Shown here piece by piece: positions 1 through 36,376 of a stretch of 36,376 nucleotides of DNA. Position 1 is the stretch's first letter; every line of letters starts with the position of its first letter. Both the position numbers and the translations under genes were made by a program. Origin of the DNA: a virus; IMG/VR virus record IMGVR_UViG_3300005527_000138, positions 1 through 36,376 of that record; one strand, written 5' to 3'. Below the pieces are notes generated by a model that did not search any database, was not told where the DNA came from, and saw only the letters and a list, made by a program, of their open reading frames with translations.

Positions 1-301
1 TGCGTGAACTGTTCACATCTAAGGCCATTTGGTCAGGTTTTAGGTGCGAATTTGCGTTAATCCATAGCTGATATGCGAACGAATACCGCTCAATTTGTGG
101 TATTCCGGCATTGGTCAGCATGTTAAGTTGAACCAATTTTGCACACGTGCGGACAAACAAAGCCTTACCTGCTTCGCCTAAATTGTCGGGGGGTTGGGGT
201 ATCGAAAGCAAATCTGCCTCCGGTTCGTTCTTTGGTGTTCTGTCTTTGCGTAAAGTTCCCTGGATTGCCTTTATTTTGGTCGGGATTGCGTGCCTACCCA
301 T
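1..301 (-). CDS. Terminase small subunit, second diverged copy (partial, C-terminus cut by window edge)
   Basis: This reading frame starts with ATG at 301 and runs off the left edge after 100 codons, with no stop in between. By hand alignment about 87 of 100 residues match the small terminase at 35850-36296. Residues ~33-85 are almost unchanged in protein while many third codon positions differ, which indicates purifying selection on a real gene rather than noise. The N-terminus differs by a one-codon indel (MGRHAIPTK versus MPKYVPNK). Small terminases recognise phage DNA and guide the large subunit during packaging. It lies downstream of an HNH gene, the usual place for terS in HK97-type phages. 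It could be a tandem duplicate or the strain-variant end of a circular genome. The C-terminal third cannot be seen. Confidence 0.88.
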   Translation of the reverse strand, partial: MGRHAIPTKIKAIQGTLRKDRTPKNEPEADLLSIPQPPDNLGEAGKALFVRTCAKLVQLNMLTNAGIPQIERYSFAYQLWINANSHLKPDQMALDVNSSR

Positions 302-421
302 AGTTCTGGATTTTGACAAGAAACGCGCGTTGGGGCGCACTAGGGTTTTCCGGCAAAACGAAAAAAAACGACCCTCCCCGGTATCGTTTTGACAATTTTT
401 CGCCCATTTTTTGCAATATTT
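302..421. other. Intergenic stretch between HNH gene and terS copy 1
   Basis: This gap of 120 bases has no convincing gene or terminator on either strand. It is rich in A/T runs interrupted by G/C blocks, much like the 80 bases upstream of the other terS copy (36297-36376). In HK97-like phages the packaging start (cos or pac) usually lies next to terS, so this gap and its right-end counterpart are the natural places to look for it. That is inference from position only. Confidence 0.4.
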
Positions 422-805
422 TCATTTTATTAGGCTTTTTATTGCTAAATCCTTATTAGCGGGAATAAAGTTCCCAAAGCTGCCGACGCGGTCGCACGCC
501 CATCCAAGTTTCTCCAATGCGCTCTTTCTATCGTGGCAAGGCTTGCATAGGGTCATAAAGTTAGCAGCGTCCATCCGTGCGCCTCCGGCTGCTACCCTTA
601 CGATGTGGTCGGTAACACCCTTCCAACCTCCTGGGCTTGCATCGGTCAGCGTACCAGATGCGAGGCACATCTCACAAAGCGGGTTGGCTATGCGGTATAG
701 CCTGGATACGTTCGCCCATGTGTTGTTGTACGTGTCTCGTTCGCCTGTTGGCCTTCGTGCCTGGGCTTCGTAGCGCTTACGGGTTTGTTTGGGTAGGCTG
801 GGCAT
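422..805 (-). CDS. HNH endonuclease
   Basis: This 127-residue protein has the HNH zinc-binding layout: CEMC near residues 44-47, a DHIVRV core (~66-71) with the first catalytic His, the Asn in AANFMTLC (~81-88), and CKPCHDRKS (~88-96) carrying the second Cys pair and the final His. The basic N-terminus fits DNA binding. HNH proteins beside the terminase genes of HK97-type phages nick DNA and stimulate terminase cutting, and several are needed for head morphogenesis. The gene overlaps the upstream glycosyltransferase by 29 bases and precedes terS copy 1, which supports the packaging role over that of a free homing endonuclease. The start is ATG. Confidence 0.87.
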   Translation of the reverse strand: MPSLPKQTRKRYEAQARRPTGERDTYNNTWANVSRLYRIANPLCEMCLASGTLTDASPGGWKGVTDHIVRVAAGGARMDAANFMTLCKPCHDRKSALEKLGWACDRVGSFGNFIPANKDLAIKSLIK

Positions 806-1850
806 ACAGTAGGTTAAGACGTTGTTTGTTGACCACGCTTAATACAAGGTTGTTGCTTATGTATTCCTCGCACACATGGTAAGCTTCCCTGTGTCCTATG
901 TCTTTGCCTTCGTCAATGTGTCGGAAGATAGCGGCTAAGCTATCAGCGTTGTGTTCACCGGGTGCGGCTTTCGGGTTGCCGTATTGGATTACACCGGGCA
1001 TATTGAACTCCGGCATGTAGGCAGGGGCAATAGTGGGCGCACCTGATAACATGAACTCCAACATGCTGATATTGGACTTTGCATGATTGAAGGCTACGTT
1101 TTCAAGGCATACGACGCTGTAATCAGGTTGTTCTGCTTTCAATGCCTTGAAATACTTAGCCTGTCCGCGTGTCCAGTCCTTCAATAGCACCTTAGACAAT
1201 TTGCCGCCGTAACGCTCGTACAATGGCCACGGCTCGCTACCTATGAAAAGAAAGTCAAGGTTAGGATAATCGGTGAAAGCATCGCGCAATAACATCAAAT
1301 CTCCCGTATGGGTTTGACTTCCCCTCCAGGCGATCAGCGGACGCGGTGCGAGCTTTCGATATGGTGAACGCTTGTTCCATGCCCAATCAGGCAGGGCATT
1401 GGGTATAACGTGGATTTTATCGCTGGGTGCATAGCCGTAGAATACCAGGGCTTTCTTTAGCGTATTCGTTGACACGCTAACAACGTCCGCCATGCCTAAG
1501 CACGTTTTTAGGCTTTCGGATATGGCTTTCTCTCGAAATATGGCGGCAAACTGATTGGCAGGGGGTATGTGGTTTTCAATAATAAGGTCATCCATATCTA
1601 CCCAAATGCGTGTACCCATTTCTTTAGCGTTTTCCGCTATCTCGCAGGCCGTTGCGTTCATGGGTTGGTGCATCACTAACCAGTCCACGCGGGAAGCGTT
1701 GCCCAGGCCATAACCCATATCATCCACTACTACTATTTCCGGGTCTATCTCTCGCAACCAAGCAAAAGGCCATAAGCGGTAAAATGCTTGTGCGCCCTCG
1801 CTGTCGCCCTTGTGCCAGCTTCCATTTGCCGTTCCTATTTGTATTACCAT
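777..1850 (-). CDS. GT-B type glycosyltransferase (family 4-like)
   Basis: This 357-residue protein looks like a GT-B fold glycosyltransferase. Residues ~150-200 carry the typical linker between the two Rossmann halves (KIHVIPNALPDWAW, then LIAWRGSQTHTGDL). Residues ~255-275 have the nucleotide-sugar region SNISMLEFMLSGAPTIAP, which resembles the EX7E segment of family 4 enzymes. It has no signal peptide or membrane segment, so it should act in the cytoplasm. Its start overlaps the stop of the upstream SAM methyltransferase by 7 bases, so the two are translationally coupled. Phage glycosyltransferases may modify phage DNA, virion proteins or the host surface. The sequence does not say which. 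The coupled methyltransferase suggests a two-step sugar or base decoration. Confidence 0.75.
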   Translation of the reverse strand: MVIQIGTANGSWHKGDSEGAQAFYRLWPFAWLREIDPEIVVVDDMGYGLGNASRVDWLVMHQPMNATACEIAENAKEMGTRIWVDMDDLIIENHIPPANQFAAIFREKAISESLKTCLGMADVVSVSTNTLKKALVFYGYAPSDKIHVIPNALPDWAWNKRSPYRKLAPRPLIAWRGSQTHTGDLMLLRDAFTDYPNLDFLFIGSEPWPLYERYGGKLSKVLLKDWTRGQAKYFKALKAEQPDYSVVCLENVAFNHAKSNISMLEFMLSGAPTIAPAYMPEFNMPGVIQYGNPKAAPGEHNADSLAAIFRHIDEGKDIGHREAYHVCEEYISNNLVLSVVNKQRLNLLYAQPTQTNP

Positions 1851-2425
1851 TGGTCGAATTTTTCAGACTTGAACAACATGCCCCACTCAGTTACTTGTTG
1901 CGCGTCTTGTTTGAATTTAAAGCCGTACTGCGAAAACAGTACTTTCCATGTCTCCTTTTGCTTTATGTTGATGTGCCCCCATGCGGCATCTTGTTCGGGG
2001 GTCGTGGGGTACGGAGTGCTTGTAAAGTACAAATATCCGCAATTTTCGGCTAATTGCGGGATAATCAAAGCTAATTCCTCATCGGTGATATGTTCAAAGA
2101 CTTCAATGCAATAACACGCATCGAATTTGCCGGGCATCTTGAAAGCACCGTCCTTGAGGATGTATCGGTGAGGCTCAACGCCACGGGAAAGCGCAAAATC
2201 CCTTTCATGCGGGTTAATGTCGTAGCCTATCGCGTTCAGGCCTACCCATTGACTGCCTACTAAAAAGAAGCCTAACCCGCTGCCAAACTCGAAGCAAGTT
2301 TCGATCCCCAAACCGTGCTTTAACCAATCGGCCGCACCCCTGTGCAGGCTAACAAGTGCAGGCCAATGGGTAGTTGTAAAGCCCATGCGGACTTGTTCGT
2401 CAAAGAAGTATTTATTATCTACCAT
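1844..2425 (-). CDS. Class I SAM-dependent methyltransferase
   Basis: The 193-residue protein has a class I methyltransferase core: motif I around residues 40-52 (CFEFGSGLGFFLVG), an acidic end of strand 2 (AIGYDINPHERDFA), and the post-I stretch DACYCIEVFEHITDEELA typical of the methyltransferase 11/23 families that act on small molecules or sugars. It lacks the NPPY or PC motifs of DNA methyltransferases. Its last bases overlap the start of the glycosyltransferase at 1850, so the pair forms a cassette. A strong terminator-like hairpin (2441-2465) lies 15 bases before the ATG. The substrate is unknown. A sugar made or transferred by the neighbouring enzyme is a reasonable guess. Confidence 0.8.
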   Translation of the reverse strand: MVDNKYFFDEQVRMGFTTTHWPALVSLHRGAADWLKHGLGIETCFEFGSGLGFFLVGSQWVGLNAIGYDINPHERDFALSRGVEPHRYILKDGAFKMPGKFDACYCIEVFEHITDEELALIIPQLAENCGYLYFTSTPYPTTPEQDAAWGHINIKQKETWKVLFSQYGFKFKQDAQQVTEWGMLFKSEKFDQW

Positions 2426-2436
2426 GTTGTAAATTT

Positions 2437-2465
2437 AAAAAGCCCGGCACAAAGCGCACCGGGCT
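2437..2465 (-). terminator. Rho-independent terminator hairpin before the methyltransferase
   Basis: On the minus strand AGCCCGG and CCGGGCT form a perfect 7-bp stem with an 11-nt loop, followed by TTTT. It sits 18 bases after the stop of the 2483-2800 gene and just before the ATG at 2425, so it either ends the early operon or acts as an attenuator for the methyltransferase-glycosyltransferase pair. Confidence 0.75.
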
Positions 2466-2482
2466 AACAAAGCATAATTCAA

Positions 2483-2800
2483 CTATAACGTATCGTAGAA
2501 CGTATCATCCAGTTTCTTTTGGATTCGATACGCATCATTCAGTAAGTGTACCGCAAATTCTTCTTCGTCGGCTGCCACCGCGTACTGTGGTGCGTCTAAG
2601 AGTTCGGCCAGCAGTTCAAACCTCCAGTCTCGCGGCCGATAATCCTTTCTATCCATCGTATGCCCGTACTTTTTGAATCCTGCCTCCTCGCGGTCGAGGA
2701 TGCGTTCAATAAGCCGTGCTCGTGTCGGGCCATCTGGTTCGTGCTTCTTTAGCAGTTCGATGACCTTTCGTGTATTTTCAGCTAATGGTTCGCGTGTCAT
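2483..2800 (-). CDS. Phage protein of unknown function, weakly MazG/dNTPase-like
   Basis: This 105-residue, highly charged, helical protein has no signal or membrane segment. The stretch KYGHTMDRKDYRPRDW followed by FELLAELLDAPQYAV (residues ~44-75) is reminiscent of small phage proteins related to MazG-like nucleotide pyrophosphohydrolases, which carry acidic helices of the form EELxDA. The EExxE metal-binding set is not complete, so I do not assign an enzyme. It follows the SSB-tailed protein after 2 bases and is the last gene before a terminator, so it belongs to the early DNA-metabolism operon. Confidence 0.6.
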   Translation of the reverse strand: MTREPLAENTRKVIELLKKHEPDGPTRARLIERILDREEAGFKKYGHTMDRKDYRPRDWRFELLAELLDAPQYAVAADEEEFAVHLLNDAYRIQKKLDDTFYDTL

Positions 2801-2802
2801 GG

Positions 2803-3066
2803 TTAAAAGGGTAAATCGTCAATAGGGTCAGCAACCACAACGCCGGGTCGAGGTTGTGCGGGTGCGGTCGTTGTTGCGGGCGCAGTGGCCGCTTTGGGGG
2901 TCGCTTTGATAGAAAAGTATTTTTGTCCGTTCCGCATTTCATTCACCCAGGCAGAAAGGTAGTACTCGACCCCCTCGATAGTGATTTTCCCGGTGTACTC
3001 CGGGTGTTTTTCTGTCTCCCTCTTGTCATTGCGGAAAAGCGCTCCGCTGTTCTTGTTTTCGCTCAT
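2803..3066 (-). CDS. Small protein with an SSB-like acidic C-terminal tail
   Basis: The protein has 87 residues. Residues 1-57 (GALFRNDKRETEKHPEYTG through YYLSAWVNEMRNGQKYFSI) look like a small beta-barrel of the kind common in phage single-strand-binding or DUF736-like proteins. A low-complexity linker of Ala, Thr and Pro follows (58-75), and the chain ends in DPIDDLPF. A flexible linker ending in an acidic DDxPF tip is the hallmark of bacterial SSB, where the tip recruits replication and repair proteins. By architecture this is a candidate compact SSB. It overlaps the stop of the upstream gene by ATGA and sits in the replication operon. It is shorter than a normal SSB (~110 residues in the OB fold), so the fold needs testing. 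Confidence 0.62.
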   Translation of the reverse strand: MSENKNSGALFRNDKRETEKHPEYTGKITIEGVEYYLSAWVNEMRNGQKYFSIKATPKAATAPATTTAPAQPRPGVVVADPIDDLPF

Positions 3067-3278
3067 TGTTTTGTTGGTTTTTTAGCCCCGAATGCATCTC
3101 GGTATGATACCATCCTGTCCGGGGATTGCTTGTAAAATGAAATTGCCTTTTTTTTGCCCATAGGACGAATGGTATCGTCAAAAGAATTATATGTAAAGAA
3201 CGCCATTTCCGGCGTTAAGTACAGTGTGAAAGACCTGCCCTTGCATATAGCTAAGGACGTTTTTACATCATATTTCAT
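3063..3278 (-). CDS. Small hypothetical protein
   Basis: I start this gene at the ATG at 3278 (71 residues, MKYDVKTSLAICKG...). The longer frame upstream would begin with GTG inside the tRNA-like gene and is unlikely. The protein is basic, with alternating hydrophobic segments (SFTLYLTPEMAFFTY) that suggest a small beta sheet, and a basic C-terminus (FGAKKPTKQ). A TATTTTTG box lies just upstream (3291-3298), but no clear -33 element is present. Its stop overlaps the start of the SSB-tailed gene, so they are co-translated. No family recognised. Confidence 0.6.
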   Translation of the reverse strand: MKYDVKTSLAICKGRSFTLYLTPEMAFFTYNSFDDTIRPMGKKKAISFYKQSPDRMVSYRDAFGAKKPTKQ

Positions 3279-3322
3279 TGGCTTTTGGTTCAAAAATACA
3301 AAAAAATTGCCGTCTTTTTGAG

Positions 3323-3415
3323 TGGTCAGGATGAGAGTCGAACTCACTACCTTTGGTTATTGGTTCCGATTTCTCGGATTACGCACCAACGCGCTACCGT
3401 TGCGCCACACTGACC
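3323..3415 (-). tRNA. tRNA-like gene with an expanded anticodon arm (identity unclear)
   Basis: The transcript begins GGTCAGT and ends CCTGACC plus a discriminator A, giving a 6-bp acceptor stem with one mismatch. No CCA is encoded. A good D arm (GCGC, loop AACGGTA, GCGC) and a good T arm (GTGAG, loop TTCGACT, CTCAT) are present, and AGGTA forms a normal 5-nt variable loop. The anticodon stem TTGGT can pair with ACCAA, but 27 bases lie between the strands instead of 7. That insert contains its own hairpin, CCGA-GAAA-TCGG, and a second ACCAA, so no canonical anticodon loop can be assigned. It may be a decayed tRNA, a tRNA mimic, or a tRNA with an insertion. It follows a terminator and precedes a small ORF. 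Confidence 0.7.
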
Positions 3416-3446
3416 AAAAACCGCCCAGCTTTCGAGGCCAGGCGGT
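3416..3446 (-). terminator. Terminator after the 59-residue ORF
   Basis: On the minus strand ACCGCC and GGCGGT form a 6-bp stem extended by an inner TGG-C/G-CTG helix, followed by TTTTT. It lies 19 bases past the stop of the small ORF and directly before the tRNA-like gene. Confidence 0.75.
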
Positions 3447-3465
3447 GGTATGTTCTCATGAATGC

Positions 3466-3645
3466 TTACGCGTTTGCGATTCGCTTGAGGACGGTTTTCA
3501 AAGTACAAGCGCTGTGCATGTCCACGCATGTAACGTCTCCGTTTTCGTTGCGGCCAAGTTTCATGGCGACGATTGCGCCGCCGCAAGCGGTAGTGAAAAC
3601 GTATCCTTGTGCTTCGGCTTGCTTTTTGGTGATTGTGTTTTTCAT
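3466..3645 (-). CDS. Small cysteine-containing hypothetical protein
   Basis: This 59-residue ORF begins with ATG at 3645 (MKNTITKKQAEAQGYVFTTA...) and ends with TAA at 3466. The chain is half helix (basic N-terminus), half probable beta hairpin, with three cysteines (residues ~21, 40, 47) and GRNENGDVTCVDMHSACTLK near the C-terminus. It has its own consensus Bacteroidota promoter (3676-3706) and its own terminator (3416-3446), so it is a single-gene unit, which argues for a real expressed gene despite its size. An overlapping 119-residue frame shares this DNA but runs through the tRNA-like gene and is very basic, so I reject it. No family recognised. Confidence 0.72.
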   Translation of the reverse strand: MKNTITKKQAEAQGYVFTTACGGAIVAMKLGRNENGDVTCVDMHSACTLKTVLKRIANA

Positions 3646-3675
3646 GATGCTTTGTTTTATGCGTTATTGATAGAA

Positions 3676-3706
3676 CAAATATATAACACCTTTTTGACTT
3701 TTTCAA
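3676..3706 (-). promoter_or_regulatory. Bacteroidota-type promoter for the 59-residue ORF
   Basis: Minus strand: TTG (3706-3704), 20 bases, TATATTTG (3683-3676). This matches the Bacteroidota primary sigma consensus, and the predicted start lies about 25 bases before the ATG at 3645. Confidence 0.75.
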
Positions 3707-3736
3707 TACGTTTTCTATATTTTAACTAAAAAAACA

Positions 3737-3766
3737 TAAAAAAAGCCAGCCTAACAATAGACTGGC
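3737..3766 (-). terminator. Terminator after dCTP deaminase
   Basis: Minus strand: GCCAG, 12-nt loop, CTGGC, then a run of seven or eight T. It lies 26 bases beyond the dCTP deaminase stop and separates that gene from the promoter of the 59-residue ORF. Confidence 0.78.
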
Positions 3767-3791
3767 CTAATCAGGTCATGCAAATAACGAA

Positions 3792-4379
3792 CTATGGCTT
3801 TGGGTCTGTGCCTCGCAACTTCTGCCATAGTTTTGAGGGTTGCGGTTTGGGGTCGTTCCAGGCGGTGGTATAGCTTGAAGCTTTGCGCTCCAGGTAATTG
3901 GTGGTAGGCAGGCTTTTGGGTTCATGGAAACTTAACTGACATATCGGAATCCCGGCATATACCCGCACGGGTTGAGCAACCGTCAACTCAAGCGTCCAAT
4001 GCCCCTCGAAGCCTATGTCTCCAAAGCCTGCATCGTGTACGCTGATACCCAGGCGGGCAATAGACGATTTCCCGTGCATGATAGGCACGTGTTTGCGTGT
4101 CTTTGTCCTTTCGGTCGTGGATGCAAGGTACACCCGGTTCGGCCATAGGATAAGCCCGTCCGCGCCGATTTCTTTATAGGTCAAATCCGGCGGAAAACGC
4201 ACGTCCATTACCCCTTCCGGGTTGCCCATGAAATCCTCATGCTTTCCCTCCAGGGTGATAATGAATGGCGACAAATGCAAGTCAACAGAATTGACCCCTA
4301 TCGCGTCGAAGTTCAGCGGGTCTATGACAATATCCCCTTTTTCAATAGAACTAATAATATCGTCGTGGGTAAGTATCAT
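3792..4379 (-). CDS. dcd: dCTP deaminase (dUTPase superfamily)
   Basis: I start at ATG 4379 (MILTHDDIISSIEKGDIVI), giving 195 residues, the normal length. The longer frame adds 17 residues that read through a terminator. Family features: IGVNSVDLHLSP near residue 30, HGKSSIARLGISVHDAGFGDIGFEGHWTLEL (residues ~101-131; the Ser-Ser-x-Ala-Arg nucleotide-binding motif and the Glu of the EG pair), and IPICQLSFHE. The enzyme deaminates dCTP to dUTP in the cytoplasm, feeding dUMP for thymidylate synthesis. This pairs with the ThyX-like gene at 12001-12717. Terminators lie on both sides, so it forms its own transcription unit. Confidence 0.88.
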   Translation of the reverse strand: MILTHDDIISSIEKGDIVIDPLNFDAIGVNSVDLHLSPFIITLEGKHEDFMGNPEGVMDVRFPPDLTYKEIGADGLILWPNRVYLASTTERTKTRKHVPIMHGKSSIARLGISVHDAGFGDIGFEGHWTLELTVAQPVRVYAGIPICQLSFHEPKSLPTTNYLERKASSYTTAWNDPKPQPSKLWQKLRGTDPKP

Positions 4380-4398
4380 TTTGTTTTTTTTCGGATTA

Positions 4399-4428
4399 AA
4401 AAACGGGCGGGGCGCTGATGCCCCACCC
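4399..4428 (-). terminator. Terminator ahead of dCTP deaminase
   Basis: Minus strand: GGGTGGGGC and GCCCCGCCC make a 9-bp stem with one G-T pair and a 6-nt loop, then GTTTTTT. It ends the upstream microprotein operon. The deaminase ATG is 20 bases further on, so read-through or attenuation is possible. Confidence 0.8.
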
Positions 4429-4562
4429 AAGACGTATGAAATCTCAAATCACTTGTAAGTTAGCCCGGCACACTGACGCTGAAAGGGTTGTTTACCTATT
4501 TTCCCGTAACAAAAAATGCATAAAATCGAAAACCCTTCCCCCGTGTTCCGTCGGGCTTATCT
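4429..4562. other. Gap between microprotein operon and terminator
   Basis: These 134 bases have only very short frames (for example 9 codons from an ATG at ~4520). No consensus promoter was found. Confidence 0.4.
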
Positions 4563-4679
4563 TTACGGCTTTTGCCGCTTTCGTTCTTCGTCCTTTGACA
4601 AAGGTAAAATCAGGTAAATGGCCACCATGCCATAAGCAAAGGCCAGGGCGATCAGAATTTTGATAGCACTAATCAGCAT
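4563..4679 (-). CDS. 38-residue membrane microprotein B
   Basis: ATG at 4679, TAA at 4563. The protein (MLISAIKILIALAFAYGMVA then IYLILPLSKDEERKRQKP) is one transmembrane helix of ~26 residues followed by a short charged tail, so its C-terminus should be cytoplasmic by the positive-inside rule. Its start overlaps the stop of microprotein A by 11 bases. The overlap, the same length and the same helix-plus-charged-tail design suggest that the two work as a pair, as holin-antiholin or spanin-like pairs do, but the position far from the endolysin argues against a core lysis role. No family recognised. Confidence 0.6.
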   Translation of the reverse strand: MLISAIKILIALAFAYGMVAIYLILPLSKDEERKRQKP

Positions 4680-4785
4680 CCTTCGTCTTTTTTGGTTTGC
4701 TATTTGCAAGGTATGCGATAAACATGCCGACGATCACAAAATAACAAATCATTATGAGGGCAATAACATCAATCAGGGTATCCAT
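4669..4785 (-). CDS. 38-residue membrane microprotein A
   Basis: ATG at 4785, TAG at 4669. The sequence starts MDTLIDVIALIMICYFVIVG and continues with MFIAYLANSKPKKTKDAD: a single transmembrane helix and a basic, then acidic, tail. It overlaps the end of the 4769-5041 gene by 17 bases and the start of microprotein B by 11 bases, so the three are translationally coupled. The gene is too short for default gene finders. Function unknown. Membrane-located host takeover or superinfection exclusion is possible but not shown. Confidence 0.6.
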   Translation of the reverse strand: MDTLIDVIALIMICYFVIVGMFIAYLANSKPKKTKDAD

Positions 4786-5041
4786 TGATTTCATTTAAAG
4801 CGTGGGCAATTTTGGTTCTTTCGTCACCGTTTGTCGTTGTTTCCAAGTGCCAATTTAACGCTTTTTTTAGAACGTCAAGGCATATTTTTCTACCGTTTGT
4901 TCCGGGTTGTGTCAATTTAGGGTGTATCCTGTCGTAAATGCGTTTCCAGTACGTTACCATGTAATGTTTTCTCGTGCCGTGAAATACACTATCGTAGGCA
5001 TACGCCCACTCCGCCGGGGTGCGTTCGCGTTCATTACTCAT
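4769..5041 (-). CDS. Hypothetical protein
   Basis: A 90-residue soluble protein with no signal or membrane segment. It is rich in aromatic and basic residues (AEWAYAYDSVFHGTRKHYMV), then a helical C-terminal half (KICLDVLKKALNWHLE, TKIAHALNEINGY). It follows the secreted protein at 5034-5375 with an 8-base overlap and precedes two membrane microproteins. I do not recognise the family. Confidence 0.6.
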   Translation of the reverse strand: MSNERERTPAEWAYAYDSVFHGTRKHYMVTYWKRIYDRIHPKLTQPGTNGRKICLDVLKKALNWHLETTTNGDERTKIAHALNEINGYPD

Positions 5042-5375
5042 TGTTACCTGCGTTTTTGACCTTCATTTTGTAGGCGGGCATGTAGTCAAAGTACTTCGCG
5101 CCGCTGTACACGATGTACCGCACTTCGTCAAAGACGATTGTGATGCGTTCGCCTGCCTTGACCGGGCAATCCGACGGCAATATCAGCAGGTAGTTCGTAC
5201 CGTTGCTGTCCTGTGCATCGGTAAAGTAGTAGCTACTTCCGGCGATACCGGGCAAAACAAGCGTTTGAAGCCTTGAGGCGTACACCGTGGCATCAACGGT
5301 TGGCGGTTGCGGCTTCGTGTGCGCGGTGAATGGCAGGATAGCCATTGCGAGAATCAACAAAGCAAAGTTTTTCAT
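5034..5375 (-). CDS. Secreted hypothetical protein with signal peptide
   Basis: The 113-residue protein begins with a clear Sec signal peptide (MKNFALLILAMAILPFTAHT, probable cleavage near residues 19-21). The mature part is beta-rich: VDATVYASRLQTLVLPG, then TNYLLILPSDCPVKAGERI and RYIVYSGAKYFDYM. That pattern could be a small OB- or immunoglobulin-like barrel. It contains one cysteine. It sits in the DNA-metabolism operon between a RuvC-like gene (ATGA overlap) and a membrane microprotein group, so this is an envelope-directed block among cytoplasmic genes. A role in superinfection exclusion or envelope change is possible. No family recognised. Confidence 0.62.
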   Translation of the reverse strand: MKNFALLILAMAILPFTAHTKPQPPTVDATVYASRLQTLVLPGIAGSSYYFTDAQDSNGTNYLLILPSDCPVKAGERITIVFDEVRYIVYSGAKYFDYMPAYKMKVKNAGNNE

Positions 5376-5881
5376 TTAGAATTGCGTTTAGTGATTAAAT
5401 AATTAGTATATCCGATAAGCCCTATTTTAAGGGCATCCCGTTCGTCCTGCGACGTTTGAGGCAACTTTATCCCGTACTGCGCCGCTACGTGCGCCGCGTT
5501 TCTTGTATTCCATTTCACGCCCTTTTGAGCGGGGGATACTTCAAGTACCCTATCGTGGGTAAAGTAGTACACCAACATATCAACAACGGCCTGCGAAATG
5601 CCCTGATTCGCCCCTACGTTGCGGCTAATCTTCTTCAACTGTGCCGCGTTGCCCTTGTAATGGGCGAACGTGGCGTTTTGCAGGTTCGAGTTTTCGACCG
5701 CCCAGTACAAGTTTTCATCGTGTATCCGTGCCTGGCAAAAGTCTATGAAGTTGTAAAAGCGGGCGAAGCGGTAAAAGTTTATGGTCTCCAGCGCTTCATG
5801 TTCGTTGTATATCAGTTCACACGCGGCAAAGCCTTTTACGCGCAGGGATGGGTCAAGTCCGATTATTCGTAATGGCGTCAT
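5372..5881 (-). CDS. RuvC-like Holliday junction resolvase
   Basis: The 169-residue protein has the RNase H-fold nuclease acidic set of RuvC: GLDPSLRVKGFA (first Asp at ~residue 10), AVENSN (Glu at ~63) and DERDALKIG (~146-154). The length fits the RuvC family (~170). It would cut four-way junctions or branched DNA made during recombination-dependent replication, and clear them before packaging. It overlaps the upstream 5878 gene and the downstream secreted protein by 4 bases each. The recombinases at 13354-14935 probably supply its substrates. Confidence 0.72.
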   Translation of the reverse strand: MTPLRIIGLDPSLRVKGFAACELIYNEHEALETINFYRFARFYNFIDFCQARIHDENLYWAVENSNLQNATFAHYKGNAAQLKKISRNVGANQGISQAVVDMLVYYFTHDRVLEVSPAQKGVKWNTRNAAHVAAQYGIKLPQTSQDERDALKIGLIGYTNYLITKRNSK

Positions 5882-6228
5882 GGCTTCAGTTTTAGGCGCT
5901 CCATAATTTGTTCAGCGCACCTTGAGGCGATAACGGAGCAGAGTACCTCATGCCCACAGTCCGTATCCTCATCTTGGAGGATAAACTTTACAATCTGCTC
6001 GATTTCTTCTTTTGTTCCCAAAACCTTCGGCCTTTTTTCCAAAGAATTATCCCATTTTTCAGCAGACTCTGTCTGTTCAATAAGACAAGATTCGCCAGTG
6101 TAACTCACCCAGAAACCGCCTGTATGAATATGAGGCTCCCTTTCGAATGCCATCTTTTGACCGTAACTATCTACAGCCACGTATTGCGCCCAGTCGGGGA
6201 TATTTCGCCAGTTATGTTTTGTTTTCAT
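5878..6228 (-). CDS. Hypothetical protein
   Basis: 116 residues. The N-terminal part has WRNIPDWAQYVAVDSYG and a FEREPHIHTGGFWV stretch, a Trp-rich pattern seen in many small phage proteins of unknown role. The gene at 8545-8898 begins in a similar way (WRDMPELFITLEHEGK). The C-terminal half is acidic and helical (KEEIEQIVKFILQDEDTD, CAEQIMERLKL). It is coupled to both neighbours by 4-base overlaps. Confidence 0.6.
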   Translation of the reverse strand: MKTKHNWRNIPDWAQYVAVDSYGQKMAFEREPHIHTGGFWVSYTGESCLIEQTESAEKWDNSLEKRPKVLGTKEEIEQIVKFILQDEDTDCGHEVLCSVIASRCAEQIMERLKLKP

Positions 6229-6980
6229 TGTACTTGATTTTTCGATTCAAAAAAGTGCTGCCAAACCACCAACTTCTTCGAGATGCTTATTGCCCGCGCT
6301 TCAACTGTGTGTCCCTCCTCAAGTAGCCTCAAGGCGTGGCGATAAGCAAATATGTTGGAGTGTTCGCCGGCCTCCTTCGCCACTTCGTTAGAAGCAATCT
6401 CTTTGGCCTTTTCAAATACGGCCTTCTTGGTGGCCGTGTCCGGTTCTGCCATAAGACCCAGGCGTATCGCGCTTTCGTACCAATGCGGGGGTATGTCCTG
6501 CCATTCCCCGGTAAAGTTGTTGAGCAGCGACGGGAAGGCCTTATCGTACTCGGCTTTTTTCGCGGCCTGTGCCTCTGCCTCCTCTTGGATGCGTTCGGCT
6601 TCGTGCCTTGCCCTCAAGATTGCGGCGGCGGTATCGCGGCGATACTCAACGTAAGCCGTTAGCACTTCGCCTAATGTCTTTAAATTCAAACGGGCGTAGA
6701 ACTTGCTATCTACCTCTAACGTGCCATCAGCATAAAGCTGAAAGGCAGTAATTATTTCGTTTGCGCCTATGGATGCAAACCGCTTTTGCACAGTATCAAC
6801 GGCAATCGCCAGGGCGTCCGGTGCGGGGCTTTCTAAGCCCATCGTAGAACACACCGCCGTGATTGCGCGGGTGATAGCTTGACGGGCTTCGCCTTGCTCC
6901 ATGCGGCGTATCGGCATTTCCATACCGCGTTGTACAATGGCGGTAATATTGTTGGGTATGTATTCAGCGGGGAGCAGCAT
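6225..6980 (-). CDS. Hypothetical protein with coiled coil
   Basis: I start at the ATG at 6980 (MLLPAEYIPNNITAIVQRG), giving 251 residues and a 17-base overlap with the zinc-finger gene. The longer frame lies inside that gene. Residues ~10-95 form a helical domain with an AITRAITAV helix. Residues ~110-160 are a charged coiled coil (ILRARHEAERIQEEAEAQAA). The C-terminal third is helical. There are no catalytic motifs and no membrane segments. Its place in the replication operon suggests a DNA-related or scaffold role. No family recognised. Confidence 0.6.
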   Translation of the reverse strand: MLLPAEYIPNNITAIVQRGMEMPIRRMEQGEARQAITRAITAVCSTMGLESPAPDALAIAVDTVQKRFASIGANEIITAFQLYADGTLEVDSKFYARLNLKTLGEVLTAYVEYRRDTAAAILRARHEAERIQEEAEAQAAKKAEYDKAFPSLLNNFTGEWQDIPPHWYESAIRLGLMAEPDTATKKAVFEKAKEIASNEVAKEAGEHSNIFAYRHALRLLEEGHTVEARAISISKKLVVWQHFFESKNQVQ

Positions 6981-7797
6981 AGCAATTAAAAGTGTTTTTT
7001 CGGGTTGTGTAAAAGAAGACAAAAGCGTCTTTCTGTTTGTCTTTCCCCCACTGCAACCCGTAGAAATCGGATTGCGGGGCAATCACGTCAAAAGCCCGGC
7101 CTGGGGTTTTAAAGGAGTAGCCCCGTGCCATTAACTGGGCAATGGCATACTCGAAGTCGGGTAATGTGGTAAAGGATAATTTGCCGTCAAGGGTAGTTTC
7201 CGGATCGGCCTCGGGTCGCGGTACGTATTCGATATTGCGGGCTGGCTTCATCACGTTCACCCGTTGGCAGTCTCGGGAACAATATTTGCCCCGTCCGGCC
7301 TCGGATTCCTTCAATGAGACGTAGAAAACTTTAGCGCACTTTTTACAAGTCTTTTCTACGCGGGTAGCCATTACCCGTTCGTGGGTCGCGGCGTGGTAGC
7401 ACGTGCTGGCACAATATTTACCAACGCCTTGCTTTATCTTGGATTTTAGCAACATGAACCTTACGCCGCAATGGGCGCAATTGCGCTCTTGGTACATATT
7501 GGAGCGCACTTGCTGTACCCGCTGTATTGCGGCGCGTTCTTTGGCCTCTATCCCGGCCTTACGCATGGCTTCGCGTTGGGTTTCAACGTCGGCCTCCAGG
7601 GCTTTGAGTTCTTGAAAGCTTACCGTCTTTGCCTCGATTTCGTCCGGGGCGCAAATGGCCTTTTTACCTACCCGCATATTAGCGGAGCATTTCGCCCCGC
7701 AACATTTGTTCACGCTTGCCGCACGGGTTTTCGCCCGGTGGGGGAACGTTACGCCGCACATGGGGCAGCGTGCTATAATCACTTTTATTCCATCCAT
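6964..7797 (-). CDS. Protein with three CxxC...CxxxC zinc-binding modules
   Basis: The 277-residue protein has three similar metal-binding units: CPMC (~11-14) with CCGAKC (~32-37), CAHC (~107-110) with YCASTC (~128-133), and CKKC (~150-153) with YCSRDC (~171-176). Modules 2 and 3 are close repeats separated by about 40 residues. A charged helix (EIEAKTVSFQELKALEADVE...) links modules 1 and 2. The C-terminal domain (~200-277) contains DFYGLQWGKDKQKDAF. Similar KYCSxxC units occur in phage HNH-type and treble-clef DNA-binding proteins, but I see no HNH catalytic residues. Most likely a nucleic-acid-binding protein. It is coupled to the NinB-like gene by a 13-base overlap. Confidence 0.68.
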   Translation of the reverse strand: MDGIKVIIARCPMCGVTFPHRAKTRAASVNKCCGAKCSANMRVGKKAICAPDEIEAKTVSFQELKALEADVETQREAMRKAGIEAKERAAIQRVQQVRSNMYQERNCAHCGVRFMLLKSKIKQGVGKYCASTCYHAATHERVMATRVEKTCKKCAKVFYVSLKESEAGRGKYCSRDCQRVNVMKPARNIEYVPRPEADPETTLDGKLSFTTLPDFEYAIAQLMARGYSFKTPGRAFDVIAPQSDFYGLQWGKDKQKDAFVFFYTTRKNTFNCYAAPR

Positions 7798-8243
7798 AGC
7801 TGTACCTGCTCCCCTGGGTCGGGGGTATATTTGTTAAGAAATTCAGCGCAAAACCGCCGTATCTTTTCGACGTACTCCCAAAATTCGGGAGTGGGTAAAT
7901 CAGTAGTCGTGTACTCTCCAATGTCGTGGACTTCGCCGTTTGCGTCGTGCATCTGCTTTGGCTTCAGAAAGCGACGCTTAAAGAAGTCGTGCATCGTGTC
8001 AATGTCGTGCGGGTTGGTCGGGTCAACGTCGTTACCTTGCTCTTGAAAGCCCTCACAGGCACACACCAGGATAACCGCCCAATAGTAAGAATTTGCAGCA
8101 GTCGAACGGACAGGATACCAAGCACTAAATTTGCATTGTATCTCCTTACCCGCAAAGGCTTTGCCCACCTCTGCGCGCAAGCGCTTTGGTAACTTGATTG
8201 TACCGTCGGGTAGTACGCTGCCGATGTAGGTGAGGCTTTTCAT
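7785..8243 (-). CDS. Putative NinB/Orf-like recombination protein
   Basis: This 152-residue protein has the layout of small phage recombination accessory proteins. An N-terminal beta segment (SLTYIGSVLPDGTIKL) is followed by RSTAANSYYWAVILVCACEG, a match in style to the R-S/N-x-x-x-N-x-x-x-W motif of NinB/Orf-like proteins. Then come HDFFKRRFL and a C-terminal FWEYVEKIRRFCAEFLNKYTPDPGE. Lambda Orf (NinB) helps Red recombination by loading onto SSB-coated DNA. Phages with Bet and exonuclease genes, as here, often carry such a gene. The match is by pattern only. It overlaps both neighbours. Confidence 0.45.
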   Translation of the reverse strand: MKSLTYIGSVLPDGTIKLPKRLRAEVGKAFAGKEIQCKFSAWYPVRSTAANSYYWAVILVCACEGFQEQGNDVDPTNPHDIDTMHDFFKRRFLKPKQMHDANGEVHDIGEYTTTDLPTPEFWEYVEKIRRFCAEFLNKYTPDPGEQVQLWME

Positions 8244-8533
8244 TCTAATACTCTAACTGATGCAAGGATAACTATGCCTGTCTGCATGTGTTCGGAGGAT
8301 ACGCCGATAAAGGTGACTTTCACTTTGTTTGGGTGTGTCCATCCGAAAAAGTGACCTGATGGGAAAATATGCCCTGTTTGCTTGCTTGCAAAGCTTCCAT
8401 TGGCAAAAATGTAATGGCCATTTGGGTGTATGCACTTTGCCTCTGCCTCGGAGCAGGCGCAAACGACGGCTTTGTCGTATGTGTCGTGCCCGGTATATTC
8501 GTCATTAACGTAGATTAGGTATAAATTAGGCAT
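8240..8533 (-). CDS. Conserved-type phage hypothetical protein
   Basis: 97 residues. The opening (LYLIYVNDEYTGHDTYDKAV then VCACSEAEAKCIHP) and the ending VTFIGVSSEHMQTGIVI are of a type widespread in phages: a small beta-alpha protein with DTYDxxVV and a late IGxA/S-like strand. No function is known to me. It is co-transcribed with the NinB-like gene (ATGA overlap) and downstream of the 8545 gene. Confidence 0.62.
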   Translation of the reverse strand: MPNLYLIYVNDEYTGHDTYDKAVVCACSEAEAKCIHPNGHYIFANGSFASKQTGHIFPSGHFFGWTHPNKVKVTFIGVSSEHMQTGIVILASVRVLE

Positions 8534-8544
8534 TGCAGTCAGCT

Positions 8545-8898
8545 TTAAAGTTGCTCAAGGATACCCGGCAGCCATGGCTCATCCGGGCTAAAAGGTTGCG
8601 CACGGTGGCCGAACACCTCCCACAGTTCAGGGAGGTATTCGTTTACAAGTCTTGTAATCGGAGCGTTTTGTTCTTCAACGCTCATTGTCCAAATGTCAAA
8701 GTTTGACTTATCCATAAGCCAAATATCAATAGTTGACCCGTCCTTTAGGCGGTAAAGAAAGTTTGTGCCGTTCACCTGATACGGCTTTAGGACAGGCCAA
8801 ATGCCGTCGGCGTGAATGGTGATGCTTTTACCCTCGTGTTCGAGGGTGATGAATAGTTCGGGCATATCGCGCCATTGAACCTTCGCTTGTGATTTCAT
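8545..8898 (-). CDS. Hypothetical protein, first gene behind a strong promoter
   Basis: I start at ATG 8898 (MKSQAKVQWRDMPELFITLE), 117 residues. An upstream TTG would start almost at the predicted transcription start. The chain has a Trp-rich beta N-terminus, a YRLKDGSTIDIWLMDKS strand pair and a helical C-terminal part with LVNEYLPELWEVFG. There are no membrane or metal motifs. It is the first gene of the leftward unit that runs through the NinB-like, zinc-finger, coiled-coil and RuvC-like genes. Function unknown. Confidence 0.62.
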   Translation of the reverse strand: MKSQAKVQWRDMPELFITLEHEGKSITIHADGIWPVLKPYQVNGTNFLYRLKDGSTIDIWLMDKSNFDIWTMSVEEQNAPITRLVNEYLPELWEVFGHRAQPFSPDEPWLPGILEQL

Positions 8899-8914
8899 AC
8901 GTCTCAATTTTTGT

Positions 8915-8945
8915 CAAAGATATACAATGTATTGATACCAACAAA
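8915..8945 (-). promoter_or_regulatory. Consensus Bacteroidota promoter
   Basis: Minus strand: TTTG (8945-8942), 19 bases, TATCTTTG (8922-8915). This is a full match to the TTTG-N19-TAnnTTTG consensus, with the predicted start ~10 bases before the ATG at 8898, leaving a very short leader. Confidence 0.82.
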
Positions 8946-8963
8946 TATTTTTTCAATATTTAT

Positions 8964-9512
8964 TTATTTTCCCCATTGCATCGCCATCGCCGTAGCTATG
9001 CCCTCATACGTCCGGCTTCGCTCCTTCCACCTGTTTTTGCTTTGAGGCATCTTGTGGATGCGATTTTCGCGCCCGTCTACAATGTTTGTAGGCAATAATT
9101 TTGGCAAGTTTTTTAGCCATAAGCAAGTGGCCTTCGTTTCGCCATGTCCGAACATCCAGGGCTGTATCACCTGCTCCGGCTTTCGGATGCGGCTTGAAAT
9201 TATGCTTACAGGGTTTTCGATTGCAATTTTTTCTATGGGTGCGTTCATTAGTGCCTGGACAAACAAAAGTGCCTGGGCTTGTTCTTCTTGCTTGTCCTTA
9301 AACCATCTTGCACCGGATACGGCCAAATGTGTGCAAGGTGGGTGCGCTATCATAATGTCCCAGCCTTCATTGATGATGTCCATAACATCGCCCTGATAGT
9401 GTTCGCCTGGCTTTTCGGTTGGCAGTAAATCGCACGATAGTGCGTAATGCCCTAATGCCTTGAATGCGTCGCGCACTATGCCGCTATATTCACATGCTAT
9501 CAATACTCTCAT
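8964..9512 (-). CDS. Phage-type cytosine methyltransferase-like protein
   Basis: The 182-residue protein matches the short phage family usually labelled DNA cytosine methyltransferase. It starts MRVLIACEYSGIVRDAFKALGH (SAM-binding loop with an ACExSGIVRDAF motif), has CDLLPTEKPGEHYQGDV, then a PC-type catalytic motif in WDIMIAHPPCTHLAVSG, IAIENPV, and a late FGHGETKATCLWLKNLP strand. The HPPC motif holds the proposed catalytic Cys. It lacks the long target-recognition domain of standard C5 enzymes, so its target or activity may differ. It would act on phage DNA in the cytoplasm, possibly to protect against restriction. Confidence 0.75.
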   Translation of the reverse strand: MRVLIACEYSGIVRDAFKALGHYALSCDLLPTEKPGEHYQGDVMDIINEGWDIMIAHPPCTHLAVSGARWFKDKQEEQAQALLFVQALMNAPIEKIAIENPVSIISSRIRKPEQVIQPWMFGHGETKATCLWLKNLPKLLPTNIVDGRENRIHKMPQSKNRWKERSRTYEGIATAMAMQWGK

Positions 9513-9523
9513 TTTGATATTAT

Positions 9524-10408
9524 TTATGGGTTTAACAAATCCTCTATCCCACTCCCCTGCATGACCGCGTCGTGCAACTCCTTTTGCGCAATGCGGTGCT
9601 TGTTGACCGCTATGATAATACTTTGGGCTTTGCTGTACAGGATAGTCGGCTCGAAGTTGCCCTTTATGAATTTATCCCCGTGCTGCCAGGCCGCATCCAG
9701 GTACGCCTGCCAGTCGTTCAGTGGATCGCCCGCACCCGGCATACCCTTTGCCCACTTTATCCAGGTGGCGATTGCCTTCGCGTCTTTGCCGCTCATCTCG
9801 AAGTTGCCGTTTGTGTTGCGGCTCATAGGTATCCCTTTACCTTCGCAAAACTTCGCGTAGGCTTCGAAAAGGGTGTAAATCTGATTCGGGGCTTTGTCTT
9901 TGGGGGGGGTCGCGCGCAACCTGGGGGGGGGTGGGGTTTCGGGTTGTTTAGTGGGGATGGGTTCGCCGTTTTCGTAAAATTCATTTGCTACTTCGCCCAC
10001 GGTCTCCCTGTATTCTACGTTAGTAGAATACATATCCTCAACTGTATTATTAACTGTATTATTATGTTCCCGTTTTCGGGTAGTCTGCTTTCCCTTTTTT
10101 GATAAATCCGCTTTCCCGTTTTCGGTAAAGCAGATTTCCCGATGTTGGGAACGAAGCCCCCTATTTCGCCCGTCGAAGTACACCTGTTTGATATATCCTC
10201 GCTTCTTTAAGTCGGTCAAAATGTTGGCTATCCTGCTTTCTGATAGCTGAAAGAAGTCGGCAAAGTACTTGTTCGACGCAAAGCATCCGCGTTCCGGGCT
10301 ATTGTCAAGGCTGTCAATTTCGATTAACAAACACTTTTCCACCAGGGATAAGTCTTTGTGCAACCAAATCTCTTTGGGTATCCATACCCCTTTAAAGTCA
10401 CGTGCCAT
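9524..10408 (-). CDS. Replication initiation protein with N-terminal winged helix
   Basis: 294 residues. The N-terminal ~90 residues (FKGVWIPKEIWLHKDLSLVE then KCLLIEIDSLDN, GCFASNKYFADFF, SESRIANILTDLKKRGYIKQVYF) form the helix_turn_helix_36 domain of phage replisome organisers. A low-complexity linker (~110-170) rich in T, N, P and E follows. It includes a PPPPRLRATPP segment coded by runs of 9 and 8 C. The C-terminal ~120 residues (NQIYTLFEAYAKFCEGKGI..., WQAYLDAAWQHGD) are a helical domain of unknown contact, perhaps for helicase loading. No helicase or primase gene was found, so it probably recruits host enzymes. A duplicated regulatory leader lies upstream. Confidence 0.75.
   Translation of the reverse strand: MARDFKGVWIPKEIWLHKDLSLVEKCLLIEIDSLDNSPERGCFASNKYFADFFQLSESRIANILTDLKKRGYIKQVYFDGRNRGLRSQHREICFTENGKADLSKKGKQTTRKREHNNTVNNTVEDMYSTNVEYRETVGEVANEFYENGEPIPTKQPETPPPPRLRATPPKDKAPNQIYTLFEAYAKFCEGKGIPMSRNTNGNFEMSGKDAKAIATWIKWAKGMPGAGDPLNDWQAYLDAAWQHGDKFIKGNFEPTILYSKAQSIIIAVNKHRIAQKELHDAVMQGSGIEDLLNP
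9902..9930 (-). repeat. Two homopolymer tracts (G8 and G9) in the replication gene linker
   Basis: On the plus strand there are runs of 8 G (9902-9909) and 9 G (9923-9931), followed by a further GGGG. In the coding strand they are C runs that encode prolines in the linker. Runs this long are prone to slippage, either in replication or in transcription. Confidence 0.8.
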
Positions 10409-10521
10409 AAGGTGAAAAAAAGAAAGGGGGTAGGCCGCGACGCACTACCCCCATGTTGGGAAAGTCGAACTTGCACCCGGTCGCGGGCGCGTGCAAGTCG
10501 TTGTTTACGGTGTAAAGGTAC
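10409..10521 (-). promoter_or_regulatory. Promoter-operator-leader A upstream of the replication gene
   Basis: The leftward order is: TACCTTTA -7 box (10520-10513), palindrome TTTACGGTGTAAA (10504-10516) overlapping it, an 8-bp hairpin ACTTGCAC...GTGCAAGT (10469-10498), the motif TTTCCCAACAT, then an 8-bp hairpin GGGGGTAG...CTACCCCC (10426-10452) followed by TTTCTTTTTTT ending 15 bases before the ATG at 10408. A close relative lies at 10897-11018. The last hairpin plus T tract would terminate transcription unless a factor or ligand prevents it, so an attenuated leader is likely. Confidence 0.68.
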
Positions 10522-10527
10522 GAAAGA

Positions 10528-10896
10528 TTAGTAATCTTTTTGCTCCTGACACTCGGTTATGTCAAAATAAATACATTCTTCGCCAGGTCGCGTCAAGGAT
10601 ATTTCAAGGTTATCTGAATAATACCCGTTATTATACCCGTAGCCTGGTATCTTAACGCTATGCCCTTTAACTGGTATCAATTCGATACCGTACTCCGGTA
10701 TGCGGCGAAAGAAGGCTGCGCCGTCGTTGGCTGGGTCAAGGTTAAATTCAAGTCCGTCAAACTCGTTTAATTCAATGTTGCTAAAGTCAAGTTCGTGTAT
10801 TTCGCAACAGTCTTGCTCATGTTCAGACGTTAATACTGTACCATCGTCAAAGATTAAACCGTCTTTGATTTCAACTACTTTGTTAAATTTTTTCAT
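10528..10896 (-). CDS. Hypothetical acidic protein between two related leaders
   Basis: 122 residues, strongly acidic. A middle segment SEHEQDCCEIHELDFSNIEL resembles phage small proteins with an HxxxCCE motif (a DUF7448-like pattern, by memory). The C-terminal half is beta-rich and includes GYGYNNGYYSDNLEISLT and ends EECIYFDITECQEQKDY. The acidity could mean DNA mimicry, but nothing shows this. Its own leader (10897-11018) is homologous to the leader of the next gene downstream, so both should respond to the same signal. Confidence 0.6.
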   Translation of the reverse strand: MKKFNKVVEIKDGLIFDDGTVLTSEHEQDCCEIHELDFSNIELNEFDGLEFNLDPANDGAAFFRRIPEYGIELIPVKGHSVKIPGYGYNNGYYSDNLEISLTRPGEECIYFDITECQEQKDY

Positions 10897-11018
10897 GTGT
10901 TTGAATAATTAAAAAAGGGGGCAACGCTTCCACACATTACCCCCTATTGGGAATTTCCATTTCAAAAACGGCACTCGGTGGAAGGCGGGTGCGGTTCTTA
11001 TTTACGGTGTAAAGGTAC
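10897..11018 (-). promoter_or_regulatory. Promoter-operator-leader B, related to leader A
   Basis: The order matches leader A: TACCTTTA box (11017-11010), palindrome TTTACGGTGTAAA (11001-11013), a GCAC...GTGC hairpin, ATTCCCAATA, then GGGGG...CCCCC (10917-10944) followed by TTTTTT ending ~15 bases before the ATG at 10896. The palindrome is identical to that in leader A, and the 18-base block around it (TTTACGGTGTAAAGGTAC) is also identical. Confidence 0.68.
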
Positions 11019-11023
11019 TACAA

Positions 11024-11821
11024 CTAAAACAAAACCGGGTGTTTTTTTGCCGCTTTTGTTCGGGCAAAACCCAATTCTTTTATCTCTTGTTGTGCGGTTT
11101 TTTCTTCCTCCAGCCACGAAAGGGCTTTTGTATAGAACTCCTTTTTGATTTCAAAGCCGTACCCTTTGCGCCCGGTGCGTTCAGCGGCTATCAAAGTACT
11201 CCCTGACCCTGCCACTGGGTCAATTACTACGTCTCCGGGGTCAGTGAACGTCTCAATAAGAAACTTCAATAGCTCGACGGGCTTTTGTGTCGGGTGTATC
11301 TTTTCGCTGTCGGTATCCCGTGGCCAGTCTATGCAGTTGAACACCATTTTGCCGCCGTTGCGGAACTTTGGCAGCTTATCGCGGTAAAGAAGTAGGCCGT
11401 ATTCGCAATTGCCAACTATTTTCATATTGGCCTTGAGTACTTGGGCGCTAAAGTTCTTTCGAAATACAAGGTTAATGTAGTTCATAAGCCCGTAGCGCCT
11501 TGCAAGTTCGATAAGGTAGAATTGCTGCTCAAACTCGCAAAACACTATCATGCACGGGGCTGCGTTGCGCTCCTTTGGCTCTTTTCGCAGCATGGTGCTG
11601 CAAAAGTGCATGAACTCGGCGGGTCGAAAATCCAGGTCGGTATCGAAGAAGTTTTTGCCCGCTAACTCGCTTTCGCCGTTGGCATTGTCGCCGTCCTTGT
11701 ACCACGCCGGGTTTGAGGCGTAGGCGTTGTTGCCCAGGTTATACGGTATATCAGCGATAATCAACTGTGCCTTTGGCACGTCGTACCGCTTGTAGTTCTG
11801 AAAGTGGTCTCTGTAAATCAT
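11024..11821 (-). CDS. DNA adenine/N4-cytosine methyltransferase (beta class)
   Basis: I start at ATG 11821 (MIYRDHFQNYKRYDVPKAQL), giving 265 residues. The longer frame begins beyond the promoter. Motif IV comes first (IIADIPYNLGNN, a DIPY version of DPPY), and motif I is near the C-terminus (VVIDPVAGSGSTLIAAERTG, then GYGFEIKKEF), an order typical of beta-class amino-methyltransferases. HPTQKPVELLKFLI just before motif I is also typical. It would methylate A (N6) or C (N4) in duplex DNA. No restriction partner is nearby, so it is a solitary protective or regulatory enzyme. It has its own consensus promoter. Confidence 0.88.
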   Translation of the reverse strand: MIYRDHFQNYKRYDVPKAQLIIADIPYNLGNNAYASNPAWYKDGDNANGESELAGKNFFDTDLDFRPAEFMHFCSTMLRKEPKERNAAPCMIVFCEFEQQFYLIELARRYGLMNYINLVFRKNFSAQVLKANMKIVGNCEYGLLLYRDKLPKFRNGGKMVFNCIDWPRDTDSEKIHPTQKPVELLKFLIETFTDPGDVVIDPVAGSGSTLIAAERTGRKGYGFEIKKEFYTKALSWLEEEKTAQQEIKELGFARTKAAKKHPVLF

Positions 11822-11842
11822 ACGTCTTTCTATTTGTTTCTG

Positions 11843-11873
11843 CAAATATATAAAACGTATTGAAACTATCAAA
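11843..11873 (-). promoter_or_regulatory. Consensus promoter for the beta-class methyltransferase
   Basis: Minus strand: TTTG (11873-11870), 19 bases, TATATTTG (11850-11843), about 20 bases before the ATG at 11821. This is a full match to the Bacteroidota consensus. Confidence 0.82.
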
Positions 11874-11892
11874 TATTTTCTTTCAAAACTAT

Positions 11893-11916
11893 CATTTCGT
11901 TGACTTCACCGAAATG
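11893..11916. repeat. Inverted repeat CATTTCG...CGAAATG
   Basis: Two 7-base arms separated by 10 bases, in the gap between the ThyX-like gene and the methyltransferase promoter. There is no T tract of terminator type (AGTTTTG follows on the minus strand), so it could be a weak terminator or a protein-binding site. Confidence 0.5.
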
Positions 11917-11957
11917 TTACTCTCTATCACCTTCCTGGCATCGGGAAAATGGTGCGC

Positions 11958-11978
11958 TTATGTAACTGTTATGTAACT
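11958..11978. repeat. Direct repeat TTATGTAACT x2
   Basis: Two identical 10-base copies with one base between (11-base period) in the ~180-base gap downstream of the ThyX-like stop. One helical turn apart is typical of cooperative protein-binding sites or a minimal iteron pair. Confidence 0.55.
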
Positions 11979-12000
11979 AAACCTATCAAATTCGATAAGG

Positions 12001-12717
12001 TTACACCCCAAAAGCCGCCAATGAATGTTTGAAGGGGTCGCCTGGTATGTCTTTGACGGCCTGGACCATCGCTTCCACCACCCCGGCAATCTCCCGCTGC
12101 GAGGGGCTATGTTCCCCGCGCTTGCTCCAAAGTTGCATAAGGCCGTCGAAGTTCAAGGAGCGCACTACGTTGAGTTGTGAATTGTAGCCCTTGAAATACC
12201 TGGCTGTTTCTTTGGCGCGTTGTTTGCTCATCCCGGCCTCGGTAAGTGCGGCGATCGCCCCGTGGTACAGTTCATTCCCCTGCTTCGTGTGTTCCTCAAG
12301 TGCTTCGTAGAAGGCTTTGCCGCGTATTCCATAATCCAGCCAATCCTGCGGCAGGTAGTACTTATCCTCCATCAGCTCCTTGTACCGTGCGCTTTCGGCG
12401 TTGGTGTGTTCAATCGCGACGGTGTGGGTAAGTAACTGGATATGCGTCGCTGTTTCGATAGTCATCCCAAAAATGAACTTTGAAGACCTAAAGGGTGATA
12501 CATGTGCGGGGGTGCTGTTTGCAAGGTAATGCAATAGTTCCGGCACACTCCTTTTGCGCTTCCCTTGCGCCTGTATCGCGTCCGTAAGGGCGTCTGTGCG
12601 GGCGTGTATGTCGTCGGGCAGTTCTACGCCCAATTCTAAGAACGTTGACGCCCATGCGTTTACGGCGTGTAGGTTATCGCCGCCCATGTAGTCTATCAAT
12701 ACTACGCTGTTTTCCAT
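12001..12717 (-). CDS. ThyX-like (flavin-dependent thymidylate synthase fold) with altered signature
   Basis: 238 residues, the usual ThyX length. Family features: VVLIDYMGGDNLHAVNAWAS at the N-terminus, PFRSSKFIFGMTIETATHIQ, then THTVAIEHTNAESARYKEL and YYLPQDWLDYG, and a C-terminal LMQLWSKRGEHSPSQREIAG. ThyX makes dTMP from dUMP with FAD, folate and NADPH. Its signature is RHR-x7-S. Here it reads THT-x9-S (residues ~97-111): both arginines are lost and two residues are inserted, while the following SARY is kept. It may be inactive, use another substrate, or have another role. dCTP deaminase at 3792 could supply dUMP. A structured leader and promoter precede it. Confidence 0.72.
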   Translation of the reverse strand: MENSVVLIDYMGGDNLHAVNAWASTFLELGVELPDDIHARTDALTDAIQAQGKRKRSVPELLHYLANSTPAHVSPFRSSKFIFGMTIETATHIQLLTHTVAIEHTNAESARYKELMEDKYYLPQDWLDYGIRGKAFYEALEEHTKQGNELYHGAIAALTEAGMSKQRAKETARYFKGYNSQLNVVRSLNFDGLMQLWSKRGEHSPSQREIAGVVEAMVQAVKDIPGDPFKHSLAAFGV

Positions 12718-12836
12718 GCTTTGATTTTCGTGATATGAAAAAGGGGCAGCTATTGCCGCCCCCTGTATGCCCTATTATTACCCATGCCCCTGGGAGGGGT
12801 CAGGGCAAAGGTACGAAAAAATTAAGAAGCCCCCAA
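12718..12836 (-). promoter_or_regulatory. Promoter and two-hairpin leader of the ThyX-like gene
   Basis: Minus strand: TTG (12836-12834), 20 bases, TACCTTTG (12813-12806), then a CCCCT-GGG-AGGGG hairpin (12786-12798), then GGGGGC...GCCCC (12743-12762) followed by TTTTTC, ending 26 bases before the ATG at 12717. The layout (promoter, first hairpin, G-rich terminator-like hairpin, start codon) is the same as in leaders A and B, but the TTTACGGTGTAAA operator is missing. Confidence 0.65.
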
Positions 12837-12859
12837 CGTGTAACGGAACGCCGGGGGCT
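12823..12859 (-). terminator. Terminator-like hairpin AGCCCCC...GGGGGCT
   Basis: Minus strand: AGCCCCC and GGGGGCT form a perfect 7-bp stem with a loop of about 18 bases, followed by TCTTAATTTTTT. It overlaps the -33 element of the ThyX-like promoter and would end transcription arriving from the upstream gene. Confidence 0.65.
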
Positions 12860-12877
12860 AATGTAGAAGCCTACTGT

Positions 12878-12909
12878 CTTTTGAACTGGCCGTTACCCCG
12901 GTTCAAAAG
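12878..12909. repeat. Perfect 9-bp inverted repeat CTTTTGAAC...GTTCAAAAG
   Basis: The arms are identical over 9 bases with a 14-base spacer. It lies between the terminator of the 12992 gene and the hairpin before the ThyX-like promoter. No T tract follows, so it may be a protein-binding operator or an RNA element rather than a terminator. Confidence 0.6.
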
Positions 12910-12947
12910 CGTAGTGCAATATACGCAATATCCGGGATATTTCAAAT

Positions 12948-12977
12948 AAAAAAGGGCGCAAAGTTGCCCCTGCGCCC
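12948..12977 (-). terminator. Terminator of the recombination operon
   Basis: Minus strand: GGGCGCA and TGCGCCC make a 7-bp stem, followed by TTTTTT. It lies 15 bases after the stop of the 12992-13297 gene. Confidence 0.8.
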
Positions 12978-12991
12978 CGATGCAAGTTAAA

Positions 12992-13297
12992 TCACACTAT
13001 GTAGTCTTGCTCGGTTGATGTGTTAACAATGCGGATTTTCGCCTCAATCGCCGTTAGTTCAATGGACAGCCGGGATATATCCGCGACGGCCTGAGCGTGG
13101 TCAGCTTTGAGGATACTAAGCAGGTAACTTTGCGCCTCCTCAAAGGTATCAAAAAGGCTATCACCCTCCCCCATGTACACCGTGTTTCTTTTCTTGATGC
13201 GGGTTAGGGTACACTTTTCCCGGCCAACATGCCAGTAGGTTTTATCTGTTTCTACCAAGTGAATTGCCATGTGTCTGTTTTTTATCGTGATTGACAT
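12992..13297 (-). CDS. Hypothetical protein
   Basis: I start at ATG 13297 (MSITIKNRHMAIHLVETDKT), 101 residues. The longer frame overlaps a hairpin and the RecE-like stop. A second ATG at 13270 is also possible. The N-terminal half is beta-rich and basic (YWHVGREKCTLTRIKKRNTV). The C-terminal half is a long helix (LFDTFEEAQSYLLSIL, then HAQAVADISRLSIELTAIEA). It is the last gene after RecT and RecE-like genes, so a recombination or DNA role is possible. No family recognised. Confidence 0.58.
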   Translation of the reverse strand: MSITIKNRHMAIHLVETDKTYWHVGREKCTLTRIKKRNTVYMGEGDSLFDTFEEAQSYLLSILKADHAQAVADISRLSIELTAIEAKIRIVNTSTEQDYIV

Positions 13298-13309
13298 GTG
13301 CTTTGTTTT

Positions 13310-13337
13310 TAAAAAGCAGGGGCGCACATGCCCCCGC
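13310..13337 (-). terminator. Hairpin with T tract between the RecE-like gene and the next ORF
   Basis: Minus strand: GCGGGGGC, 6-base loop, GCCCCTGC (one A-C mismatch), then TTTTTAAAAA. It sits 16 bases after the RecE-like stop and 13 bases before the ATG at 13297, so it probably attenuates expression of the downstream ORF. Confidence 0.65.
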
Positions 13338-13353
13338 TGAACTATGGAAAAAA

Positions 13354-14157
13354 TCAAAAGTTAAAGAATCCTTCGCTGTCACCCCAAAACTCCGGTCCCA
13401 TGTCTAATCCCTCCATGTTGCAGCGATGTGCAGCGGCTATCAGTTTGCGCCACTCCCAGACTGCCTGCTCCCGTGCGTCCCTGGATATTCTAAATGGCGT
13501 AACGTAGCCCTCGTTATCAACCGCGATGATATAGTAGTCAACGGGTACATTGTTGAGGTCATACAGGTGGCAGTATATCGCCGCCTGGAGGTCGTATTTG
13601 TTGTGACGTATCTGTGCGCGAACAAGCTGTTCGCCGCTCCTGCTGCCCATGCGCTTCAAATCCCAGATAACCGCATTACCGTTTCGGTCAATGCCCGTCG
13701 CGTCCATGATGCCACGGTGTTTGAAGCCCTTGAAGAAGTATTCAACGGGTTGTTGAAACTTGAACTTATCGGGGTTCATAAGCCCCTGAAACGCGACGGT
13801 GCTGTTATTGCGCACGGATTCTGCTAAGAACTCGGCCTCTGCGCGTTGTTCTTCGGTGATAGTGATACGCCCGTTTATCGAAGCCTGAACAGCCTCCCAA
13901 TGGGCTATCTGTGCCACGCTTTCGGGTGATGGCTTCTTCGCCTCTAATTGCGCCTTAGTAGGCTTCTTTAGGCCCTCCGGCATTACGAAAAAGCGCGTAT
14001 CAAATGTGTCAGGCTCGAACAAAAGGCAGTCCAACAAAGTACCCTCGTCCATTGCGCGGGTGCTTTTTTTGGTTTCTTCGATGTAGCGCTTTAACGCCAA
14101 CGGGGAGTGCGCCAGTTCTTTTAGCCTGGTAAAGGATAGGTGTGTGATATTATTCAT
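13354..14157 (-). CDS. RecE-like PD-(D/E)XK exonuclease
   Basis: 267 residues. The opening HLSFTRLKELAHSPLALKRY is the N-terminal helix typical of YqaJ/RecE/DUF3799 nucleases, followed by AMDEGTLLDCLLFEP. Nuclease core at ~residues 150-170: HRGIMDATGIDRNGNAVIWDL-K with the catalytic D...D-x-K (strictly WDLKRM), then QAAIYCHLYD with the Gln of the family. It would degrade one strand of linear dsDNA 5' to 3' to give single-strand tails for the Bet-like partner. Its start overlaps the end of recT by 8 bases, consistent with a matched exonuclease-annealase pair. Confidence 0.85.
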   Translation of the reverse strand: MNNITHLSFTRLKELAHSPLALKRYIEETKKSTRAMDEGTLLDCLLFEPDTFDTRFFVMPEGLKKPTKAQLEAKKPSPESVAQIAHWEAVQASINGRITITEEQRAEAEFLAESVRNNSTVAFQGLMNPDKFKFQQPVEYFFKGFKHRGIMDATGIDRNGNAVIWDLKRMGSRSGEQLVRAQIRHNKYDLQAAIYCHLYDLNNVPVDYYIIAVDNEGYVTPFRISRDAREQAVWEWRKLIAAAHRCNMEGLDMGPEFWGDSEGFFNF

Positions 14158-14935
14158 CTTCGCCCTCCTTTTCCGCTGCGTCCAGGGCTTTTATTTCGTT
14201 AGCGCGTTGGGTGAACATGGCGGCGTGTGCCTTGTATGCCGCATTTGACTTGTAAAGTAGTGCAAGCATTTCGAGGGTACTGCACATCTCTATGTCGGTT
14301 TGTAGGGCTTCGAGGTCAACGCCCTTTGCCGGATCGATTTCTGCAGCGGATACCGTCGTATCCTCGAACGCTGCTTTCTCCTCCTCGATATGGAGACCGC
14401 TCAATTCATCGCTAAAGGCCATTTTAAGCGCCTTTGCACGGGCGCATTTGGCTATCATGTTAAACGGCATAACCGCCGCCTTCGAGTAATTGTCGCGTCC
14501 GGCCTGGACGGATGGGTAATATTCAGCGAAAAGAACCGTGGCCGTGAACGGGCAGCGGATACCTCCTATGATTGCCCATACCGTAACTGTGCAGCTGACA
14601 GGCAACTCCTTTGCAGCCTTTAGTTCGGCTGCTGTTTTGTACCCGCCGTTTGAATCCCGGTTGTACTGCTCCTCATCCACGCCGGCAAACCGCCCGGTTC
14701 TGGCTGCCTTTTGTTGCAGGCCGTCAATACCAACTATGGTATGGTATTGCGTACCATTCTTGGTATTGTAGGCTACCAAATAGATTTCTTTCTTAAACGG
14801 TGAAAGCCCGTGCTGCCTGCAACTTTCAGCGAATACCTCAACTTGCGCCGGAGGTGTACCCGTTGGTATTACCCCGGCCTGCGCCAGGGTCTCAATTTGC
14901 GCGGGGGTGATACCCGCTGTTTTGACTACTTCCAT
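14150..14935 (-). CDS. Bet/RecT single-strand annealing protein
   Basis: 261 residues. Family motifs: VEVFAESCRQHGLSPFKKEI, YLVAYNTKNGTQYHTIVGID, GLQQKAARTGRFAGV (~residues 35-90), and a later MIAKCARAKALKMAFSDEL segment near 165-185. The last ~60 residues are acidic and unstructured-looking, a possible contact with the host SSB or the partner exonuclease. It anneals complementary single strands during recombination-dependent replication. It is the first gene of the leftward early operon, with a TATATTTG -7 box and a palindrome-like operator just upstream. Confidence 0.9.
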   Translation of the reverse strand: MEVVKTAGITPAQIETLAQAGVIPTGTPPAQVEVFAESCRQHGLSPFKKEIYLVAYNTKNGTQYHTIVGIDGLQQKAARTGRFAGVDEEQYNRDSNGGYKTAAELKAAKELPVSCTVTVWAIIGGIRCPFTATVLFAEYYPSVQAGRDNYSKAAVMPFNMIAKCARAKALKMAFSDELSGLHIEEEKAAFEDTTVSAAEIDPAKGVDLEALQTDIEMCSTLEMLALLYKSNAAYKAHAAMFTQRANEIKALDAAEKEGEDE

Positions 14936-15050
14936 AATGCGTTTGGATTGCGTGAAAAAATTATTTACAGTGCAAATATAGAAAAATATTTATCAACGTG
15001 TATATTTTTTCAATACTTTTTATATCTTTGCAGAAACAATTTAAAAACAC
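14936..15050. promoter_or_regulatory. Divergent promoter/operator region
   Basis: The leftward -7 box is TATATTTG (14980-14973), overlapped by TTTACAGTGCAAA (14964-14976), a near match to the palindromic operator at 10504 and 11001. The rightward -7 box is TATCTTTG (15023-15030), 20 bases before the ATG at 15051. Neither has a clear TTG -33 element. The region is AT rich. It separates the leftward recombination operon from the only rightward unit, so it is the main control point of the early genes. Confidence 0.68.
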
Positions 15051-15221
15051 ATGAAAAAACAGAAAGAAGTCAAGTTATCCGCCATTATGTTCAAGGTCTC
15101 GCAAAGGGTCAAAGATTCTTTGCGCGAAGAGGCCAAAAGACAAACCGAAATCAGGGGGTATAAGGTCACTATGACCGCCCTCTTTGTTGAACTCGTATCC
15201 GGGCTGCGTCAATCAGCCTAA
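15051..15221 (+). CDS. Ribbon-helix-helix (Arc/CopG-like) regulator
   Basis: This 56-residue protein (MKKQKEVKLSAIMFKVSQRV, then KDSLREEAKRQTEIRGYKVT and MTALFVELVSGLRQSA) has the ribbon-helix-helix pattern: a short basic strand (KLSAIMFKVS), helix A (QRVKDSLREEAKRQTE), a turn, and helix B (TMTALFVELVSGL). Such proteins bind palindromic operators as dimers. It is encoded on the plus strand directly across the divergent promoter from RecT, so it may control the leftward operon through the TTTACxGTGxAAA sites. The gene is short enough to be missed by default gene callers. Confidence 0.75.
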   Translation: MKKQKEVKLSAIMFKVSQRVKDSLREEAKRQTEIRGYKVTMTALFVELVSGLRQSA

Positions 15222-15250
15222 TTTTCACAACCAACCAACACAATCCAACC

Positions 15251-16039
15251 ATGAAAAACTTTCAAAACAGTGCGTTCGAGGATATCTACTCCTCTATCAC
15301 CAACAACATGCCTCAACTTGTATTCTTCGGCATTATCGTAACCTATGGCATCACCGCCGCGCTCAACATCCATTTTATCCCATTGCCCGTTTGGGTGTCT
15401 ATCCCTGCGGCTATCGCAATCCAATTCGGGCGTTTTGCGGTCGTGTTCATGGACTTCTTGAATCCGACGGGTCAGCGCTCCAAATGGCCGCCCATTATCG
15501 CCACCGTCGCCACCGTCGTAGCTATCGTGGAATTGGGCTTTAGTATCCAGGATATACAGATTAGTGAAGGTTGGAACGCCGCCCGATATTGGTCTGTGTT
15601 CTTGTTTGGTACGATGCTTATCAGCTTCGGGTACATCCTGGAACTAAACTTCATAACGAAGGGTGCAGAGGCTTATGGCATGACGATGCGAAACGTCGGA
15701 GGCGCAACATTACGCAATATCGAAAAGCAGTCCGTTATGCGGGATGATTACCGCCCTACCCTGGCGACCGTAACCGCTGAAACGAAACGTGAGGCGAAAC
15801 GACCGGAGATAATGCGTGAGTTGCGTGAAAAGCAAGAAGCCCGAGAAACAAACGAAAACCACGTTTCAACTAAGTTGCAGGACGCCGAAGTGATTAAGGC
15901 AGCCATACGCAACGAGAAAGCAAAGTTGCGGGCGTATCGTTACAAAGAAATTAACGGCGTAGGTAGTCCGGATACCGTTGCAGCGGGGATCGCCCGCGCA
16001 ACGTCCGAGATAGAGCGCCTTCAATCTATGTTGCCATAA
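15251..16039 (+). CDS. Four-helix membrane protein with cytoplasmic coiled coil
   Basis: 262 residues. Four predicted transmembrane helices in residues ~18-140 (PQLVFFGIIVTYGITAALNI; VWVSIPAAIAIQFGRFAVVF; IIATVATVVAIVELGFSI; YWSVFLFGTMLISFGYILEL). The remaining ~120 residues are charged and helical (MRELREKQEARE, VIKAAIRNEKAKLRAYRYKE) and should face the cytoplasm. It follows the RHH gene by 29 bases and ends in a strong terminator, so the two form a bicistronic rightward operon. Candidates are a superinfection exclusion factor, a membrane anchor for replication, or an early takeover protein. No family recognised. Confidence 0.7.
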   Translation: MKNFQNSAFEDIYSSITNNMPQLVFFGIIVTYGITAALNIHFIPLPVWVSIPAAIAIQFGRFAVVFMDFLNPTGQRSKWPPIIATVATVVAIVELGFSIQDIQISEGWNAARYWSVFLFGTMLISFGYILELNFITKGAEAYGMTMRNVGGATLRNIEKQSVMRDDYRPTLATVTAETKREAKRPEIMRELREKQEARETNENHVSTKLQDAEVIKAAIRNEKAKLRAYRYKEINGVGSPDTVAAGIARATSEIERLQSMLP

Positions 16040-16072
16040 AGTAATGTTTTCATATACGCATGGTTTTCTTAG

Positions 16073-16102
16073 CCCCGTCGGTATCCCCGGCGGGGTTTTT
16101 TT
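16073..16102 (+). terminator. Terminator of the rightward operon
   Basis: CCCCGTCGG and CCGGCGGGG make a 9-bp stem (one T-G pair), followed by TTTTTTT, 33 bases after the stop at 16039. Confidence 0.9.
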
Positions 16103-16110
16103 ATGCCCAT

Positions 16111-16138
16111 AAAAAAGCCCCCACCAATCGGCAGGGGC
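16111..16138 (-). terminator. Terminator of the leftward late operon (convergent)
   Basis: Minus strand: GCCCC...GGGGC stem, 12-base or longer loop, then TTTTTT. It lies 26 bases beyond the metallophosphoesterase stop and faces the rightward terminator, insulating the two units. Confidence 0.82.
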
Positions 16139-16164
16139 AACCAAAACGCAATCCAATGAGAAAA

Positions 16165-17001
16165 CTATAAAAGATGTGCTGTATATTCTATGTGGTTGTT
16201 GTTAAATACGCTTTTCATACGCTTCAAAACTATCTCGATACCCCCCAGGCTTTTAGGCGGATGCCCCTTTTCGGTTGCCCAACCTGCGCCCGCTGTGTAT
16301 TCGTCTTTGTACGTGCCCAACTTGAGGTGCAGTTGTTCCTTTAGACTTTGTTCGCCCGTCAATGTATTGAAGCGCGCCCGTTGAATGGGGAAGATATTGC
16401 GGTCGTGCGTGTGTCCTGATACTACTATATCAGCATCCGGCAAATATACCGCTTTTCGGGATGCCTGGATAACGTCCTTCGTAACCGGACCACCACCGCC
16501 GTACCCGTGGTGATAACTCATAACGGTTTTCGTTTGCCCGCTCTTGATGCTTGCACGAAATGTTATCCAACCCTGGTACGTTGCGGTCTCGCAGCCTACA
16601 ATCTTTGCAAAGCGACCTATCAAATCGGTCTCCATTCGCTTTAGGATGCTTGTTTCGTGGTTGCCAGGGGTAACCAATAGCAGGTTATCTTTATACGGCT
16701 CGAAGTACGCCGCACAATCTTCTACGATTGCGTCCAGGTAGTTGACTACGTTGTGTTCCGGTCTTATGCTTTCTTTGTTCCCGCGTGGGTCGTATTTGCC
16801 CTGCATAGCGCAAAACAGATCGCCGAAAATAAATATGCCCGCATGATTAGTACGGGCGTATTCGAGGTGCTTTTTTAGCAGCACCCTATCGCAATGGGGA
16901 TTATCCCAGTGAACATCTGAAAGCAACAAAAAGCGCTTCCCCGCTGCGGATGCGTCGTAGTCAACGAATACAGAATAGGGTTGCGCTTTTGTTGCTTTCA
17001 T
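16165..17001 (-). CDS. Calcineurin-like metallophosphoesterase
   Basis: 278 residues with the full metal-binding set: SDVHWDNPH (Asp ~29, His ~31), FGDLF (Asp ~61), PGNHETS (Asn-His ~112), YHHGYGGGG (~164) and SGHTHDRN (~196-200). It is soluble and acts on phosphoesters of unknown type. Related phage proteins may act on nucleic acids or nucleotides. It is the last gene of the late transcript, 4 bases after the 17006 gene and followed by a terminator. A lysis role is not supported by motifs. Confidence 0.85.
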   Translation of the reverse strand: MKATKAQPYSVFVDYDASAAGKRFLLLSDVHWDNPHCDRVLLKKHLEYARTNHAGIFIFGDLFCAMQGKYDPRGNKESIRPEHNVVNYLDAIVEDCAAYFEPYKDNLLLVTPGNHETSILKRMETDLIGRFAKIVGCETATYQGWITFRASIKSGQTKTVMSYHHGYGGGGPVTKDVIQASRKAVYLPDADIVVSGHTHDRNIFPIQRARFNTLTGEQSLKEQLHLKLGTYKDEYTAGAGWATEKGHPPKSLGGIEIVLKRMKSVFNNNHIEYTAHLL

Positions 17002-17005
17002 GGGG

Positions 17006-17542
17006 CTATTTTCTTACAGCATCAAAGACGAAGTCTAAGGCTTTTTCAACGAATACTTTCAAGTCGGGTGAAGCGTTGGCCTTATCCAGGATAGGGCCAA
17101 GTACGGCGTACTTCGCCAGTTCTTCAAGTTCTTCGCCCTGGATAGCCTCTTTGAAGTACGCATCCAGTTGCGCTTTGTTGTCCTTGTTTTCGTCGGTGTA
17201 CATGCGAAGGATGCGCACCGCGTTCAACTGTGCGAAGTCCAGCAGCGCAAAGTGCGCCGGATCTTTGGTGTTGGTCAGCACGTGGTCAGCAGCCTTTTCT
17301 ACGAAGTTGGCCAGGTCGGTGTTGATCCACTTCAGGATAATCGCCCGCACCTGTTCAGCGTTCGCCGGATTATCGTCGTTGAGGGCTTCCAAGAGTTGCC
17401 GCACCAAAGGGAAGACAAGTTTGATACCGTCCTCCACCATCGGGTTTTGCACCTTCTTTTCTACCATGCCTTCCGTGAAGTTCAACCCCAGGTTGGCAAC
17501 CGCTTTGACCACGTCCGAGATGGGTCTTTTGTCTTTGCTCAT
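17006..17542 (-). CDS. Helical hypothetical protein downstream of the holin-like gene
   Basis: 178 residues, almost wholly alpha-helical by composition, with no membrane segment or signal: an N-terminal KRPISDVVKAVANLGLNFTEGMVEKK, then helices including LVRQLLEALNDDNPANAEQV and LANFVEKAADHVL. It overlaps the holin-like gene by 4 bases. The two proteins could interact, but I find no motif. Function unknown. Confidence 0.62.
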   Translation of the reverse strand: MSKDKRPISDVVKAVANLGLNFTEGMVEKKVQNPMVEDGIKLVFPLVRQLLEALNDDNPANAEQVRAIILKWINTDLANFVEKAADHVLTNTKDPAHFALLDFAQLNAVRILRMYTDENKDNKAQLDAYFKEAIQGEELEELAKYAVLGPILDKANASPDLKVFVEKALDFVFDAVRK

Positions 17543-17883
17543 TTTATTTTGAATTTTTTGGTTACGAAGTTCAGTACTATCTCCAAAACCGCCTTTGGGT
17601 CTTTCGCCACTTGCTCAAATACCCCTATCACCACATCCAAAGCCCGCATCCCCAACACCCCCAACATAAAGCCTACTGCGCGGTCAGGTAGTTGCACCTG
17701 CGTCAATGTCAGTACAGCCTCGGTCAAGTATTCAGCGGCGAACGCACCGCCGATGATGATGGCGAGGGCTTCCCAGGGTGAACGTTTCTTTTCGCCCAAC
17801 ATCCAGGATAGCACACCGCCAATTGCGCCCGATGCGAAAACATCTATGCTGTCGGGAGTTGGCTTAAGGTCTTGGAGTTCCAT
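17539..17883 (-). CDS. Putative holin
   Basis: 114 residues with two or three membrane-compatible helices: GAIGGVLSWMLG, then EALAIIIGGAFAAEYLTEAVLTL, and RAVGFMLGVLGMRALDVVIGVFE. The C-terminus is basic (VTKKFKIK). Size, topology and the place next to an endolysin fit a class I or II holin, which forms holes so that the endolysin reaches the cell wall. It overlaps microprotein C by 20 bases. No exact family match. Confidence 0.6.
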   Translation of the reverse strand: MELQDLKPTPDSIDVFASGAIGGVLSWMLGEKKRSPWEALAIIIGGAFAAEYLTEAVLTLTQVQLPDRAVGFMLGVLGMRALDVVIGVFEQVAKDPKAVLEIVLNFVTKKFKIK

Positions 17884-17980
17884 TGTTTTTGTTTTTCTTT
17901 TCCGCGTTCAGATTCACAAACACCCATAGCCCTATGAAGAGCAATAGCGTGTACATTAATATGAACTCGTAAAGGGTCAT
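17864..17980 (-). CDS. 38-residue membrane microprotein C in the lysis cassette
   Basis: ATG at 17980, TAA at 17864. The N-terminal helix (MTLYEFILMYTLLLFIGLWV) spans the membrane once, followed by a basic tail (NLNAEKKNKNNGTPRP). It overlaps the endolysin stop by ATGA and the holin-like gene by 20 bases, so the three are coupled. By position it could be an antiholin, pinholin-like or lysis regulator protein. It has the same length and layout as microproteins A and B (4563-4785). Confidence 0.65.
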   Translation of the reverse strand: MTLYEFILMYTLLLFIGLWVFVNLNAEKKNKNNGTPRP

Positions 17981-18429
17981 GCTTTTATCTTTTCTTCCAG
18001 CCAATGCCGACAAACCGCCCACGCGTTAGGTGACGTGTTAGAATACTCCCATATCGCCGGGCTTGTTCTTTTTGGGTCGTCGTCGGTGTGAATGGTGTTG
18101 GCCATTATCCCGAACCGTCGAAACCCAGCATCCCAAAGCGCCTCCAGGAATACCAGCCAATCTTCCAGGGTGCGAAATCCAGCGGTGGGGGCTAAGTCCA
18201 CCGCATACCCGTTTTCGTGTGCGCTGTTCTTTACCGCGCCCGGATAGCTTCGCCTGATCCGTTCGGCTGCTTTCACCGTCCTGAACCCGTGGCGGATGGT
18301 GATGGGCTTTCCGTATATCTCCCTGGCAGAATCAAGTTTCAGCAGGGTAGATACACGCATGTGTTTTCCCGTGCCTGGTTCGCCCTGTGCGTCGAACTCC
18401 GCAATGTTGAAATGCTTAATGCTTATCAT
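17977..18429 (-). CDS. Endolysin, M15 family peptidase (VanY/L-Ala-D-Glu type)
   Basis: 150 residues. Family features: FNIAEFDAQGEPGTGKHM at the N-terminus, RVSTLLKLDSAREIYGKPIT then IRHGFRT, and the zinc site SAHENGYAVDLAP (His ~72, Asp ~79), followed by GIMANTIHTDDDPKR with the third His (~113). The M15 family cuts peptide bonds in peptidoglycan stems. There is no signal peptide, so it needs a holin. It heads the lysis cassette, 3 bases after the upstream secreted protein gene. Confidence 0.87.
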   Translation of the reverse strand: MISIKHFNIAEFDAQGEPGTGKHMRVSTLLKLDSAREIYGKPITIRHGFRTVKAAERIRRSYPGAVKNSAHENGYAVDLAPTAGFRTLEDWLVFLEALWDAGFRRFGIMANTIHTDDDPKRTSPAIWEYSNTSPNAWAVCRHWLEEKIKA

Positions 18430-18432
18430 GCC

Positions 18433-19068
18433 TTACTTCTTTAACCGGATGATGAACTGCTTATTGATGTCCGAGTACACCCGTGGCGCTATCCTGTACA
18501 CGTCCGTGTTGTCCGATGCTGTCGGATAACCTACGATACGCAACATTGTATCTGCGAAGATAAAGATACGATACCCTTTACTACCAAACAACAACCGCAC
18601 GTTACCGTTAGCAGCCTTCACAATGTCGCCCGGTACAGCGGCGGCTGTGCCTACCTTTACAGTTACGTCGCCTATCAGGTCGCCCTCAAATAATCTTTGT
18701 ATAACTGCTGCCATGCTGCCTAATCCGACGGTATCCGTTTGGGTGTGCATCAACTGCCATTCCCTGATTGCTTGAGGCTTTTCAATCACCCGTGCCGCAT
18801 GATAGGATAGTTGCCGGATAGCGTCTATTTCCTGCCCCGTTACCGCGTTTAGTGCCGTTGCGCTATCACCTAACAACCGCACTTGCGTATCGCTTTCCCC
18901 ATTCGTGTACAAGTACATCGTATGCTGAAAGTATTGGTACGTCGTTGTTGTCGTCGTGCCTGTCGTGGTGTACATGGCCTGTCGGGTCAGCCAAGCGGAA
19001 TCCCTTAACAATTCGCGCTGTGCGATTGCGAAATAGGGTAGAAGGATGAAAAGAAAGATGTATTTCAT
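18433..19068 (-). CDS. Secreted protein of unknown function between fibre and endolysin
   Basis: 211 residues. The N-terminus (MKYIFLFILLPYFAIAQREL) is a Sec signal peptide, with a probable cut near AIAQ. A TTTGTTTTTTYQ run (residues ~35-45) follows, then a mostly beta mature part, ending FIIRLKK. Signal peptides are unusual in tail-region proteins, since virions assemble in the cytoplasm. Two other genes in the structural module share this feature (19080, 29963). It may be a periplasmic tail cofactor, lysis cofactor or surface protein. No family recognised. Confidence 0.65.
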   Translation of the reverse strand: MKYIFLFILLPYFAIAQRELLRDSAWLTRQAMYTTTGTTTTTTYQYFQHTMYLYTNGESDTQVRLLGDSATALNAVTGQEIDAIRQLSYHAARVIEKPQAIREWQLMHTQTDTVGLGSMAAVIQRLFEGDLIGDVTVKVGTAAAVPGDIVKAANGNVRLLFGSKGYRIFIFADTMLRIVGYPTASDNTDVYRIAPRVYSDINKQFIIRLKK

Positions 19069-19079
19069 ATTGTTAATTT

Positions 19080-22000
19080 TTAAGTGCCTCGTTGCATAAT
19101 TATCCAGTTCGTACCGTCACTGACTAAGGTACACCATGCGCCGTCTGTTGCCGGAAGTATGGCTGTACCCGCTGCAACTCCGTCAATAGGCACAACATTG
19201 CTTGTCGCGCTATTTACGGCGTATGGTTGTATGGTTTTCACCATTATTTCCCTCCCAGTCCAGCTTGATGCGGTTGGGAGTGTTAAGGTGATGGCCGCTG
19301 TTCCATCGCAAATAATCCAGTTCGTAAGGCTATCAACCGTGTGGGTGGTTGTTACCGTCTTAGGCGCATTGCGAGATAAGTTGCCATTCACATGTAAGGT
19401 AGCCGACGGCGATGCGGTATTGATTCCGACCCTCCCAGACGGCTTAATAGTTAATCGGTCGGTTTTTACAGGAACGCGCGACGCCGAACCGTCGCTTCGA
19501 GGTGATGTGAAAATTGTGAAATCTATTGGCGCAAAAGTATCTGTTACTGTGCCTACCACGTTTGCGCGAAAACCAGCCGAGGCAAATATACCCCCCGTGG
19601 CGTTGATTTTTGCGCCCCATGAAAAAGTACCAACTTCGTCGCCGTTTTGCACCGCACCTATTCCGCCACGTCTTTTTTGGAATACCACATATCCGCCTGA
19701 CGCCCCAACATCTGTATTAGCTACTGTTATCTGTGGCGCTGAATTCGCGAGACTATCTCCGTTGAGGTTGAAATAGTTTCTGGCCTGTATCCCCCCGCCA
19801 TTAACAGTAAGGGCGAAGGCTGGAGCGGTTGGCGATGTTACAGCGGCGTTTAAAGTTGCTGTTCCTGTTGCAAGTATTTCAAAACGCAAAGTGTCGTTCG
19901 TCGCAAAACTAATCCTATTCGCTAATCTTGAATACATCCCAAGTGCGGGTCTATTCCCAGTCGCCGACGATGCAAGAGTATAGTTTCGAGCGTTTACCCC
20001 GCCCGAAAAACTACTGCCACCTGTTACCGTCAACACGCTATCCCCGGCTGCCGGGCTATTCCATATCCCTATCCTGCCATTAGATTGCACCAACACCGCC
20101 GACGTATCCAACAACCCGTTTGCATCGAATTTTGAAAAGCGGCTGGCCAGTCCAGCCGCCGGGCTTCGTGCGGCGTTCACAGGTTCGCGCCAGCCTGAAA
20201 CGCTGTACCACTCAAAATTAGCCTTATCGGTGTTGTATCGTATATCGCCGTTTGCACTCGTGCTTTGTTGCGCCGTCGTTCCCACGGGTATCCGTATTGC
20301 CGTCGTGCCTGCCACATGCAAAGGACGGGAGGGGGAGGAGGTGGCTATGCCGACGTTGCCGGAGGATTGCACCCTCATTAGTTCGGTCGAATTATGCTGA
20401 ATAGCTAAAGGTGTTACCGTGCCGCTACCTTTGGGCGTGGTAGTTTGCACAAACACTCCAAAGCCTGTGCCTTGCGTGGTATCATTTTTGAAGTACCCGC
20501 CGTATGAAAAACCTGCGGGGCTGTCTGTGGTTGCGCTGCCGTATATGCCTATTGTTTCACCAAATAAGAATGAACCGCCCCAGTTCTTACTGACTGCTGA
20601 ATACACGCCATAAGAACTGTTGCGGGCATTTAGTGATATGGCAATCCCGGTATTATTGCCTTCGGCTGATGTGCCTGCAATCGTATTAAAAACCCTTACC
20701 CCGGTATTGTTTTGGTTTACTTGTCCGGGCTGCATATTTATGCTTACAGCGTCATTCGTAGAACCTATCACATTGCTATTACTGACAATGTTAAGCGCCG
20801 ACGTTGTGCTGTTTGGATTGTTGATATGTAGTTTTGCCGTTGGGGTTGTGGTGTTTATGCCAACGTTGCCCCCTTTTTGTATAACCATTTGCGCCGCCGG
20901 AAATGTTGGATTAGCGTTTGCCGATAACCCGGATATATTGAAATACAATGTGCTATCTGCTCCGTTTAGCGTTGTTGCCGCCGAAAAGAATCCACTTGCA
21001 GCCCCGCCGCCGTTCCACGCAGTAAGCTGGGTAAACGCTTGTTGGTCTTGCGCTCCGACGCTACGGTCTCCATACATAAAGCCAGCATAAGCAGATGGAT
21101 TCACTAAAGAGTAGAATCTTGTTCCGACTGGATAGCCGATAAAGCCTCTTTTGTTGATATTGGAATGATACCGCCACATGGTGTACCCATTAGAATAATC
21201 CCTTATACTTACGGTATCGCTTGTCACATCTACTACGCTATTTCCAACCGTATTAGCCCCTGTAAAAACAGCTAAACGGTTGGTAGTACCGCTAATCTGA
21301 AAATCCCGCGCAAAGACCGACGTGTCCGACGTAAGAACTGCGCCCGTGGTGTCGCGCCAAATGCCCTGCGCCGTATTGTAATATAGGGATGCGCTTGAAT
21401 CGGGTGATGTAACTTCAACGTCGTGCAAGTCCCGCATATATGCCCCGGACGTTACCCGCACAGCAATAGTACCGTTGGACGCGCTATGTACGACAAAGGC
21501 AATAGGTAGCTTCAGAAAGCCGTTGCCCGGTTCTGTCTGCGTTAGCCCGCCCAATGTGTCCACATCGGCGTATAGCACCGCGCCTTCGCTGTATGCTTGC
21601 GTATTGACCTGTCGAATTTTGCCCTGTGACATGGCATAACCGTCCGCACCAACGGCAATATCGTGCATGGCAATGCCTAAGATGTACATAGCATCTATAC
21701 TGCCGTCGGCAATCATGTGCTTTACCTTGATGCGCCCGGATGCACCCAGCGTACCCGTTGCGCGTAACACCGTGCCTTTCGGTATCGTTACGCTTGTATC
21801 GTTTCGCACGTACCATATACCGGGCAAAATGGGGATTTGTACGCTGTCCAGCCCGCCGTATTGCAGATAGCCTTTTTCAGCGCTGTATTTCAGTTCTTGC
21901 TCCGATGCGTCGCCTTCGTTGATGTTGAAGGTGATGGAGTCGAATGGCATTGTAAGGCCACCGCCACCGCCCCCGCCGGACACCAGCCGCCAGGCTTTAG

Positions 22001-22220
22001 CCCGGTATGCGTAGAGATTACCGCTGGCCGTGTCAAGTAGCATCCATGCGTTGTTTAGCCCGGACGGGTCTAAGGTCGTTGTATCGCCGATTGCGCCCCG
22101 ATATACAAGTCCGTCGCCCGTGGTCTGCCAGCCTAAACGGGCTTTGTTGCCTGTTGCGGGGTATTGGGCGAAGGCCTGTAAGCAAAAAAGGCTACTGAAT
22201 AATAAGAAACTCCACTTCAT
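19080..22220 (-). CDS. Tail fibre / receptor-binding protein with signal-peptide-like start
   Basis: 1046 residues from ATG 22220 (an in-frame ATG at 22235 would add five residues). It starts MKWSFLLFSSLFCLQAFAQ, a Sec-like signal. A Gly run (SGGGGGGGLT) near residue 90 is a hinge. Residues ~100-300 are a head-binding-like domain. The rest is beta-rich, with GNVGI/GRVGI repeats at ~453, 625, 717 and 930 of the form G-x-V-G-I-x-T-x-x-P-x-x-x-L-H-V, common in Bacteroidota tail fibres. No S74 chaperone domain is visible at the C-terminus (ITLTLPTASSWTGREIMVKT then a WIIMQRGT end). It overlaps the tail-tip gene by ~29 bases. Confidence 0.82.
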   Translation of the reverse strand: MKWSFLLFSSLFCLQAFAQYPATGNKARLGWQTTGDGLVYRGAIGDTTTLDPSGLNNAWMLLDTASGNLYAYRAKAWRLVSGGGGGGGLTMPFDSITFNINEGDASEQELKYSAEKGYLQYGGLDSVQIPILPGIWYVRNDTSVTIPKGTVLRATGTLGASGRIKVKHMIADGSIDAMYILGIAMHDIAVGADGYAMSQGKIRQVNTQAYSEGAVLYADVDTLGGLTQTEPGNGFLKLPIAFVVHSASNGTIAVRVTSGAYMRDLHDVEVTSPDSSASLYYNTAQGIWRDTTGAVLTSDTSVFARDFQISGTTNRLAVFTGANTVGNSVVDVTSDTVSIRDYSNGYTMWRYHSNINKRGFIGYPVGTRFYSLVNPSAYAGFMYGDRSVGAQDQQAFTQLTAWNGGGAASGFFSAATTLNGADSTLYFNISGLSANANPTFPAAQMVIQKGGNVGINTTTPTAKLHINNPNSTTSALNIVSNSNVIGSTNDAVSINMQPGQVNQNNTGVRVFNTIAGTSAEGNNTGIAISLNARNSSYGVYSAVSKNWGGSFLFGETIGIYGSATTDSPAGFSYGGYFKNDTTQGTGFGVFVQTTTPKGSGTVTPLAIQHNSTELMRVQSSGNVGIATSSPSRPLHVAGTTAIRIPVGTTAQQSTSANGDIRYNTDKANFEWYSVSGWREPVNAARSPAAGLASRFSKFDANGLLDTSAVLVQSNGRIGIWNSPAAGDSVLTVTGGSSFSGGVNARNYTLASSATGNRPALGMYSRLANRISFATNDTLRFEILATGTATLNAAVTSPTAPAFALTVNGGGIQARNYFNLNGDSLANSAPQITVANTDVGASGGYVVFQKRRGGIGAVQNGDEVGTFSWGAKINATGGIFASAGFRANVVGTVTDTFAPIDFTIFTSPRSDGSASRVPVKTDRLTIKPSGRVGINTASPSATLHVNGNLSRNAPKTVTTTHTVDSLTNWIICDGTAAITLTLPTASSWTGREIMVKTIQPYAVNSATSNVVPIDGVAAGTAILPATDGAWCTLVSDGTNWIIMQRGT

Positions 22221-24429
22221 AATTAGCCGTATCATAGTGCGTTGTGCTATCTATTATTATATCTGAACCGCTCACACTCCATTGACTTTGGAGCAGCTTT
22301 TGACCATTTTGATACACCTTGATTACCGCCTCGTTCGACGGCAATACGCCGCTGTTTTCGGTAATAGTAAGGGTTGCGGATGATGTGTTAATAAATTCCT
22401 GCGTGTACACGTTCAAAGACGTTATAGCGGGCGTAGAAGTTCCACCGCCGCCCGTTGATGTGCCGCCACCGCCCGCGCTGCCAGACGATCCGCCGCCCGC
22501 CGTAGTTGGTACACCGCCGTCGCTTCCTTCCGGTAAGTATTGAACTGCGTTTTCGGTGTACGATGCGGACGTTTGCAACTTGAACCAATCCCCGCTGACA
22601 ATGTCGGTCTTTAAGTTCCAGGTCATGTTCTGACACGCCCAATCTGAACTATCCCAATATACCACCCGGTGCGGTTGCAGGGGTAGGTAAGGCGCGTTCT
22701 TGTTTTCGTATGAAAAGCCCGTCAAACGTTTGACCGGGGTAATTTGTCCGCGTATCGTTTCGTTTACAAGTAGCTGCGAAAAAGCTTTTGCCGTTCCGCT
22801 GTTGCCGACGCGCCAGCCGTCGGACAATACCCAGGTAGAGGTATTGTCGTTGTATATCTCAAGGTGTCCAGGGGTAACGCTGTTCGGGCCATCGCCCATT
22901 AACGTAGTGGCCTGTATGGTCTTTGTGGCCTGGTTGTTGTTGGACGCTGAATATCGAAGTATATCACTTTGCCCGTCGAATGTGCCATCTTCCAGGACTT
23001 CAAGGTAATTAGAAGATAATTCCCAGGATAGGGTAACGTCACTAAGGGTAGGGCCTACTACAAGCTCCGTGCCTGTCATTGTGAAAGCCTTGTAAAATGC
23101 AGGGGTAAAAGTCAATGTTCCCACAACGCCAGACGGTATAGGAGGGGTAAGAAAACTAACGCTGAACACCTGCGTAAGTTCTTCCAGGGTAATGATAGGG
23201 GATAGGATATAGTAGCGGTCGGTATTGGTCGTAGTCCATTCCGGTGAAACGCCCGCAACGCCACCTTTTAAGAAGTAGCCTCCTATCTCTATTTTGATGC
23301 TGAACTGCAAGAAGAAGTTATCGAACGTAAGCGCCTGCCAGTCTGTAACCGTGCGAAGGATAGCGGAGTAATTAAGCGCAACCGTTCCAGGGCTTCCGTC
23401 TATTTCGTCCGTTGGGGTAACACTTACAGGACTGCCGTTCAAAAACGTCTTTCCCGCTAACAGGTTGCGGCTTTGGATGTGGTTGTAGTCAACTGTAACA
23501 AGTTCCAGCGGTGGGAAGAACTGAAAGTATCCGCCGCCAAACCGTATCAAATCGGTAGTTCCTGGACTTAATTGCGCGTTTTCCAGCCGCAAATCAACGC
23601 TGCTTTCGGTGGATGCCGAACCGTCGCTTTTGTACGTGAACACCGTCTTTGATGTTGCCGCTGAAAGTTCGTTGACTTGCATCAACCAAAAAGAATCGCC
23701 CGAAAACACGATACGAGCACCCCATGCCAGGCATATCGCCTCTAAAACTTCGTAGCACGTTTTCAGTTTGTTGTTACCCTTGTTGTCCACATAGTAAAAT
23801 GCCGTGTGCGCCACGCGGGTGTTTGCTAAAGGGTCTTTGCTACTGCTATATGTCCAGGTTGTTTCATGCCAATTCACCAACGTACGAAGCACTACGTTAG
23901 TATTCGTACCGTAATACAGACTAATAAATGATAGCTTGTTGATGCAGTTCAAAACGTGCTGTACAATGGTTTCTTTGCCGCTATATGGGTTGTTTAGTAT
24001 CGTGCCGTATTGCACCCCCTTCAAGAAGCCCAGGCCATCCACACAGCTAATATTCGCGATATATCCCAGGTCGGTGGGTACATCTTCGATGCTTGTTAGG
24101 TCGGTGGTAATGTAACCTACCCACCGCGTAATAACGCTGAACCCGTCGTTTGTGGATACCGTAACCGTAAATCTGCCTTCCGGTGCTATCACCAAATCCT
24201 CTATGAAGTCATTGAGTGCGTCGTTGTTGACTATTATAGAAAACTTGCATTCGCTACCAATGATAGGGGAGTAGCGTTCTTTTGAATCGTCTCCACGCCA
24301 AACTATCTGCAAATCCGTTAGGCTGAACCCCGACGGGCTACTTGCAGAGGAAAAAGAACTATCGTCAATGGTTACACCTATTGCCGTGCCTTTTTCCGTG
24401 TAAAATGTTTGTTGGAAACGTGCTGCCAT
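22192..24429 (-). CDS. Tail-tip/baseplate-type structural protein
   Basis: 745 residues, immediately after the tape measure gene (TAATG overlap), in the position of a distal tail or tail-hub protein. It is beta-rich (SGFSLTDLQIVWRGDDSKER, then ITRWVGYITTDLTSIEDVP, CVDGLGFLKGVQYG) with many aromatic strands. It has no catalytic motif. Near the C-terminus there is a Gly/Ser/Thr linker (~residues 645-670), then a small beta domain of ~65 residues ending SGSDIIIDSTTHYDTANYEV. It probably makes the tail tip to which the fibre attaches. Assigned from position and composition. Confidence 0.7.
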   Translation of the reverse strand: MAARFQQTFYTEKGTAIGVTIDDSSFSSASSPSGFSLTDLQIVWRGDDSKERYSPIIGSECKFSIIVNNDALNDFIEDLVIAPEGRFTVTVSTNDGFSVITRWVGYITTDLTSIEDVPTDLGYIANISCVDGLGFLKGVQYGTILNNPYSGKETIVQHVLNCINKLSFISLYYGTNTNVVLRTLVNWHETTWTYSSSKDPLANTRVAHTAFYYVDNKGNNKLKTCYEVLEAICLAWGARIVFSGDSFWLMQVNELSAATSKTVFTYKSDGSASTESSVDLRLENAQLSPGTTDLIRFGGGYFQFFPPLELVTVDYNHIQSRNLLAGKTFLNGSPVSVTPTDEIDGSPGTVALNYSAILRTVTDWQALTFDNFFLQFSIKIEIGGYFLKGGVAGVSPEWTTTNTDRYYILSPIITLEELTQVFSVSFLTPPIPSGVVGTLTFTPAFYKAFTMTGTELVVGPTLSDVTLSWELSSNYLEVLEDGTFDGQSDILRYSASNNNQATKTIQATTLMGDGPNSVTPGHLEIYNDNTSTWVLSDGWRVGNSGTAKAFSQLLVNETIRGQITPVKRLTGFSYENKNAPYLPLQPHRVVYWDSSDWACQNMTWNLKTDIVSGDWFKLQTSASYTENAVQYLPEGSDGGVPTTAGGGSSGSAGGGGTSTGGGGTSTPAITSLNVYTQEFINTSSATLTITENSGVLPSNEAVIKVYQNGQKLLQSQWSVSGSDIIIDSTTHYDTANYEVEFLIIQ

Positions 24430-26624
24430 TAGCGTATCCGGTTGTTAGCGCGTTCTGCGTTGTTCACTAATATCAGCAAGTCATTACCCGATATACGGGC
24501 CTCCGCTATCATTGCCCCGCCTCCGGGGTTTAGATAGTCCTTCAACTTTGATAGCGGTGCAATTACTTCGGGGTCAGTCCTGGCAGCGGGGTTATCGCCT
24601 ACTATTGCCGTGGTAGGGCCAAAGGCTAATCCACCTTTTGCGAGTTTGGTAAGGTTTGCTGCTTTGCTTTTGACAAAACTACCAAGCGCAATAAGCGCAA
24701 CGCCACCAACTATTGCGGCAATAGGGTTTAGGGTTTGTAAAGCCTTCTTTATACCTTCAACCGCTATACCTGTGGCAACTGCAAGTTTACCAAGATTGAT
24801 AAGTGCATCCGCAATAGGTATAAGAATAGTTCCGATAAGTCCGCGCAACGTCAAAGGTGCATCCGCTATTTTACCCAGGAACTCCCCAAAGCCAACTGCA
24901 AGCCCTTCAAGTGCGCCTTCCACAATTTGTTGTGCCGATGTATTGAAATTATCCAATGCCTCTTTTGCGCGTTTTAGCTTTTCTTCTACCGCAGCTAAGG
25001 CAGCAACGTCCATTTTTTCAAAGTAATCACGTGTCGAATTCGCAGCTAATCCAACTTGTGATAATATATCGCGTGTATCCTTAAATCTGTCGTTAGTCTG
25101 TTGCGTAGCAAGTGCACTATCTGTTTGTGCCTTTTTTATCGTTTCAGCGTACTTTTCAAGTTCATTTTTAGTAAGAGTTATTTCCTCCCTACTAAGCAAT
25201 GCTATATCAAACGTTTCGCGTTTTACGTTCTTTTGTTTCTTTGGTTTTTCCTGTGATGTTAAATCAAACGGCGCTGATGTATCGCCAACTAATCCCAGGG
25301 CCTTTTGCGCGCCTTGTACCTGCTCCTTTATCTTTTTAACCGTTGGTTCAAGGTAGTTAGTTGTATCCTCGAAACCCTTTGCAAATCCAACGGCAAAAGC
25401 CCTGCCTTGTGAAATCGGGTCAAGTACCTGCAAAGACTTTCCAAATTGCGTTGCAGCCTTCTTGAACTCGCCTTCCTTTAACAGCGCAAAGCCTTCAATC
25501 AATGCCGAAAATGAATTTTTGGCCAGCTTTGCAAATTCTATGAACGATTGCCCCACACCATTAACCACGCGGCGCACTCCTTCAAACTTGTTGTATAAGG
25601 CAGCGACGGCTGCAATAGCGCCCAGGATAGCAAGAACGGTTAAGCCTATCGGCCCGGTTGCAGCCGTGAACGCTGCACCAAGTTTAGGGCCAAGTCCTAT
25701 GATTACCCGAAAACCCGCTGACAGGGTGCTGAATAGCCCTACCAACTTTGCCGCCACAAACAATACAGGTCCGATCCCCGCCAGGATAAGACCTAAGACT
25801 ACGACAAATTTTTGTGCGCCCGGATTAAGCTGCTTGAACCACCCCACCACCGCTGCTAACGCATCAGATAGCCCATTTAATATTCCTTCAAGGTTTATCG
25901 TTTCGGCGATTATCCTACCAAGTTCCCCCAACGAAAATTTAAGGCTATCGGTAAAGTTATCGAAGGCGTTTCCTAATCCCCCGGTTGCTTTTTGTACTTC
26001 CGGCAGGCTTTGCAGGGCTTCTACCAAACGTTTGTTAAAGTCCTGTGCGCTGATGCCTGTGGCGCGTATTTGTTCGATGTTGGCCGTTCCAAAGGCTTGC
26101 TGAACCGCTTTACCCAACAAGGGTACATTTTCCTGCAAGATGCCGAAATCTTCCTGCAATATCCGGTTCTTGCTAATCATCTGCGTGAGCTGATATTGCA
26201 CCGATTCGAGGTTTTCGGCTGTACCACCCGTGGCAGCTATGGCTGCTCCAAATGCCTGCAAAGTACCCCGCGCCTCATCCGCTGATAGCCCAACGGCCTG
26301 CAAGCGGATAGAACCCCTCACCGCTTCCTCGAATCCCAGGCCAGGGGCACGTGCTGCCTCTTTCAACTTTTCAAGTTCAGCTGCCGCCGCTTCGCTTGTA
26401 CCCATTACGGCAGTAAGGCCGCGTTCCAACTTATCAAAGTCGGCAAAGGATTTCACCGCCGCCGCACCGATACCCAGGATAGGCAGGGTTAAGTTTTGGG
26501 TCATGCTTTGCCCTATGCCCTCAAGGTTGCGGGATAGTTCGCCCAGGCGCTTTTGAAGGCGTACAAGAGACTTTTCAAATGGTGTTAGGTCGAGGCCTAA
26601 CTCGGTATTCATTTTATTTGCCAT
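24429..26624 (-). CDS. Tape measure protein
   Basis: 731 residues. The N-terminal ~200 residues carry the TMP core (LGELSRNLEGIGQSMTQNLT, LPILGIGAAAVKSFADFDKL, QYQLTQMISKNRILQEDFGI). Long hydrophobic stretches (~270-350 and ~590-680) resemble the membrane-interacting parts of tape measures. The C-terminus has GGLAFGPTTAIVGDNPAARTDPEVIAPLSKL, the usual TMP end motif. It sets tail length and is ejected at infection. A coiled-coil middle (~470-560) joins them. The start overlaps no gene, 1 base after the gp10-like stop. Confidence 0.92.
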   Translation of the reverse strand: MANKMNTELGLDLTPFEKSLVRLQKRLGELSRNLEGIGQSMTQNLTLPILGIGAAAVKSFADFDKLERGLTAVMGTSEAAAAELEKLKEAARAPGLGFEEAVRGSIRLQAVGLSADEARGTLQAFGAAIAATGGTAENLESVQYQLTQMISKNRILQEDFGILQENVPLLGKAVQQAFGTANIEQIRATGISAQDFNKRLVEALQSLPEVQKATGGLGNAFDNFTDSLKFSLGELGRIIAETINLEGILNGLSDALAAVVGWFKQLNPGAQKFVVVLGLILAGIGPVLFVAAKLVGLFSTLSAGFRVIIGLGPKLGAAFTAATGPIGLTVLAILGAIAAVAALYNKFEGVRRVVNGVGQSFIEFAKLAKNSFSALIEGFALLKEGEFKKAATQFGKSLQVLDPISQGRAFAVGFAKGFEDTTNYLEPTVKKIKEQVQGAQKALGLVGDTSAPFDLTSQEKPKKQKNVKRETFDIALLSREEITLTKNELEKYAETIKKAQTDSALATQQTNDRFKDTRDILSQVGLAANSTRDYFEKMDVAALAAVEEKLKRAKEALDNFNTSAQQIVEGALEGLAVGFGEFLGKIADAPLTLRGLIGTILIPIADALINLGKLAVATGIAVEGIKKALQTLNPIAAIVGGVALIALGSFVKSKAANLTKLAKGGLAFGPTTAIVGDNPAARTDPEVIAPLSKLKDYLNPGGGAMIAEARISGNDLLILVNNAERANNRIR

Positions 26625-26625
26625 G

Positions 26626-27114
26626 TCAGAACTTGTACTTTTTAGCCCATTGGCGGTGAATACGTTGGAAAGCCTTTTGCATGGCGTTGTTGATAGATGT
26701 CAATGCACTTGTAAGCGCCGCGTCGGTTACTTTATCTTTGAATGATTTTGCATTCTTGTAAAGCATTGCGGCGTAAAAGCCCGAAGATGTTTTAGGGCTT
26801 TCGCCTAATGTTTGTAATTTACCAGATACGCGACGTATAACGCGAGGGCCTACCGATACATTACTATCTTTTTGCTTGAAAGCGTACATGGATTGTCGAA
26901 GGTTTCCAGGCTTTATTTCAACTTTTCCAGCTTTCGCATAGTAGTAGTGAGGTTGCGCGGCTTTAGGTATCTTTTTTTTCGCTGCATTGCGCAAAACTTT
27001 ACCACCAGCTAAAAGGACTTTTTGCTTTTCTTTTCGTGTGCCTACTTCGTCAAGATAGCCACGCATATTCTTTTTAAGTTCCTCTATCCCGGTGATTTTA
27101 ACTTTGGCTTGCAT
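26626..27114 (-). CDS. HK97 gp10-like tail protein
   Basis: 162 residues, basic. VKITGIEELKKNMRGYLDEV at the N-terminus and the middle segment KVLLAGGKVLRNAAKKKIPK, HYYYAKAGKVEIKPGNLRQS resemble HK97 gp10-type tail-joining proteins (helical start, beta core with PGNLRxS). It lies between the tail chaperone and the tape measure, downstream of its usual place near the head-tail connector. It would sit at the head-proximal end of the tail. Confidence 0.68.
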   Translation of the reverse strand: MQAKVKITGIEELKKNMRGYLDEVGTRKEKQKVLLAGGKVLRNAAKKKIPKAAQPHYYYAKAGKVEIKPGNLRQSMYAFKQKDSNVSVGPRVIRRVSGKLQTLGESPKTSSGFYAAMLYKNAKSFKDKVTDAALTSALTSINNAMQKAFQRIHRQWAKKYKF

Positions 27115-27120
27115 TTCGGT

Positions 27121-27788
27121 CTATTTACCCCACTTTGCGCGGGCTTCGGAATCCCATTTGTCGTATAGCGCTTGCTTCGCTTCTTCGCTCAACGTTTCCT
27201 TTGGTTGGGCTTTTTCGGTCTCCCAGGGGAAGCGTATCAAGTCAGTAGGTGCTAAATTCTTCCCACGTTGCAGATGTGGCTGCAACATGGTACAAGCTAA
27301 CCACCGTACGCGCTCCCATTGTGTTTTTTCTTCTTCTTCGCTTGCTGCGTGATTGGCCTCTATCGCCCAAACAATGTGCCGCAAATCGTTTTCCCAGTAG
27401 TCGGCAGGTGCGATGCCATGCCGGATAGCGGATTTATAGACACTTTCAAGGCTTAGGCCCGCTTCGCCTTCGCCTTGTTCCCGTTTCCCTGGCCACCGGG
27501 CATACTGTTCGCCACGGCTTCCATGCAGCGTTCCATTAGTCCTTCCGATTCGTCTATCAAGTCGGCGATGTCATCTACAGTAAGGTCAAAGTCTTTACGC
27601 TCCTTTCTGTGTCCGTCCTTAAATCCGTGCCATATCAGGCTAAGGAGTAGGGTAGGGCGCATTTCTTTTTCAAGTTGCGCAAAGTCGTTTAGTGTCAAGT
27701 TGTTTTCTTCACAAAAGCGGGTGAGGGCTGCCATGCCCCAAGAAAAAGGCAGCATCCCCCGCCCGGTTTGAATCTGTTTTGCCGTCAT
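27121..27788 (-). CDS. Tail assembly chaperone G-T fusion made by -1 frameshift
   Basis: The first frame starts at ATG 27788. At heptamer G GGA AAC (27489-27483) a -1 shift moves ribosomes to the frame that stays open to 27121. That gives 102 residues, then 33, then 87 (222 in all). The G-T junction is the same design as in lambda, where the shift site is GGGAAAG. The fused T domain is acidic-helical (HAASEEEEKTQWERVRWLAC, then SEEAKQALYDKWDSEARAKW). The chaperone pair keeps the tape measure soluble and ready for tail tube assembly. The shift region is in the reading frame needed and no stop intervenes. Confidence 0.85.
27453..27788 (-). CDS. Tail assembly chaperone, unshifted G product
   Basis: The 0-frame product has 111 residues from ATG 27788 (MTAKQIQTGRGMLPFSWG) to TAA 27453. 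A longer start at 27914 would lie in the major tail gene, so I reject it. Features: AALTRFCEENNLTLNDFAQL, RPTLLLSLIWHGFKDGHRKE, and LTVDDIADLIDESEGLMER, as in G-type chaperones. A Gly/Lys C-terminus (PGGQGNGNKAKAKRA) covers the slippery site. Most ribosomes should make this form. Confidence 0.87.
   Translation of the reverse strand: MTAKQIQTGRGMLPFSWGMAALTRFCEENNLTLNDFAQLEKEMRPTLLLSLIWHGFKDGHRKERKDFDLTVDDIADLIDESEGLMERCMEAVANSMPGGQGNGNKAKAKRA
27483..27489 (-). promoter_or_regulatory. Slippery heptamer G GGA AAC for -1 frameshift
   Basis: The minus strand reads CAG GGA AAC with GGA and AAC as 0-frame codons, which is the X XXY YYZ form needed for tandem -1 slippage. The alternative -1 frame is open from here to 27121, and the lambda G-T shift uses the nearly identical GGGAAAG. 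Confidence 0.85.
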
Positions 27789-27802
27789 ATCCTTAATGAT
27801 TT

Positions 27803-28213
27803 TTAAGATGCCATTGATACCGCACCCGTAATTGTCCAGGTTGCAGAATACGTGCTGTTTTCTTCGACCGCTGCTGAAAATTCCAGACTGGTGATGTACG
27901 CCGTGCATACCCAATACGGTACGGCGGTCGAGGAGGAGGTTTGCCGGAATCGCACCTCAAGGGCTGTGCCTGACACATAGTGCGTGAAAAGGTCGTCAAC
28001 GCCCTGATTGGTCGTGTCAAAGGCAATAAGGCCTTCCGATGTGAGTGTGCCGGAACGACGGCCAAGCGCCGAAGATGTCCAGCTTCCAACGTTATCCTTT
28101 GTCAGAGTATCCCGCGTTTCCACGGTCAAACTCATAGAGCAGTTTGTGGCTTCGCCGATGGCGACTCCAGAGGCGTATATGCGGAAATTAGTTCCGTTTA
28201 CTACGTTTGCCAT
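27803..28213 (-). CDS. Major tail tube protein
   Basis: 136 residues, beta-rich: MANVVNGTNFRIYASGVAIG, then TNCSMSLTVETRDTLTKDNV and TLTSEGLIAF. The conserved order S-x-x-x-x-x-x-ET-R-D-x-x-x-KD is typical of major tail proteins in Bacteroidota phages. C-terminal strands (YITSLEFSAAVEENSTYSAT then WTITG) complete the barrel. It sits directly before the chaperone gene. It polymerises into the tail tube around the tape measure. Confidence 0.87.
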   Translation of the reverse strand: MANVVNGTNFRIYASGVAIGEATNCSMSLTVETRDTLTKDNVGSWTSSALGRRSGTLTSEGLIAFDTTNQGVDDLFTHYVSGTALEVRFRQTSSSTAVPYWVCTAYITSLEFSAAVEENSTYSATWTITGAVSMAS

Positions 28214-28216
28214 TGT

Positions 28217-28456
28217 TTAAAATTTATTCGTGAAAAAACCGCGTTTCTTTTTCGTTTCAGGGGCATAGAAGTTGTTAACCTCTATCTTTTGGGGTTCTGT
28301 TTCCTCTTTGGGCTTTGCATGTAAGTCGCGCCGGGTTTGGTCGTTAGCCTCAACTGCGATGCCTTGACGGATCAGGTCGAAGCCTAAATCTTCCGTTACG
28401 TCGGGTTCAGCGCCTGGTTTCCACTTCCAAAAAGGCTTTAGTATCTTGATTATCAT
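28217..28456 (-). CDS. Hypothetical small basic protein, head-tail region
   Basis: 79 residues: a short beta N-terminus MIIKILKPFWKWKPGAEPDV with a following FDLIRQGIAVEAN helix, then a charged tail rich in K and E (PKEETEPQKIEV) ending KKKRGFFTNKF. It resembles the 29750-29959 protein in outline (short strand, then a helix with I/L-xxGxI). It is coupled to the DUF3168 gene by ATGA. Unknown role in head-tail joining. Confidence 0.6.
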   Translation of the reverse strand: MIIKILKPFWKWKPGAEPDVTEDLGFDLIRQGIAVEANDQTRRDLHAKPKEETEPQKIEVNNFYAPETKKKRGFFTNKF

Positions 28457-28845
28457 CTTTGGTGTCGTGCGTTATATGTTTGCTCAATTACATACACGTG
28501 TTTGCCTATCTCCATGTTCATGCTTTGCTGTCCGGCAAACCGGATGCTTTGTAGGGTGATGCCGCTGTAAGTTCCAGGGGCTTTTGCGTCTAAGGCCGTG
28601 CGCACCGCTGATGCGATGCTTGCCATGTTATCGTAGCTTTCGGAAAACACCGCTACCGTGAACTCTACCACGTCCAGGGAACTTGCACCGTCCTTTGTGT
28701 CGGATGGGTCAGTACCTTCTATGCTGTATATCACAAAAGGGTAGGCCGCATTTTGCGGTGCAATGTCCGGGTAGATGCGCGTACTGATTAGGCTTGTTAC
28801 GCCCGTTGCGCCGGATAAAATGCCGTATATCGCTGCTCCTATCAT
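28453..28845 (-). CDS. Tail completion protein (DUF3168-like)
   Basis: 130 residues: IYGILSGATGVTSLISTRIY, then PDIAPQNAAYPFVIYSIEGT, and VVEFTVAVFSESYDNMASIA, followed by an RTALDAKAPGTYSGI segment and a QSMNMEIGKHVYVIEQTYN strand. The order matches DUF3168 tail completion proteins, which cap the top of the tail for joining to the head. It overlaps the head closure gene by 4 bases. Confidence 0.82.
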   Translation of the reverse strand: MIGAAIYGILSGATGVTSLISTRIYPDIAPQNAAYPFVIYSIEGTDPSDTKDGASSLDVVEFTVAVFSESYDNMASIASAVRTALDAKAPGTYSGITLQSIRFAGQQSMNMEIGKHVYVIEQTYNARHQR

Positions 28846-29174
28846 TTGCGAAAATCTGTTTCTATCTCCATGTGCATTCGTAACGCATCGGGCGTTACGC
28901 TTACAATATCATAGTAGTTGTTACGGTACAGTATGCGGTGCTTTGGTGTTACGTTTGCATCGTAACGAAGCGTAAACATTACGCCCTGTGTTGCCGTCTT
29001 TTGCCCCGCTTCTTCCATCTCTTTGTTTGCGGTTGGTTTTGCTGATACCGCTGCCCAGCGCGTTGCGTAGGTAGTCCATGTTTCGGCAGGATACCCCGTG
29101 CCGCTTTGCGTTTCTGCAACCACCTGGATAGTGATGCGCTCCCGCATGTTGCCTATACGCTCGTTCTTGTTCAT
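28842..29174 (-). CDS. Head closure / head-tail adaptor (SPP1 gp16-like)
   Basis: 110 residues with the classic opening IGNMRERITIQVVAETQSGT, a middle WTTYATRWAAVSAKPT, then ATQGVMFTLRYDANVTPKHR and ILYRNNYYDIVSVTPDA. This is the Phage_H_T_join family, which seals the portal and joins it to the tail. ATGA overlaps with the genes on both sides. Confidence 0.87.
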   Translation of the reverse strand: MNKNERIGNMRERITIQVVAETQSGTGYPAETWTTYATRWAAVSAKPTANKEMEEAGQKTATQGVMFTLRYDANVTPKHRILYRNNYYDIVSVTPDALRMHMEIETDFRK

Positions 29175-29746
29175 AGCAGATAGGCATAGTTTACGCGGTC
29201 AAGTAGGTATTTCGATGCGGTCGGCAGTTGCTTTATGCTGTCGGTACGGTTTTCGTATCCATCTGCCACCATGAGCAGTAGCGCTGTGCGAATGTCCTTT
29301 GGTAGGGCCGTTGCAGAGCCGTAGCCTGCTTGGTACACTACCGTTATGGCGTTGCGTTGCACCCTGGCAGTAGGCCAGCTAACGTTATACGCGGGCTCGA
29401 TAACGCAACGTTTTGCGTATAGGTCAACGTTATACTGATTCGCTGCCAATGTCTGCGTTGCGCCGTTATCGTCAATGTACGTTATGCTTGTTACACTTAT
29501 TACCGGGTGAATGGCAAGGCGTAACAAAGACGGTTGCGCAACGTCTCCCCATGCGTCGAATGTCTCCGTTATGGTCTGCGTAACCAGTGCCTGCGAAAGG
29601 TAATTTTGCGCGGTCTCCGCTGCGGATGCCACCAACGCGGCTATAAGTGCATCATCATCCGATGTATCCACCTTTAGCCATGCTTTTGCGTCTGCGGTGC
29701 TGATTACCAATTCCGCCGCCGGGGTCGTTACCTTCCAACCTGCCAT
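29171..29746 (-). CDS. Head-tail connector (gp6-like)
   Basis: 191 residues: TTPAAELVISTADAKAWLKV, then TSDDDALIAALVASAAETAQNYL, and a beta region HPVISVTSITYIDDNGATQ, ending LPKDIRTALLLMVADGYENR. This is the Phage_connect_1/HK97 gp6 layout: an N-terminal helical bundle and a beta middle. It forms the ring below the portal. Its start lies just before the 29750 gene's stop. Confidence 0.87.
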   Translation of the reverse strand: MAGWKVTTPAAELVISTADAKAWLKVDTSDDDALIAALVASAAETAQNYLSQALVTQTITETFDAWGDVAQPSLLRLAIHPVISVTSITYIDDNGATQTLAANQYNVDLYAKRCVIEPAYNVSWPTARVQRNAITVVYQAGYGSATALPKDIRTALLLMVADGYENRTDSIKQLPTASKYLLDRVNYAYLL

Positions 29747-29749
29747 GTG

Positions 29750-29959
29750 TTATTTTTTGCGCCGTACGGCTTTTTCTACTTTCTTGTATTGTTGCGGCCG
29801 ATCTGCTGTTTCGATTGCGCCCTGATTGCCCAACATTTCAATGTAGCCTTCTTTTTGCGCTTGTTCTGCCAGGGATGCGGGCATATACCCAACATCCCCG
29901 GCAGAGTAAGCAAGGCCGAAGCGCCCCGTGGGGCTTTTCAAGAACCTTACTTTTATCAT
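29750..29959 (-). CDS. Hypothetical small protein
   Basis: 69 residues: MIKVRFLKSPTGRFGLAYSA, DVGYMPASLAEQAQKEGYIE, then a basic tail (RPQQYKKVEKAVRRKK). The pattern strand - GxVxxxPxxxAxxxxxxGxxE is common in short phage proteins near the head-tail connector. Probable capsid-tail cofactor. No function known. Confidence 0.62.
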   Translation of the reverse strand: MIKVRFLKSPTGRFGLAYSAGDVGYMPASLAEQAQKEGYIEMLGNQGAIETADRPQQYKKVEKAVRRKK

Positions 29960-29962
29960 GCG

Positions 29963-30391
29963 TTAATCCTTTTTGGCAACGAAATAGACCGTATAGCGGG
30001 TGCTTTGTGTGCCGCTGCCGTCAATTACGATGCGTTGGCGGAATCCGTAGACCCTATCCTGTTCGGCCCTTTTCGTACCTGCGGCGCTGTTATTGAGCGT
30101 ATCCACGCTTACCCAGTCCGTACCGTTGTAGGATAGCGATTCTTCGACGGTGTTTGCAAGCTGAACCGTACCGGATAGGCTCGTAGCCTGTACATGCCAA
30201 CCGCCAGACCATTCGGATACGAGGCGTGCCGGGATTTCAATGGTGTCGTTTTCCGTGTTCGTAATCGTATCGGAAAGCGAATACGAGTAGAAGGGTGCGG
30301 AGGTCTGATAGTCCGCGTTCGGTTCACCAGCGGAGGCCAGGAAAACCACAGCGGCACAAACCGCAAAAAATGCAAGAATCTTACTGAACAT
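29963..30391 (-). CDS. Hypothetical beta protein with signal peptide, near the capsid gene
   Basis: 142 residues. Residues 1-22 (MFSKILAFFAVCAAVVFLAS) form a signal peptide or N-terminal anchor, cut near ASA or AGEPNA. The mature part is beta-rich (YSYSLSDTITNTENDTIEI, WSGGWHVQATSLSGTVQLAN, RIVIDGSGTQSTRYTVYFV), like a small bacterial or viral fibre or decoration domain. Position after the major capsid gene suggests a capsid decoration protein, but a signal peptide would send it out of the cytoplasm, where heads form. No family recognised. Confidence 0.6.
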   Translation of the reverse strand: MFSKILAFFAVCAAVVFLASAGEPNADYQTSAPFYSYSLSDTITNTENDTIEIPARLVSEWSGGWHVQATSLSGTVQLANTVEESLSYNGTDWVSVDTLNNSAAGTKRAEQDRVYGFRQRIVIDGSGTQSTRYTVYFVAKKD

Positions 30392-30415
30392 GGTATTTTG
30401 TTTTTTGGAGTGAGT

Positions 30416-30434
30416 GGGGGCGTTTTAAGCCCCC
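30416..30434 (-). terminator. GGGGGC...GCCCCC hairpin after the capsid gene
   Basis: A perfect 6-bp stem with a 7-base loop, 33 bases after the capsid stop. No T tract follows on the minus strand, so it is more likely an RNA-stabilising or processing hairpin than a full terminator. It may help the capsid mRNA to outlast the rest. Confidence 0.5.
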
Positions 30435-30466
30435 GCCCGGTTAAGGAATGTCGGCAAAAAGATAAG

Positions 30467-31804
30467 TTACACCGCGTCGGTGATGTCTGCGTCCTTGATT
30501 GCGGCCATTGATGCGGCGTGGCGCAACGCTGCATCCCACCAGGAGTTTACCACGATGGTAATCAGCGCGTTCTTTGCGCTCGTGTACGGGTCAATCACGA
30601 TGTCAAGGCCCGCCCATTGGCCGAGAATCAACTCGTTGAAGTTACCGAACAGGACGGCGTGAAGGTTCGTACCCTGTCCTTTGGTCAGGTTGGAAGGTAC
30701 TTGAGTGGACACAAAGGCGCGGTATCCGTTCAGCACGTCCACGCGGGCTGTGTTGGCTGCCGGGGTCGGCCCGTCCATCCAAACGAATTGCGCCGTACCG
30801 GATGCCTTTTCGGTTTTCTTCAGGTAGCCCCGAACGCCCGGAGTGGTCAGGTAGGCCAGACTTCCGAAGTCGGCATTGTCAACCGCAACCTCCGTTTCCA
30901 GGTCAACGATTTTACCCCAGGTCAGCGGGCCGCCGTCCGTGCCACAGGCAACGCTTCCGATGCCGTTGGTATTGAGGATACCCGTAATAAGCTGCGTTGC
31001 GCCGTCGCCGTTAATCAGCGCGTAATCGAGCGCTACGTTAATGGCGTTGTTGAGGCGTTCCCGGACAAAGTTTTCCACGTCAATGGAACTTTGTACCATC
31101 AGCTGTTTGGAAATGTCGGTGAACGCGCCCAGGCGGTTGGGGCTCATCTGGATGCGGTCGAAGGTCGGAGAGGTCTCCGCGTTCGCGTCGTTTTCGCCTT
31201 CCCATACCGCCGTTGCAGCTGCGTCGTTGCGCGGGAAATCGATGTTACCCGTCAGGCCGGTCAGGACAGTAGCGCCCGCATTGATTACCGCCAGACGCGG
31301 GTCAAGGAACGGGATAAGCGCCCCCAACTCAGTGGGAACGGTGTACCCACCCGCCGTGGTAGTACCTGCCGTCATGTCTCGCTTGTGCATCCCGCGTTTG
31401 GTCAGCATTGTGGGAATGTAGAGGTTGCCCGTCGGGGTAATGCCTGCCGCCCGGAACTCGCGTTCCGCTTCCTGGCTCATTTCGGCTTCGATGCCGTCCA
31501 GGTTTTTGCCGGAGGCTGCCATGCGAACGGCGCGAAGGAAGGAGTACTGTTCCTGTGCCTTTTGTTCCGGCGTGGCCTGGGGCTGCTTTGCACGGGATAC
31601 CGTTACAGCCTGACGTGCTTGTTCAGCTTCGGCGGCTTCGGCCAGTTGGATATCCGTGTCGAGGTTTTGGATTTCGCCTTTCAGTTTCAAGGCGTTGCTG
31701 CGCTGCTCCTCGGTCAGCATCGCATTGGCAGCCTGTGCGGAAATGGCCGTCAATTCGTCCATCTTTGCCCCGCGCTGCTGCTTCAATTCATCGCTGCGCT
31801 TCAT
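30467..31804 (-). CDS. Major capsid protein (HK97 fold) with N-terminal scaffold domain
   Basis: 445 residues. Residues ~1-125 are charged and helical (ELKQQRGAKMDELTAISAQA, NLDTDIQLAEAAEAEQARQA), the delta scaffold region removed by the protease. The mature part has ITPTGNLYIPTMLTKRG, TTAGGYTVPTELGALIPFLD, GALTxxSxQL-like FTDISKQLMVQSSIDVENFV, and a C-terminal LDIVIDPYTSAKNALITIVV typical of HK97 capsids. It builds the icosahedral head. It is coupled to the protease by a 4-base ATGA overlap. Confidence 0.95.
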   Translation of the reverse strand: MKRSDELKQQRGAKMDELTAISAQAANAMLTEEQRSNALKLKGEIQNLDTDIQLAEAAEAEQARQAVTVSRAKQPQATPEQKAQEQYSFLRAVRMAASGKNLDGIEAEMSQEAEREFRAAGITPTGNLYIPTMLTKRGMHKRDMTAGTTTAGGYTVPTELGALIPFLDPRLAVINAGATVLTGLTGNIDFPRNDAAATAVWEGENDANAETSPTFDRIQMSPNRLGAFTDISKQLMVQSSIDVENFVRERLNNAINVALDYALINGDGATQLITGILNTNGIGSVACGTDGGPLTWGKIVDLETEVAVDNADFGSLAYLTTPGVRGYLKKTEKASGTAQFVWMDGPTPAANTARVDVLNGYRAFVSTQVPSNLTKGQGTNLHAVLFGNFNELILGQWAGLDIVIDPYTSAKNALITIVVNSWWDAALRHAASMAAIKDADITDAV

Positions 31805-32697
31805 GCTTTTTGTTTGTTAAGTTGTAGAATATCCGCAAGCAGTTGCGGGAAGTCTTTATCAGCTACGCCTTGTGGCGTTGATTGTGCTTGTAATGCCCGT
31901 GCGGTTACGCTCGTTTGTTTGTACGCCGGATATGTTACCGGGGAAACGTCATAAAGTACATCTACCTGGTCAATACGTCGCTTTGGCTTTCTGCCATTTT
32001 CGTAATATGTCCAGGTATCCTTTCGGATAGTGAAAGCAAACGAAGATTGCGAGATAATCCCGCTGCGTATCATCTTGAGTAAGTCGTTGCCAAACGTCGT
32101 ATCCGGTGCTTCAAAACGGTATCGTAGCCCTTTGCCGTCAACCTCTAATTCCAGCGTACCATTTGAGGTACGGGCCAGCGGGAAATTAGGGTCGTGATTA
32201 AACAGCGCAACTACGTCCGTATCATCCGCGCCGTCAAAAGCACCCTCTGCTATTTCCTCATCGTATCCCCCCAAGTCGGTGGATGCGTTGAAAATAGCCG
32301 CATAGCCTTCGACGGTACGGCCTTCGGGCATAGCCCGGAGTTCGAGTTTATATGTGCGCCGCTCTATTTCGGTCGGCAGTTGCTTTTCTTCCATTTCGTT
32401 TACTGTTTTTTTAGCCCATTCTAACATTGCATCGCCGCCCCATGCGTCGTACATCACGCTGCCGCACACTTCGTTGCCGTCTGCGTCGGTGTAGCTTCCT
32501 GTGTCGTACACCTTTGCACGGCTAAGAAAAGAATACGTCCTTACAACCGTGTCATGGCTTATCGTCTCCCGGCTTGCCAACTGATTAGCCCGCTGCCAAC
32601 CAACCGCCGTACCGCAATCGCTGCCGTTTTCGTCTCGGTGCTTCAACGCCCGCTTTGCGTTATTCGTGGCAGCTTGTGGGTAGTTATCGTATGGCAT
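31801..32697 (-). CDS. HK97 prohead protease with N-terminal extra domain
   Basis: 298 residues. The C-terminal ~180 residues are the serine protease: EGYAAIFNASTDLGGYDEEI, then ALFNHDPNFPLAR with the catalytic His, and SGIISQSSFAF with the catalytic Ser. The N-terminal ~100 residues (AKRALKHRDENGSDCGTAVG, WQRANQLASRETISHDTVVR, YSFLSRAKV, YDAWGGDAMLEWAKK) form a separate domain found fused to or beside proteases in many phages, of unknown role. The protease cleaves the scaffold part of the capsid protein and itself. It follows the portal gene by 2 bases. Confidence 0.9.
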   Translation of the reverse strand: MPYDNYPQAATNNAKRALKHRDENGSDCGTAVGWQRANQLASRETISHDTVVRTYSFLSRAKVYDTGSYTDADGNEVCGSVMYDAWGGDAMLEWAKKTVNEMEEKQLPTEIERRTYKLELRAMPEGRTVEGYAAIFNASTDLGGYDEEIAEGAFDGADDTDVVALFNHDPNFPLARTSNGTLELEVDGKGLRYRFEAPDTTFGNDLLKMIRSGIISQSSFAFTIRKDTWTYYENGRKPKRRIDQVDVLYDVSPVTYPAYKQTSVTARALQAQSTPQGVADKDFPQLLADILQLNKQKA

Positions 32698-32699
32698 GG

Positions 32700-33947
32700 C
32701 TATTGGGTTTGGGTTTGCGTATCCGTTGCCTGTGTGCCTTGTGCGCCTGCGTCTGTGCTATTGGATGCAAGTGGCATACCGAACACATCGCCACCCTCGT
32801 ACGGGTTCATGTTTTCAAGTGCGCGTATTTCGTTGGGGCTGATCGCTCGGATATTGTAAAGCGCGGTGTAATATTCAGCTCGGCTTCGTGTATCGCCTCG
32901 CAAAAGTCCGTCCAGGTTGAAGCGCACAAAGGTTAATCCGGTTTGATTGTACCCAAACAACTTAGAATTGAACTCGCTTTCAAACCGCTTACACCATGCC
33001 CGCAAAGTGTATTGCACAAACAAGCGGTTAAGTACTTCCAGGTTATTGAGGGGTGTTCCGTCGGATGCTGCAAGCAAGGGGAGAGGTACACCCAGGATAT
33101 TAGCAACATCCTCAACGGTCATTTTGCGGCTTTGCAGGTCGGAACTGTCAAGGCGTGTGCCTATGCTTTTATATTTTACCCCGTGGGATAGCAGGGCTGT
33201 TTTGCCCTGGTTGGCAATGCCTGCATAGTTTTTGTTCCAGCTTTCCTCAAGTTCTTTGCGTTGTGCCAAGTTCAAAGGGGTATCCGTCTCCAGGATACCG
33301 GATATAGAAGCACCATTTTTGTAAAAGTCGCTATACGTTAGCAGTTCGGATATACCACGCTTAAAAGTGCTATTGAGCAGGTTCAGCGGGTTTTCGCCGT
33401 TTTCGCCGTCGCGTGTCCAGGCCTTCAAGTGGATGATATCGGCAATAGGGTAGGCCTTTTCGCCGATGATGTAGAACATGCCCGTTTCCAGTTCTATGAG
33501 TTGATACGGTTCGTCAACAATATCGAACATGGCGACCGCGCCGCGATTGTCGCGGATGATTTCGATTAGGCAGTTACCAGGGCCATATCCTTTGTTTCCG
33601 GTCAGGATAGTGCGAACAACCGCCTCCATGAATGAAAAGCAATCGTACTCCGGGGAAGGACGGAAGTTCAACAACCGCCAAACCGGGTTGGTGCGCGCCT
33701 CCTGGATGCTCCCGTCTGATGCGACGGTATAGACGTTGAAAGGCAGCGAGGCCATTTGCGTGGCTATCAAGTCAACTGCACGGAAATAAGCGGGGATTGA
33801 GAGGATAGTTTTGCCCGTTACAGCAACCTCTTTGCCAGCGATGTTGCCAAGTAAAGATTGCCACAACGTCCAATCCTTAGCAGGGCCTAAGTTGGAAATC
33901 TTGCTGCGAAATATCCGCTGTAAAGTCCGTGTAAAGATGTTAGCCAC
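32700..33947 (-). CDS. Portal protein
   Basis: I start at GTG 33947 (MANIFTRTLQRIFRSK by initiation), giving 415 residues. The longer frame starts at TTG within the terminator region. Features: LSIPAYFRAVDLIATQMASL, NPVWRLLNFRPSPEYDCFSF, NGASISGILETDTPLNLAQR and VANILGVPLPLLAASDGTPL, which match HK97-type portals (phage_portal family), and an acidic C-terminus (EGGDVFGMPLAS). It forms the 12-fold ring for DNA entry and exit. A terminator and a weak CACCTTTG box lie upstream. Confidence 0.9.
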   Translation of the reverse strand: MANIFTRTLQRIFRSKISNLGPAKDWTLWQSLLGNIAGKEVAVTGKTILSIPAYFRAVDLIATQMASLPFNVYTVASDGSIQEARTNPVWRLLNFRPSPEYDCFSFMEAVVRTILTGNKGYGPGNCLIEIIRDNRGAVAMFDIVDEPYQLIELETGMFYIIGEKAYPIADIIHLKAWTRDGENGENPLNLLNSTFKRGISELLTYSDFYKNGASISGILETDTPLNLAQRKELEESWNKNYAGIANQGKTALLSHGVKYKSIGTRLDSSDLQSRKMTVEDVANILGVPLPLLAASDGTPLNNLEVLNRLFVQYTLRAWCKRFESEFNSKLFGYNQTGLTFVRFNLDGLLRGDTRSRAEYYTALYNIRAISPNEIRALENMNPYEGGDVFGMPLASNSTDAGAQGTQATDTQTQTQ

Positions 33948-33996
33948 GGCGCAAAGGTGCAAGGGTTTTTTGTAGAAAAGTGTTAACAAAGTAAAC

Positions 33997-34023
33997 AAAA
34001 AAGCCCCACCGAAAAGGCAGGGC
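33997..34023 (-). terminator. Terminator between packaging genes and portal
   Basis: Minus strand: GCCCTGCC, TTTTC loop, GGTGGGGC (8 bp with wobble pairs), then TTTTTT. It lies 28 bases after the 34052 gene stop. It could limit read-through so that capsid genes are controlled apart from the terminase genes. Confidence 0.78.
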
Positions 34024-34051
34024 GAAAACCACTTTTAAAAACCGATAAAAC

Positions 34052-34291
34052 CTATCTCTTTACTTTGCTTTTTCTTTTAGCTTCAACCTGCAAAAGCACA
34101 ACATAGCGCCGTCGCATTACCCGGAATATCCCATAGTCAGCATACCGATTAGCCCCAAACAATTCGTAGAACTCCCGTTCGATAGCCTCATACGCTGCCA
34201 GGCCGCTGTTATACTTCGGGAAAATCTCAAAGTAGTATTCAAAGTACCCACGAAATGAGTACAGGCGTTTCACTTGTTTTAGTTCATCCAT
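34052..34291 (-). CDS. Hypothetical protein after the large terminase
   Basis: 79 residues: YSFRGYFEYYFEIFPKYNSG, AAYEAIEREFYELFGANRYA, FRVMRRRYVVLLQVEAKRK. Small basic-aromatic proteins of this type are common beside terL or portal genes in Bacteroidota phages. It overlaps the terL stop by 1 base, so translational coupling is expected. Possible packaging cofactor; unproven. Confidence 0.62.
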   Translation of the reverse strand: MDELKQVKRLYSFRGYFEYYFEIFPKYNSGLAAYEAIEREFYELFGANRYADYGIFRVMRRRYVVLLQVEAKRKSKVKR

Positions 34292-35853
34292 CAGAAGTAG
34301 CTTATCATGTTGCCAATATCAAAGGTAGGGTTTTCTTTGTCATACTCCTGCATTGCCCATACCGCGTTCACGGCTGCCATAATACCGTCAATTTTGCCTT
34401 TGCTTTTGCCCTTGTGCGGTCGTATGTTGTTGTTGCTGTCTCGGAAAATCTGCGTATTGTCCAAGTTCCATGCCACCACCGGATTGCCGTCGTGAAATAG
34501 CTTTTTGCCGACGGTCAACTGCTCGAAATACTTTGAGGGTTCGGATAGGTTGCTAAGGCTTTGCTGGCATTTCTTTACAGGTATGCTGTTTCTGGTGTAC
34601 AGTTCGGCTGCGAAATTGTCCGCTGTCCAGGGGTCGAAAGCAAGGCCCTGCAATGTGTATTGCCCGGCTGCTCGAAGGATATCCCCGCGTATCGTCTCCA
34701 GGTCTTGCACGTTACCAGGCGTTGCGCTTATCCATCCTTCGTCGTTCCATGCTAAGTAATTGGCGTTTTCTTTGCGGTCGCGGTCGTGTATCGTTTCTTC
34801 AGGGCAATAGGTCGTAACTTTCAGATACAGAGTACCGTCCTGCAACCTCCAAAGGTAGGCCAGGGCGCTCAAGTCCTGCGTACTGGCTAAGTCAAGGCCC
34901 ATAAACAGTTCTGCCATTTGCAGTTCTTCTTCCGGTATCTGCTTAACGTTTTTATCCCACACGTGGCCCGGTATCCAGCTTTCGGTCGCACCCGTCCAGA
35001 TGTTGAGGTGCAAACGTTTGAAAGAGTTTAGCGCCGACGGTTGGCTTTTGGCTTCGTTGCTAAGCAGGGCGAAGTTTTCCGCGTCTATGATATTGCCCAT
35101 GCCTGGATTAGCCTTCGCCCATACTGATGGGTCGAAAGGGTCATCGTCCTGCGATGCGTTGTAAATCACAGGTAGCCATGCGGGGTTTTTGACTTTGCCG
35201 CGTCGGATTAGCTCGGCCTCATCGTGTATCTGTTCGGCAAACGTATTCTTTACCCCTGCCGTTGTAATCATCCAACACATGCTATTCCAGCGCTTAATCA
35301 TGCCGCGGGTCAGCGTGTCGTATAGTTCACGGTTGGGCTGCACGTGCAATTCATCGAACATGATTGCGTAAGGCCTATACCCGTGTTTTGAATACGCCTC
35401 GGCTGATATTACCTTAATCGTCGAACTGCTTTTGGTGTGAACTATCGAGTTCTTGAATACCTTGCAAGCGGCTGATAGGGTAGGGTCAGCGGCTATCATT
35501 TCGCGGCATGTGTCGAAGATGATACGGGCTTGTTCCCGATCCCCTGCAACGCAATACACCTCCGCATTATGTTCACCGTCGGCAATGGCCATGTATAAAG
35601 TGATAGCGGATAACAGAAAAGACTTCCCGTTACCCTTTGGCAGTTCGACGTAACAAAACCGCTTTTCCCTGTATCCGTCGGGTCTCATAGTGCCGAAGGC
35701 CGGGTAGATAATATCGCGTTTCTGCCATTCCTCCAACATAAAAGGTTTGCCTGCTAAATCGCCGTGCAAGTGCTTGCAAAAGCGTTCGATAAAGCGCACA
35801 ACGCGCTCGCCTTTGGCCTGGTCATATATTCGCTTTTGCTTTTTCAAGGTCAT
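34291..35853 (-). CDS. Terminase large subunit
   Basis: 520 residues. ATPase half: Walker A variant VELPKGNGKSFLLSA (~residues 69-83), Walker B plus catalytic Glu YAIMFDELHVQ (~160-170), and a TTAGVKN segment after it. Nuclease half: FMGLDLASTQDLSALAYLW (~314-332, first Asp), and a late GKIDGIMAAVNAVWAM (~483-498, last Asp). This is the HK97-like TerL that pumps DNA into proheads and cuts it. It overlaps terS by ATGA. Confidence 0.95.
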   Translation of the reverse strand: MTLKKQKRIYDQAKGERVVRFIERFCKHLHGDLAGKPFMLEEWQKRDIIYPAFGTMRPDGYREKRFCYVELPKGNGKSFLLSAITLYMAIADGEHNAEVYCVAGDREQARIIFDTCREMIAADPTLSAACKVFKNSIVHTKSSSTIKVISAEAYSKHGYRPYAIMFDELHVQPNRELYDTLTRGMIKRWNSMCWMITTAGVKNTFAEQIHDEAELIRRGKVKNPAWLPVIYNASQDDDPFDPSVWAKANPGMGNIIDAENFALLSNEAKSQPSALNSFKRLHLNIWTGATESWIPGHVWDKNVKQIPEEELQMAELFMGLDLASTQDLSALAYLWRLQDGTLYLKVTTYCPEETIHDRDRKENANYLAWNDEGWISATPGNVQDLETIRGDILRAAGQYTLQGLAFDPWTADNFAAELYTRNSIPVKKCQQSLSNLSEPSKYFEQLTVGKKLFHDGNPVVAWNLDNTQIFRDSNNNIRPHKGKSKGKIDGIMAAVNAVWAMQEYDKENPTFDIGNMISYF

Positions 35854-36296
35854 ACTAAATCAAATTCGTCTTCTTCTTTTGCCTCTTTCTTTTCAACGTT
35901 CGCCCATTGCACCTTGTTTTGGCTCATCGGTGATAGCCCCCATCTATCCTCAAACTCTTGCATCATCTTATGACTGTCCTTCAATATATTGAACCACGTG
36001 CGGGCGCTACCTGCGTCCAGGGCCATTTGGTCGGGTTTTAGCTGTGAATTTGCGTTAATCCACAACTGATATGCAAACGAATACCGCTCGATTTGGGGTA
36101 TTCCTGCATTGGTCAACATGTTAAGCTGAACCAATTTCGCGCATGTGCGAACAAATAGCGCTTTGCCCGCTTCGCCTAAATTGTCGGGGGGTTGAGGGAT
36201 TGAAGGTAAATCCGCCTCTGGTTCATTTTTCGGAGCGCGATGTTTTCGAAGCGTTCCCTGGATGGCTTTGATTTTATTGGGCACATATTTAGGCAT
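35850..36296 (-). CDS. Terminase small subunit
   Basis: 148 residues. KIKAIQGTLRKHRAPKNEPE at the N-terminus, then PDNLGEAGKALFVRTCAKLV, NMLTNAGIPQIERYSFAYQL, and ARTWFNILKDSHKMMQEFED toward the C-terminus match P27-type phage small terminases, with a helix-rich DNA-binding N-terminal half and an oligomerisation part. The last residues are acidic (KKEAKEEDEFDLV). It recognises the packaging site. A second, diverged copy begins at the left end (1-301). Confidence 0.87.
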   Translation of the reverse strand: MPKYVPNKIKAIQGTLRKHRAPKNEPEADLPSIPQPPDNLGEAGKALFVRTCAKLVQLNMLTNAGIPQIERYSFAYQLWINANSQLKPDQMALDAGSARTWFNILKDSHKMMQEFEDRWGLSPMSQNKVQWANVEKKEAKEEDEFDLV

Positions 36297-36376
36297 ATTG
36301 CAAAATTTGTCAAGCGTTGGCAGTTTTTGGGAGGGGTTGGCAGAAAATTGGGGTTTTGGCCCGAAATGCGCGGAGG
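36297..36376. other. Sequence upstream of terS at the right edge
   Basis: These 80 bases hold no terminator or consensus promoter. On the minus strand they are open in the terS frame from the edge to the ATG. If the two window ends were joined, terS copy 1 would read in frame through this stretch into copy 2. That may be chance. Confidence 0.35.

Follow-up and report, generated by a model that had tools for sequence, protein, structure and literature searches.

Introduction

The cohesive (cos) ends of phage HK97 are 10-nt 3' overhangs, cleavage at its cos site is stimulated by the HNH endonuclease gp74, and the small terminase subunit (TerS) of this phage binds at +15..+29, with a key G at position 21 and an adjacent A-tract (PMC9410871, PMC11331095). 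Between lambda and N15, a mismatch of the cohesive ends is tolerated (PMC4669245).

The 36,376-nt stretch of viral DNA analysed here (the window) contains a Terminase_4 TerS, followed by a TerL with ATPase and nuclease domains, a portal protein, an S78 protease and an HK97 capsid protein (Table 1), and as judged from its sequence this packaging module belongs to the known HK97-type cos kind. The order HNH - cos - terS - terL - portal - S78 protease - capsid is as in HK97 (gp1 TerS, gp2 TerL, gp74 HNH). A 10-nt 3' overhang, read from the contig ends of the marine relatives and predicted for the window, would be a further likeness, and the A-tract near +20 is within the region bound by HK97 TerS. 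The likeness is one of shared protein families and gene order, and binding and cleavage are predicted. The names "freshwater" (for the close relatives of the window) and "marine" refer here to two groups and are not derived from sample metadata. At the right genome end, the HNH gene is adjacent to cos in the window and also in L108, L121, L152 and L154. Unlike in HK97, a ParB-like/DNA methyltransferase gene is present between the left cos end and terS in L095 (L095:49-1224) and in the marine L108 (L108:1195-2388); this gene is absent from the window.

The window and its relatives also resemble the terS-cosB specificity variants of lambda, 21 and N15 (PMC4669245), in having interchangeable packaging genes, differing TerS proteins and cohesive ends with few differences. 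However, lambda-type systems have 5' overhangs and no HNH partner, whereas in the window a Terminase_4 TerS is combined with an HNH partner, and the overhang is predicted to be 3'.

Table 1. Packaging genes and predicted cos elements of the window.
Feature	Position	Strand	Remarks
Left genome end, strain A	36297..36376	(-)	begins CCTCCGCG at 36376; leader ahead of terS
Predicted TerS site, strain A	+15..+29 = 36362-36348	(-)	A-tract 36357-36354
terS, intact, strain A	35850-36296	(-)	148 aa; PF05119 (Terminase_4) E=5e-9, PHROG 83
terL	34291..35853	(-)	520 aa; 4-nt overlap with terS stop; TerL_ATPase + TerL_nuclease; PHROG 9 E=2e-142
Portal protein	32700..33998	(-)	PF04860 E=9e-73
Prohead protease S78	31801..32697	(-)	PF04586 E=3e-43
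HK97-fold major capsid protein	30467..31804	(-)	PF05065 E=2e-40
HNH endonuclease	422..805	(-)	PF01844 E=6e-6, PHROG 589 E=4e-18; last right-arm gene (HK97 gp74 position)
Right genome end, strain A	344..421	(-)	non-coding; conserved GGGGAGGGTCGTTTTTTTTCG stretch common to L008
Predicted cosN, 10-nt 3' overhang	334..343	(-)	CTAGTGCGCC; strain A in L003: CCAGTGCGCC; homology with marine relatives
Left genome end, strain B	302..333	(-)	begins CCAACGCG at 333; leader ahead of terS'
Predicted TerS-binding A-tract, strain B	314-311 (+20..+23)	(-)	register from left-end comparison
terS', strain B	301-1	(-)	first 100 codons, stopped by window edge; from translation

Results

Two terS alleles in one record

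Diverged copies of terS are present at both ends of the window and on the same strand, as had been described in an earlier note on this DNA. Both are recovered when the record is searched with TerS (100% and 91% over residues 5-99), and at the DNA level they form a repeat of 260 nt with 82% identity. Of the 91 core codons that align, 84 encode identical residues, at 80% nucleotide identity, and the differences by codon position are 10/3/42, corresponding to a dN of 0.049 and a dS of 2.4 (saturated), with a ratio of about 0.02. This low ratio points to purifying selection on both alleles, which is in agreement with the statement of the note that the protein core is nearly invariant while the silent sites differ, and the two copies are, on this evidence, two functional alleles. 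It is also correct that the frame stays open for 27 codons when the ends are joined head to tail (the ORF 35850-36374 runs open to the edge), but such an open frame arises by chance in about 1 in 10 cases (frame match 1/3 x ~0.27), so it is weak evidence. The bases 36376 and 333 are homologous and correspond to each other as the left genome termini of two strains.

A single terS in each contig

A search of viral contigs (IMG/VR) gave six relatives of the window. One of these, L003, is identical to the window over the 4,625 bp of its left arm (window 36376..31752, into the head genes), and in the right arm (6253..334) there is one mismatch in 5,920 bp, at position 342, where the window has a T and L003 has a C; this position is inside the predicted overhang. 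By these matches, L003, which is from another sample, and the window belong to one strain (strain A), and the gene order of L003 is HNH - cos - single intact terS - terL. In L006, positions 1-333 match window 333..1 exactly. From there L006 reads on through a single, complete terS to a terL of its own, in a region that is about 90% identical in DNA to the window, and it is by this comparison the representative of a second strain, B. The search of related genomes for two terS genes before terL gives one Terminase_4 gene in each of the relatives examined (20/20). TerS relatives were not found in public phage records, and in genome contigs neither a close prophage nor a host was found, the TerL matches there being only 24-55% identical and mostly in Bacillota assemblies.

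Coincident contig starts at the probable left genome end

The right-hand edge of the window (36376) and the starts of six other contigs coincide at one homologous base, upstream of terS. Two octamers are found at this start, CCTCCGCG in the window, L005 and L095, and CCAACGCG in L006, L007, L094 and L099. In L095 the start lies upstream of the ParB/methyltransferase gene that precedes terS, and the DNA past the shared start in L094, L095 and L099 is unrelated to that of the window. L005, L007 and L099 have neighbouring sample numbers and are possibly from one study. L004 begins 7 nt further inward than the shared base. L003 and L008 read across the site, as does the window at its left edge, with GTGCGCC followed by CCTCCGCG, CACAAGCG or CCAACGCG. 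The coincident contig ends suggest that the genome has unique physical ends, located between HNH and terS. At their far ends, the long contigs close to the window do not stop at a genome terminus.

The left ends also share a predicted TerS-binding feature, as shown when comparing the close relatives with the distant marine-type group: the motif AAAA is at +20..+23 in 25 of the 26 left ends. Among 62 more distant TerL relatives, only five show CAAA at +19, and in another group it lies at +24. The +19/+20 register of the A-tract is thus, in the sequences compared, a feature of this group and not of all relatives.

Length and polarity of the overhang

The distant marine-type relatives, found by scanning with TerS of the second class, have the gene order HNH - cos - terS - terL, in some cases with the methyltransferase between cos and terS. 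An intact marine site is present in L108, which reads GGTAAT-CGTTGATGGC-CTTTATCG. Marine left-end contigs begin at CTTTATCG or variants of it, and marine right-end contigs (L166, L170, L173 and L154) terminate at GTTAAT, GTAAT or GTAAC; the right-end records include the 26.8-kb L166/L152 and the 25.5-kb L154. The right and left contig ends are exactly 10 nt apart. The absence of these 10 nt from the marine contig ends fits with the removal of a 3' overhang in end repair.

The 10 nt are retained in a few contigs with additional tails. The 3' end of L165 has the 10 nt followed by the pyrimidine tail CCTTCTCCTTCTCTCC, and at the 5' ends of L107, L116, L120 and L126 the 10 nt are preceded by purine-rich runs. 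Single-strand library kits add low-complexity 3' tails (PMC6511391), and the tails of L165, L107, L116, L120 and L126 are probably such library-kit tails, which would place the 10 nt at a 3' end. More generally, the adapter TCTTCCGATCT (L107, L270) or low-complexity tails are seen fused to the cohesive end at the 3' end of L165 and at the 5' ends of L107, L116, L120, L126, L131, L136 and L270.

The marine 10-nt gap, combined with homology, gives CTAGTGCGCC (343..334) as the predicted overhang of the window. A 10-nt 3' overhang is therefore predicted, for the marine relatives from the contig ends and for the group of the window by homology. Right-end contigs of the freshwater type were looked for with HNH, where a first scan yielded no more than two close relatives, and with a DNA pattern of the conserved right-end stretch, by which these two contigs were recovered again; none was found. 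A GCGC-N6-GCGC dyad at the site had been considered as a 4-nt 5' overhang and was dropped, as the marine right ends show the 10-nt gap.

Evidence for exchange of terS between relatives

L094 and L095 have a TerS of another class: that of L094 (L094:33-530) is 23% identical to TerS of the window, and that of L095 (L095:1211-1690) has no tblastn match with the window TerS as query. The TerL proteins of L094 and L095 are 93-97% identical to that of the window, the portal proteins 99% and the capsid proteins 94-97%. In L095 the final codons of terS (GAATTTGA..GTATGACC) are where homology to the window sets in, and the DNA beyond is about 91% identical. The left-end octamer is independent of the TerS class, as CCTCCGCG and CCAACGCG each occur with both classes. 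Clearly common to both classes is only the C-terminal tail EFD(I/L), which may be a contact with TerL or the trace of a recombination joint. The replacement is bounded by cos on one side and by the terS/terL overlap on the other side. These comparisons are evidence for a cos-to-terS cassette swap, in which terS would be exchanged as a block between relatives.

Discussion

The window is very probably the nearly complete linear, cos-type genome of strain A, read through cos into the left end of strain B. The genome of strain A would then extend from the left cos end at 36376 to the right end at about 344, plus the 10-nt cohesive end, with a unit length of about 36,043 nt, overhang included. The assembly would have crossed cos (343-334) on the HNH side and entered the first 333 bp of the co-occurring strain B, the join being made by the assembler or by local read-pair extension in sequence common to both strains near cos. 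TerS would bind at +15..+29, and HNH and TerL would cut the two strands, as in HK97. Cos is crossed in the window, L003 and L008, and some DNA in those samples was thus joined at cos, which counts to some extent against this reading.

The earlier note had left the choice between a natural tandem terS pair before terL in one genome, giving mixed small-terminase rings, and a strain mosaic at a variable terS. The tandem pair would be in agreement with the conservation of both copies at the protein level and with their common frame if joined, but terS' is ended at codon 100 by the window edge, without a natural stop, and the supposed junction coincides with the base where six other contigs begin. 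Moreover, HNH is joined to a single terS in the near-identical L003, terS' is complete and single in L006, and the relatives have one Terminase_4 gene each; a duplication is for these reasons extremely improbable. The mosaic is supported at the contig level, with the two versions found on different molecules in L003 and L006. The part of that proposal in which the assembly of a circular genome broke at terS is only partly right, since the break at 36376 is assigned to the left cos end of a linear genome. In a further explanation there is no physical terminus (a headful or circular genome) and the break is an ordinary one in the de Bruijn graph. It is true that terS varies between strains, that assemblies often break at such sites and that L003 and L008 cross the site; such breaks are however sample- and k-mer-dependent, and would neither align starts at one homologous base across samples and unrelated downstream DNA, nor separate right from left ends by an unvarying 10 nt, with remnants of adapters or tails attached to the overhang. 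This explanation is very unlikely.

A better but still unlikely alternative is that the join is a real hybrid, in which the right end of A was annealed to the left end of B, during a mixed infection or in the DNA extracted from virions, and then assembled. The overhangs of A and B agree at 9/10 bases, the sole right-arm difference between the window and L003 is inside the predicted overhang, and the A-type arm reaches 343; a mismatch between the cohesive ends of lambda and N15 is compatible with viability, and the progeny can include both alleles (PMC4669245). Nevertheless, sequence near cos that is common to relatives, as seen from the long identical runs in L008, suffices for a switch by the assembler, and the extension is just 333 bp, about one read-pair insert. 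A strain switch by the assembler in the shared sequence near cos is favoured over the hybrid joint.

It is an unlikely but conceivable extension of the hybrid joint that the A-right/B-left junction in the window is a genuine joint of cohesive ends, formed in a mixed infection, and that such joints drive the swapping of terS. Annealing at cos would then supply one crossover in the absence of homology, the other being supplied by recombination within the near-identical terL, such that terS and the adjacent binding site would move as a cassette. If true, this would explain how a 23%-identical TerS can be next to a TerL of 93-97% and a portal protein of 99% identity. Independent of the mechanism, terS swaps beside a conserved terL are natural hybrids, which raise the questions of how much packaging specificity sits in TerS and whether TerL tolerates an unrelated TerS.

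With the reading of the window as strain A continued into strain B, a false tandem-gene claim is removed and the physical ends of the genome of an uncultivated phage would be located exactly. It also indicates that cos sites, and even the length and polarity of the overhang, can be recognised from the ends of metagenome contigs, and adapter and tail remnants in public viral contigs could be mined to read cos overhangs.

Other features of the window

The sequence TTTCAATACnTTTTATATnTTTGC is present in four copies, at 3701-3724 (+), 8914-8937 (-), 11842-11865 (-) and 15008-15031 (+), where none is expected by chance. It resembles the -33/-7 promoters of Bacteroidota (TAnnTTTG), which suggests a Bacteroidota host. 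Three direct repeats of about 23 bp (10067-10147) lie within the replication-initiator gene (9524-10408) and are possibly the iterons of a lambda-O-like origin. The right arm also has, immediately upstream of HNH, a glycosyltransferase gene, 777-1850 (-), of PHROG 7162.
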